A DNA stretch of 64,000 bases, from the NCBI RefSeq assembly GCF_026151205.1, contig NC_087078.1:11418175-11482174 (forward strand), given 5' to 3'. This document shows positions 1 to 64,000 of the stretch, one piece after another (position 1 is the stretch's first letter; each line of letters begins with the position of its first letter). Both the position numbers and the translations under genes were made by a program. This stretch comes from Bolinopsis microptera (taxonomy: Eukaryota > Ctenophora > Tentaculata > Lobata > Bolinopsidae). The notes beneath the pieces are model-generated. The model ran no database searches. It worked only from the letters and a program-made list of their open reading frames with translations, and had not been told where the DNA came from.

Positions 1-195
1 AGTCATAGATAACATTTAATCTGTTTATCATGATGAAGGCTGAGTGATTATTAGATTGTTAGTTTGTTTCTTCATCAGATAATGTACCTAACACAACAGC
101 CTAATTGTGATTACATTTCTTTTTGTATTCTTCTAAAATACTAACGTATTACAACAGAAGTCCATCATCATAATAATCTTTACCGTATTCATCAG

Positions 196-313
196 AAAAA
201 CAAGCCAAAGGTCATAAAATCTGCAAATGATTTAAGAGACTACAGAGCAATAACCTTAGAAGCGAACAGTCTTAGGATGCTTTTAGTGAGCGATCCTAAT
301 GCCACCGAATCTG
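196..313 (+). CDS. M16 peptidase module 1, first visible exon (5' part outside window)
   Basis: This exon encodes the first strand of an insulysin-type M16 domain. The reading includes DYRAITLEANSLRMLLVSDP and aligns with KYRAIELSTKLRIALVSDT in module 2a. A CAG acceptor precedes position 196. The donor GTAAGA follows 313 and leaves one base (phase 1), which fits the exon at 4767. No start codon or membrane anchor is visible in 1-195, so these should lie in an exon left of the window. Module 1 is the only N-terminal module split by introns; the other four are single exons. Confidence 0.75.
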
Positions 314-496
314 GTAAGAAAGTTAACATTAAGGAGCTCATATTAAATCTCGTGTTCTAACTGCTTGACTGATTTATCGCTTCTTAATACTTCTCTAAAT
401 AAGAATTTGCTGTGAAAGTTCTAACTTTCGTACACTATCAAACTTACTATTGCTCACTCGTATTGACTTACACTGTATAGTCAGGGACGAAACGGA

Positions 497-3400
497 ATCT
501 CGTTAGCTTTTCGTGTTAAAAGCGATTTCTCAACGGTTATCAACTCTCTAGATGATTCTTAAAACATTTGGACTTCATTGCATTTTTGAAATAAATGCAA
601 TGAGGGCGTTTTCGGCCACACCCTTTTTCAGGGTTTCGCGGTCACTCGAATTTTTGTATATCAGCTCAGGAAGGTCTAAAAGACTATTCTGATACACCAA
701 AATGTGCCTAATAGCCACATTTATATACAACTTATGAAGCGACATATACTTTAAAATGCTTCGTTTCGGAATTATGGCCGAAAAACGGTTTTTGGCTTGA
801 CGCAGTTCATAATTTCCGTGATTTTTGGCATTTCCGCCTAGGAAGGTCGTAGAAACTATTCTGATATACTAAAATGTACATAATGGCCACATTTATGTAC
901 AACTTATGAAGCAACATATACCCTAAAAGGCTTACTTTCGGAAATGTGGCTGAAAAACGAATTTTTGTCGAGCGAACAAGACAGTATTCACAAATGCAAA
1001 TGGGCTATTGGACTGTTAACTAAAAAGGTCTTAAAGAAGACTCATGAGGAACATAGCATTTGTCACAAGATGTAAGATGACTCACTTTGTGTCCAGAAAC
1101 ACTCACAAAAATTGTAGAATAATCTACTTTATTGGGCATCTCTCTTAATGGGCCAGGACAGCAGCATATTTGTGTCTTACGAAAGGGCAATTTTTCAAAA
1201 TGACGGTTTCTTTAGTAAAGGTCAAAGTAAAGGTCAAAGGGTCAGTTGCTAACAGCAAATTGTTTGCAATTGCCGACTCATGCACATCATATACTCAAAA
1301 ACGTTCACTTTAGGAGTGATTAGTAAATAAGTTTAACTATACTGCATGATTTGTGAAAACTCCAACAATTTTTCATTGGCACCAATTTAGCCAAAATGTA
1401 ATGACCAAAATTCAACTTTTAATTTATTCATTCCATAAAACCGTATTGTTGCTTGACCGCTGACCAGTACCCCACTTTATAATTATAATTGACTTCACTG
1501 CCTCGACCAATATTGGTCTGTAATCCCTGGATTGAGATCTGTTGGCTGCTGTTTAATTTAGCTCATTTACCATTTAAATAGTAATACCGCAGTGGTTTGG
1601 TTCGCATAGATTTTCCCATCGTATGATAATGTGTGTCATTCCCTCGTTTTTTAATCAAGTGGTTACTAGCTAGCTCTTTTGTTATTACAGCTGCCTCGAG
1701 ATCTTATCTAGGGCACTAATGCATTAGTACTAGAACACTAGAACTGTAATTCTAGAACTTCAGATTAAGATTACTTGACTGAATGGCAGGGTTCGAGATT
1801 CGACTCTAAAACTCTCAGTTTAGGAGTGATTAGTAGATGCATGATGTGCGAAAACTCCAACTAGACAAGGATCATGCTTAATCAAAGTGTTCCTCGACTT
1901 GAACTTAAGTATCGTAAGCCCAAACTGGAGTTTGGGCCACTGAATCGAATACAACCTGATATTAATTTTAGGATTTCGGGAAATTCATTCAGATTTTTAT
2001 TCTTTGGTTTTTCAATTGTGCTACGAATCCGAGTTTGAGTTGATAACACCGAATTTCCTGTTTGACTCTCAAAGAGAGGAACCAAGGCGTAGGTTCCTCT
2101 TTTTGGCTCTGAGATCCAACTTTAAGATCGGACTTCGGAGATCATTGCGTCGGAGATCATGTAAGTGTAACATCAGTAGTCAGTACCGGTGATCAGACTT
2201 TTTTGCTTGATATTGGACCTATAAATCTAATGATATATTCGAAACAGCACGGGATTTAACCAAGGTTAATTTAGATAAGATATACCAGCTTTCGGGGTTA
2301 CAAGACCCCACGAAAGGCAGGCAGAGCATCCTAAATCCTCATGCTATCCTCACGTTGACCATCTTGGTCCATACCCCAGCCTCTCGTTAGAAAACAGCTA
2401 CTAGGCCCGATATCCGTCCCTTGTCCCGTAGTACTAGTGCCCTGTAAGTAAGAGATCGTTCAGATTTTGGTCATTTAGACCCCCTCCCCGCTCTAAAATC
2501 CACTTTAGCACTTTACCCAAAGCTGGAAAAATTTCACATGTGAAACCTAAATAGCTAAATCAGCATCTCGAGACCTTCTATTATATAAACCCCGTGATCC
2601 TACTATAAGCTTATAACTTATAAGGCATTGCATGCCGAAATTAAGATCCACCTCAACTGGTGATATGAACCTGGTATGTTACCTGAATGCCCTCAGTCAA
2701 ATCTCGAACCCTGCTAATGCTATTCTGCCAAGTAACCTTAATATGAGGTTCTAGAAATACAGTTCTAATGTTCTTAGTTAGTGCCCATGCCCCAGATAAG
2801 ATCTCGAGGCAGCTGTAATAACAGAAGAACTAGCCAGTCACCACTTGATTAAAAAACGAGGGAATGACACGCATTATCATACAATGGGAAAATCTATGCG
2901 ACAAAAAAAGAATATGGGGTCATTCTGAAGTGAGAACCAAACCACTGCGGTATTATAGGAAATTAACTAAATTAAACTGCAGCCAACAGATCTCAATCCA
3001 GGGATTACAGATCAATATTGGTCGAGGCACTTAAAGTGGGGTACTGGTCAGCTGTCAAGCAACAATCTTGCCCGGATCCAGTGCCGATTTATTTTCGGTG
3101 CGGTATTCTTGGTACATATATCATGGTTTCATGGCATGAATATAAATAAAAAGTTTGAAATTGAATTTGGGTCAACAACGTTAATGTGGCTCTAGCTATG
3201 TGTTGGTTCAGCCGAATTAATTATTATGTTTAATCAAGTTTATTTTTCTCGTTAGTTGTCATCCGGCTAAACATTAAGCAACTTATATTGCAGTACCATT
3301 CATCAATTTGTATATCAAAATATGTCATTGTAATTTTGCATGGCTGAAATGTAACGCTTGATTTATATATACATGTATATAATGATTAATTGAATTTTCA

Positions 3401-4296
3401 AATAAAATAAAAAAACACATTTTATTTAAATTGGTGCCAAGGAAAAATTGTTGGGGTTGTCACAAATCATGTAGTAGTTATTTACTAATGACTCCTAAAG
3501 TGAGCGTTTTTGAGTATATGATGTACATGAGTCGGCAATTGCGAACAATTTGCTGTTAGCAGCCGATCCTTTGACCTTAAGAAACCGTAATTTTGAAAAA
3601 TTGCCCTTTCGTAAGACACAAATATGCTGCTGTCCTGGCCCATTAAAGCATTAAGAGAGATGCCCAATAAAGTAGATCATTCTCCAATTTTTGTAGGTGT
3701 TTCTGGACACAAAGTGAGTCATCTTACATCTTGTGACAAATGCTATGTTCCCCATGAATCTTCTTTAAGACCTTTTTAGTTAACAGTCCAATAGCCCATT
3801 TGTGAATACTGTCTTGTTCGCTCGGCAAAAATTCGTTTTTCAGCCACATTTCCGAAAGTAAGCCTTTTAGGGTATATGTTGCTTCATAAGTTGTATATAA
3901 ATGTGGCCATTATGTACATTTTAGTGTATCAGAATAGTCTCTGCGACCTTCCTAGGCGAAAATGCCAAAAATCACGGAAAATATGAACTGCGTCAAGCCA
4001 AAAACCGTTTTTCGGCCATATTTCCGAAACGAAGCATTTTAAGGTATATGTTGCTTCATAAGTTGTATATAAATGTGGCTATTAGGCACATTTTGGTGTA
4101 TCGGAATAGTCTTTAAAACCTTCCTGGGCTGAAATACAAAAATTCGATTGACCGCGAAACCCTGAAAAGGGGTGTGGCCGAAAACGCCCTCATTGCATTT
4201 ATTTCAAAAATGCAATGAAGTCCAAATGTTTTAAGAATCATCTAGAGAGGTGATAACCGTTGAGAAATCGCTTTTAACACGAAAAGCTAACGAGAT
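497..4296. mobile_element. Foldback element with very long inverted arms
   Basis: The left arm (about 497-1800) and right arm (about 2699-4296) are inverted copies. For example, CACGAAAAGCTAACGAGAT at 4279-4296 is the reverse complement of the bases at 497-515, and GAATCATCTAGAGAGGTGAT pairs with the bases near 541-560 with one mismatch. Each arm contains two diverged tandem copies of a sub-repeat of roughly 170 bp (about 666-800 and 838-968 on the left). The spacer 1801-2698 has no recognisable gene. I could not define a target-site duplication. The element lies in an intron of module 1. It may be a foldback or long-arm Mutator-like non-autonomous transposon, but the class is uncertain. Confidence 0.8.
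3070..3425. repeat. Nested insertion in the right foldback arm; dispersed repeat copy
   Basis: This segment interrupts the right arm and has no counterpart at the matching point of the left arm (about 1395-1445). From about 3175 to 3370 it resembles 31078-31290: both carry AACGTTAATGTGGCTC, then TTGGTTCAG, GTTAGTTGTCATCCGGC and TTTTGCATGGCTGA in the same order. It is a dispersed repeat that inserted after the arms formed. Confidence 0.65.
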
Positions 4297-4390
4297 AGCC
4301 TTTTAGAACGGTTGGGATCCGACTAGTAATTGTTATCAATGAAAGAATGCAAATGATCATATATGAGAAATAATTTGCCTTGGTTTCAAA

Positions 4391-4750
4391 CCCCAAACAT
4401 GAATAATGAGCTCCAAACATGAATGATGAGCCTCAAACATGAATGATGAGCCTCAAACATGAATGATGAGCCCCAAACATGAATGATGAGCCTCAAACAT
4501 GAATGATGAGCCCCAAACATGAATGATGAGCCTCAAACATGAATGATGAGCCCCAAACATGAATGATGAGCCTCAAACATGAATGATGAGCCTCAAACAT
4601 GAATGATGAGCCTCAAACATGAATGATGAGCCCCAAACATGAATGATGAGCCTCAAACATGAATGATGAGCCCCAAACATGAATGATGAGCCTCAAACAT
4701 GAATGATGAGCCTCAAACATGAATGATGAGCCTCAAACATGAATAATGAA
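4391..4750 (+). repeat. Minisatellite, 18 copies of a 20-bp unit, abutting a splice acceptor
   Basis: Eighteen uninterrupted units of CCTCAAACATGAATGATGAG, with C/T changes at the third base and GAATAATG variants at both ends. The last unit lies 16 bases from the exon at 4767. The unit's CCTCAAACATG resembles the real acceptor and exon start CCTCAGCATG, so the array may have grown from the splice-site region. There are no spacers, so it is not a CRISPR array. Confidence 0.95.
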
Positions 4751-4766
4751 CCCAGCATCTCCTCAG

Positions 4767-4910
4767 CATGTGCGGCTGCTGTAGCAGTTGGTAGTTTCGC
4801 TGAACCAGACGACCTTGGAGGACTGGCTCACTTTCTAGAACACATGTTGTTCATGGGATCTGGCAAGTACCCTGACGAGAACCATTTTGAGACGATCGTT
4901 CAAACAGACG
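4767..4910 (+). CDS. M16 peptidase module 1, exon with zinc motif HFLEH
   Basis: This exon carries the inverted zinc-binding motif of M16 peptidases, HFLEH, within LAHFLEHMLFMGSGKYPDEN. In this family the two histidines bind zinc and the glutamate is the general base. I choose the acceptor CCTCAG at 4761-4766 because it joins phase 1 to phase 1 with the exon ending at 313 and restores the family alignment; an open frame from an ATG at 4739 exists only because the adjacent repeat is open. The donor is GTAAGA. A 20-bp minisatellite ends 16 bases upstream. Its unit resembles the acceptor region itself. Confidence 0.85.
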
Positions 4911-5054
4911 GTAAGAAATTAGAAGATGATTAAAATTTTACATGTGTCAGATCAATTAAATGGAAATTATTCAACCAAGAACAATAAATACGAAAGGAAA
5001 GATTTTAAAATGAGCACGGATTATGAATACTTAACGATCACAGCTTACTTTTAG

Positions 5055-5193
5055 GTAATGGGTACACCAATGCTTACACCTCGGATGAGGTCACGGATTA
5101 CTACTTTTCTACTCGCTTCAAGTTTCATGATATTATGGATGTCTTCGCACAGTTCTTTATAAGTCCACTATTGGATAGGGACTCAATTATAAG
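5055..5193 (+). CDS. M16 peptidase module 1, third visible exon
   Basis: The exon encodes the stretch that follows the zinc motif in M16 enzymes: a glycine-rich turn and NAYTSDEVTDYYF, then FAQFFISPLLDRDS. This matches the AFTSGEHTNYYF and FAQFFLCPLF region of insulysin. The acceptor is TTTTAG before 5055 and the donor is the weaker GTTTGT after 5193. Phase runs 1 in, 2 out, consistent with both neighbours. The following intron (5194-5649) contains a (TA)n tract near 5363-5382 and a stretch before it that could be a short retroelement tail, which I cannot identify. Confidence 0.83.
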
Positions 5194-5649
5194 GTTTGTG
5201 AATTACAACTTTATTTATGCATTGTATATATAGATAGACTAACCCCCCTACAGCTAATATAGAGCGTCGGCACAGAGTGGCTTAGGGTTACTGAAAAGGA
5301 GATAAGCACCTCAGGCCATCCCAACGTTCGGGAGAGACCTGTCCTTGTATCTTGTTGTATTTGTATATATATATATATATATTGGATTAAATATGTGTTT
5401 ACTAAAATTGAATCATTTTTTGTGCTTTAGTCTAAAACCTTTTGCTATACTCTTCATTTCTTTGATCTTGTTTTCTTTGATCTTCTCAATAAAATTCCAT
5501 TTTATGAACCCATTCATATAATTAAATTAAATTATTAAATCGAATTCATATATTTAAATACATTCATTCATACGGTTAAATATCTTTAATTTCAGATTTA
5601 AAAATTAAATAATTTCAGATTTAAAAATTAAATATGATTCCTTTTGCAG

Positions 5650-5757
5650 AGAAGTTTCGGCAGTAAACAGCGAATGGCAGAGAGAGTTAAGTTCTGATGC
5701 CTGGACTTCATGGGATATCATGAGGGTGCTCTCCAATGTAAAACATCCTTTCCACAC
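5650..5757 (+). CDS. M16 peptidase module 1, last visible exon with third zinc ligand
   Basis: The exon contains EVSAVNSEWQREL, which supplies the downstream glutamates of the M16 active site: the second E of the pattern is the third zinc ligand, as in EVNAVDSEH of insulysin. It ends with NVKHPFHT at the donor GTGAGA, leaving two bases (phase 2). In insulysin the next residues would be FGTGN. No such exon is found in the following 9.6 kb, while C1 at 49180 begins with FSTGS in the right phase. Reading through the donor gives an immediate TGA. Confidence 0.83.
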
Positions 5758-8700
5758 GTGAGATAATTAATAAATAATAATAATTTATTGGTAATAATAT
5801 TTATATAATTATTCATGATAATAATTAATTATCTAATAAGATACTTGAGATTTTACATTTGATGGATGAAAATGGGCAGAAGCTGAAGAAAACTGTCTAA
5901 AATTCTAAAACATCTTTGAGGAAGATTCATCTGATCTTAGGGGGGGTTTTTGCTCAAATACGAGATGTCGTGCAAATGACTGGAAATAACGTTGAAACGA
6001 AATCTCTATTCCAAAGTGCCCAAGCTTCAATATGGGTGGCTCGCGCAAGTTTTCTTACCAAATCAGAAAAAATATTATTGAAAGTTATTCGTGCTAATCT
6101 CGTCATACTTCAGTATAGGTGCCAACTGTTTTTCTTTTGATGGAATTGACCCATGAGTATAAAACTTTGTTGCTGCAGCAATAATGCAAGTGTGCACTGC
6201 ATTGCACATTCGAGGTCATTTCATCAAATTTTACATGTTTGTTTTTGTGAATGTTATGATACAGAATGATATTGGGGTGTATGCCAAGTATGGCTAATAT
6301 GTACTTCATTCAATTACATAAAATGACATTATTACAAACAAATATTTCTCATACGTTTTAATTAGCATTTCATATTTGCTACCAAGTAAATTTTTTTTAA
6401 AAATTCAATAACTGAATTATGACTTTTAACTTTAAAAATGATGGGAAAACGATAACGTTAATTACCTCTTTCACTTGATATCAGTTTGTTTCCGATGATC
6501 AGTTTACTCAAACAAACACACTGTTTAGAACTAAAGAACATACCTACGTCTCAAAAGTGACTGCACCAGCACTCAAATTATAGTCTCATCATCTGATGGT
6601 GATGGTACTAAAGAATTGACCAGTGTCTGTTGTGAACTGTCGCGATCTGTTATCGATTACCGCTTATTTGTATCGGTGGTTGTTTCTGTGTATTAGGATT
6701 GGTAGGAGCATACTTACTTCTTAACCGCGTGTAATGAAGCATAATGATTTAGAGTTTGTTCCATTTGGTATTAAATATTTAATTTTAACCGCCTCTCCAC
6801 TCCACTTATATCCCTAGTTCAAGAGCGAAAGCTTCTGAAACTATCGTCACATTTATTAATAATGTTCCCAGAACCCCATTTGTCTTAAAACTGCCATTTG
6901 GTATAGTTTAACTGTTTCTCAAAACGATTAGGGTCTCATTAAAACTCTTTGTTATAACTTGTATGTTTTATACCAGTATATGTTCGCATATAATGACATG
7001 TTTGTTTACTGTACTCGCTAGATTGAACCACAACTCTATTGTCTTATATTCCACCGTAAACATTTGTCAAATATATGAAGTTTGTGATCTTAATGTCCTG
7101 TTTACTTCAACCATTAGCGTAGGTTTATAATCTCGAAGTTTAAATTTCAAGAAATTAGGACGCCCTTGCTCTTTTTATTGTTACTTTCAAAATAATTTTG
7201 ACTGGTCATGTTTTGGGAAAGATTTCCGGACTCATGTTAGTTTACAATGTAGTTTCAATGTAGTACTAGTACTAGTGAGAAGAAGGAGGAGTTGTGGTTA
7301 GTTGGGCATATTTTTCTCACCACAACTTTCGTGTATATACCTGTGCAGGTATGAGATTATAACTGTAATGGTTCTAAGTGAAGGTAGGGGGATTTATTAC
7401 TCATTCATTTCTGCAGAAATTTGTGGAGGAAAAAAAACATTTTGCCACATTATTCGCCACCCTTGACATTGAAATAGTCTTTTGGCTTTTGGAAATATTC
7501 TCAGGACAGGCAAGGCTATCATCAAGAGAGGCCTCATTACTGGCTACGTAGCTGATAACCTCGGCCGGTGCATCTTTCGTTCACTGTGACATATTGCATA
7601 CTTAATTTGTGTTCGGTTTCATTCCCTAAAATCAAATTAATATCAGCCCTTCCCTTTACTCTATTAGTATTGCAATATTATTAGCTCAAAATAAGGAACG
7701 TTATGCAATAAAATAAAGATGCAGCTATTTACAGTACAACCAAAAATTACTCAGAGCGCAAGGGTGCAGCATTTAATCATTGAAAAGAACCCTAAGTTGT
7801 GCATATTGCAACATACTGCCCGCATAACCTCACCAACCTGCAATATCATGTGTTTGACTGCTCAGTTGTAAGTTTTTACTTAAAGCTCGCCAGGTTCCAT
7901 TACTTGAGCAGCTCCAACTGATCAGACATCTCAAACCCAGATGTTCCGATCCCCTTTCCCCCTCATTCCCAATATACACAATTTAATTTGTGACGTAAGT
8001 AGCTAGGCATTAGGCAAGTATTATTTTAATATATGCATATGACTTAATTAATATATTAATGGGCCATGCATGATGGATGTGATCTCACTCCTTGGAGTAT
8101 CCAGTAATGACTATGTATTAAAACATATAGAACTATAAATCGCAACATATCCCTCCCTCCCTGCTTCTTTGATTATAATGATATTAAACATCGGAGAAGA
8201 CAATTTAACGTACTTACGCTTAGGATGATCCGGCATGATAATATTCTAATATTTGATATCAAATTTTGATCATGCCGCACGTTGTGTTGTTAAAATTGTG
8301 GTCTCAATTTTAACAAAATTTGGCTTTTTGAATTGGTAGGTACGGTCCGCAATGATTCTTCTATTGTTAAGACTGTAGTGTTCTATTACGGGGGTAATAT
8401 TCTCTGGAAAGTAGTTTTGTTTTTACTGACTCCTAATTTACTAACACCTGTTCAGGTTCATCTAGCACTTGTTTTACAAACAAATGATCAGTGAACTTTA
8501 ATTAACCTGTTCTATTTTCCACGATAACCATACTACTTACTACGGTGGAGTTAAACGTCCCATTTCCTTCCACAATTCATTAGGCTTTAGTTTTTTAAAC
8601 ACGCTCGGTTTTTAATGAGACCGTACAATTTCAATCATCCAGGGCCTGCCGGCTCCAAGGTTCAAAGTCGGCATCATTGAATGTGATTTTAGGCACGCAC

Positions 8701-11700
8701 GTTTTTCAGACCTCATCCTATAAGTTAAGAGTAAAGTTACGACAAACTCACTGTCGGTAGTTATAGTTATACTCTTTGACTCACTATGGATAGTAACTCC
8801 TAACAGGTGTGGTGCCAGAGCACCCTGTCATTCATAAACCGCTGAATACCTGCAGCATCATTAAGTGACCTTAGTGGACCACAGGTTATCAAAGTAGGTC
8901 CTCTTGAGATGAACAATTATAGTTTAATAATAACTTATTCATTCTATCAAAAGTTCTCGTCGCAGATCTGTAATGACCATAGATTGCACTATGGGGAGGG
9001 TGGTGCTTTAGTTATGGTAATTCGGAAGGTCAAAGGCTTTACTTTTAAGATATACAATACGTCTATCTGGAGCCCCTTTGCCTTAACCTATTACTCTATT
9101 ATAGCGTTTTCATTTTTCTGTTGCCAGTGACCAGTTATTAGCAATGGTTGTCAGATCTCTGTCTTAGCTATAACCTGGCATTATGCCTTTCCTCGATATT
9201 GATTTGGAGCGTGGCACTGTAATACTCTATCACTATATTAGCCCTCTTCAGCAACGGTATTTAGTTCTTTCAGCGTAAGGTGTCTAGACTTCACGAGTAA
9301 GGTTCCTTGACAGTAAATGTGTTTCTGTCATAACCTGCTCAGAACCACGACGATCTGCACGGTGACATAAACAAGGCATGTTGCTTACTGTCACTAAGGG
9401 TTGCTGGGGGTTACTGTCACTAAGGGTTGGTGTTTTTATATTACAATTCCAAAGTTTTCAGAACCTTTTTGTGTAATAATTCACCGGCCACTGTCAAACA
9501 GTTAGCTCTGATCCAGGTATAGCTACTATTACTTAAGAACCAGATTCTTTGATGGGTATAAAAGTGATGTTTTCATACCCCGATCGAATTTAAAATGGAT
9601 TGGATTTCCCTAAAAGCATCACAGACATTTTTCGCAGGTAAATCAGATAGATCAGTTATACCAGACAATGTTAATTAACTTTGTACCGTAAGCAATTTTT
9701 CTGCCTAAACGATTTATCACAATTGATGGCCAAGTATGGGTATTATACTAGTCCATTAATGTCGGTCCACCGTTCGATTATATTTGATATTAAGTTACGA
9801 TTTTATTAGCTCTCCATCATAATACAATGATTCCATTAGTCAGGTTTATGTTTATCAAATTTAGTGTCCAATTTTTGGTTTAGTCTGACTTTTAAAGCAT
9901 ACTTGTTAAAGTCAAATATTAGGAATTCAAACATACCGTTACCAAAACTGCAGCTGATAATGCTAATACTTGTATTCTGGAAATAATAAACCGATGTAAC
10001 TTGCCTGACGTTTGGTTTTGTCTTTCTTATGTTGAGAATTGGAAATATAAACTATCATCTGAATATATAAGCTATCATCTGAAAATATAAGCTATCATCT
10101 GAAAATATAAGCTATCATCTGCACTAACACTTAGACGTAGCGCACTGACTGATTCAGCTTGTAAAGATTTTTCTAGGTCAGTAGTTATTGCTTAGTCATT
10201 GGAATTCAAAAGGATCGTCTCGGATTTTTAATCGCGGGCTGTAGCTAGCACAATAATGATCTTGATTTATAATTTTGTGAAATTCCAAAATATTTCACTT
10301 AGAGCAGAAAAAGCTTGTTCGATAAGATTTAGCAATCAATCGAAATCCGAGCATATAGAGGTGCCGACAACTCAAAAATACAGCGACTGAGCGTAAAGAT
10401 CACTTCTGTCACAAATATTTACTCAGGCGTGAAGGTAAGTAAGTATTTTGCGGAATTATTCAGCTTAATGGACTCTTAGTATCCAGCCCACGTATAAGCC
10501 AATAAATGTGACGGCAGTACTGAAACTGCTCCAAGTAGCTAATTAACAGGTGACAGAACCATGTTAGTTCGGCATTGTGCTCGACCTTGCTCAGAAGAGA
10601 AAATCTCTTCTAATCTGGTTGGCAGTTTGACATAATTCTCGACCTTTCTCTTCTATTCTGGTTGGCGTATAACAGCCTTGGTCTCAGCTAAGTAACAACA
10701 TCCGATTTTCCGGGGGCTGACATTGATTTTATTGAATTAAGAATTATGTCCCACGGTTGTTGACTCATGTCGCATTTAAGGCTTATTCTACCGTGCGAGG
10801 GTTTAGCTATCTGTCCAGTAAACTTGTTAGACTACGTTTTGTGAGGTGATGAAATACAGCTAATGGGTCCTGTGATGTCATCTGTTGTAGCAGGCTTATG
10901 TGATGTCATCTGTTGTAGCAGGCTAATGTGATGTTAAGTTGTGATCTTATTAGGTTCATTGTTAATGATATTACTACTGAATTTTTGAGAGGCGAATATT
11001 TCTCTTATTTTCGAATATTTTAGTCTTTCAGTCCTTAGCGCGAATACTTCTTCTTTTTAGTCTATTGCACTTGAGAAAGTGATATAGACTAATATATAGT
11101 GATAATGCCTACCAGGCCAAGGGTTGACAGTTCGGGTTTACTAGACAGACTTCTTTGTGTCTTCTTTGTTTTTAGTCGAGCTTTTCATTTAGAATTAAGT
11201 CCTTCATATTATGGAGCCAGGGTGTGGACTGGCAACACCTGATTAAAGCACTTCCATCCCATTAAATAATATGATAGTATGATATTTAGATTTTTGATCA
11301 ATTGACAGCTTGGCATTTAACTAATGTTCCTTGTCTCCATAATCTTGGCATGACATGAGGGTACCATTACCTTTGACATTCCTTAAATTGCAACTATAAG
11401 ATACCTGAATTTTACTTGAATAAATTTGTTTAAAGGATAATATTAACAATTTTTATGCCACCGAATTAGATTATTATCTTTATCAGACATCGCGACTTTT
11501 TTATAGACATAAAGTTTCAATACTAATTGATTTAAAAAATGTTATGATAATTAAATCACGAGCAGAAAGAATCACTCCATCGATAATATGATATTGATAG
11601 GGAAACTCTCATCTGAGTAGCCGTCTCCTACACATTTCTCTCTTCAATTAATGTCATCGAAATTCTTAAATGACAACGTAGATACGATGCTTCGCCTGTT

Positions 11701-13456
11701 AAAAGATTCTTTTCACAATGCTTCACTCATTTTGTGGTAACGAGTGAAAGTTTCTTCATTTTTCTTCTTTTGCGCTCGAACACATGCCTTTCGTACGATG
11801 ATCTAGGACCCTTAGTTTTTATCAAACTGCCCTGATAGCCCCTACAAATACAGTCACTGATTATCACCAAGTTTTCTTATCTTCCCGATTTTATTGCGCT
11901 TCAAACCTTAAATTTATTGCAGTCGCTCTCCACGTGGTAACAAGGTCATTTTCCCCGGTATGAGTTGTTGTTCGATAATTCTGACTGTAAAGTTAACCAT
12001 GCTCAAAGGCTATCGTGATCACACCGTCTGGTGAAAACTGCACTTCCCAGTTCCTCCGTCTTCATTTTTCACACAATAAATGCGAACTGATATCGTGATA
12101 TGTTTTAATTCTTTATACCGATTGAGTGATTGTTGAAGACTGTTATGTCTGCTATAGATATTGAAGCTGAATATCAGGTTGTGAAACATTGCTAATATGT
12201 TGACCGTAATATCCTACTATCAAAGCTATCTAAATTGTTGATGTTCTTTCCTGAAATTTGTCGATTTCTTGAAACTAAATTTTATTGCACTTCACCAAAT
12301 TCTAATTAAAGTATTGCGTTCTTAGATCTTAGTCTTTTTTTATTGTCCAGTATAAATTTTGTAAATCACTTTAGATCATAACGTAGTATTAATAATTGAT
12401 TGCTCAACAATGACCTGCTACTGTTTTAAAGGTTGGCCTTGACTAGACGTTACGTGATGCACTTTATGATTAAACAGTTTCCAATGAAATAGTTTCTATT
12501 TAAACAGTTTCGTGATTATCAAATATTAAAATTGTTGTCAACCTACGAGCACATCCCTTTTTTCACCTCTCTCTTCACCTAACGTTATTTATGAATATAA
12601 AGCAACTTCTGTGGAATTTTTAAAGGGTTATTTCAATCACAACCCTTAATATAATACGGTGACTGCAGTAGGTGAGACTTCTATTTTTAAAACAGTTGTA
12701 ACATTTGATAGGCACACAATGTGTAATGTAGCAGCTGTCAACTTGACTGATACTGCAGAATTTGATTAGCTGACAAGTTCGCGCATGATGTTTTGATAAG
12801 TTAAGCGTCCCCATCCCATATTGTCTCTCGGTATAAGTCTTGGACTCTTGGGCGTAGGATCTTAGGTACGCTTTTCATTTTACAATTTTTACCGTTAACC
12901 AAGAATCAAGGGATATTTCAAGCTTTTGTCATATGCCTTTCTACTGAAATTGGCATGATATTTGTAAATTGAATAAGTAAATATTTTCTGATAATTTAGC
13001 ACTTCCCGATCTAAATTCCTAACTGCACATAGCGACCAAGTTTGGAATCATGCAAGGTTGATGGACATCATGATAAGACGCTAGCAAACAAATACAATGC
13101 TTGAATATAATATTGTTCATACAGTTTGAGCAAGGAATAAAACCTAAATACGTCATATCTGGTTTGGTAGTGTTTGGGTTTAGACACCTGCAGCCCTAAT
13201 TGAATTTGAAGCCTACCTTAACCATGCCATTTGTATGTATTTAATCAATTACTGCGGACAAAAATCGATTGTCACGTCATTGTTTGAACTACTCGTATAT
13301 TCCCGAACTGTCAAATTTGTCATTCTTAAAAGTTCTGGTTGGCCTTTGATATTTTGATAGTTGGCATCCCACTAAACGATAATGAAGCGAAAGCTGATTA
13401 TCTTCCATGATCCGATCAAAAATCACTCCCTAAACTTTTTCAGCTCGGTTCCTTTA
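5758..13456. other. No gene seen: intergenic, or part of a very long intron
   Basis: No M16 continuation and no other recognisable gene is visible in this 7.7-kb stretch. Open frames are short and look random. Small tandem repeats are present: TTACTGTCACTAAGGGTTG twice near 9388-9430, a 20-bp unit four times at 10043-10121, and a 30-bp unit twice at 10871-10930. If module 1 splices to the common exons, this is intron. Confidence 0.6.
10043..10121. repeat. Short tandem repeat, 20-bp unit, 4 copies
   Basis: Four copies of a unit based on AATATAAGCTATCATCTGAA, with small changes in the first and last copies. Confidence 0.9.
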
Positions 13457-13813
13457 CAGTAAAACCTCTCTGTATACTGTGCTTTTCTATACCGGGTACC
13501 TCGATATACTGGGCCTCTTCCTTTCCCAAAAACTTTTGGCGAATAAGTTTGTTTCGTGCAAGAAATGTACATTATCATAGCACATATTGCATTTGATGGT
13601 GATTCGATTACATATCTGATATCGTGCTGTATTAGTGTATTCCATCACGATATCGACACAATACTTGCATATAGGTATAAGGTCCCTAATGGGGTATTTG
13701 AAAAGCATGACAAGTTATTTGAGAGGCTTCAGATACCGGAAGACCGGATCATGTGAACCTCTCTATGCAGGGTTCTTTCATTTCCCGAGAGGCCTGGTAT
13801 AGAGATTCCACTG
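13457..13813. mobile_element. Pogo/Tigger-like MITE flanked by TA
   Basis: This 357-bp segment starts CAGTAAAACCTCTCTGTATA and ends in GGTATAGAGATTCCACTG. The two ends are inverted relatives, and each is flanked by TA (13455-13456 and 13814-13815), as expected for the Tc1/mariner-pogo group. It has no transposase frame, so it is non-autonomous. A longer relative lies at 37281-38016. The family assignment rests on the terminal sequence and the TA duplication. Confidence 0.75.
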
Positions 13814-13970
13814 TATAAGTTTATTGTTTATAAGCTTCAGTAACTTATTCTCTCGTTGAACCCTCTTACCGACCGGAAAATTATCAACTTCGTATACGCT
13901 GATAAAGTTTCAACACGGTCTGAAGTATCATGTTTTGGAGCTAGTATTCCTTTATTGCTATCTTAACCGC

Positions 13971-14090
13971 CCTCTTCATAGTCATATACTTTATCGGTTG
14001 TTTTCTGCCTGTACGGGGCAAGCGACCTCTTCATAGTCATATACTTTATCGGTTGCTTTCTGCCTGTACGGGGCAAGCGACCTCTTCATT
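13971..14090. repeat. Tandem repeat, 55-bp unit, just over two copies
   Basis: Units begin CCTCTTCATAGTCATATACT at 13971 and 14026, and a third start is at 14081 (period 55). The two full copies differ at very few positions. Confidence 0.9.
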
Positions 14091-15213
14091 GAACATTATC
14101 ATTAAAGATATCGTTTTTGCTGAGGTAATACGATTCACTCCGACATTGGCCTGTTTGTATTTATAGTTCCTTAGAAAGTATCCCAACTATCTGCTCGTAT
14201 CCCAGTAATTTCACGCGATAGCGACCCCTTGTCACATGTCAGATAGATACGATAAGTTTAATCAGTGCTACTCTGTAATGTGTAAGCTGTCTGATTCTAT
14301 CGCAACTTGAAATAGAGTTAGTAGTTTTGCTCTCGCAATATCTTGACGGTTTAGAGAAATTCAATAAAACTCATTCGAAATGATTATAGGTTGCATATAA
14401 ATAGTGGGCGATCGAGTTGCTCGGATCTCTTAACAATCATGCCGCAAAATCAGCTATTTTGATTCATTATCATGTGATTCGTGAAACCTGTCGAACCTGA
14501 CTGACTATTAATTAGGTGCGACCTTTATAATTATAAAAATTCCATACATTTCATAATTTCTGAATTGCATACCTAACTTATATATATAAATTCCCTAAAT
14601 TTCACAATTTACAACTTAAATCCTTAACGTGTTACTACAAGTTTGACGAGGGCTTTGAATAGCGGCATCCAATTTATTCAGCAAGGTTAACAAATAGTAA
14701 TGTATGACTATTCAAGTATAACGTATGCGTTCTTATGCATGATTAATGTACTAATGTAGTTTGAGCAAGGGCTTTGATAAAATTTAAAATTAGGACTATG
14801 TGATTTTGTTATAGTTAGCTTCAAGATTCAGAATATTGTCTTCGAATGAAATTCTGTTCTTCATTTGCATTGTATTTACATTCTGTTTCTCGCCGGTCGT
14901 TCTAGAATAATTCAACCAGAATGGCTGATTAGGAGCCCATTAATAATCGCTTGTCCGTCGTGGTCGTTCAAAGGTAGCTTTCAAGTATATGTAACCAAAT
15001 TAACACCCTGGCGTATTAATGGTTGCTGGTACTGTACTTTGTCATAAAGAGCCCGAAAATAATTTATTCATTCTGTTATGGCGTTATGCTTTTATATTCA
15101 TAAATCTTTATTAGATGTCGATGCCGCCTGAGCCCCTCTTAAGAAAATAAATTGAATTTATTACTGCCGGTGTATACTCATTCTATAATCTATAATTTCT
15201 CTCGGCCCGGCTT

Positions 15214-15219
15214 TATAAA
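15214..15219 (+). promoter_or_regulatory. Possible TATA box of module 2a
   Basis: TATAAA lies about 140 bases before the ATG of module 2a. The 2b copy reads AATAAA at the same place (within CTTAATAAAC near 17641-17650). No transcription start can be seen, so this is only a candidate. Confidence 0.25.
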
Positions 15220-15356
15220 CTACATTAATTAGTAATCTGTGTTTGCACTGATCGTTACTGTATGACAGGTATTCTCAGGGAATGACAGCAAGTTAACCGC
15301 ATCAGAGTTACAGTGTAGTTCCGGTGGAGTCTTGTTTCTCGATGAGCTAGGTTCGG

Positions 15357-16009
15357 ATGAAAGGCTCTAAGTATGTTTACACTAACATCTCACCTCGAGA
15401 CTCGGCCAGTCGGAAGAAATGTTTGCTGCTGTCCTGTGGACTGGGAATACTGCTGCTGGGTGTGGTAGGGGTTGTGATTTATATTGTGGTTGTGAAGGGG
15501 GGCTCCTCAGATTTATCCATAACACACTCCGAGAATGATGGTAGAAAGTACCGTGCCATTGAACTCTCAACGAAACTCAGAATAGCACTTGTCTCAGATA
15601 CCACCACCTCCGTTTCAGCCGCTGCTGTGAACGTTGGTGTTGGTTATTTCGGGGACAGCTTCGGGTTCCCCAACGGGATTGCTCACTTTTTAGAGCATCT
15701 TCTTTTCATGGGAACGGAAAAGTACCCAGGACAGAACTATGCAGATGAAGTAATGTCAGGGGCGGGAGGGTTTGTCTCAGCGTACACTGACAGCGAAGTA
15801 ACGAACTATTGGCTCTTTGTTTCCTACAACCTGAAGGTGGCTCTGGATGTTTTAGTTCAGTTCTTTGTAGCCCCCCTCATGACAGCTGACTCCATTGACC
15901 GGGAGTTGAGTGCAGTTGAGAGCGAGTATAAGAAGGGGCTGACTAGTGATGTTTGGAGCACCCATCAGCTCATGAGGTCTACAAGTTTCAACCTCTCCGA
16001 ATTCAACGG
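15357..16009 (+). CDS. M16 peptidase module 2a: membrane anchor + catalytic N-domain (single exon)
   Basis: This exon encodes about 217 residues of an insulysin/nardilysin-type zinc peptidase. Residues 1-21 form a short basic tail and about 22-46 a strong hydrophobic anchor, so type II membrane topology with an extracellular catalytic part is likely. The M16 domain starts near residue 63. H110, E113 and H114 form HFLEH; E183 and E190 lie in RELSAVESEY, at the family spacing (76 residues from H114 to E190). The exon ends with LSEFN and the donor GTGAGT, leaving two bases of the next codon (phase 2). It is only the first quarter of a normal roughly 1000-residue M16 protein. No C-terminal exons lie between here and module 2b. 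C1 at 49180 continues the fold in phase. Unspliced read-through stops at once with TGA. Confidence 0.9.
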
Positions 16010-16344
16010 GTGAGTTTTAAGAATTTTACACTTTTTGGATATGCAATATTCAGTATTTTGATTATAGTTATAAAAGTTAGTGAATGTTGAAAGTTTTCAG
16101 GGTTATTCGAGCAGACTGTTGTTGTACCTCAGTATTGATGTTGCACCGGTAGAGGCCAGTTGGTCTCATCCGTTAACTTTTGATGCGGCAAATAATTTGA
16201 AGGTTAAACATAATAATTGTTATGATTGTGGCATAACTAATTCTCTGAATTAAGTGTCTTGCTACGTTTCAAGGAGTTTGGCTAGATGGCAAAAATTGCT
16301 GAACTTTGGCTTTCATTCAAGACCATGTCTATCGCCAATCAAAG

Positions 16345-16925
16345 GAGGTCAATACTGAGAAGAAAAGACAAACTCAACGACTCACTAGTAGTATCATGTG
16401 CTCCTGTACAACTTGCGCTGCTGGGCCGTACCTCAGCATGTTCTAGGTCTGTAGATGTTGTTCAAGGAAGCACCTCAAGCGCATCCTACACATCTATTGG
16501 CCTAGCTCAATATCTAATAAGGCCCTCTACGCTCGTACCCAGACCCGGCCCCTTTCCGAGAGAGTGGGAAAAAGGGACGGGGGGACAATGCTAGGTCAGT
16601 TCTACGCAGTGACAACGACACGCCTGCCTACCAGTCTCTGTTATTGCTACACTAGGATGTCAAACACTAAAGGGACGAGTGGGTAGACACAGGACTAATT
16701 TGTATGATATTATTGTAAAAAAGGACCTATTTAAGAGACAAATTTATTTGAAAAATGAAGATGATTTTACCAACTTAGTGAACTTAGCAAGAGATAGAGT
16801 AGGATGGAGGAGTTTATTTACTTTGAGACATATTGAACGAATGAGTCTTCGTAAGCGTAAATAGGCCAGCACTTTGCTGAGCCTCTTTAGGTGCTCTTTT
16901 GTTTATAGATGTTATTATATATATT
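16345..16925 (+). mobile_element. LINE-like 3' remnant between the duplicated modules
   Basis: About 580 bp separate the two copies of the tandem duplication. A frame ending at 16864 contains DFTNLVNLARDRVGWRSLF, which resembles the C-terminal tail of non-LTR reverse transcriptases (the 'LA-DR--WR' pattern). An open frame of about 100 codons upstream of it (16286-16594) is not recognised and may be in a shifted frame. An AT-rich tail follows (about 16910-16925). I read this as a 5'-truncated LINE copy at the duplication junction; the family is undetermined. Confidence 0.5.
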
Positions 16926-18780
16926 AATTAGGTGCGACCTTTATAATTATAAAAATTCCATACATTTCATAATTTCTGAATTGCATACCTAACTTATATA
17001 TATATAAATTCCCTAAATTTCACAATTTACAACTTAAATCCTTAACGTGTTACTACAAGTTTGACGAGGGCTTTGAATAACGGCAATCGGCATCCAATTT
17101 ATTCAGCAAGGTTAACAAATAGTAATGTACGACTGTTCAATGCAAGTATAACGTATGCGTTCTTATGCATGATTAATCTACTAATATAGTTTGAGCAAGG
17201 GCTTTGATAAAATTTAAAATTAGGACTATGTGATTTTGTTATAGTTAGCTTCAAGATTCAGAATATTGTCTTCGAATGAAATTCTGTTCTTCATTTGCAT
17301 TGTATTTACATTCTGTTTCTCGCCGGTCGTTCTAGAATAATTCACCCAGAATAGCTGATTAGGAGCCCATTAATAATCGCTTGTCCGTCGTGGCCGTTCA
17401 AAGGTAGCTTTCAAGTATATGTAACTAAATTAACACCCTGGCGTATTAATGGTTGCTGGTACTGTACTTTGTCATAAAGAGCCCGAAAATAATTTATTCA
17501 TTCTGTTATGGCGTTATGCTTTTATATTCATAAATCTTTATTAGATGTCGATGCCGCCTGAGCCCCTCTTAAGAAACTAACTTGAATTTATTACTGCCGG
17601 TGTATACTCATTCTATAATCTATAATTTCTCTCGGCCCGACTTAATAAACTACATTAATTAGTAATCTGTGTTTGATCGTTACTGTATGACAGGTATTCT
17701 CAGGGAATGACAGCAAGTTAACCGCATCAGAGTTACAGTGTAGTTCCGGTGGAGTCTTGTTTCTCGATGAGCTAGGTTCGGATGAAAGGCTCTAAGTATG
17801 TTTACACTAACATCTCACCTCGAGACTCGGCCAGTCGGAAGAAATGTTTGCTGCTGTCCTGTGGACTGGGGATACTGCTGCTGGGTTTGGTAGGGGTTGT
17901 GATTTATATTGTGGTTGTGAAGGGGGGCTCCTCAGATTTATCCATAACACACTCCGAGAATGATGGTAGAAAGTACCGTGCCATTGAACTCTCAACGAAA
18001 CTCAGAATAGCACTTGTCTCAGATACCACCACCTCCGTTTCAGCCGCTGCTGTGAACGTTGGTGTTGGTTATTTTGGGGACAGCTTCGGGTTCCCCAACG
18101 GGATTGCTCACTTTTTAGAGCATCTTCTTTTCATGGGAACGGAAAAGTACCCAGGACAGAACTATGCAGATGAAGTAATGTCAGGGGCGGGAGGGTTTGT
18201 CTCAGCGTACACTGACAGCGAAGTAACGAACTATTGGCTCTTTGTTTCCTACAACCTGAAGGTGGCTCTGGATGTTTTAGTTCAGTTCTTTGTAGCTCCC
18301 CTCATGACAGCTGACTCCATTGTCCGGGAGTTGAGTGCAGTTGAGAGCGAGTATAAGAAGGGGCTGACTAGTGATGTTTGGAGCACCCATCAGCTCATGA
18401 GGTCTACAAGTTTCAACCTCTCCGAATTCAACGGGTGAGTTTTAAGAATTTTACACTTTTTGGATATGCAATATTCAGTATTTTGATTATAGTTATAAAA
18501 GTTAGAGAATGTTGAAAGTTTTCAGGGTTATTCGAGCAGACTGTTGTTGTACCTCAGTATTGATGTTGCACCGGTAGAGGCCAGTTGGTCTCCAACCGGT
18601 TAACTTTTGATGCGGCAAATAATTTTGAAGGGGTTGAACATAATAATCTGTTATAATTCTGTGGCATAACTAATTCTCTAATTAGGGTGTCTGCTAACCC
18701 TTTCATGGCAGTTTCGGCTAGATTGGCAAAAATTGCTGAACTTTGTGTTTCATCAAAGCCATGTCTATCGCCAATCAAAG
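16926..18780 (+). repeat. Tandem segmental duplication, right copy (module 2b)
   Basis: This is the second copy of the unit at 14508-16344, with small indels upstream (an extra TA in a TA run, an inserted ATCGG-like stretch near 17090, and a short deletion near 17673). After 18780 the sequence is unrelated to the left copy. Confidence 0.92.
17782..18434 (+). CDS. M16 peptidase module 2b: near-identical copy of module 2a
   Basis: This is the same architecture as module 2a: basic tail, anchor at about 22-46, HFLEH at 110-114, RELSAVESEY with E183 and E190, and a phase-2 donor GTGAGT after 18434. By eye it differs from 2a by two amino-acid changes (V36L in the anchor and D181V just before the glutamate motif) and about three silent changes, so the duplication is recent. 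Residue 181 also varies in modules 1 and 3, so D181V need not inactivate the enzyme. No downstream M16 exons are present in the next 20 kb. AATAAA at 18955-18960 could end a short intronic transcript. Confidence 0.9.
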
Positions 18781-21700
18781 GTGAGGTGATGAATTCTCGG
18801 TTTAGAAAAACCGAAATGTAGTTGTAATCATCACTTTATGTTATGTTTTTGTGCTAAAATTTGCGGAGATTAGATCGCGTGGTAGTGTCAGTGTGTCACC
18901 TAACAAATTAAAACTAGAATATTTTAAACAATTACAGACACTCTGCAGTCGATCAATAAAAATTTAATAAACGGATTATTCGATCTTTGTTCAGTAAAGA
19001 TGAAAACGAATGACTAGATCTGAAATAGAGATTAAATGTTGCAAAACAAGAGTGTAATTTTCAGTTCTAACAGAGTATAATAACCAATGTAATTAGCTGT
19101 TAATGTTAAACCATCTTGGTTTGTATATATTATATTATATGTACTAACATTCGCCGCGAAAATTTGAGCCGATTTTCTGTGATCTACTATAAATCACTGT
19201 TCATCCTACAGCAATTGCAGCAGTTCCAAGGGAAATGAATGAAAGCGTTGGGTAATTGGGTATGCTCATGAAATTATTCATGCTTAATTTCAGAGGAATT
19301 ATATGATTGGAAGATTGGAGAAATCCAATGCAACAATCAGTATCATAGGATAAGACAAGTTATTTAAACAAGTTATTGACGAGATGCTGCATGAGTCCTG
19401 CAAGCGTAGCGGTGAAGATATGATGGAATAATTACCACTAATCAAAACTGCAGGTTACATTGTTAACATTACCAAGCCATCATTTTGCTTCTAATTGCCC
19501 GTTTACTCGTTGTTTCCTTTTGCCCGGCGTGTTAATATCATCTCTCCTCTTTTCGGTTTGCAATCCTGGAAACTTTATCTTACGAGCCATACACTATCTC
19601 TCTCCATCACTTGGGTGTTTATCGGAAAGTAAACTGAAGGAAACGACGGATTATCTGTTATAAATGATCCCTATGTTCGTTTAAAAGACGTTTACCCTGT
19701 CAGCGTCATTCTTCTTCATGACAGAGGAATAGTAATAGAGCTTGTAAGGTTTTCTAGCGTTTGCTACGTGCACAGTTCTTCTTGGAATCCTGGATATTGG
19801 TTTAATGTTCCCTTGGGAATAGCTTCGCCCCATCGTCTATATTGCTTTATAAGAAATCTTTTGTCTATTGAGTGACAGTATTATAATTGAGCGAGTAAAC
19901 ATCTGCTTGGTCAATCTTAATAATGATAAGTCGAGTGACATTACTACTGACAACTGACAATGATTGATCCTGATAAATTGCTTTCTTTTACCGATTTCTG
20001 ACGTTTACTACAGTCTACACTCTACAAGTACGTGTTATTATGAAAATCCAGTCTGACGACTTAAATAATGTGTAATAACGACACTACGTCTACATCACCT
20101 AATCTTCATTCGAAAAATATTTGCCGGAATATCAAATATTCACAGCTGATCAATTAATCATCAAAGAACACATATTGACGCAGCACGTAATAAAGCGTGA
20201 GCTATAATATCCCGCTCCACCGGCACATAACAATGGGACGGTCCAGTCACTCATTCAGTGCTGGACACTTCATTATGTGCGAGCTCCTTTCTTCTCAGCT
20301 TCCTACAAATAACCTGCACTGTCAAGTGTACAATGTGCTAGGTGCTCTGATATCATTACTTCTGTTATGAGGAAATTATTCACTGCTACTGTATGTACCT
20401 GGTAAGAAATCTTACCAAATTCTAACTGTCTGTACCATCAGTTTTAGATTTCTGTAGAATTTCTCGAAGATTTCTATTATTATTCAGTGCTACTGTACCA
20501 TCAGTTTTAGATTTCAGTAGGATTTCTCTTAGATTTCTAGTTAGACGATGAAGCCTTTTAGTAAGTTTACTGGGTTTTTATAGTTCACTGATTAGATTAA
20601 GTCTAATCTGATCTGTATTGTGACGTTGAACTACCACAATGCTGATGGTTGCTACTTGACTCATGTATATGTAATGGGTTTTCAGAGTAAGTCTAGACTA
20701 ACTGTAAAATGTTGATTTGTCAGGAATTTTGTGATCTCCTTGATTATCGGTTATATTATGTCGACTGTCGCTGTTGTCGGGTATAAAACATGTGGCGAGT
20801 GTGTTTTGCTTGAGGTCGACTCTTGATGACAGAGTTCGTTCCCACCTCATGACATGAAGTGGATGCCTTCTCTTTATGACCAATATTATACTCCCCGATA
20901 TAAATCAATAATAATATAATCAGTAATCACTCCTTTCATTTCCGGGATTATTGCAATTAAGCACTGTTTCACACACTGTACAGTGATATTGGTGCAACAC
21001 TCCTGCGTTCTCACGCCGTTTATGTTTCTTATCGAAGCTCTGAACTGTTGACGCTGTAAACTACAAAACATCCCGTCGCCTTGGTAACTTGGATACAATT
21101 CTCGATTTGTTGTTATTTTTATATACTTGTCGGCACGGCTATGGTCGAAACTAACTCTGATAAGTGAGCATTATAACTCGCTTCTTGACTTCTCCTTATC
21201 TAATCTTCTCTTCCCCTTATCATCTGTCTGAAGCTACTTGTAGTCGTTTATTTTTATGATACGGAGAGAAGCTGCATTATAATTTATATAAATCGTGCGA
21301 CTAACGGTGATAACGTGGTGACAAATTGTACGGAATTCTAAAAATGTTATATTGTTAGAAAGGGCTGATGAATTTGGCTGTGTCCATAATTCATCTGTCA
21401 TCTTTTGTCATACTGTTCCGTTCAAATATCATATATTAGCGAAAGTGATATAGGAACTAATAGGAAACAGCGAATTATATTTTTCAAAAAATATCAGTCT
21501 GATTGGATTTATAAGTCAGTGCATATTAAAATAATACATGAGATGGATTTTCTTGAGGTTTCATTTGCACAACTGAGACCTCAAGTTTGCTCCTTTCAAC
21601 CGCATTTATCAATTAATCATTGAACATATTATTTTCGCTACCTTACTCCATGGCTTTTTCTTTTAATTCATTTGATATCCATGAAAATGTTCAATTAAAC

Positions 21701-22530
21701 TGTAGAATCAAAACAACAATCAAATAATTTTCCATGGACATTTCAATGGAAAAAGAATTTGATTTTCATTAAGATTGCACAATGGCCATGTGAACGATCC
21801 GCATACGAATCGATGCTGTTTGTGTTACAATAATCGCAGTGCTGTCAGTAGATGATTTATAGTTTAGGTCACTGTTTTGCTTTGAGCTCTTCACTTCTTC
21901 CGCTTATTACCTGCGTTGCAGCCACTTAATTTGCCCTTCCAATTCTAAGGAAACCGCTATGCTATATTATATTGATATTATCCGTTTTCGGCTGATTTCA
22001 GATCGGCAAGATAAACAATAAACATACTATATATACTATACGTGTAGTTCCCAGGAATTGATAAGTGCTATCTGCTTGACTGGGAACTGGAATCCCTTCA
22101 CTTACTTAGAAAGTTATAAACCGTCTGTAAGTTGTTATGACCGCCTGAGAAGTCTGTTATATCTTCATAATATGTTACTGTTTAGGATGCCTGAATAATA
22201 TAAATCCCTATAAAATCTTAGTGTTTTATCACCACGTACTGATTACCTTATCACCTGAACAGATTTTACGAAAATAACTATTTTAAAACAGTTTTTTTAG
22301 AAACATTCTTATATTATTAGGTGATAATTATATTATTATTACTTTATTAGGTGATAATTGGTTTGCATAGTTTTATGCGAAATTTTCGGAACGTAAACAA
22401 ACCTTTTTGTAACTTTATTTTCGCAAGTTGCTTGTTTCGCAGCTCAGACATACCTTAAATTTGTTTTATTAATCAACAAAATATCGATATAATATGAAGG
22501 TCGAAAAAGATCATAATTGATGTTCCTACA
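18781..22530. other. No gene seen
   Basis: AT-rich sequence without recognisable coding. A diverged direct duplication near 20438-20545 repeats TACCATCAGTTTTAGATTTC. Open frames here are short and unlike any family I know. Confidence 0.55.
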
Positions 22531-22667
22531 GATGTTGATTCTGCTTGGGAGGTGAGACATATTGTTGACATGTGACAATGATTCTATGGTTTGATTGGTC
22601 AATAGTAAAGAAAAATTGCTGCATCATGTATAAAAAATATGCCTCACCTTCCACCGGAATCGACATC
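22531..22667. mobile_element. Short MITE-like inverted repeat element
   Basis: The first 33 bases (from GATGTTGATTCTGCTTGGGA) and the last 32 bases (ending CCACCGGAATCGACATC) are inverted relatives with several mismatches. The whole is about 137 bp with no coding, so it could be a tiny non-autonomous DNA transposon or a large hairpin. Confidence 0.55.
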
Positions 22668-25600
22668 TTTTCACTGTCCTTTTAATTAATCAAAGCCAAT
22701 TAATTAAATGAATAGTCCAGTCTCCGCTGAATGCAGCACGAGTGAATGGATGTACACACAAAATATTACATGGTTACTATGATTAACTTTTACTCAAATT
22801 AAATTGTACATTGTACAACGTACGTGTTTATCAATCACCACATTTTGCTACCAATGATATGATTATGTAATATTGATGATATTGTTATAAGTTTATTATC
22901 ATATGTCATAATCACTCCAATAGACAACATAGCATCAAATCTGCATACGCATATGATTTAATTGTAAAGCTAGTTGCCATTTTTCGTCTTGCTTCACACA
23001 CAGATTTCAACTATCCCCGCAATTTCATGGCCTCATCAAAATACGTACCTGAGCGTAACTTTTATACTGCTATAGCAAATAGCAATATTAGTATAATATA
23101 TAAATACCAGAAATACAGCATATTATGCAGGTTGGTAATATGTTTTATTATTAAAGCTAATAAAAATAAACACATTACCAGATATACCTGAGTAGCTGGG
23201 TCTGTTTGTGGTTAGATGCTATTTTAGGCGCGGATAATTCTATCCGTTACCTTGTTATGCCTGCCTGTAAGCTGCATTATAATAACTGTGTGTTAATTTA
23301 GTCCACTTGTCTTGAAACTTTGGTATTTTGTCTGCAGAAAAATATTTGACTTCTTCCGAGTTGACACGGAGTCATGCATTTTTTTGAGTTACTGTCCTCC
23401 GTTTCCTTTGCTTGAACATTTTTGTAGGTTTTTTTACCGCTTGCTTTTTACAGTTTTGTTTATTTGTTAAATTTTTGCAGGTCTGTTTAGTGTTTGATTT
23501 TTAACAGTTTTGTTTATTGTGAATTCTTTAGCAGTTTTGTTAATTTTCATGTTTCGACGGAAAATCTCTTAATAACCTCACTCTATTCAACAACTATCTC
23601 GCACTAAGCACAGCCTGCTCATTCCCCATTGCAACCCCTGAGTGTTCAATTTAATCACTATATCCTTACCATCTTATTATGGCGAAATAGTACCATCATC
23701 ACCCTTCATACACATCACCGGGCTTGAGAAGTACTACTTTTTAATATCATGCAAGGTGGGATGCTGCAGAGCACCAGTGCGGGCTAGGTTGAGCTCACTT
23801 CTTTTACTATCTTCCGTTGTTATCATGGCACCCATACGCTATCTCCTCTCCGTACGTGTACAATTATAACTTATAAGTGTTGTCGGTTGTTAGGGGAGCA
23901 GTGGGGTATTTTGCCATTTTTTTATTCAAGGAAAATTGTGAGAAAAGTGAAAACCGTTTTTGGCTTGTACTGAATGAGTATTGACTGACGAAAGAGTTAT
24001 TTCCCTTTATCAAGCCTTTGAACACCCAACTGAACATAATTTATTATTACTGTAGAAACGGTTAAAAGTTGTCCGGTATTGATAAAATTGATTTTTAAGT
24101 GTGTTTTGATTGGATGAATTTATCGAAAATGTCTAAAATTTTAATAATAGTGGGCCTCACAGCATTTTTACTCGAAACACTAGGAACTCTGGAAATTATA
24201 AAATAGATATATTTTTAGTGCAAAAACGGTTAAAAGTGGGAAAAGTGGTCCGGTAATGATTGGATGGATTTTTAAGTTTATTTTGATTGGCTGAATTTAC
24301 CAACAAATTTCTAAATAACCGCCAATTTTAATCGGTGCATTGTAGTCAGTCTGAGCTTCAAGGTTTAGTCACATTCTTTCATGATTCACTCTAGCCTTTC
24401 TTGTAGTTAATTGGTTAATTACTCACTATGCACATCCAACTTTAACTTATAGTTTATTAGATTACCTCGATAATACTTTGCCACTTATTATTCACCCCTA
24501 AAATTGATTCTGAATGACTAATATAAAGATGCCCCCCCTCCTCCACTAGGTTGTTGCAGTCCACTCAAACACGGTATTTAGTCGCTTCAAACGTGTCAAC
24601 CTAAAGTAAAAAGACGCTGGCATCCTGCGGTATTGACTCACTTCCACCTAGGGTGTAGAACTTTGGCCTGATTACAATGTTGTTTTCACGACCTTGCTTG
24701 CTAACTTCTTTTTAAAAGCTTGTTGGCTTCTTTAGTCTGCTGTTTCTGCTCGTAGCTTTGTCTGAAGAAAATACCGACAATCTTTTCATCTTAACCTCAC
24801 TTATCGGATTACAAAGGCTCGCATTAATTTGCCCTTTGTTTAATATCATCCCTTTTTCTTGGGATAACTCACTCAGATTGTTAGCTTTAATTCCTACAGT
24901 TCTATTCAGTTATTCTGTTGAGTGTTGACCAAATTCTTCGAAACAGAACTCGAAATAGTTTCAAATCGAGTTTAATCTAAAAGCCTTTCTCGAGTTTTGC
25001 CAATATTATCCGGATCATTTTGGTAACAAATTGTCCGGGAATTAATCCAGGAAATTAAAGGTCATTCGTCAAGCGGCTAATAAACAATCTCCGAGTATCA
25101 TCTCTAATTACATTTAACTAGTTTGTCTACTTTAACTTCTTCGCAAACTTAGTTAATTCAATTGCTATTTTCTTCTTTTCTGGCTTCCTTTCGACTACTT
25201 TATGATACGATTACCCCTTTGTGCTGGATAGCACTTCAAGTAAATAAAGTACCGTCACTGGTTATGTAATTGCTGTGATCAAAATGACATTACACAATCG
25301 GGTATTTAATGCAACGCACGTTTATAACGAGATAGTTGCGTAAAAATAAAAAGTATTTACCCATGATTATCTTTAATTTGTTATATTACAGAAAATCTAA
25401 TAATAACAAGGCATATCGTAACGAACACCGCGAGATTGTTGATGCCTGAGAAAACTAAAGATCTTCTGTGTTTTTTACTTTCCCCTGACCGCACTCACCT
25501 CCCGACTTTCTGACTTTAATAATTGTTATATTGCTGTGTAGCTTATACTCGAACTTTCAGCCCAATCATTTCTCAGTTTACAACAGTCGGACATGTACCC

Positions 25601-25829
25601 CTTTCTACTGCATGATTGGAATTAGTGAATAATTGAATTAAATAGTGAATATTCAAAAGCCCACTCGGGTAATCCCACTTGCTATTCAGCACAGTTCACT
25701 ATTTAGTGATCCTGTTTTATAGTCCCCTCCTCCTGGCTCTAACGTGCTGTTATTAAGTTGTTAGCAGTGTTACAAGTTAACACTCCACCAAGCTCGGTCC
25801 AGCAATATATATACATATCACCGGAGACT
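22668..25829. other. No gene seen; one diverged tandem pair
   Basis: No coding region is recognised. Around 24052-24125 and 24224-24305 the same run recurs: AAACGGTTAAAAGT, a 'GTCCGGTA-TGAT' core, then GATTTTTAAGT and TTTTGATTGG. This is a diverged tandem duplication with a period of roughly 170 bp. Confidence 0.55.
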
Positions 25830-25970
25830 CGCGGGCGGAACAAAATATTGCACGCGCACGCGCGTGCAATATTTCATATGTCCCCGAGGGCGCTAGCCCG
25901 AGGAGGACATATTTTCGTATAGCACGGAGGGCCCATCGGGCCCGAGTGCTATACGATTTTTCCGCCCGCG
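25830..25970. repeat. Cloverleaf of nested GC-rich palindromes
   Basis: An outer 11-bp stem (CGCGGGCGGAA at 25830-25840 with its complement at 25960-25970) encloses three hairpins. Hairpin 1 has 14-bp perfect arms at 25843-25856 and 25861-25874. Hairpin 2 has arms ATATGTCC and GGACATAT at 25876-25883 and 25905-25912, with an imperfect inner stem. Hairpin 3 has arms CGTATAGCAC and GTGCTATACG at 25916-25925 and 25946-25955. The geometry is a four-way cruciform. It probably forms the end of a mobile element with partners at 26110-26162 and 27380-27489. Confidence 0.85.
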
Positions 25971-26367
25971 GGTCGAGGTGATGTGGATTATATCCACCAG
26001 CGTGAGCTTTTTCTTACAGATATTAGTTTTTACTTTAGTTTCTTCAAGAGATCCGTTTTTAATTTAGTTTCACTTTTACTTTCAGTTTCAACATGTTTCT
26101 AATACGATAGTTCCGCCCTCGAGGCGAGGAATGATATCGTGTATATCCATCAGCGGGCGTTTATCACGAAGCTTCAGTTTGCAACAATCACAGCAAATTA
26201 ATGTACAAGATTTCAGAAAAGTTACGAAAAAATCATGTTGCTTTTGGTTTAAGATGTAAAACAGGCAAAAATGACTGACTATAGAACGAAAAACCGGCTG
26301 CTATCAAACAATGTTTCAGCTCATTGTTTCAGGTACATATTTTAATGTAAACGATCAAAATATAGGC

Positions 26368-26576
26368 CTCTCTCCCTCTCTCCCTCTCTCCCTCTATCCC
26401 TCTATCCCTCTATCCCTCTATCCCTCTCTCCCTATCTTCCTCTCTCCTTCTCCCACTCTCCTTACGTCCCTCTCTCCCTCTATCCCTCTCTCTTTATCTC
26501 CCTCTCTCCTCCTCTCCCCATCTTTCTCTCCTACTCTTCCTCTATACTTTTCTACCTCTCTCCCCTCTCCCTCCCT
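26368..26576 (+). repeat. Pyrimidine microsatellite based on TCCCTCTC and TCCCTCTA
   Basis: A nearly pure CT tract of about 210 bp. It leaves long frames open on both strands (serine/proline/leucine-rich on +, glycine/arginine/glutamate-rich on -), which I do not regard as genes. Confidence 0.9.
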
Positions 26577-26646
26577 GGAACCAGAACAAGCACCACCAGT
26601 AGCCACAGAGCCCTCTACTACCAAGTTAGTTGTCATTATCATGTCA

Positions 26647-26678
26647 GTTACCTGGGTAACCAGGGTTACCCGGGTAAC
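26647..26678. promoter_or_regulatory. Two perfect X-box-like palindromes
   Basis: GTTACCTGGGTAAC (26647-26660) and GTTACCCGGGTAAC (26665-26678) are 18 bp apart. Both match the inverted-repeat form bound by RFX factors (GTTNCC, two bases, GGNAAC). Binding is inferred from the motif alone. Confidence 0.4.
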
Positions 26679-27024
26679 CAGTTACTACAGTTTCTGTAGC
26701 AGCTACTGAGTGGCTGGACACTTCAAAGTAGTAACCCAGAGAGCTCGAGATCACAGTCTGATCATGGACATTTAATATGAAAGTTAAAGATCAAATTCAT
26801 AACATCAATTTAAATGGCAGTTTCAAAACAAAAACAGGGCAGAATATCTTTCGGGAACACAATAGAATAACACGTAAAATTTCGGCCTACATTTCAAGAT
26901 TTATCGACTGAACTAGTGAAATGAAAATGGTAAACACAACTGAAATGGTAAACACAAAACAATTATCGATACTATAATAGAGATCACCGGCTTAGAATTT
27001 AGTCTGGACGTCTCCACGAATTTG

Positions 27025-27073
27025 GTAACCATAGTAACAGTGTGTCAGTGTCACGTGTTCATTATGAGCCAAT
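27025..27073 (+). promoter_or_regulatory. X-box / CACGTG / CCAAT cluster
   Basis: GTAACCATAGTAAC (27025-27038) is X-box-like, CACGTG follows at 27052-27057 and CCAAT at 27069-27073. An RFX site followed by a CCAAT box at this distance is a known promoter arrangement. No gene is recognised directly downstream, so it may be the promoter of a decayed mobile element. Confidence 0.35.
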
Positions 27074-27571
27074 CATGGCAAACTGCGTGACAACTAATAT
27101 AGCGTCCGATAGAGGGTGCGCTCAGAGTTTACAGTTGATACATTCTTTACATCCACTGCATATTGCCGTGGGAATTTAGAAACAGAAACTACACTAATTA
27201 GCTCACTGTACGATTATTGCAATTGAATTCATCATTAATGAATTAAACCGGTTTTAACTATAGTTCTAAGTAACTTGTAAGTTGTTGTCTTATGGAATTT
27301 CACATGGAGACGATACAGAAACTGAAAATATTTTAGAGAACTCCGGGCTATATTGCTACTGGTCAAATTAAATGTCACTTGTTAGCGGGCTATATCATGA
27401 GCGGGCTGTAGAGATATCGGGCCCTTTGACAGCGGGCTGGTGAGAGCCCGCTATGCGAAAAAGCGCACGCTGGTGGATATAGTGTCCACTATTATATGCT
27501 GTACACATGATCTCCAACAGTTCTTTATTGCACACTATAATAGTACTCAAGTGGTGCTGTCATAATATTTC

Positions 27572-28551
27572 AATATACGCCTGATCACGCCTGATGCTGT
27601 TGTGAATGAATACCTGATCAGGCCTGATGCTATTGTGAATGAATACCTGATCACGCCTGATGCTATTGTGAATGAATACCTGATCACGCCTGATGCTGTT
27701 GTGAATGAATACCTGATCACGCCTGATGCTATTGTGAATGAATACCTGATCACGCCTGATGCTATTGTGAATGAATACCTGATCACGCCTGATGCTATTG
27801 TGAATGAATACCTGATCACGCCTGATGCTATTGTGAATGAATACCTGATCACGCCTGATGCTATTGTGAATGAATACCTGATCACGCCTGATGCTATTGT
27901 GAATGAATACCTGATCACGCCTGATGCTATTGTGAATGAATACCTGATCACGCCTGATGCTATTGTGAATGAATACCTGATCACGCCTGATGCTATTGTG
28001 AATGAATACCTGATCACGCCTGATGCTATTGTGAATGAATACCTGATCACGCCTGATGCTGTTGTGAATGAATTCCTGATCACGCCTGATGCTATTGTGA
28101 ATGAATACCTGATCAGGCCTGGAGCTATTGTGAATGAATACCTGATCAGGCCTGATGCTATTGTGAATGAATACCTGATCACGCCTGATGCTGTTGTGAA
28201 TGAATACCTGATCACGCCTGATGCTGTTGTGAATGAATTCCTGATCAGGCCTGGAGCTATTGTGAATGAATACTTGATCAGGCCTGAAGCTATTGTGAAT
28301 GAATACCTGATCAGGCCTGATCCTGTTATGAATGAATACCTGATCACGCCTGATGCTGTTGTGAATGAATTCCTGATCAGGCCTGGAGCTATTGTGAATG
28401 AATACCTGATCAGGCCTGATGCTATTGTGAATGAATACCTGATCACGCCTGTAGCTATTGTGAATGAATACCTGATCAGGCCTGAAGCTATTGTGAATGA
28501 ATACCTGATCAGGCCTGAAGCTATTGTGAATGAATACATGATCAGGCCTGA
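27572..28551. repeat. Minisatellite, about 30 copies of a 33-bp unit
   Basis: The unit is built from TGAATGAATACCTGATCACG followed by CCTGATGCTATTG. Copies in the left two thirds are nearly identical; the right third is a mix of variants (CACG/CAGG, GATGC/GGAGC/GAAGC, TAC/TTC). Because 33 is a multiple of three, several frames stay open on both strands for over 300 codons. Degenerate relatives continue at about 28995-29150, beyond a G/C-run segment. Confidence 0.95.
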
Positions 28552-28559
28552 TATACACT

Positions 28560-28993
28560 TAGTACTGTACGTTACGTTGGGGGGGGGGGGGGGGGGGGGG
28601 GGGGTGGGTCATATTTTCTTCCAAAACACAGTTAGTACATGGTACATTTCCCAGAAAAAAGTTAGCATGGTACTAAGGGGGGTGTCCAACCCCAAAAAAC
28701 CCATTTTACCTCAAATTTCAATTTTGGGAATGGGTTTTTTGGTTTTTTTGAATTTTGTGGGTGGGTATCTTATTTTATATACCAAGACACAGTTAGTACC
28801 GTGATTTCTCAACAGTTAGTATCACAAAAGCCGGCAAAAGGGGTGGGTGTCTAAATTATTATCTGAAAAAACAGTTAGTACCGCGAAGGGGGCGGGTAGG
28901 TCTTTTGACAAAATTCCAAAATTACACTTAGTCGACATCACGTACAGATCTTTAGAACTAATTACCTGATCCCCCCCCCCCCCCCCCCCCCCC
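28560..28993. repeat. Segment bounded by a 26-base G run and a 23-base C run
   Basis: The G run is at 28579-28604 and the C run at 28971-28993. Between them the motif AGTTAGTA recurs with variants (near 28629, 28661, 28792, 28812, 28873), along with short G clusters such as GGGGTGGGTG. Relatives of the 33-bp minisatellite lie on both sides, so this looks like an insertion into, or an internal rearrangement of, that array. Confidence 0.7.
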
Positions 28994-29159
28994 GTCCAGC
29001 TATGAATTAATTCATGACCCAGCTAAAAATTGAACCTGAATCCTAATATAGCTATGAAATTGTGAATAAACAACTGAGTCAAATATGAATGACCACCTGA
29101 TGTAGCTTTGAATATTAACCTGATCGATGTGTGAATAAAAACTGAACTATAATCGATAT

Positions 29160-30199
29160 TTTAATCTGTCGCCAATAGGTTAGTAGGTATCCCAAAAGCG
29201 GTAAAACCTCAACTGTTCAGTTCCTCAAGTTTCACTAGGCTGGCCCAAACCTGGCAGACCCATGCACTGATATCTTATATCTTTATCACATTTCAGGTAT
29301 TGGCCCACCAGGTATTATTCCTATTATTCCCACGAGGCCTGCCAAAAATATTTGATTAACGCGGGGGATTGTGATACTGTAGTAATTGTAGCACTATAAG
29401 CTAATGTCATGAATGTAATTTCTTTTACTCTTTGTTCGATCCCTGTTATATTATCCCCGTTGTAGGTCGTGAGATATTTCTCTATTGTGTGCCGGAGCTT
29501 TTTCCGGAGTATGCAGACCGTGTGTCTGGCCTACGTATAAGTTCACACTTTGAACTATTATTATTGCTTTTTTACGTTTCTGGTCCAAATCCGTTAGTAG
29601 CTAACTGTTTGAGTGTTGTTCGTGCAAATTAGGCTTTGTGTATTTAATTCGATAAAGTACGGCAGCCGGTTTGTCTGGTATCTCCGGTTTGTCTTAATTG
29701 TTGGTACAGTTTTGTGGTTATGACGATAAACGGAATTCCAATTGACCTCTTAAGCAATGTCTGTGAAATTGAAATTATCGTATGAAATTGAATGTGTCAA
29801 AACGTGTCGATCGTTTTCTAATATGGCGAAGGCGCCTGATGAATTGTATTTATGATTGAAGGTCAGTGAGTTTAATTATTGTAATTAAGTTTTCTGAATA
29901 TACTGACAATCGACATATGAGGCACCTGGCACACTGCATACCAAAATAATGTTAATGATATTATTATGTGATAACAATAAATTCCAATGTCCGTCTCACC
30001 TGCTTTTAAAGTTCTGCTTTAAAATTTTAAAGTGCTCAACAACGCCCCTTATACACTGATAGATGAAACAATCGAATTTCCATTTCTTGCTGATATTTTG
30101 CTTGATACGTTCATTAGTTCACGTGAATTGTGGAAGGGCACTGCGTGATAAATGCATGATAAATGCATGATAAGACTTAAGATAAGGCTGTGATATCCA
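29160..30199. other. No gene seen
   Basis: I see no coding, RNA gene or clear repeat here. An open frame of 66 codons at 29432-29632 has no recognisable similarity. Confidence 0.5.
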
Positions 30200-31070
30200 G
30201 CATATATGTAGGATGCTGCCTTTTTATTTTCCGTCGTGAACTTTTTTAATAAATGAAGTTTTCCTTTTATTTGGAATTTAGCTAGATTTCTATCACCTGA
30301 TATAAATACACGCCGCTATTATCATGAGACAAAACTTGGCACTTGCATATCACACTCTTGAAGATATCCTGATTAAAGCGATTGGCATTCACTGCATTAA
30401 AATGCACCTGCGCTGACAAAACGTTTATGTTCGATACATGATGTGTTCTAAAATAATTTCGGGCGAATATTTTTTAACTCTCATTTTTGGTAGTTCTTTC
30501 ATTCAAATTTGTGATTGTTTCTGAATAGACTCAGTGAAGACAGATTTTAATGGAAATAAATAGCTGAGTTAAATAAATAACGTATCGACATTTTTACGTC
30601 ATACTCATATTCTCATATTATTTGTTATATAGTAGTGTTGAAAGCATTAAAACTCATTTTTGGCTAACGATTTTGACATCCGAAAACTTTTACCGGTAAA
30701 ATTTCTTATTATTTATTATATAACTTTTTTCAAATCTAAAATAGAACAAAAATCCAGCATTTATCTATAAATGTAGGATGCTAGCTTCTGATTTTCTATC
30801 ACGAACTTTTGTAATGATAATACTATAAGTGAATATATATAATAATAATGTAAGTGAAGTTTTCCTTTGGAGCAAGTTTTCCACCTGATAAAAATACACG
30901 CCGCTATTATCATGAGACAAAACTTGCATATCTCATGGTTGATGATCAAATATTCATGTTATGAACAAAAATTTTCTTAAATAATTTAAGGCAAATTTGT
31001 TTTAACTCTCATTTTTGGCTAATGATTTTAGATCCGAAAACTTTGACCTGAAAACTTGTTTATTATTTAT
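30200..31070. repeat. Diverged tandem duplication, about 500 and 300 bp copies
   Basis: The block at about 30200-30715 and the block at about 30765-31070 share, in order: TAGGATGCT, GAAGTTTTCCTTT, ATACACGCCGCTATTATCAT with GAGACAAAACTTG, and CTCATTTTTGGCTAA with GATCCGAAAACTTT-like sequence. The second copy is shorter. Confidence 0.75.
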
Positions 31071-31074
31071 CATA

Positions 31075-31290
31075 TTCCCAACGTTAATGTGGCTCCTGAG
31101 TCCTGCTATGTTTTGGTTCAGTCGAATTAATTTTGATCAAGTTTATTTTCTTAGTTTAGTTAGTTGTCATCCGGCCACACTGTATGCAAATCATATTGCA
31201 ATACTATTGTTTTCATTAGTTTTAAATCAAACTAATGTCAGTGTTATTTTGCATGGCTGACATGTTATGGCTCTCATTATATATGATAAT
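31075..31290. repeat. Dispersed repeat, second copy
   Basis: This is the relative of the insertion in the foldback arm at about 3175-3370, with the same order of blocks: AACGTTAATGTGGCTC, TTGGTTCAGTCGAATTAATT, GTTAGTTGTCATCCGGC, TTTTGCATGGCTGACATG. It follows directly after the tandem duplication at 30200-31070. Confidence 0.7.
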
Positions 31291-34200
31291 TATGATAGGA
31301 AGCCTGAAAAAAAATCGGATACATACATTAAAATAATCCTTTGACTTTTTCAACGAATATAATGAACTTGAATACGAATTGGCTATGAATTAGTTGATGT
31401 TACTAAATTGCAACTTATCGCAATAAGACTGAAAGTAGGTGAATCGTCTTAAATCGTGCATAAAGAATGCGTCCAATAAGAGTAGATGGCATATTATAAT
31501 TGACTTGAAAATTTTGAAAACAGCATGTTTAATGACGCCTTTTTGCAAAGGCACTCTCCAATGCAAGGTGTTGTGAAGTATTGTCGTTTCAATCTGAAAA
31601 ATCGGGGCTGCCTAAAAATGTCTTTTCTTGATATCTACTGCATATCACAGACGTCTCCGAAGCATCTGAATCCATAATCAGACAATTCTTACAACGTGCT
31701 GATACAATGATACGTATAATAATACTTACATAACTTACAGCAAATCTATGGCGCTTGTATGTTATATTATATCCCTAGTTATGTGCCGTAATTATATCGA
31801 TACCCTTGACACGTGGTAGCTGGTTCAGTCATTAGCTGTCATACCAATGTACAGCCTTCTGGAACCACTCATCATGCCTGATCTCTCAGGGTCAGGCTAC
31901 AGCAGACCTGAAGTGTGTATGATAAGCAGTATGGTGTATAATAGGACTATATATTTAAGTAGACGGTCAGGAGTTAGGACCCCCAGTGTAGCCGGGGTGT
32001 TAGAGCCGGGTTTGTGCGTCATCGCCGCCAGCTTGATATTCCTTGTTATTACTTTATTAGATGTGAGGTTAGGACACAGTACGTAATTGTGTTTGCAATT
32101 ACAATGCACGTTCTCTCGCTTTCCTAAACCAATCCTTGAATAAATTTCATCTCTTACCTTATTAGTCGTTCTAACTGTTTTAACTCGTGGTTGTGTCTTT
32201 AAAACTTGTACTAGAACCTTTGGCTCGAGCTGTGATACCTCTGAATCCAGTGCTTTCTGCTTCATATCTGTCAGCCTGACCATTGACAACTAATATCCCC
32301 CACTTAGTACCCTGTCTGCCTTACTTGTATTCGTCTCTCTTGCGCTCTGTGAACTCAGGAATGCATGTCTGAGCTAGTTTAGATTTATCTTTGATTATAA
32401 TACTATTATCAATAGTACTAATAGTTAATACTCATACTTCCACATAATTTTGAATTGCAAGAGCCCCCTGGGGCACTGTCGGCGTGACAGGAGTAAATCT
32501 GCATGTTACTCAGTTCCTTGCGCTATTTATTTACTGACTCAGTTTTAAATGTTGTTTAAAAACAAACCGTCCGACATAAAACAGACCTATTATCTTATCC
32601 TCATGTATGTATTTACGTCTTAAATGTTCGCTTGGCCGGCAAAAACATCGTCGCAAATGTCAACGGCATCGAGCTGGAATCGCTGTGGTAGATGCCACAT
32701 TTTCGTTATTTAAGCATACAAAAGTCAGTATTAAACGCTTTAGAATGGCTACAAAGTAACTGTCGCAATATGACACACAGCGTTTAATTTCGTTAAATTA
32801 AATTGTGTCAAATTTGTATTGCCTGGGAAATAAAGTTGTATTTTGTCGGTAATGTTTGCGTGATATTTTCAAGTTTACTTACTTAACTTAATCTGTTTTC
32901 TGTCCTCGCATTTCTTATTTTTGTGGTGCATGGTTCTCAATGCATCCCTCCGCGTGCATCCCTATAGATATCAGTAACAAGAAGGTATGCCAACAATTTT
33001 ACTGTAAATTTATCCCGATACGAGGCATATGATACCTGTAATTACTTAGGAATAAGACATATATTATGTACGACGTACGTGTATCTGCACATATCTCCGC
33101 CTTGTACCAGGGAATCTTCTTTTGATTGGTCGGCGTCGACAATAAGAGTACCAGGGAATATGAATCATATAATCTTTATGAATTATTAGCGACCATTTTT
33201 TTTCTCACTGTCCTATTATATGCCGCGACCGTATTATCAATCCTGAGGATTCATTTTGTTTTTCTCCGTCTCAGTGAATTAGTTTCGGGGTCTTTTTAAT
33301 TCACTCATCATGCACATGAGTAAAGAAGTAAAATAGGCCGGTATAGTAATTAAGTAATTAGGCTGTGCTTCACACTTTTCTTCATGTTTTCTCATATTCT
33401 AAGGTCCACCGTCCATCATAATTACTTGCAGACTACATGGATAATGGGTATCATTTCCTAAGAATAAGAGTAGGCATTGTGCTTATGCACTGATTATTTT
33501 AATGAGATTTAAAATTGCACGAGCCTGTGGTCTAATCCCTTTCATCACGACCCGATTACCGTCCGACCCGACTCCATGACATTGTCGTATGTACAATACA
33601 CGGTTGTATTTTTAGTTTGCTTTATATTAAGTCTCAGCGCGTATTCGACGAAACTTTTAAAAAGTTACAATGGCGCATACTTTACGTTTATCATGCATTG
33701 ATTACCACTCTTTAAGATGATGGAGGTTGGTATTTTATAATTTCTTGAGAACCGTTTATTTGGGATTTTGTGTCGACTAATTTGGTTAGTGGAACACTGC
33801 AGCGTGTTCACTTCTACCGCTTCAATTGCTCTTGTACTCTCATTTTAAAATTAGATGAAATGCAAACACATAAATTGCTTTAGAGAAACACTACTGAGTG
33901 TTGCAGCGCATGTGTGTTATGTTTCCTTGAAGTTGCAGCCAGCTAGCCATCAAACTATCAATAACATGTCCACGTTGTAATTCTGTGTTTTTTCTCTCTA
34001 TATAATAGTGTAATACTCTTGCCCGTGTTTTTAACAAAACTTTCAATTTGCAAGGTGGTCCTGAATATGATTGAAAAATATATATCATTTCCGGGCTTTA
34101 TCATATTCTCATTGCATTATTCTCTGATATGCCCCACCTACCCAATATAGTAACTACATAATATAATAATATATATATATATTTAATTATGTTAGCAGTG

Positions 34201-37200
34201 ATATTGAATCAAGCTCTCTGCTCGGAAGCTAAGTAGCACAGAAAGTAGTAGTGCTGTTATTAGTTTTAATTGTAACTGTGTTTCTATTAAAATGCAATAT
34301 AATAGTACTGACCGTGCAGGTTGATATTCATATAATAAGGGGACTCATACTATGACACATTTCTAGATCGTAGGTTTGTGTTAATTCATGGTTATTTGTT
34401 ATTGTGCTATGCCTAATGAGATTAATATTATGAGCTGTTTCTTAACCATGGTTACTGTGGTTGATTTCGTGTTTTCGGTCATTTTAAGCTCCTCTATGTT
34501 CAGTTTATGCTGTATAAATAAGATCAAAAGATTGGCAATTTGATAAGAAGCCAAAGGTATTTCGATGAAAGAAATAGAATTGTGAATCCTGAGTGTGTTG
34601 CCTTTGATGTCACGTTACTTATACTTAGGTTTTGTCCACAATATCGTAACAGTTGCACAGGAATATCATACAGCATGAATATTATATACCTACTCTTTAT
34701 ATGAAATTAAAGTCATAAATTTTAGCAACCCGGATTAAGCTGCCTCCTCTGAATTTTGAAGTTGATGTGAAGCTTTAGAACTACACAAAATAACTCTTTA
34801 AAATTTCAATAAATGGGGCAACGCACAAAAACCATTGATCTGGTATTGCCATTATCATTAACTAATCAATTAATCAATTAAGAACTTTCGACTTGTCGTT
34901 GGAACTGGACTGTCTTAGCCAATAATCCACCAAATTGTATGTGCTTCTTACATTTCGGTCCTAACAAAGACTTAATTGAGAGCACGAATACACAATAACT
35001 GTTTGTAAAGAGGCTACCTAGACGGAATCGGCTTCCTTCGCATAAATTTCTGATATTATGCTTGAATTATAAATGCTACGATGAACTTAAAACTTAGCCT
35101 TGCTCATCATTAGTGTGCTGGTTAGTTACTTTAGCAGTACAACGTTTTAATAAATACCTCATCCTATTGAGCCACGTACACCGTTCCGCCAGTAATTAAC
35201 TGTTTAAATATACCTCCCAGCTTGTACCGGATCCTCTCCCAGCTTGTACCGGATTGTGTTCATTATCAAATGTCCCCCCTGATGTGTCAGCGGAGGCAAT
35301 GCTCGTTCCACCACTTTTCACACAATCGCACATTCACCTTATTGGTTCGACTAATTCTCTGCTCCACTTGAAAGGTTTCCTGGGTTTGCTTTTATCTCGC
35401 TGCTTGCCCGGTAGACAACGCAGGAAAATACATAAACCATGATGCTACCACCAGCCAAGCTGGGTTCTACAATTAAGTAATGGTCCTGGCCCAGGTAGAC
35501 CCTGGGGTGGTTCATGTAGTTGTCACATGGTCCCTGTCGACACCTGCCCTGTGGCCGTGCCGTCTGCTTGGTGGGCGGTGTTTACTGCTTACTCTGAGTG
35601 TGGGTTTACTAACTACAGCACTGCTTTGTACCATGACAGTTCATCTTTACTGATGTTCCGTGGCCATGCGCTGGGTTTGGACCTGCACTTAGACAGAGCT
35701 GAAATACTCTACACGCCCACCGATTATATAGCCATCAATACCTTATTGGTAGTGGTCTGCATCCCCAAAAACCAGTGGGTAATTATGTTCGTGCAATCTG
35801 CAAAAATAATGCCTTTTTCAGTATGATTTTTAAAGATCTTTGAATCAACTGGACATGTAAATTGATATTGCCACAATATCGTTTGCATAATGAAATTCGC
35901 TGGTGCATATTCGTTTGGACTTGTAGACCTCAACCGTAGCTCAGTACTCTGTTTTTACACACCCTGCTCGACACCCTGATTGACACCCTGCGTAATAGGT
36001 GGCTGACTCCCACCCTGCCATAAATCCTAGCTTCGAGGCCGTTTTTTAGAATATTATAACGAACTGTGTCATATTGCTTGGCTGATTTGTGGAAAAATAA
36101 AAAATTACTACTTAGTAATTGCAAGGAATCATTGCTGAGTGTTGACATTATGTTTCATGAAAAAATATCTTATCGGTGAAATATACCCACCTTAGGTCAT
36201 CAAATCTAAGAAAGTGGTGGGATGTGCTTAACCGGGCGCCGCATTCGCAGGTTACGTCGAACATGTAGAACTTTGCTCTGTGTACCTTGTTTGAGTCAGG
36301 TTCAAAGGAAAATGGGTTTCGGCCGCTTCAAATTGTATAGTCTAAAGGAAGGGATTTGAAAAACAAGGGGGAATGGGTTTGCAAAGTGGGACTGGGGCCG
36401 GGAGAGGAAGGGCTCCATAATCTGGGTTGCATTTTATGAAGCCTTTAACATTCTCATTTTCTGGAGAATTTTCTGGAGAATTGTAACGGTAAGTTTCTCA
36501 GACTAATCAACGCCAGACCAATAACGAGTCATAATCATTTAGGATCATTGGAAACCAATTGTAATCTCAGTCATATGGTCATCATACCCATATCATATCA
36601 TTTTATCTCATTGATTTCAACATCATAATTATATCTCCACTACAAAACTATCATACTGCTGCCTCACAAGCAAATATTATTACAGTGGGTCCCCTTATAT
36701 GGCTCATAAATCATGTCCTCATAATCAGGCGACTCACTTTGACCACAATAAAATGTCACGTGACTCATATGGCAAGTTTTTTTGTATCGGGTGACTTAGA
36801 GGTTAGCTTTATGAAAGGGGTTTGGCTCCGCTTATTCTTTATGGTGGCCCAATCACATATAAGGTACAGCTGGCAAATTCAATGCACATATTGTGTTAAT
36901 AGAGCCCATGTTTTGTTTGTGGCAACACGTTTCGTGTCAGTGGTCCCCCATTATTTTTAATGGAATACCTTACCTCAAAACTGAGATTTATTTAACGTAG
37001 TGCCGATTTCGTTGTGCCGTATGACAGCTCGCATAGTTTATATTCTAGAAACTTATAAGTATCATTTAAGAGTAATTACTCAGACCATTCTCCTACTGGA
37101 AGTAATTTTCGCATGACTGGCATAGTCTAGACTCTGGTCAGAGAGTGATATCAAATTATCAATGTTAAACTTGATACTAGGTAACCATTGTACTTGTCCA

Positions 37201-37280
37201 GTTGCAATCTTGATCTTGACTCTCCTTTAAAACCTTCCTTAAAACCAAATCAGACATCGTTGCTGGTGAGCCTTGGAGTA
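31291..37280. other. No gene recognised in about 6 kb
   Basis: Several islands are less AT-rich than the surroundings (about 31840-32290, 35230-35760, 36210-36420) and may be decayed repeats. The longest frame is 130 codons on the minus strand (31897-32289). It shows no motif I recognise and has no good start context, so I do not call it. Between 35230 and 35760 the reverse strand has short coding-like runs broken by stops. Confidence 0.5.
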
Positions 37281-38016
37281 CAATAAAACCTCTCGCTATA
37301 CCATACCTTGATGCACCGTGTACTTCGATATTCCGGGCCTTTTCCTTTCACCCAAACTTATAGTTGATTAGTTTGTTTTGTGCAGGAAATGTTCATAATC
37401 GTTACTCATATTGCATTTGGTGGTGATTTGAGTACATATCGAGCTGTATTTTATCACGATACGACACCATACGTGTTCACAAGGCCATACTTTGCTCATG
37501 GAATTAGGCAAAAATATGGATATTAAAGGTGAGCAGTTACTTAACACACAGTCTTTATTTTAGTTCCTTGATTAACTCGATACCGAATATTTTAGTTATT
37601 CCAACCAGAGCCCCAAAAGTCATATTTTGATAAATCATGTAGATGGAAAAGAATTTTGCCGTCAAATCATAGCTCTATTTTTGTAAAGTATGCTGTTTTT
37701 GATGAAATATGAGTGCTGAGTTGCAACTTACAAAATGTATCCATTTTGATTATCCAGATGGTGTAGATTTTGACTAAACGGGCACCAAGTTAGGAGAAAT
37801 ATCAGTTCAAATGATAAAAATGTTTGGTAGATATATCATCCCATCTCTAGATCCATCGTAATCCTCAAAATCTCTGGTGAGTAGATAAAAACTCTAATAA
37901 TACCAGCACTCAATGATTTGGGAGGCTATCAATTAATTGGATAACGGAATCACGTGAACCTCTCTATACCGTGCACTTTTTCATTTCCCCCGTGAGTCCC
38001 ATGAAAGATTTCACTG
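37281..38016. mobile_element. Longer pogo/Tigger-like element, related to 13457-13813
   Basis: It starts CAATAAAACCTCTCGCTATA after TA and ends ATGAAAGATTTCACTG before TA. It shares with the 13.5-kb copy the left 200 bp (TTCGATAT-CGGGCC, TTGTGCAGGAAATGT, CATATTGCATTTGGTGGTGA) and the right end (ACGTGAACCTCTCTAT). The extra middle has no transposase frame. Part of it (about 37696-37810) has relatives near 40200-40330. Confidence 0.65.
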
Positions 38017-38549
38017 TAATAACTTAATAAGCTGCCGCGTTAAGTTTCGATAACTTAACCTTCATGCTGAACCCCAATCTCACCCTGGTAATGTACCCCG
38101 AGTGATGTTGTGCACACTTATAACTAGCTCCATTCTGATTGTACACCACACAGTTTTAAATCTCCATACCGTTTACATAGCTGATACCGTGTATTGAGTA
38201 TGCCTATCGTTATGTTCTTTGTTCATACAGCTATATGAGTATATGATCGTTAACATAGACCGACAATTTCATACGTTGGTTCGAGCAGCACTTGCCAATC
38301 TTCATGATAGTCTTACAGGCGCTACCACAGTAGAGTGTGGTAAGAAACAGAGCCATTCACAGCTGGTTCGGATTACTGTTGTTATTATTGTTAACATTTT
38401 GTCCATTCCATAGGACTTTAAGAACTCTTGTTTAAATTTTCAACCGTTAAGGCCTTGATATTGTAACAAAATTATTGTTGACAATTCCAAACTGATTACC
38501 AAACTATACCGGCAGTACACGTACCAAAAAATTCGAATTTAATGCCACT

Positions 38550-39448
38550 TTGACCGGCAGTCGTGCAACGTTTCGTTTTCCTCTTTGTTACTATAATGTC
38601 GCTAACACAATGACTTTTCCATCAGTACTCAGACATGATAATAAGGTTAGACCAACAGAGTTAACCGCCTCACCAGCCAAACCTGACCGAGTATCTCAGC
38701 ACAAGCAACCTGTTTCTCAGCACGTGCAACCTGTTTCTCAGCACGTGCAAATCACCACGGTCACCATGGCGGCTGGCAGTGCTTCAGACAATGAAGAGAT
38801 CATAGTTGAAATGGAGGGTAACAACAAGGTCCGTGCCCGATCAGGCAGGAACCGCCTGGCGGCCGTCCTGGTTGTCTTGGTGGTCTTATTAACGCTCATA
38901 GTGGTGTTGTGCATCACCGTGAAGGCTAAAGTTGTCCTGACGGTACTGAGTGACAAGCCGATCACGCCTGACAGTGACTACAGGGAATACCGGGTGATAC
39001 AATTAACCAATACCATGGTAGTGACTCTCATCTCAGACCCTAATACCCGGACTGCTAGTACCAGCATTAACGTGGCTGTCGGCAGTCTCTGTAACCCGGA
39101 CGATGTCCTGGGACTGGCTCATTATCTGGAGCACATGCTGTTCATGGGCACTGAGAAGTATCCTCAAGAGAACCGGGCTGATAAGTACGCCAGTGATAAC
39201 GACGGCTGGATCAATGCCTGGACGGATGACACCAACACCAACTACCACTTCTTAGTTGAGAACAGTGCTCTCAAAAACATGACAGACATTTATGCTCAGT
39301 TTTTTATCAGCCCCCTGATGAGGAAGGATAGTTTGCAGAGGGAAATGTTGGCTGTTCAAAGCGAGTACATGATGGGTTTCAGTGTGGATTTCTGGCCGGA
39401 GTACGAGATGATGGTGGGAAATGCTAACCCGGAATCACCTTATAGTAG
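38550..39448 (+). CDS. M16 peptidase module 3: membrane anchor + catalytic N-domain (single exon)
   Basis: The frame is open from an ATG at 38550 (299 codons), but the ATG at 38766 sits in an optimal context (TCACCATGG) and is the likelier start, giving about 227 residues here. From that start: an acidic/basic cytoplasmic tail, a hydrophobic anchor at about 31-52, then the M16 domain. HYLEH is at 119-123 and REMLAVQSEY supplies the downstream glutamates (third ligand about residue 200). It ends ESPYS plus two bases at the consensus donor GTAAGT (phase 2); unspliced read-through stops at TAA. Upstream of 38766 the frame contains three QPVSQHV-like repeats that would be 5' UTR or an extended tail. 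No C-terminal exons lie before module 4. Confidence 0.9.
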
Positions 39449-41540
39449 GTAAGTAATTAAATTAATTTACTTTTGATTTTATTATATTACAAAGTAATAT
39501 AAGTGCAATGCATAGCAATCTATTATTTACGAAATATTACAATAATTTGATACTAAATATCTAATTCTAATTTATCTATGATTTAATTGGATATGCGATG
39601 AATTACCTTGATTCAATTTAGGCCGAATTTTATAAAAGCTGATTTGATTGAGATTGCTGCTGAGTGCTGAGTACTCGCGTTAATTGTCGTGCTCCTTAAT
39701 TAGTCTATCGTCAATGAAGTGTACCCCTTGTGCACGGATTCCATGCGGCAAGTGCAAGGAACTGGACTAAAATGCGTAATGCTAAACCACTTGTTCATTG
39801 CTCGTACATGTTATAATTAGCTTTTTAACGTCGTTCGTTATTAGCTAATGTTTGTGTCTCGTGCACCTAAAATGACAGGCGACCCAAACTCGAAATTAAA
39901 TACCTATTTAGCTTGAAATATATTCTCAAATTAAATCGCGTATTGTTTTTTTTAATGATTATTTTCAACTTTCTCGAAAACTGTTTGATTTAAACTCGAA
40001 GGAAGGTTGAGATGGAGCAATCATTACCTTCCCCAGAGTCAACATATAAGTGTGGCAGGTGCGGAATCGCACTTAAAGTTGCCGTTTCCCGCACATTTTC
40101 GCACTTTAAGCCGTTTCCCGATAAGCAGCTTTTTAACCGGACCGTAACTGGGTATAATTAAAACCGGAACCGGATTAGGCTTCTCAAAATTTCATTTTGA
40201 AAATCCAAATGGTATAAATTTTGGTTAAAAGGACACCATTAGATAAACATTAACCTACATGCTGTGAGATAACTTATATCAGCCTTTTTTAATGAAACAT
40301 GACTGCTGAGTAGCAACTTGCAAAATGTATACCAATGATATGATTATTCTGATCAGAGTCAGAATAATCATATCTGTTGTCAGTTGCTCTTTTGTTGTTA
40401 CTTGTTAGGGAGCGTTCATGTATCGCGTCACCTAGTTTTTAGCCATTTTACCTATGTCGTATCTGTCTGCAGAGGCAATATTAAACTGAAATGTTGCCCC
40501 AGCTTTCCCAATCAGTTTTGAAGTCATTAAGATCCCTGTAGTGTTAGTGTGGGGTGCATGTGAGAGCTGTTACCTTGATATCGTCACTAACCTGATAGAA
40601 AGCTGCCAATTTCCACCATGTCACACCTTGCCTCAAGATCACATATAGCTTAGAGTTAAATTGATAACTGCAGTGAGATGACTTAGAACCTTCGAGACAG
40701 GACTACATCACCACGACAAGATATGAAAATAACCCAGATCGATGAGAGAGCAAATGACAGTGTCACATATTAAATCCTGCAGCAGCAGCTCTCTCAGGTC
40801 GTATTATCACACGAGTGAAATAATATGACGTGTACACCCCGAGTATTCTTGTGTTTGATGACGCGCGAGTATTTTCATCAAACATTGCACTTAAAGTGAT
40901 TTGTGCAGGAGAATCCCTTTTAGAGACAAGAGTTCGCGTATATTTTCCTGCTGCTCGGCAGAAAAATAGTTGTCATTCGCTTTTTTTCATTGAGTGTTGA
41001 CCGGACCGATAAGTTGGTTTAAAGTTTTTTGCATTACTGACGGTATTTTATTTTATGTACTATGGTCTATAGTCTAGACGTTGAATATCCTAGACATTTA
41101 GCATCTGCTAAAGTAATGAATCGTTTCGGAATACTGGGATATGCTATTAAAATAGACTGCTAAATACAATGCTAAATGAATTGTTCGTTTTATATCACTT
41201 CATTTGTGAAAAGGGCGAGGTGTTAGCGCATATTTATCTCCAGCTTTTGATATTCACCGTCAGAGCTTTTACCGTTTGACTCCGTGGTGAATGAAGAAAA
41301 ATTGTCGGCGTGATCCCTCTTAGGATTGACTTAAAATTAGAGAATCAAGTTTGGCTGTAAATACTTAAATAGAGGCGCGAGGGCAATTTTGTTTACGGCT
41401 CTCTTTGGTAAAACCAATTATGTATTTGGCAGGACACTCTCGACTTGTTTCCTGCTCGTTGCTTTACATCGTTGTGCTGTGATATAATACTGTAATATAT
41501 GCTGATCACTAGGTCGTTGGTGTAAGTCAATGAGCTTTCC
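39449..41540. other. No gene seen; one perfect hairpin and a dispersed repeat
   Basis: GATATGATTATTCTGA (40337-40352) and its perfect complement (40359-40374) form a 16-bp stem with a 6-base loop. Just before it, 40200-40330 repeats blocks also found at 37696-37810 (CTGAGT-GCAACTT-CAAAATGTAT and CCA-ATGGT-TA-ATTTT), in a different order. I see no coding. Confidence 0.55.
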
Positions 41541-41784
41541 CAATACCCATTACCATGCGCTGTCTCATAAACAGTCCGCGCCTCTTTGCCAATACCCATT
41601 ACCAGGTGCTGTCTCATAAACAGTCCGCGCCTCTTTCCCAATACCCATTACCAGGTGCTGTCTCATAAACAGTCCGCGCCTCTTTCCCAATACCCATTAC
41701 CAGGTGCTGTCTCATAAACAGTCCGCGCCTCTTTCCCAATACCCATTACCAGGTGCTGTCTCATAAACAGTCCGCGCCTCTTTG
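41541..41784. repeat. Tandem repeat, 49-bp unit, 5 copies
   Basis: Five near-identical units beginning CAATACCCATTACCAGGTGC and ending in CCGCGCCTCTTT. The first copy differs slightly (ATGCGC for AGGTGC). Confidence 0.95.
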
Positions 41785-44700
41785 CTAAGTGTTTGTAAGT
41801 TAAAACGGTGCTGCTTTCGTGATAAACGCTGCTGTTATTTGATTATTTGACATCATCAATAAATGAAAGAATTTGAGATGAACAACACTAATAATTTCGA
41901 TTAAAAAGTGATTGTGCGTTTTAATTGAGCCTTTCAGTATATGTAATGTTAACTCCCTTTTCTTTGTTATGAAACATTGAAAGTTAATATAAAACGCGGC
42001 TTTGCGTTTGGTGATATATTTTAAAACGCCCTCGTAGCTGTTTGTTTTCCGCGAGCTTATGCAATGAAAACGCATATAAGTTTATACGTAATTGTAAAGC
42101 CTACATACTGTTCTAAACCGTCCTCGGAAATATTCCTGTCTTCGCCATTTATCCGATCAATCATGACATGAATGGTGTTGATGACAAACAACGCTCTATG
42201 ATCCCTGTCAAAACTCCTCCTCTCATTTTATTTTTCTCGCCTCAATGAACTCCACCCATGATAATGTTAGAACTTTCCTCCACGCCGTACAGTAGCCATA
42301 CAGTACACCCTGTGTGTGATGCACCATATCACAGCGATTTAATTACCTGTAACAGTTAGGAATTATATTAAATTTCCGTTCAACTTTTGTTTTAATTCCA
42401 AGGCAATTAGGCTGAAATTACGGGTAAGATTATTTGAGAAAGTCAGCTCGATATCATCCTGTGACTACCTATGATAGAGATCAGCAGGATGTCTGTATAG
42501 CCAAGTTAAACGGTACATTTTCATCCTAGAGTTGATATCTTGCCCAGGTTGATCTGCTTGGAAACTGTAGTCCGGAATTAGTGACCGGACCACCGGATCG
42601 GATTGTTCTGTCACTTCTCCGCTTGTTTCGCATGCTCTGAATCTTGTTGATACCTCACTACTTTTAAACTAATTAGTAATTCGTAATATCACTACAGCCG
42701 GAAAAGGTTATCTAGTTTAGTGTTAGTTAGCATGTTGAAAGGTGAAGCTGTATTTAAACCCTCCATGTCATCTCAGGTAACATGTAGGGTGCATACTTTC
42801 ATTAATAAACATTTTCCTGGTGTCACATGACACGACGACATATTATATGCCGGGGTAAGTAGCACCTACCTTATAAAAAATCGCAGAAAGCCTATTTGGT
42901 AATTAGTTCAAAGAGTAAACTGCTCCTCTCTCCGGCAACGTAGGAGGTTATTTGTCACTTCTCCTCCAAGTAATCTGTTGGATGTTTCTTTGCTTAGCAT
43001 TGACAGGACGTCATACGACTTGTGTACATCACTCATCAGCAAGTTCATTGGTTACAATTCTTACTGTTTCCAAACAAAAATGACGTGCGATCCTCTCTTC
43101 ACGAGTAGTCTCGAATCTATATCTGATTGTCATTTTATCTACGTAACGTAAAGGTTGGAGCTGCCTTGTATTGTTCACATTGCAGATCCATCCATGCCAT
43201 CGGTACCACATAGATATATCAGCGTATCTTTTCTGAGACGAGGTGAAGATTGAGTCATTATAGTTCCCGGCGTTGTTTGAAATATTTACAGTTTACCTTG
43301 CTATTTTAACTATTCCGAGTTAGCATTGTTCCATGTTCTATAAAAAGTTAATGTGTAAATTTTCCAATTTCAATTGAAATGAGCTTCATTAGTTTACTTT
43401 ATCGTTTCTTCAACAATTTAGACGTTTTGTTTAAGCTCCATATCAGACAAATAGTGTGTTGCTGTATAATAATGGTAACGTGCAAGCGGAACCTCGCTTA
43501 CAGTTACACTTATACAGCTTGGAACCGAGCCTGACTAATAACTCATTACTCAATGAAATGAATAAATGTAAGATAAGAATATAGAGTGGAACAATTTTGT
43601 AGAGCACGTACCGATCATCTCGCTTATATACTTGGGAATATTGCATTAATATTTGACTTCATTGAGTTATTGGGTGCACTATAAGTTTCACTATTTGTAT
43701 TAGTTGTACATAAGTTTGATCGGTCCGAGCAGGATGGTTTCCATGCAGTCTGGTTTTGGTGATCGGGTTTATTCATATTGTTTGAGTTTTATTTGAAGAT
43801 GGTATCTAGTATCTTGGCTTCTTTGTGTCGACCCAGACAGAGCCATTGCCCTCAGTTCTTCCTTCTATATCAGCCCAGTCCGTCGTCTCATCAAATTTTA
43901 TCCTTATGATTAGTTGCTGCTTGTAGTAGTATTAGTACGTTGTCAGTGCACCATTAATTTTCTTCTTAATCTGGCACTGAAACAGATTCATTTTATAAGC
44001 TATAAGAGTGTATGTCCTTGGCTTGTAGCGCAGTTCTTATCACGTTCATCTTGATATGCACCACTTCTGAAGCAAGGGGGGGGGGGGGGGGGGCGTAATT
44101 GTGAAATAAAAATGTTACTGCTGTTTTCCCCATTATTATTAGAAAAAACTGCTGATAGGAAAGGGGCAGTTTATTTATTATCAATGAAGTTTATCTAATA
44201 TTATTGCCAAATGAAGCACAACGACCATGACCAAAATGTATATTTATCAAATGCACCTGATCGATTTATGAGCATTTATGAAATTACCCGCCCTGTTGCA
44301 ATTAAGCGCTGTCGTAGTTAAGTATTAGCTGTAATTTACGCACTATATTGCGTCAGCACTTTGAACATAATACTATCATATGAATTATTGTTTAAATAAT
44401 AAACACGCCCCCCCCCCCCCCTCCTCCTTTCTCTAGTGCAAAAGCATATCCGCACTGAACTAGTGTACCACGACTAAAAGCCGGATATGAACTTATAGTA
44501 CACTGCTAGGTGATGTCTGTGAGTTTAAGGCAGCTTATAGCATCGATTATTGACGGAAGATCTATCTAATTTGATGCAGGATTCTTCTCGAATCACACGA
44601 GCGATTGTTGACGAATGTTCATAACATAACAGGGCTTGGATGCCATGTGATACAGAAAATGATTTGACACTTCATTTGACAAACACTAATTATTCAAGAG

Positions 44701-46804
44701 TAGAGCTGCTTTCTCGTATATTTACGTATTTCTCATATGTTTACGTATCATGTGCTAAAGTTAATGGTTTCCAATTAATGCATTAAAAACCTATATAAAT
44801 GTCTCAGACTTGCTTTCGATAGTGCGTACACCAAGATCGAGTTACCGAATTGCCGCATTTCTATGGCACTTTATATCTTGTCGTCTAACATCTTCCGTCA
44901 TAAAAGTACTTTGTTATTTATTCGTAAATAGCACTTCATGTTTCACAACCATATGCGAGTCACTATTCCGCTTCCCCAATGAAATTGACGTTTGTAAATT
45001 TTACATTCCCGCACGATCATTTAAAATAGATGCAATTTTTCGTGGTTCCACTTTGGCTTTGTAGCGAACAGAATAACCATATGCTAAGTATTCTAAAATT
45101 TTCTCCGGAATTGAATAAAATGCTAATATTCACTTTCACTGTAAACTTAATGTTTGTTGAGTATTCCGACCATTGAAACTTTGTAAGCAAGTTTCTTTGT
45201 AGGTTTATAGTAGCCCAAGTATACTACCCATGATTTTCAGACGTGAATTAAGTTAATAAACTACTTTTAATTCGAGCTCTGAACGCATATTTCTCATTTA
45301 AACACATCACCACATTCCGTCGTACGCTGCTTACTCGTCATGAGCCATGTTCACTCGGCACAATCGTGTTTGTTATTTACTATCGCACTTGGTTCCAATA
45401 ACAAATTGGGTGTGTTCCCCTTGTTTTTAAAGTTCCTTTCGTTATCTAATCATTAACTTTGTTTCAACAGTGATGATGACGTCATAATCGCTTAAGTGAT
45501 GTCATGATGCGTTTAGTGACGTCATGAACACCGTTGTTAAGTCGTGGGAGCTAGTTAAATTAACGTCGATTTGAGATAGAAAGTGGATATTAAACATATT
45601 CTAAATCAGACATATTTTCCCTGAACCCCACCCTGAACCACCCAGGTTCTCAGTCAATACCCGAACAGTACGTGGACACGGGTTTTTAACCCCACAACAT
45701 TAACCATGAATATAAAAAATATCTTTTAAACAAAGAAGACTACCGTTTTCATCACTACACCCACCAGGCAGGTGCTAGGACCCGGACTAGTACCCGAACA
45801 ACTCTGTTAAACAATTATATGTCAAGACACTCCCACTTGTACGGGTTGAGCTATACCTTCGACCAACGCCGAATATAATAATGTACCTATCAAAAAGACG
45901 TCCACGTCTGAACCGGAGGAAATCCTTTTGGGGTGATGCTTTCTGTCCGGAATGCTGATCTCAATGAAGTTACCCGTTCCCAGATGACAAGATATAATCT
46001 GACAGATATACATCTGTCATGGCGTAGCAACAGACCCGGCATTCGGTGTACCCTTACCATAATAACAAGGCTGAGAGAAAACTATATGGCAGTATTACTC
46101 CCCGCTAATGACACCGTACGAGAACTCCGTGTATATCTAACCTCTACGTAAAATTACTCGACATATTGTGCTTGTTTTAACATTTGAGTGCCTCGTTTTG
46201 TCGAGATAATAGTTGGTTTTTAGCTGCTTCGTACTAGACTGAACGTTTCGTTTTGTCTCCTCCCTCTCTCTATCTCATTAGCGCCCACAGGTTTACAAGC
46301 TGTACGTTTTACTGAGCGTTTAATCTTTGATGATTGAACGAATCACTCTGGATCGTTGAATTAAGATCTATTGCTTGCTGTTCCTCTGTATGATGATGGG
46401 ACTGGTGGCATCACCTAATTAGTTGAATTGTTCTTGTAATTAATCAGGCTAACTAGGGGTACATTGTAGTGCTATATTAGTATATTACAGAAGTATAGTT
46501 TCCAAGTGTACGTTCAGCCCTCACGGCCAGCAGCAGAAGCTGCACACTCTCTGACGAGAGAACTGCGTTACCTGCCGCGCGTGAGAGTTGTCGCTAACTG
46601 AGAAATTTAGTGTATGTTGTACTTGGTTATTATTGTGCGTAGCTCTCCTGTTTTGATTAGTTGTGCCTTGTGCCGAATATGTGCCCCGCCAAAGTATATA
46701 CACATAATATTCTGTTATAATATGCCTCCTTAATTCAGAATCTTCTCGATCAGATTGTATAACAGTAACGAGACAGCACTTGCCCGGCTCCAGGCGCGAG
46801 TGGG
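41785..46804. other. No gene seen upstream of module 4
   Basis: No coding is recognised. An 18-base G run lies at 44076-44093 and a 14-base C run at 44408-44421. Frames of 60-90 codons are scattered on both strands without similarity to known families. The stretch 45600-46150 is less AT-rich but broken by stops. Any promoter of module 4 should be near the right end; I cannot point to a clear TATA box. Confidence 0.5.
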
Positions 46805-46805
46805 C

Positions 46806-46814
46806 ATGAAATGA
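46806..46814 (+). promoter_or_regulatory. Two-codon upstream frame overlapping the module 4 start
   Basis: ATGAAATGA gives ATG-AAA-TGA, whose stop overlaps the ATG at 46811. If the transcript includes it, ribosomes starting at 46806 would stop on top of the main start, a geometry that permits re-initiation. Alternatively 46811 is simply favoured. This depends on the true transcription start, which is unknown. Confidence 0.35.
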
Positions 46815-47802
46815 AAGAAAAGGAAAATTCTAACTGGGATCAGAATCTTCAGATGATGACCGGAAGGCCGCTCAGCATTTGCGAAGAAGAGGATCTTAAA
46901 CAGAGAAATATTTTGGAATCCGACAAGCTGGTTCCTCAGGAGGTGCTGTTTCGCCCAAACCCAAAAAGTTTGGCTATCATGGAGGAATCTTTCGATATGT
47001 CAGTTCAACCCGTCGTGAACCACTATCAGAAATCAAACTCCAAACCCGTAAAAACAGGGAAAAAAGCTGCGAAAGTTTCGTCGAAGAAAGCGAAAAACAT
47101 AAAGAAGATGGAGGAGTTATATCAGAAGCAGAAGTCAGTAGACAAGAGAGTGACAGCTGCATCAGAGGTGGAATGTTTGTGTTGCGCAATAAACGGCACC
47201 TGTGTGGGGACAGTTGGGGTTGTTCTTCTCATCGCTCTTGCTATTGCGTTACTTTCCGTTCCCGGGGCTGGCAGAATGCCAGAGTCCGTACCCATTTATA
47301 TCAGAGACTATACAGATTTTATGACGAATTATAACGATTCGAACAATTACACATTCCGTGTCCTCAAGCACATACGCTCGTACATGAGGTACGCATTTCT
47401 TAGGAAACCAGACTTACCAAGGACGTACATATCAGTATCATTTCAATTGGGGTGGATTGACGACCATTTACTGAACATTTCTGGGATAATTAAACTTCTC
47501 TTTGATAGATTACCCTACGAGAGTTTCTACAGGAGAAACGCCAACACCTCTGATTTTTTCGGTCTTATCCACAGAAGTGGAGGGACCTTCAGTTATAATG
47601 TTGGTTCTTGCGTATCGCAAGTCGACATCTCAATACCAAACTCTCATCTGCGGGAACTTCTGGAGATCTTCAGCCGGAATTATGGCTTCGGTCACACGTC
47701 AGTTCCCAAAGATTTAAAGAGCTTTGAGCTAGAGACAATTAAGGGTGAGGTGTATGAGAGTTACTGGGACCTGTTACCTGCACGTCCTGAATACGACCCT
47801 AA
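46811..47802 (+). CDS. M16-like module 4: long tail, anchor, N-domain without zinc motif; first exon of the long gene
   Basis: The exon encodes 330 residues. Residues 1-128 form a hydrophilic tail with a lysine-rich stretch (about 81-113) and the cluster ECLCC at 121-125, a likely palmitoylation site. The anchor is at about 129-149. The N-domain fold is recognisable from about 181 (FRVLKHIRSYMR, then YISVSFQLGW, HRSGGTFSYNV and ELLEIFSRNYG), but HxxEH is replaced by GIIKLLFDR and the third ligand region reads ETIKGEVYES. No zinc site remains, so as a protein it should be a pseudoenzyme. The exon ends RPEYDP plus two bases at GTTAGT, a weaker donor. With C1-C15 the product would be about 1095 residues. 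Confidence 0.87.
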
Positions 47803-49179
47803 GTTAGTAAAACCTAAATTAAAATTGTCTATCCTAATGTCTATCTTGCTTACCCTTAGTGGGTAGGCTTCTTGGATATTGCCCCCCTTATAGAAGAAGG
47901 CTCACCAAACCTTCTCTCCTATAATATAATTTGCCTAACCCGAGCCTTCTTTCTTTCTTTAATTTTAAATTATAGTACATACAATTAATGTTTGGGTATA
48001 AGAATAGATCCAGGGCACTGGCACGATAATAATATTCTTTAACATTCATAATTGATATTTAAAGTACTCAGAGTGGAAAGTTTTAATCATTCAGACTAGC
48101 AGGGGGCGGAGGTTATTGTTTTTAAGACCCCAAATATACCTTTAAAGTCTAAACTCTGCATATCTTATGTGGTACCAAAGAACGCTAGTTACTAATTTAC
48201 CTGGGAAGCCCCTCACGAGTAACTGGGCTAATTCACGTCATTCAGCATAACAGTAACACATCTGCAGCTCTCAGGGAGAAACAGTTCTGAAGAAATACTT
48301 CTGAAGAATCCATGATGATATAGTTACAGTTGCCCACAGTCCAACCCACATATCACTCGACATCCGCCAACCATGATAACCTATTAACTTGAGTGCAACA
48401 ACTACTTTCAATATGCCGGGAACAACAATTTTATTATCAGGACAAGCTTGTTAAACCGCGGCAATGTTCCATAAACGGGTCTTGAAACTTGTTAGCAGAG
48501 TCGAGAGAACATTAATACCTGGTTATCGCCTGGCCTGCCTCATCAACCAGCTTGCGTCAGCACACTTATAATTTTCGCCTGACTATCCCTCCCGCGTATA
48601 CTAATATTAACCGCTAAATTCCCGCTAAATTCCCACTAAATTTGTCCACTCCGTGCGTCGTGCTGTGGTTAATGCGACAATTTTCCTCCCTCTTAGTTAG
48701 AAATATGATATATGAGATCCCGGCAATAATCCAGCAACGCAGAGACGTCATTGTTCTCAGACTATTTATTATTAGCTGACAAGCAATGAAATTTGGCAAA
48801 TAGCTATTGTCGTGGAGGTAGACTTCTGTCAGTAAGCGGCTGGTGCTGGGGCTGTCTCTTAATGGAGACAGGATTAACATCTTGTTTCTGGGAGCAAAAT
48901 TAGGAGCAGTAATATTGTGACTTGTTAGACGTATTGTCACTATGTTATTAGTGGGTCTCTCGTTAACGCAATTAAATTTGCTTTGATAACTTAGGTATCG
49001 GGCATTGTGCTGCACGTAGAAGGTCATTGGAAATTTGGTAAATTTGGGCAACGGGTTCCTGGTAATATTATATTTTATTTAGGGATGTCTGGAACTGAAT
49101 ATTTCGGGCAACAATCTTTGTAACAACCAATTCAGGGGGTCAAACCGATTGAATTGTTATTAATACCCGTTCTCTTCAG

Positions 49180-49270
49180 GTTTTCAACAGGAAGTATCTC
49201 AACTCTGAACAGGACAGACATCCAGGACAGATTGTGGGACTTTTACGACCGTTACTATAGCGCTAACTTG
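49180..49270 (+). CDS. Common exon C1 of the M16 gene
   Basis: It starts one base into a codon and encodes FSTGSISTLNRTDIQDRLWD and FYDRYYSANL, the equivalent of FGTGNKYTLET and FHSAYYSSNL in insulysin. The acceptor is CTCTTCAG and the donor GTAAGT (phase 0). All five N-terminal modules end with two bases that combine with its first G to complete a codon (T, G, G, R or K). The intron before it (47803-49179) has no recognised gene; a 145-codon minus-strand frame there is not called. Confidence 0.88.
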
Positions 49271-49274
49271 GTAA

Positions 49275-49288
49275 GTAACCATAGCAAC
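49275..49288. promoter_or_regulatory. X-box-like motif inside intron after C1
   Basis: GTAACCATAGCAAC matches the canonical RFX X-box form and begins four bases into the intron, overlapping the end of the 5' splice site consensus. It could equally be chance. Confidence 0.25.
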
Positions 49289-49567
49289 TACAGCAGGTTT
49301 CCTAGAAACCAACATATGATCTTAAAATCATTATACTTATGTTGATGGTACAAGTCTGTAGGTTTATTTACTTTTTAAACTGGAGACTGCTGGTTATATA
49401 TCCAAGAGACTATTCGGTATGGCCCAGTTTCTCCGAGACTAAAACTTGGCTCTACATCTGACTGATCCAGTCTTGGCGTTTAAACTTAAGCGAACTTTGT
49501 GAAGTTAATGTTTTAAAGTTGACGGTGTTGAAAGTAGCGAGTTAAGGTGAAGTGGGAATCTGGAGTA

Positions 49568-49640
49568 TTTACAACGGGGGTGGCCACTATCAAGGGACAA
49601 AAAAGGACAAAAAACATTGTGGCCACCCCCCTTTTACAAC
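49568..49640. mobile_element. Tiny palindromic insertion with 8-bp flanking repeat
   Basis: TTTACAAC flanks both sides (49568-49575 and 49633-49640). Inside, GGGGGTGGCCAC (49576-49587) pairs with GTGGCCACCCCC (49619-49630) around an A-rich loop. An 8-bp duplication fits a hAT-type insertion, but the element is only 57 bp. Confidence 0.45.
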
Positions 49641-50067
49641 GTGCTTCCTAGACCTATAGACTTGTGAAGGCAAGTCAGATACTTCACGGTCAAAATCACA
49701 GCGTTGGTTCAATACGTGGTCCCATTTCTCACCAACTTTGAATGAGCTAATTATAAATATTTCTGGGGATAATTTGTTTTCTGTACCAGTTTTAGTAATG
49801 TGATGGTTTGAACTGCAGTTTGTTAGCTGGAGTTAGCGTTTTCCCACACATCACCATTACTGCTGTCATAAATCAAACGCAACGTTTAACGTCGTTGATG
49901 AGGTTCTGTAATTCCGATTACTCTGTGTTGAGAAGTCGTGGATTCGAGGTTTAATTCCTTGTCAAGGTGTGCTGGAAATGTAAAAATAGTTCGTGAAAAC
50001 GTTTAGAAAAAAATAGTGAGTGCACAAAATGAAGGAAAAGTATGTAAAAAATGTGTTTGTCTTTCAG

Positions 50068-50167
50068 ATAACAGTTGCGATAATTGGTAATGAGACTTTG
50101 GATACCCTCCAGGAATGGGCTGAAGAAATCTTTACTGCTATCCCTAACAAAGAAAAAACAAAACCAG
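50068..50167 (+). CDS. Common exon C2 of the M16 gene
   Basis: Encodes ITVAIIGNETLDTLQEWAEE and then IFTAIPNKEKTKP, the strand and helix that close the first M16 domain (compare MAVCVLGRESLDELTNLV in insulysin). Acceptor CTTTCAG, donor GTGATT, phase 0 in and 1 out. Intron 49271-50067 carries the small palindromic insertion and nothing else I recognise. Confidence 0.85.
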
Positions 50168-50820
50168 GTGATTTTTCAAAACAAGACTTTCTTTTTTTGC
50201 GATATTTCAACATATTTTGAATTGTTGCGAAAGTGAAGCGATCGGTTTGTTAGATTTGCTATGTTAAGTAAGCAAACTTTATATGACTTCAAAGTAACAG
50301 CTTTTTATGAGTATATGACATTCAAAGATATTTTTCAGTTTCTCAGCAAAACTTACCGTTGCTACGCATTTGGCGGCCACATTTTGATTGTTTTATCAAA
50401 TACCTAAAGCAAGTTTCTATAAGGTGTAAATTTGCAAAACATTGACATTTTAAAGAATATTTTATTAGATTACTATATTTGTAATAAGCATCATGCAACA
50501 AATAGTGTAATCTAATTATTTACCCCCTGCATGAGACATATGTCCGAGCCGGAGAGTCTCTCCAAAATTTGACAAAATCGCCAATATCTCGGTTTACTAT
50601 TTGATCGGGCTTCCCCAGAAAATTTATATTTCACCAACATTCTTCCGAGACAACACCTACAAGATCTCTCCCTAACTAAACTTTTGCCAAAATTTACATA
50701 AATTCTTATAATTTTTTTGAGATTTAAGCTTCCAAATCAACCTCAAACTAAGAATTATAATTCTAATAAGAGACACTGAACCTACAACTTTCTGAAACTC
50801 AACATTCAACTTATTTTCAG

Positions 50821-50939
50821 TGTTTAACCAGCTTCCATTCCCTCCTGGTGACAAGAGGTACATCTCTCGGGCCATCTACTATCAACCCAAATCAGACAAG
50901 GATAGCATCAAACTTATATTCCCTATTAATATTTCTGAC
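50821..50939 (+). CDS. Common exon C3 of the M16 gene
   Basis: Encodes FNQLPFPPGDKRYISRAIYY and IKLIFPINISD, the start of the second M16 domain (compare KIVPIKDIRNLYVTFPIPD). Acceptor TTATTTTCAG, donor GTGAGT, phase 1 in and 0 out. Intron 50168-50820 shows no gene or repeat. Confidence 0.85.
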
Positions 50940-51558
50940 GTGAGTATTAAGTATTACTTATAGTAAAAAAATTGTCGTCATACATTAATAATTGTTAAGC
51001 ACAGAGCTAAGATAGCTCCTGAATGTACAATGATTTTACCTTTCTCCCACTATGAAGTCAATAGTGTTGATTGTTAAATTTTGAGAAAAATAAGCATCGA
51101 ACTTATTAATGTATATCTGACGTAAGGAGGCTTCGTATTCCTTAAAGTTCTGTTATCATTCTGTTGCAAGCTTGGTGATAACATTTACTGAGCACAGCTA
51201 TGATAGCTCCTGAACATATTATGATTTCTTTTCTTCTTTTCCATGAAGTGTTGATGTTTAAATCGTAAATGTAACCCTTACTAAGGTACACTATTTCAGA
51301 TTTCCTAAACTTATGTTATCATTCTAATACAAACTTGAAAATAACAGCTATGATAGCTCCTGAACATATTATGATTTCTCCTCGCCACTACCCTGAAGGG
51401 AGGAAGTGTTGATGGTTAAATCGGAAGAACTATTCACGTACACTAGCCTCGACCTATATATAGCGCTAATCCTATATATAACTCTAATCTCGATAAAAAA
51501 CCCTCGCTTTTAGTTATCAATGTGTCAGCATCCTAAACCGATCATAACCCAGCCCTTC

Positions 51559-51804
51559 ACAAACACTGTTTCAATAACCTAACTAACACTGTTTTAGTAA
51601 CCTAACTAACACTGTTTCAATAACCTAACTAACGCTGTTTTAGTAACCTAACTAACACTGTTTCAATAACCTAACTAACACTGTTTTAGTAACCTAACTA
51701 ACACTGTTTCAATAACCTAACTAACACTGTTTTAGTAACCTAACTAACACTGTTTCAATAACCTAACTAACACTATTTCAGAACCCTGACTAACACTGTT
51801 TCAG
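51559..51804 (+). repeat. Minisatellite of 23-bp splice-acceptor-like units ending in the real acceptor
   Basis: Ten to eleven units of AACACTGTTTCAATAACCTAACT, mostly alternating TTTCAATAACC and TTTTAGTAACC, so there is a 46-bp higher-order pattern. Each unit contains CTAAC, a branch-point-like sequence, then a pyrimidine run and CAA or TAG. The final unit, ACTGTTTCAG at 51795-51804, is the acceptor of exon C4. The array thus consists of repeated decoy or alternative 3' splice sites. Confidence 0.9.
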
Positions 51805-51970
51805 TACCCTAACCTCAGCTACCTAACCTACCTGATGGGTTACGAAGGTAAAGGTTCCCTGTACCAGTACCTCTCAACCCGGGGCTACGTCACCTCACTT
51901 ATGTCCGCTATCTCCACCGAAGCTCAGAACTTCGTCCTGGTCAGCGTGTCCTGCGATCTAACCGAAAAAG
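51805..51970 (+). CDS. Common exon C4 of the M16 gene
   Basis: Encodes YPNLSYLTYLMGYEGKGSLY and then STRGYVTSLMSA, matching [20 protein letters not shown] and KGWVN of insulysin. I chose the acceptor at 51804 because it keeps phase 0 with C3 and the family alignment; CCTCAG 13 bases later would not. The donor is GTACGC, phase 1. Confidence 0.88.
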
Positions 51971-52194
51971 GTACGCCTCTGAAACTTGTGTTTTGGGCTC
52001 TCTAAAATCGTATTGTGGGCTCTGTAAATCCGTATAACAGTTGTCGAGGATTCTAGTAAAAGCCATGACTCAAGACCCACTTATGAGATGACATATTGTT
52101 GACACTTTTTAGATCATTTTCTGTCACTGGTCGTGTCATAGGTTGACCTTAATTGTTAGCTGCCAGGAGAGCCTTGCTAGCATCATACTATGCA

Positions 52195-52322
52195 GACAAG
52201 CGCAGACTAGCTGATATTGCAGACTAGCTGGACAATGCAGACTAGCTGATATAATAGACTAGTTGAAAATGAAGACTAGATGACATTGCAGGCTAGCTGA
52301 TCATGCAGACTAACTGATGATA
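52195..52322 (+). repeat. Degenerate tandem repeat of about 17-18 bp before exon C5
   Basis: About seven units based on GCAGACTAGCTGATATT, more diverged toward the right, ending a few bases before the acceptor TTTCAG of C5. It is a third case of a minisatellite lying against a 3' splice site in this gene family. Confidence 0.8.
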
Positions 52323-52331
52323 ATATTTCAG

Positions 52332-52488
52332 GATTAACCAAGCCTAAGGATATTGTGCGGGCCTTGTTCCAGTTTGTGAAGAGGGTGAAAGCAAATGGGG
52401 TTAATGAACAGCTTTGGAAGGAAAATAAGCAGATTGATGAACTTAAGTTCAAGTTTAAGGAGAAGGAGGATCCAGCTACCTATGCTAG
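52332..52488 (+). CDS. Common exon C5 of the M16 gene
   Basis: Encodes LTKPKDIVRALFQFVKRVKA, then NEQLWKENKQIDELKFKFKE, matching the helix [20 protein letters not shown] with KFKDKE of insulysin. Acceptor ATTTCAG, donor GTTTGT, phase 1 in and 2 out. Confidence 0.87.
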
Positions 52489-54389
52489 GTTTGTTAAAAC
52501 ACTCGAATATATATCGAAGGGTTAGATATTAATCACAACTTTTTCTGCATTTTATTACATCTTTCGATCAGTGATACGTATTGACCGCAAGAGATCAAGT
52601 ACATTGATTTCCAGCAGTCAGATTTTTAACAACTTACTGTTTTACTATTAATAAAGATACAAAGACTCAGGCCAGACACTTAGTTGCTGTTGTTGAGATT
52701 CAATCAGCAATTGTTTAAATATTTTACCCGTCGCCCATAACTGTAACAAGACAAATATTTGTCGAATGTCGAGGGATAAATGTCCTGCTCTGCCTTATAA
52801 AGCGAATATTGTGAGATGAAAGTTGTGCACTCCTCCTTATTAAGCATGTTATAAGCAGGGCACTTTCCCAAACTACAGGGAGGGATCAGTCTCCTCCTCT
52901 CCCCCTCTCCCCCTCTCCCCCTCTCCTCCTCTTCTCCTCTCCTCCTCGACTTATCACCACCTCCCCTCCTTTAGTGAGTCCGGTCTGATTTATTACTTAA
53001 TAACTCCCTCGTGCTACCTCAGTCTCCCTCGTGTGTCAGAGGGAGGTACACAGTGTAGCTGTCTTGTGTTGATCGCGATACAAATACTATCTTAGACCAC
53101 TTATCCATGTGTGCTCCACTACTCCGTTCTAAAGAAAATGGTAAATGAGATGGGTATGTTTTGGCTATGAATTCAGAATTGGGAAGATTGGATAGAGAAT
53201 ACGACAATAGTGACGCATTCTCTATCGCTATTTTCACTTTTTTATCTGTTAGTTAAAATTTTACTGGACGGCATAAGGGTGTTGAAATCCTAAAGTAGAT
53301 TAACGAATTATGCCTTTATTAACTTATTACGATGCTATAAACATAACCTTCGCTCTAAGGAGGAGGGCGGAATGTTGGTATATCCATTCCACTGTATGTT
53401 AGCTACATTCCAGTCGGCCGAGATATCAGATAGGTAACTCCTGGTAGATGTCCGGAAGAATTAAGATTTAATTGTCAAGAAGAGGGTAAAAATAAGGTTT
53501 TTAAACTGACACATAATTTTCTGGGAACTGATTTGGCATAAGCATTTCTGTGCAGAAATATGTTGTTCATAGTCCCAGCAATTTTCAATTCTCCCCTAAA
53601 ATATCTCGTGATGGTCACACCACTTTAAAACCCTTATTCGCCTGCCATAATGTGACCATGCCTGCCATAATGTGACCATGGCGGTCATTTTGCACACCCT
53701 ACTAGGCTCCTGAGCGCATTCTAACGGCAAAAACAAATCTTTCAAGTTGTTATTAGGGCGCCAGGATAATATATGCTCTAGCTACTAGTACTTGTGCCCA
53801 TCAGATCCACCATTACAACTCTTTGGGGTGGTGACTAATGCCTGGGACTATGGAAAACACATTCCTGCACAGAAATGCTAAATCATTTCCCAGAAGGTTC
53901 GATATTCATGCTTAATGTCCCTAACTACATTATCGATGTGATGTTTAGGCTTAACGAGGATATAGTTTGACAGTGTAACTGTGTAAGTAGCATCAAACCT
54001 GGTTTGCAGATTGGAACAAGCTTTGATCCATAGGATGGATCTTGAGCTGTGGAAGTTAGTTTCTGAAAACAATAACGGAACGCTGGAAGTTCAAGCTAAC
54101 ACCGATACAAAGTGACCCGAAACAGAAGCGGTATTTTGCTCAAAAAGTCGGCTTACCCAGTTTAGGATTTTAAACTGGAGTGACACCTGTGCTTTTGAAC
54201 TTTGAACTTTTGAAGTTTAGATAATCAAAGAAGGGCAGCGTCGAATATCTTTCGATAACTAGGTTTTTCGAAACCCCAACTTCGATATTTATTCTTACAA
54301 CTATTAGTCATAGTAAATTACCAGCTTTTTGATATCACAACCACGCCCACTACCGTCTAACATCACTTGTAACCACCATTTCTCTTCAG
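52489..54389 (+). other. Intron between C5 and C6
   Basis: Contains a pyrimidine-rich stretch of CTCCTC and CCCCTCT repeats (about 52890-52950), a 21-bp direct duplication (CCTGCCATAATGTGACCATG twice near 53640-53682) and a MITE-like element at 53517-53897. No other coding is recognised. Confidence 0.6.
53517..53897. mobile_element. MITE with about 60-bp inverted ends
   Basis: The left end (TTTTCTGGGAACTGATTTGG at 53517, through GCATTTCTGTGCAGAAAT to CATAGTCCCAGC) and the right end (GCCTGGGACTATGGAAAACA through CTGCACAGAAATGC to CATTTCCCAGAAGG) are inverted relatives over about 60 bases. The interior has no gene. Confidence 0.75.
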
Positions 54390-54582
54390 CACGATATCAG
54401 CCCACATGGCTAGAGTTACCGACCCTCGAGACTTCCTCGACCCCCCTTCCAGACGGATCTACAATCAGTCGTTGGAGGAGAGGATCATGGCCCACATCAC
54501 CCCTGATAACTTCAACATGTACATTAGTTCTCTCAAATTGTCCACTGAGATGGCTAATAAGTACGGTCCTCAGCTGACCCAG
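54390..54582 (+). CDS. Common exon C6 of the M16 gene
   Basis: Encodes DPRDFLDPPSRRIYNQSLEE, then ITPDNFNMYISSLKL and the end of the first half of the protein (compare LIEMVLDKLRPENVRVAIVS). Acceptor TCTCTTCAG, donor GTGAGC, phase 2 in and 0 out. Confidence 0.87.
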
Positions 54583-55089
54583 GTGAGCCTAGCTTCTTCC
54601 TTTAATATCAACTCTTAATTAGTTTTAGAGGGTAGAAAATTAACATTGAAAACAGACGCAACGTATAGCTGCGGTAAAGTTTGCAAGTAGTGCGTAATAG
54701 TTGTGCGGTAAATTTGGAGGAAAAATTTGCAGCCTTTAGGTACTCTCAGGCTGGATTTCTAGAATTCTACAATTACTCTCATAGAAACTTTTACAATTAG
54801 ATGGGTAGGATGACTGGGCTTAGTTGAGCTGGCGATGAGCATAATTGAGACAGGGTATGCAATAATGTAATATTACAACATTAGATTCCTACACTGTGTG
54901 TGTACAAGCTAAAATGCCTGCAAATTATATTATCTAATTAATGTTACTTAATTGACTCTATTTCAATCTGTCGACGGATTGTAATCTTTTGTCATTGTAC
55001 ACAGCAGTACAAACTACAAAGTGAACAAATCTGACAGAACGCACATCGGCCAATGGTGCGAGAAAATGTGGTATTAGGTCAATTGTGCG

Positions 55090-55370
55090 ATTCTGCACCC
55101 ACCGCACTTATATTAGGACGCAATGAAACTACCGGACCACGATGTATGGGGACTTGCCACCCCATGGCAACATTAAAATATATCAAGTTGATAATCAACT
55201 CTGTTACATCGTTTCCTTCGTTAAAACTCCGTTACAAAATGAACTGGGATCTGGGATATGTTGCGTCTGATTGAAAATGAAGGCGAAGTTTTCTTCTTTG
55301 TTCGATCTTACTCGGGCTCATCATGTAGCTATATGGCCGTAATTAAGTTGTCAAAAAGACGAGACCTACG
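55090..55370 (+). pseudogene. Possible decayed M16 exon, similar to C13
   Basis: In the intron between C6 and C7 a frame reads NETTGPR, then MATLKYIKLI, FPSLKLRYK and DLGYVASD before a stop. C13 reads VESNGPYTDR, LATLLGLMM, CFNYLRT and QLGYVASC in the same order and spacing. After the stop a shifted frame gives GEVFFFVRSYSGSS, comparable with NIMVFNILVQGSR. It looks like a broken, diverged copy of the exon that carries the LR/LGY motif. The similarity is by eye and moderate. Confidence 0.35.
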
Positions 55371-56071
55371 ATTTCTAAACCCCTTTGTTTTCTTTGCTCT
55401 GCTTACTAGGAGTCATCACCATCGCCATTCTGGTACTCTTACATAATTACTATCGTCGGCTTTGAGACAGCCATTTCTCAGCTTTTTGTTTTGTAAATTT
55501 TATGATGTTACCATTATGATTTATGACCTTATGAAATGACCTTTACTTTTGAAGGTATGACCTTATTACTCCGTTAGTGCAATACTTATCTACGTAATAT
55601 TTGTTCAATAAGTAAGATAAAATTCTTCGTTCCCTCAATACTTATATTGGAAGAAGTGTATGTATGGTAGAGAAGTTTCTCGAAAATAAAATGTAAAAGT
55701 ATTTAGACCCAGGAAAAACTTGCTCGCGTAAAGCTTCAAAAATAACTCAGATACCTAAGGTTTCTGCTCGATTTATGGTTTCCTGCATTCGATAAAAATT
55801 AGAGGCATGTTTTGTTCCTTTAATGATAATAAGGAAGGTGTTACTTATCTGAGTACAACTTTTGTCTTTCCATTCTCACGGACACAAAACGTCCGCAACA
55901 ATATAATAATCAAACATTGACAGTTGACACCCGTCTCCTCGAACAACTCCATAATACCCGTATTACTAGTCCACTCCTTATATGGGCATGACGTGACTAG
56001 TCCGCTCCTTATATGGGCATCACGGGGTTGCTCGTCCATTACTATTAGCTCATAACTAATTCCTCTCGCAG

Positions 56072-56258
56072 AAAGAGACATGGTACAGCACGCCGTACGA
56101 AAACCTCCAGATAGACGAAGCGGATATTACCAACTGGGAGACGGTGGAACTGAACGAGGATTTGTATCTTCCTGAGACTAACCCCTTTATACCTGATGAT
56201 TTTAATATAAAAGAGTACGAGGGTAAAGCTTTGCCTGTGACTGTTAACGCCACTGAAG
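56072..56258 (+). CDS. Common exon C7 of the M16 gene (linker between halves)
   Basis: Encodes KETWYSTPYENLQIDEADIT, then WETVELNEDLYLPETNPFIP and DFNIKEYEG. This is the linker region of M16A proteins (compare EEWYGTQYKQEAIPDEVIKK and LPTKNEFIPTNFEI in insulysin). Acceptor CTCTCGCAG, donor GTAGGA, phase 0 in and 1 out. Confidence 0.9.
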
Positions 56259-56514
56259 GTAGGAGAATGTGGATAATATGCACGTACAAAAAGTTCAGGA
56301 AATATCCTGTGGTAATTGATGAGAGGCATGATTCATATCATAGATCACCGTTGATAATTTTAATAATCTATAAAGTATTCCAACAGCAAAGTTTTAGTTA
56401 ATGAACCTTAAACAACCTTAAACCAGCTGATAATTGCTGGTATAAGTAGGGCACTTATAACTCTGCTATAAATAGCATGATAGTTCACGGCCAGTTAACA
56501 ATCTCCTACTACAG

Positions 56515-56646
56515 TGTCTGATATGACAGTCTGGTGGTATCAGGATAAAGAGTTTAACCAGCCCAAGCTCTACATGGGCTGTAGGATACAACCCAAACCT
56601 GCTACTCCTTCAGTTAAGAACGGCCTGTTATCTGAGATGCTCTCTA
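56515..56646 (+). CDS. Common exon C8 of the M16 gene
   Basis: Encodes MTVWWYQDKEFNQPKLYMGC, the opening of the third M16 domain (compare [20 protein letters not shown]), and NGLLSEMLS. Acceptor TACTACAG, donor GTTAGT after 56646, the same weaker donor form as module 4. Phase 1 in and 1 out. Confidence 0.85.
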
Positions 56647-57040
56647 GTTAGTACTAATTATTTTTTGGAAAACGAAATTAGATATATACAGAATAGTATT
56701 ACAGGTTATATATAATGAATATCATCATTGTCAAAAATAAAAACCAGTCCATGGGACTGAAAAAATTAATTAACTTTCGATTCGAAAGAGTTAAATTAGT
56801 TAGTACTAATTATTAACTTATAAATATCTCCGGGATTTCGACGCGGGATCATATTATCACTCAGCCCGGCCCGCTGTTAGATAAACATCTCAAGGTGATA
56901 TCATCCCGCCCCGGAAATTTGTATAAACCCGGCCCGCTTTTTAGTCGTAACTGATGTTTATCATTCAATTCTCCGACTTACAATAATCAATGATACTGCT
57001 GATTAGAACTCGATAATAGTAGAACAGTTAGACGCGCGAT

Positions 57041-57124
57041 CACGTGGGCGCGTCACGTGCGTACCACGTGCCACCAATAGCATACGCCGAGTCTATACCA
57101 CGTGACACGAAAGCGCACCACGTG
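57041..57124 (+). promoter_or_regulatory. Cluster of five CACGTG boxes with a CCAAT box
   Basis: CACGTG occurs at 57041, 57054, 57065, 57099 and 57119, and CCAAT at 57074-57078, all within 84 bases and about 210 bases before the ATG at 57332. This density of a palindromic 6-mer in AT-rich DNA is striking and suggests binding of bHLH-type factors. It may be the promoter of the small frame or act on the host gene. Confidence 0.5.
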
Positions 57125-57331
57125 ATATGAAACATCGTAACCGTCCACTTCTTTTACACGCAAATTCCTGGGAACGTTGCCAAAGCAGCTAATTCTTGGA
57201 ATTTCTCCAACGCGTGGCGTGAGAAGTTGGCGACTAGCCAGCTACCCTTGTCCGTGCCCTAAAAATAGTATTGTTTTGCTTGCTCTCCTTCCAGCTCTTG
57301 TTCCTGCTAACGTTCAAGCTATTGCTCCACT

Positions 57332-57484
57332 ATGACAGATCGGTTTGACATTCAGATTGATGAACTGCTTTCCAATCGTGTTCCGGACAGTACAGTTAGA
57401 GTCAACAACTGGGCTCTAAACAAATTTAATTCTTGGCTTCAGTCATCCAGATTTGCTCGTGACTTCAATGACTTTGACAAATAG
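57332..57484 (+). CDS. Small ORF, Crypton-like recombinase N-terminal stub (50 aa)
   Basis: The frame begins ATG at 57332 and ends TAG at 57484. It reads FDIQIDELLSNRVPDSTVRV, then NNWALNKFNSWLQSSRF. The pattern of a basic/NWA helix followed by a hydrophobic-W-L end resembles the N-terminal DNA-binding helix of Crypton and DUF3504-type tyrosine recombinases. The catalytic part (R..HxxR..Y) is absent, so the product would be at most a DNA-binding fragment. A chance frame is possible but the composition looks protein-like. Confidence 0.45.
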   Translation: MTDRFDIQIDELLSNRVPDSTVRVNNWALNKFNSWLQSSRFARDFNDFDK

Positions 57485-58075
57485 AAATGAAAATATTACT
57501 AAAATCAGACCCGTATTCCGAAATAAAAATTATTTTATCACTCTCTTCTAAAGTATAAATCCCTTGTCGAAATCGCCGGAGATAATTATAATCCATAAAC
57601 ACTTCACGCTCAGGGCTAAATAAATGTAATCCCTCAGCTGGCGCTTCGGGATTACATATTAACACAAAACTCGTGCGCTGCGCGCACTCGTATGTGTTTA
57701 TCAGATCATCCCGCTAGCGCGGGATGATCTGTTATATAAACCCTTTGCGTGGCGGGTTTATGTTATTATAAATTTGCTCCTTCAGAAATGTTTATCATTT
57801 CTTAAATCCAAACATTATTTTTGAATCACCCTATACTTCTTTGTATATACATTTGAGACTGTTACAGAAAATCTATGGTATCTTTGGACTGGATTAGAAT
57901 TAAAATTTTCTGACAAAATGAATTTTAAAGCCGGATTTGTTTGGTTTATGGATAGATGCATTAATTATGATTCACCATTCGCCTTCTCTTCGAAATATTC
58001 TGTCTATACATAATTGAAGAACGTAATCTAAAATAGATAATTGCCAGATCAGGTCTCTAAACGCTACTTTATCAG

Positions 58076-58197
58076 GTACCTACCTGCGTGAGACCTCTGA
58101 ATCTCTCTACCCCGCTGTATCAGTTGACTATGATATAGGTTTTCTTTTTGATGACTTCTGGATCATGACCCTCTCCGGGTTCTCCGACGCTGAAAAG
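58076..58197 (+). CDS. Common exon C9 of the M16 gene
   Basis: Encodes YLRETSESLYPAVSVDYDIG, then FWIMTLSGFSDAEK, matching DSLNEYAYAAELAGLSYDL and GMYLSVKGYNDKQ of insulysin. Acceptor TTTATCAG, donor GTAACT, phase 1 in and 0 out. Confidence 0.88.
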
Positions 58198-60706
58198 GTA
58201 ACTTTCGTTTGTGAGGATTAAATTTGATAACATTTCTCTTTTTAATAAAAACATTTACTGGACAGATCGAAGAAAACTTACTTTTCTTCCATGCCAATTA
58301 TTTAGTATCTCTTATCATCCATTGCTTAAAATAAGAAGAGCGCTTTTATTGTAAGCCGACCCCCAGGTACTGCAAGCATTCTGCGATTGTCTCCAATCTT
58401 ATAGTCTCTAAGACTCTAAGAGTAGTATATTTACAATGGACATTTCGAATGTCCCTCCAGTCGATCATAATTGCCGTCCTCTGCTGTGCTAGACAATGGA
58501 CAATGTGACCTCCTTTAATAACAGTGCTGTATCAGTGTGTATCTGTGTTAACCGTATGAAATTGCGGGAATTTCGGGACATTATAACTGTACCACTACCA
58601 TTATAGTGAATTAAGTTAGTCCTATTATTTTATTATGAGTGGATAATAGGACGAGAGTAATTGACTTGTTAAATCACTAGTTAATAGCCTCATTTATTAA
58701 TGACCTGTTATCACCAATAACTGCAAGGAGGATTACAATGTTGTCGATTAATATAAAATACTGAAATATCTTCGTAGAGACTTGTAGAGATGTAGCCCGG
58801 TCGATCATAATTGCCGTGTTCTGCTGTGTTAGAATCAAGAATTGGGTATTAGCACGATTAGGTGATTCGTGAACAATTAAAGCCATTTGACATGTGTCTA
58901 TGGATACTAAAAATGTGGTGTTACTGGCACTCAGGCACTGCAAAGTCTCGAACAAATTGTTACTTTCTCTCAAACCTCTACTTGTTGGAAGGTTCGTCAA
59001 ATAGTATTCTGGAATTCGAAGCGTGCGTATCATTTCAAGATTTTTAAAACAATTTTAGAACTGAAGGTCTTCAGCAGCTCGATCATCAAAGTGGGAATTG
59101 CCTTTAGTTAATTCCTTTCAAGTGACCAATTTTTTGTAAAAACTGTTTACAGTCGGTTCGTAAACACAGGCATCAAGCAAAAAATTTATATGGATTAACG
59201 GAAAGAACTTTAAATATAATCTTAGTCTGAGTATGTGTCAAACTCTAGAATGAATTGTAAAATAGTGTCTAAATTTCCAAGTCTTCAGCCTCTATCAGAA
59301 TGTTTAACATGTGAAATCGTTCCAGGGGTACAGGTTTACATACCAAGCAATTTATTTCATTCGCAGATCGCCTGATGATGTGTATTCAGAATAAATGGAC
59401 TATAGTTTCCATAGTTTCCTACCTACATTAATCGTATTTGAACCTATTGAGAAGTTTAGAAGTATGCTTCTTCATGGTCATCATGCAATCTGCGGACCAC
59501 CTCCTTGACTGCAAACAAAATGTGTCAAACAAATGCATGAACATCCAGAAAATTTAGTACAGAAAAATAGGTTGAATCCATGCTTGTTCTCGCAGATCGC
59601 TGGTAAAACCTAATTGCAATGTTAAGGCCATCTTTCTCAACGTTTTTAAAAACTAATTTCGGTCAAATAGTTTGCTTTCAGTTCGTGATGAGAATTGAGT
59701 GGTTATAAATCTATAACCCAGTGCATTCTGAATAGCAATAATAATTAAATTTTATGCACAATTGTAATCTTAAATCTTTCAAGTTTCACCCCTTTGCAAC
59801 AATTGAGCTAATATGGTAAATCATTGTTGGACAGTCTTCATCGAGTGATCATCTAAAGATTGAGTCTTGAGTCTTGAGAGCAAGTGTGATAATAGCACCT
59901 ACATGAAGCTTATTACAGCAGCTCCCAATTGTATCAGAATTATACGAAATCAGCCCTGTGCCCACTGTAAATTAAAGGATTCTAAGGCCCGGCCGCACGG
60001 ACAACTTTAAGGTTTTGAAAACTTATAGTTGTCGGTACGGACAGGTCTAAATTGTGAGGATGTCTTACAATGCAGGTAAACAGTATTCAAACTTTCAAAG
60101 GGGAGTTTTAAATCTTTTAAAATCTTCTAAACTTTCATGTCTTCTAAAACTAAAAGTGGTGATTTTTGGGAAAAAAGCTTTATATGCATCGGGGTCTAAT
60201 ACAGTAAAAACTTAACAGTCTACATTTTATATGGATTATAGCGAAACGAACGAACTAAAAGTTTAAAAAGTCTGAGTAGGTGTCAATCTTCTTATATCTG
60301 CATCTTTTGTACAGAATAATGTCTAAATCTCACAAATCTACTGCTAGATTCAGAATGTTTTGGCATGGAATATGCATAGGAGAAGCCCAAAAGTAAAAGC
60401 GACTTTTTAAACATTCATCTCGTTTATGTTTTTTGTTCTTCAGAAAACAAAAGGAAGGCTTAGATGACACTCCTCTGTAATTCCAACTCTATTCTACAAT
60501 TCATTTGCTTTAGAAAGTAGATAGACTCAAAGGTCCTTTCAGACTTGTTTAGTATGAATTATAATTTATAGCAGTTTTCCAAGGACGAACATTAAAGTGC
60601 GGTTACTACAAAGTTTTCAAGCCGTAATTATGATTAGTAAGGACTAAGGATCAATATGTGCTAACTTCTTTGTTGACCTAATAATTAATCGCCCTTTATT
60701 ACTCAG
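58198..60706 (+). other. Intron between C9 and C10, 2.5 kb
   Basis: AT-rich, with no recognised gene. A sequence AGTCGATCATAATTGCCGT near 58458 recurs as GGTCGATCATAATTGCCGT near 58799, a short dispersed duplication. A 118-codon minus-strand frame at 58677-59033 has no recognisable similarity. Confidence 0.55.
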
Positions 60707-60864
60707 GTGAAAAAAGTAATAGAGAGCGGCCTGGACTCGTTGTTCCAACTTGATTTTGATCAAAACGAGGAGCACTTTAACGCGACCATCCGGGAACCAA
60801 TCAGGAAGGAATATCTGAACGTTAAGAACTGGATGCCTGCTCAGCTCAGTTTACGATATGCCAG
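60707..60864 (+). CDS. Common exon C10 of the M16 gene
   Basis: Encodes VKKVIESGLDSLFQLDFDQN, then FNATIREPIRKEYLNVKNWM and LSLRYAR. This matches the long helical part of the third domain in insulysin ([20 protein letters not shown]). Acceptor ACTCAG, donor GTATGA, phase 0 in and 2 out. Confidence 0.88.
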
Positions 60865-61094
60865 GTATGACTCTGCCAGTGAATACACCTTTTCAACCTT
60901 TTTAACCCTTTTTTAACACAGTTTATCCCATTTCAAATTTTATCCGAGATTTACAGTTCGGCTTCTGCCGAATATTTTTAACGTGGCAACATTTTAAATG
61001 TCGCAGGAAATACGATTATGTGTATATACAAAAGCTTAATATTTATTTATTTTTGCTGTTCTGCAAAGTAAATTAACTGACGCAACCTCACCAG

Positions 61095-61288
61095 GATGAT
61101 TCAAGACCAGTACATATTCTCCTACTCAGAAAACTTGGCGGAATTAGACTCCCTCGCGCAATCAGACATCAGGAACCTGCGAGACGACTTCCTAAAAGAT
61201 ATCTCTATTGACTGCTCGATTATGGGAAATGTTATTGAACAGCAGTCAGCAGAATATTCTGAGATACTGAAGAACAAGCTTGTTACGG
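61095..61288 (+). CDS. Common exon C11 of the M16 gene
   Basis: Encodes MIQDQYIFSYSENLAELDSL, then IRNLRDDFLKDISIDCSIMG and VIEQQSAEYSEILKNKL. This matches the region [20 protein letters not shown] with EALLHGNITKQAA. Acceptor CTCACCAG, donor GTGCGG, phase 2 in and 1 out. Confidence 0.88.
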
Positions 61289-61534
61289 GTGCGGGTTAGA
61301 TCCTATTCTCTTCAAATTAAAATAGATCCGGATCATAACTTCCTGCTTTTTAGTGGGAGTATTCTTATCAAATTTATGAACATTATGAGAGATCCTGTCA
61401 CATCTTATCATTGAACCATCGTTAACAATTGTATGTTTACTTAAGAAAGCCCTTTGTTCGCTGGTCTCAGTTTCTTTACCCAATTAGAACGCAGTATAAT
61501 CTTAACATTCTCCTGAACGTCATTTAACCACCAG

Positions 61535-61680
61535 GGGCTGGCTCAACGATTGTGAAGGAAAACAGGCTGGACGCCTTCGTTCACCCAATCTTCAAACTAC
61601 CTCAAAACAAGACCCTGGTAGTCAGACAGAAGGTTGAGAACCCGGAGGAACCCAACTCTGGAGTTCTGTCTCTGTTCCAG
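61535..61680 (+). CDS. Common exon C12 of the M16 gene
   Basis: Encodes GSTIVKENRLDAFVHPIFKL, then NKTLVVRQKVENPEEPNSGV and LSLFQ, the start of the fourth M16 domain (compare [20 protein letters not shown]). Acceptor CCACCAG, donor GTGAGA, phase 1 in and 0 out. Confidence 0.88.
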
Positions 61681-61887
61681 GTGAGATTTATTGTTCTGAA
61701 CTTATACTTGTAGTGAGCCACGGGCTATAAATCTCCCGCCTTTTATTATCCAATAATACAAGGTCTATCTGATGTATGGGACCAATATTAGTCCCAATTT
61801 AACTTAATTTAATTATAATTAAGTGCCCCTCCTGGCTAAGTGCACCCTAATTACTATTTCATTCATGCTAATAATATAAATTCTCAG

Positions 61888-62123
61888 ATTGGACCTGTTG
61901 AGTCAAATGGTCCTTACACGGACAGGTTGCCCTACACTAGATTCGTTCTGGCTACCTTACTCGGACTAATGATGAGAGAACCTTGTTTCAACTATCTCAG
62001 GACCCAACAACAGTTGGGATATGTTGCCAGCTGTTTTGAGGAGGAGTTTAAGAATATCATGGTGTTCAACATCTTGGTTCAGGGATCTAGAGAGGACGCT
62101 GGGGCTTACGTTATCGCTGAGCA
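61888..62123 (+). CDS. Common exon C13 of the M16 gene (LR/QLGY substrate motif)
   Basis: Encodes FVLATLLGLMMREPCFNYLR followed by TQQQLGYVASC, the conserved C-terminal motif of M16A enzymes (EPCFNTLRTKEQLGYIV in insulysin). In insulysin its arginine and tyrosine reach into the catalytic chamber and bind substrate. Both are kept here, so the common part can serve active N-domains. Acceptor TTCTCAG, donor GTAAGT, phase 0 in and 2 out. Confidence 0.92.
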
Positions 62124-62129
62124 GTAAGT

Positions 62130-62333
62130 TATTATCTTATTCTATTCATAAAGAACAATATGTTCTTATCTTATTCTATTCATAAAGAACAGTATGTTCT
62201 TATCTTATTTTATTCATAAAGAACAGTATGTTCTTATCTTATTCTATTCATAAAGAACAGTATGTTCTTATCTTATTCTATTCATAAAGAACAGTATGTT
62301 CTTATCTTGTTCCATTCATTAAGAACCGTATGT
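62130..62333 (+). repeat. Tandem repeat, 34-bp unit, about 6 copies, directly after a splice donor
   Basis: Units based on TTCTTATCTTATTCTATTCA and TAAAGAACAGTATG start a few bases after the C13 donor at 62124. Copies differ by only one or two bases except at the right edge. Confidence 0.93.
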
Positions 62334-62493
62334 GATGATATTGTAACACTGAGAGTTAAGACATGAATCACCAGTCGACTAATGATTGCTTTTATTTGCC
62401 CTCTGCTTAACATCCCGTTTTACATACAGAAATAAATAACGAGGTAATCCATATTGTTATTTTATATCGCTTAATTGTGTTCCATTATTTCAG

Positions 62494-62627
62494 GCACGAT
62501 ATTTTCGTTGATCTTCAATACAACAAATTCCTTGAACAGAGCAAATCTGATGCAGGTTTACAGCTGTGGGCTGACATTAAGGTCGCTCTAAGAAAACAAA
62601 TCGAGGAAAAACCGATTAGTTTATCAG
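62494..62627 (+). CDS. Common exon C14 of the M16 gene
   Basis: Encodes HDIFVDLQYNKFLEQSKSDA, then LQLWADIKVALRKQIEEKPI. It corresponds to the FLITMEKSIEDMTEEAFQKH region. Acceptor ATTTCAG, donor GTATTT, phase 2 in and 1 out. Confidence 0.85.
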
Positions 62628-62963
62628 GTATTTTATAACGTCATACATTTTTATTGAAAACTGATATAGATTTATTCACTGTTTCCATCTCCTATACACT
62701 GGATTACATGTATGTTTAAACTTATCCGTACTTGGTGGAAACTCCCCCAAGAATGCGCTAAACAAGGTACTAAGCACTCTGCTGGTATTTGGCTAAGTAT
62801 CTGACTGAACAACCGACATAGTCAACACTGACACCCAACCTCTGTGGACAGACGTCAATACATATTTCATTGTACCATTATAATAACCATCAGAAACTGT
62901 TCCAAATATTTCAACTCTAGCTTTTATAACTTTATAAGATGATTAATTTTCATTTCTCTTCAG

Positions 62964-63124
62964 AAAAGAACACCCAGTTCAACAGAGAGATTTTCTCACC
63001 GACACGAGACTTTGTTCGGAGAGAAAAGAAAGTGGCAGCTCTTGAGGAGATCACCATGGACGATTTTATTGAGTTTTATAAGCGGTATTTGATAGGAGAA
63101 AACCGACGGAAGATTTCATCACAG
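62964..63124 (+). CDS. Common exon C15 of the M16 gene
   Basis: Encodes NTQFNREIFSPTRDFVRREK, then ITMDDFIEFYKRYLIGENRR and KISSQ. This matches SQQYNFDRDNTEVAYLKTLT, DIIKFYKEML and RRHKVSVHV at the end of insulysin. Acceptor TCTCTTCAG, donor GTTTGT after 63124 (phase 0). If the donor is not used the frame stays open to 63313, so an alternative C-terminus is possible. Confidence 0.88.
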
Positions 63125-63555
63125 GTTTGTGTGAATTTTCGGATTAATTCTTTTATCTTAAGTTATAAAGTCATAACAAGCGCTTGTCCTGGAATTCGGA
63201 TCGGAAACGTTTGTTTCGAATTCCTGTGTCATTCAGTGACAATGACGAGAGTTTCTGGAGAACCCCAGTTTAATCACACGTTCCTCGTACTCCTTTATAA
63301 TATCGTATGTTAGTTAACGACATTCCGCCTCCACTCTTTTATGGGATCATAATTTCTTGTGAAGCAATATCAAGCCCCCCGTTGTCCAATATCCATGCAT
63401 CAAGTATCATATCCATCATATCGGTCCATAATCAGTCAGTTTTACTCCTAGTTCTTACACTGAATATGTTTAAGTATATCAGGAGCTGTGACTATGACAT
63501 TAACTTTAATCTAGAATGATCAATCATCATGCTTTATGATCTACACTCTTCACAG

Positions 63556-63567
63556 ATTAGTATCTAG
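63556..63567 (+). CDS. Candidate terminal coding exon of the M16 gene
   Basis: After a pyrimidine-rich acceptor (CACTCTTCACAG, ending 63555) the frame gives ISI and the stop TAG in the correct phase, so the protein would end KISSQISI. Insulysin is about 45 residues longer here, so the true last exon may instead lie beyond the window. Confidence 0.3.
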   Translation: MSI

Positions 63568-63801
63568 AAACTCCTACTGGGTGGTTATTCACGTGTTTAA
63601 GAAACTATTAATGGTCGAATGAAGATTGCAAGACAAATTCATGATATGATGAAGAATCTCTAGGATAACATCTAACATCGATTAACAAATTTTGTGAACG
63701 TGAATTTATTTGCGGCAAGGCTAGCTGTAGGCAGCTTTCTATAACCATTACCAATGATTGAACTTCAACAGTTTCCTCAGAACCTGCCTAGTTTCCTCAG
63801 A

Positions 63802-63807
63802 AATAAA
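63802..63807 (+). terminator. Candidate polyadenylation signal
   Basis: AATAAA lies about 240 bases after the candidate stop. It is consistent with the end of the M16 transcript but is a common 6-mer in this AT-rich DNA. Confidence 0.25.
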
Positions 63808-63811
63808 ACTG

Positions 63812-63890
63812 CTATCCTGACAGCATCTCCCGCGTGATGTTGTTGGTAATCTTATTCAGGACCAGACACTGATCAATCATCTCTCTTAGC
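63812..63890 (-). CDS. Possible last exon of a convergent gene
   Basis: On the minus strand, after an AG acceptor (CTGAAG), the frame reads LREMIDQCLVLNKITNNITR, then EMLSG and a stop at 63812-63814. The composition looks helical and protein-like, and a minus-strand AATAAA lies about 100 bases further on (63707-63712). The stretch is short, so chance is a real alternative. Confidence 0.25.
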
Positions 63891-64000
63891 CTTCAGTTAC
63901 AACTCATGCTCACCACACATTATAATGATATGACAATATTGTTGGGGTTCATGACCGGGGATGCTCTAATAACTGACATATTGACGCCATGTACCCACAC

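Follow-up and report, generated by a model that had tools for sequence, protein, structure and literature searches.

Five N-terminal modules of M16A peptidases, the insulin-degrading-enzyme (IDE) type, lie on one strand of a 64,000-nucleotide stretch of Bolinopsis microptera DNA (the window, meaning the whole stretch analyzed here), and the single C-terminal exon set visible in the window, C1 to C15, lies downstream of all five. The order, strand and phase of these elements are observed, as are their open frames, motifs and splice scores, the constraint on M1 to M3, and a C-terminal part (C-part) of active type. On the basis of these sequence features, we consider it probable, at roughly two chances in three, that the modules are variable first exons spliced to common exons in the manner of UGT1A, with membrane-anchored M16A peptidases arising from one transcription unit. 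The elements of the locus are as follows.

196..5757, + strand: module M1; introns GT-AG, joined exons open and ending in phase 2, identity to human IDE 43.4% over 159 columns
15357..16009, + strand: module M2a; single exon, membrane anchor (KD19 2.91), HFLEH zinc site, PF00675 at E 1.2e-23
17782..18434, + strand: module M2b; tandem copy of M2a
38766..39448, + strand: module M3; exon with anchor (KD19 3.51), HYLEH zinc site, PF00675 at E 9.5e-28
46811..47802, + strand: module M4; exon with anchor (KD19 2.74), divergent region resembling domain 1, frame that joins C1 in phase 2
49180..49270, + strand: C1, first of the common exons, with the acceptor proposed as hub; aligned to IDE at the corresponding position
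50068-50167, 50821-50939, 51805-51970, 52332-52488, 54390-54582, + strand: C2 to C6; GT-AG, continuous frame
56072-56258, 56515-56646, 58076-58197, 60707-60864, 61095-61294, + strand: C7 to C11; GT-AG, continuous frame
61535-61680, 61888-62123, 62494-62627, 62964-63124, + strand: C12 to C15; GT-AG, continuous frame
63125..63807, + strand: 3' end after C15; open reading frame 62930-63313, AATAAA at 63802

The locus thus presents candidate first exons in tandem, all pointing the same way and followed by a single constant set, with the homology of M4 uncertain and the start of M1 not visible. HxxEH and the distal glutamate expected of an M16 N-terminal domain are both present in M1 (active type, HFLEH plus E), M2a, M2b and M3, and PF00675 recognizes M2a and M3; the modules scanned with Pfam were M2a, M3 and M4. 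M2a, M2b, M3 and M4 each carry their own anchor, with the KD19 values listed above for M2a, M3 and M4. On both the motifs and the anchors, the first-pass annotation of this DNA was right. M1 is built of four exons rather than one (196-313, 4767-4910, 5055-5193 and 5650-5757), and its visible part has no hydrophobic anchor; its start and any anchor would fall outside the window. This structure, different from that of the other modules, and the start that is not visible count against sharing. The M3 ATG at 38766 lies in a CACCATGG context, with an earlier in-frame ATG at 38610. M2a and M2b belong to a 1.85-kb tandem duplication (14506-16345 and 16922-18781; 96.5% identity) that took in one module and its flanks alone, and they differ at 5 of 653 exon bases (3 synonymous, 2 replacement). 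That a module was duplicated with nothing but its flanks counts in favor of sharing. The pair may be either a real duplication or uncollapsed alleles.

M4 stands apart. It lacks HxxEH, has no M16 match in Pfam and no significant profile match, and is 14% identical to IDE over 143 columns of alignment. Structure models of M4 and M3 reached a mean pLDDT of 37.8 and 43.4, too poor for use with a structure library; in these low-confidence models, strands and helices follow one another in similar order. M4 may therefore be called a candidate M16 module at most; from its sequence the assignment is not provable. The earlier view that all five modules stop at the same place in the M16 fold is borne out for M1 to M3 by alignment to IDE.

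Exon bounds of C1 to C15 were set by sequence reading, and where two acceptors were possible (C4 and C9), the one keeping the frame was chosen. Each of the 15 introns between M4 and C15 is GT-AG, and M4 joined to C1 to C15 reads through 1099 codons without a stop. C15 either reads on to the stop at 63311-63313 or is followed by a further exon; acceptors 3' of C15 are modest (best score, 7.4).

Can the five modules all be joined to C1? Each ends in phase 2 at a usable donor, as the first-pass annotation had stated, the sequence beyond the module being GTGAGA (5757), GTGAGT (16009), GTGAGT (18434), GTAAGT (39448) or GTTAGT (47802); with the preceding bases, the M2a donor reads CGG/GTGAGT and that of M3 TAG/GTAAGT. 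The first base of C1 completes a codon with every module (T, G, G, R and K for M1, M2a, M2b, M3 and M4, respectively), and all joined frames lack a stop, again as annotated. Ranked among the 3708 GTs of the + strand, the donors fall in the top 1.2% (M1), 0.4% (M2), 0.3% (M3) and 3.7% (M4, the weakest of the module donors); the scores of the first three are 8.3, 9.9 and 10.4, and the remaining 18 donors predicted for the locus range from 5.8 to 12.1. The C1 acceptor ranks 4th of 3278 AGs in a leave-one-out scoring. Phase-compatible donors and a common acceptor are what a locus of variable first exons and constant exons has. Shared position and phase can also be explained by common ancestry of the intron, so they are not proof of exon sharing.

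We also set aside the open frames that end at the donors as proof of splicing. A phase 2 end followed by GTRA gives an immediate in-frame stop regardless, so such a frame is by itself no evidence of splicing. The same stops bear on the idea that the modules are short stand-alone membrane proteins, such as decoys or partners, ending at the stop past the donor: the unspliced frames of M1, M2a, M2b and M3 do close at the donor or no more than one codon away, which is inevitable with phase 2 and GTRA. However, donors in the top 1.2% of GTs have a strength that short proteins would not need, and the piece would be an incomplete domain 1. The modules stop inside domain 1, as judged from the 14 elements given in a review and a low-confidence module model, and further exons would thus be needed to fold it. 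We regard such short products as very improbable.

This boundary also corrects the proposal that the active-site domain is swapped and the C-terminal half kept: sharing is partly supported, and the break falls within domain 1. What varies is the N-terminal stretch of domain 1 that holds the zinc site, together with the anchor; the rest of domain 1 and domains 2, 3 and 4 are constant.

Variable first exons joined to C1 would require passing over the modules in between. From the M1 donor to C1, only six acceptors score at least 9.5 and none at least 13, and three of the six strongest sit inside M2a, M2b and M3 (10.4, 10.4 and 10.5). Acceptor-like sites are found near the ATG of M3 (6.4 to 8.6) and of M4 (6.9 and 7.0); around the M2a ATG there is none from -300 to +150 nt, with one within the exon at 15619. 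Skipping of later modules is therefore not assured by absence of acceptors, and these sites, which weaken simple skipping, lower our probability for sharing slightly. The predicted introns from module to C1 run from 9.7 kb (M3) to 43 kb (M1); elsewhere in the model they reach at most ∼4.5 kb, a difference that counts against sharing.

A second C-part was sought in the window, including the gaps of 9.6, 1.8, 20.2 and 7.4 kb that follow M1, M2a, M2b and M3, respectively. Searches by tblastn with the local C-part, by tblastn with the human IDE C-part, and with a profile of both (2879 open frames) returned nothing better than E 1.2 outside 49 to 63.2 kb, in agreement with the annotated single set and the gaps free of M16 C-terminal exons. 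In a power control, human IDE alone (27.8% identical) recovered 4 of the 15 true exons at E<1e-3. This argues against a second C-part of IDE-like divergence having simply been missed; a clean deletion or strong decay would escape. Rfam gave no matches and ARAGORN no genes in the window. Ten open frames were picked for a Pfam scan, 9 in gaps and 1 in the C8-C9 intron, and none had a hit with E of 1 or less; the 9 were among 16 gap frames of at least 85 residues, in a list that covered the gaps apart from 16010-17781, 27501-28609 and 47803-49179. An open reading frame on a 33-base repeat (27566-28804) was rejected as a gene, the unit being a multiple of 3 and other frames open too. Beyond the window, searches able to detect only close relatives confirmed none of 5 pattern matches of M3 to viral contigs and none of 19 of the C-part to genome contigs, and M3 had no match to phages in near mode.

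One alternative explanation is that the C-terminal exons of M1 to M3 lie elsewhere (through assembly misjoin, a scrambled scaffold or trans-splicing), M2a and M2b being uncollapsed alleles, which the flank divergence of 14/997 would also suit. Yet the window has no Ns, and the explanation needs separate modules, all pointing the same way, each to have been wrongly placed upstream of a single C-part with phases that match. We consider this explanation quite improbable.

Comparison of the modules with each other and with IDE speaks to their history. M1, M2 and M3 are 41 to 45% identical among themselves and 39.5 to 43.4% identical to IDE; being hardly closer to one another than to the human enzyme, they are not recent copies of each other. 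At fourfold sites of shared residues, third bases agree in 7/25, 6/22 and 6/26 cases, near the composition expectation. With synonymous sites saturated, the conserved residues are the mark of lasting selection on each module. For M2a and M2b after duplication, 2 replacement differences are seen where 7.0 would be expected (P 0.03 by Poisson and 0.11 by Fisher, with flank up to 16160 used); with one copy alone constrained, P is 0.32, and the test is a weak one.

The C-part carries its own evidence. C1 to C15 align with human IDE at 207 bits (chain residues 205-919) and M3 at 130.7 bits (residues 29-187), a ratio of 1.6. The corresponding values for human IDE against E. coli protease III, both active enzymes, are 210 and 124.9 bits (ratio, 1.7). 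Against protease III, C-part and M3 score 118.8 and 89, a lower ratio of 1.3 that weighs against sharing. With M4 joined to the C-part, the best score to IDE is 209.2 bits, hardly above the 207.0 bits of the C-part alone. C13 (61888-62123) keeps the R/Y pair of domain 4, which we take to be the R and Y of LRTQQQLGY (LRTKEQLGY in IDE). The C-part thus appears as IDE-like as that of an active enzyme, though it adjoins M4, which has no zinc site. An R/Y motif of M16A is described in section 3.2 of PMC12731061. An active-type C-part with this pair would be unexpected if tied to zinc-less M4 alone.

These data bear on a further possibility, that M1 to M3 are remnants of complete tandem M16A genes that lost their C-terminal exons, with M4 and C1 to C15 as the sole working gene. 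Common ancestry would yield the shared phase and position, M4 adjoins C1, and constraint on M2a and M2b after duplication is weakly supported. After an old loss, however, three modules should not retain open frames and zinc sites while their synonymous sites are saturated. After a recent loss, decayed C-terminal exons would be expected in the 9.6-, 20.2- and 7.4-kb gaps and none was found, although clean deletions would escape; the surviving active-type C-part would also be odd for M4 alone. We judge remnants unlikely. The claim that the modules share C1 to C15 is partly supported, by the failure to find a second C-part in the window, the constraint, the strong donors, the outstanding acceptor and the active-type C-part, and sharing is what we infer from them.

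If exons are shared, each module (M1, M2a, M2b, M3 and M4) would have its own promoter and would bring a start codon, a signal-anchor and the beginning of domain 1, zinc site included. The phase 2 donor of the module nearest the cap would be spliced to C1, passing over later modules, and C1 to C15 would contribute the remainder of domain 1 and domains 2 to 4, with the R/Y pair needed to complete the active site. The predicted products are type II surface peptidases that have one chamber in common and differ in the wall around the zinc site. Those from M1, M2 and M3 would be active, and the one from M4 would be zinc-less. Because IDE acts as a dimer with allosteric coupling, M4 isoforms could pair with active isoforms and tune them. 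We offer only tentatively the idea that one gene makes active and zinc-less membrane peptidasomes with an identical C-part, the M4 isoform binding without cutting and promoter choice setting the specificity as well as the proportion of active and silent subunits.

If true, shared exons would extend the UGT1A/protocadherin gene plan to a peptidase, with a swap boundary inside a folded domain, the zinc-site part being exchanged and the chamber kept. The locus would be a natural domain-shuffling series for the contribution of the zinc-site wall to M16 specificity, and a case of enzyme and pseudo-enzyme made from one locus through promoter choice.

How does this arrangement compare with known systems? 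The UGT1A (UGT1) cluster, as described in PMC1885805, has variable first exons and four constant exons. The present locus resembles it in its tandem first exons, each encoding an N-terminal domain with a targeting sequence (the transcripts here being predicted), in its one common downstream exon set, and in encoding an enzyme, not an adhesion protein. In UGT1A, the variable exons encode the acceptor-binding domain and the common part the membrane anchor (PMC1885805), whereas here the anchor is on M2a, M2b, M3 and M4, the variable part holds the zinc site, and the boundary falls inside one domain; there are also 15 common exons, one multi-exonic module and one module without the catalytic motif. 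Clustered protocadherins and the 5' cassettes of chelicerate sDscam share the plan of a promoter per cassette (proposed here) joined to a constant exon. The sDscam cassettes are multi-exonic, as is M1, and downstream cassettes can also splice to the constant exon (PMC4835542). Those genes encode cell-surface receptors with variable ectodomain parts (PMC4835542), whereas this locus would encode enzymes with a variable active-site part. Among the titles and abstract beginnings of the literature matches listed, none describes an M16 locus with variable first exons.

Like the M16A enzymes IDE and nardilysin (PMC12731061, PMC8774118), the locus has homologous sequence (compared with IDE only), HxxEH and the glutamate in M1 to M3, and the R/Y pair in the C-part. 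Unlike them, it has anchors on the modules and a proposed zinc-site swap, and the available parts of PMC12731061 and PMC8774118 describe no such gene. MPP alpha/beta and the bc1 core proteins, which include M16 pseudopeptidases, likewise bring active and zinc-less M16 forms together (PMC11266112). There the two are separate subunits, whereas here both forms would share one locus and an identical C-part with the R/Y pair.

The window (∼38% GC, no Ns) is intron-bearing. Its + strand carries five N-terminal modules of the IDE (insulin-degrading enzyme; M16A) type, followed by a single set of C-terminal exons (the C-part):

196-313, 4767-4910, 5055-5193, 5650-5757, + strand: M1, four visible exons
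15357-16009, + strand: M2a, single exon, ATG, hydrophobic anchor
17782-18434, + strand: M2b, single exon, ATG, hydrophobic anchor
38766-39448, + strand: M3, single exon, ATG, hydrophobic anchor
46811-47802, + strand: M4, single exon, ATG, hydrophobic anchor
49180-63124, + strand: C1 to C15, GT-AG introns, frame unbroken

Exon bounds of C1 to C15 were set by reading the sequence. M1 appears to start outside the window, because an acceptor precedes its first visible exon. The first-pass annotation had given M2a, M2b, M3, and M4 their own anchors, and a hydrophobic anchor was found in each (scored on M2a, M3, and M4; M2b equals M2a except for two residues). It had also proposed a phase 2 end for all five modules and a join to C1 (49180-49270); all five do end in that phase and read into C1 stop-free, completing codons for T, G, G, R, and K. 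An open frame ending at the donor proves nothing by itself, since a phase 2 donor of GTRA form always makes a stop. A motif check confirmed the proposed HxxEH and distal glutamate in M1, M2a, M2b, and M3, and found M4 to be without HxxEH. When M2a, M3, and M4 were scanned with Pfam, PF00675 was matched in M2a and M3, and no M16 match was obtained for M4.

Several repeats and side open reading frames (ORFs) accompany these exons. A large imperfect inverted repeat (490-4303; arm pieces of 71 to 507 nt, 82 to 97% complementary, with a 911-column match at 91%) spans most of the first visible M1 intron and resembles a foldback or terminal-inverted-repeat element; the joined M1 reading frame is intact around it. 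A 20-base tandem repeat (4394-4749) ends 17 bases before the second visible M1 exon. At 27566-28804, a 33-base minisatellite (∼30 copies, 27580-28552) carries a 412-amino-acid ORF, with long ORFs on the opposite strand; the 412-amino-acid ORF is probably spurious and was rejected as a gene. Two dispersed repeat pairs (13455-13667/37279-37475 and 3176-3352/31079-31265, ∼74 to 75% identity) are perhaps old mobile elements. Within the C-part, a 23/46-base tandem repeat (51562-51813) overlaps the predicted C4 acceptor and start (51805), so that a change in the repeat could affect that splice site. The C8-C9 intron contains a short ORF (57332-57481, beginning MTDRFDIQ) that had no Pfam match and presumably resembles the N termini of transposon-type recombinases.

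Can the modules be spliced to C1? With a scoring matrix derived from the 18 other donors predicted in the locus (5.8 to 12.1), the donors of M1, M2 (M2a/M2b type), M3, and M4 scored 8.3, 9.9, 10.4, and 6.0, placing them in the top 1.2%, 0.4%, 0.3%, and 3.7% of 3708 + strand GTs. C1 is the outstanding acceptor of the region, ranking 4 among 3278 AGs with its own site left out of the matrix. Six acceptors from the M1 donor to C1 scored at least 9.5 and none at least 13; of the six strongest sites in this interval, three fall within M2a, M2b, and M3. In the interval reaching 300 bases upstream and 150 downstream of the module's ATG, M2a and M2b had no acceptor-like site, M3 had four (6.4 to 8.6), and M4 had two (6.9 and 7.0). 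Thus, skipping of later modules is not assured by acceptor absence. In chelicerate sDscam, downstream cassettes can also join the constant exon by splicing (PMC4835542).

Do the upstream modules have a C-part of their own? In a tblastn search of the window with the local C-part, only C1 to C15 and chance matches were returned (best outside match, E 1.2), and a profile built from both the local and the human C-part recovered the 15 exons among 2879 open frames (at least 15 residues), with the next at E 2. These searches bear out the earlier claim of one visible downstream set and no intact C-terminal exons in the gaps. As a power control, human IDE, which matches the local C-part at 195/702 positions (27.8%), stood in for an unknown paralog, and 4 of 15 exons were recovered at E < 1e-3. 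A second C-part of IDE-like divergence in the window would probably have been detected; the C-part searches would miss heavily decayed remnants and would not reveal clean deletions.

Among the indirect arguments for sharing, the strongest is that an active-type C-part lies beside the zinc-less M4. Against human IDE, the C-part scored 207 bits and M3 130.7 (ratio, 1.6), close to the active pair of human IDE and E. coli protease III (210 and 124.9 bits for the equivalent regions; ratio, 1.7). The comparison with protease III was less favorable (118.8 and 89 bits; ratio, 1.3). Adding M4 to the C-part gained only ∼2 bits (209.2 versus 207.0), and the match started just before the junction in the top chain and near residue 200 in several others. 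C13 carries the R/Y pair (LRTQQQLGY). According to a recent review, this pair completes the active site and is present in almost all M16 proteins, with MPP and the bc1 core proteins as exceptions (PMC12731061). The scores against human IDE and the R/Y pair indicate that the C-part has been kept in a zinc-site-compatible form although it adjoins a module without a zinc site.

M1, M2, and M3 are 41 to 45% identical to one another and 39.5 to 43.4% identical to human IDE (157 to 160 columns). At fourfold-degenerate sites of shared residues, third-base agreement was 7/25, 6/22, and 6/26, where base composition predicts 24%, 19%, and 25%. Synonymous change has reached saturation but protein change has not, so each of these modules has long been under selection. 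A weaker constraint test is the M2a/M2b duplication (14506-16345 and 16922-18781, 96.5% identity), whose copies could be uncollapsed alleles. The exons differ by 3 synonymous and 2 replacement changes and the flank at 14/997 bases; 7.0 replacements were expected (Poisson P = 0.03; Fisher P = 0.11; with only one copy constrained, P = 0.32).

Domain 1 (D1), the zinc-site domain, is described as having six strands and eight helices (PMC12731061). By alignment and low-confidence secondary structure, the modules appear to end inside D1, short of its final helices and strand; these would be encoded by C1 and C2. The proposed swap of the active-site domain would therefore concern the zinc-site part of D1 and not the whole domain, and an isolated module would be an incomplete fold. 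M4 is 13 to 18% identical to any of M1, M2, M3, or human IDE, and its sequence does not demonstrate M16 membership (a profile comparison gave a probability of 0.2%; a separate search gave no match). Its phase, place, and anchor fit the module series and a low-confidence model gave a similar strand/helix order; M4 is a probable zinc-less D1 relative.

Most likely, each module serves as a first exon (several exons for M1), driven by a separate promoter and joined to C1 by splicing; this reading draws on the anatomy of the DNA and on local comparison. It would yield type II membrane peptidasomes that share one chamber but differ in their zinc-site walls, and the M4 isoform would be a zinc-less product of the same locus. 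IDE dimers show interdependent motions, and their allostery is reported to need oligomerization (PMC12731061); by inference, mixed dimers of isoforms are possible.

Protocadherins follow a plan of variable first exons and constant exons, and the suggested likeness to UGT1A or protocadherin loci fits the layout here, with modules standing before one C-part. Among the literature matches listed, none was an M16 locus of this plan. MPP alpha and the bc1 core proteins are described as M16 pseudopeptidases (PMC11266112), and among metazoan M16A peptidases, IDE and nardilysin form the two main clades (PMC8774118). The plan of the locus is that of UGT1, with variable first exons and a common set (PMC1885805), and chelicerate sDscam follows the same plan with multi-exon cassettes (PMC4835542).
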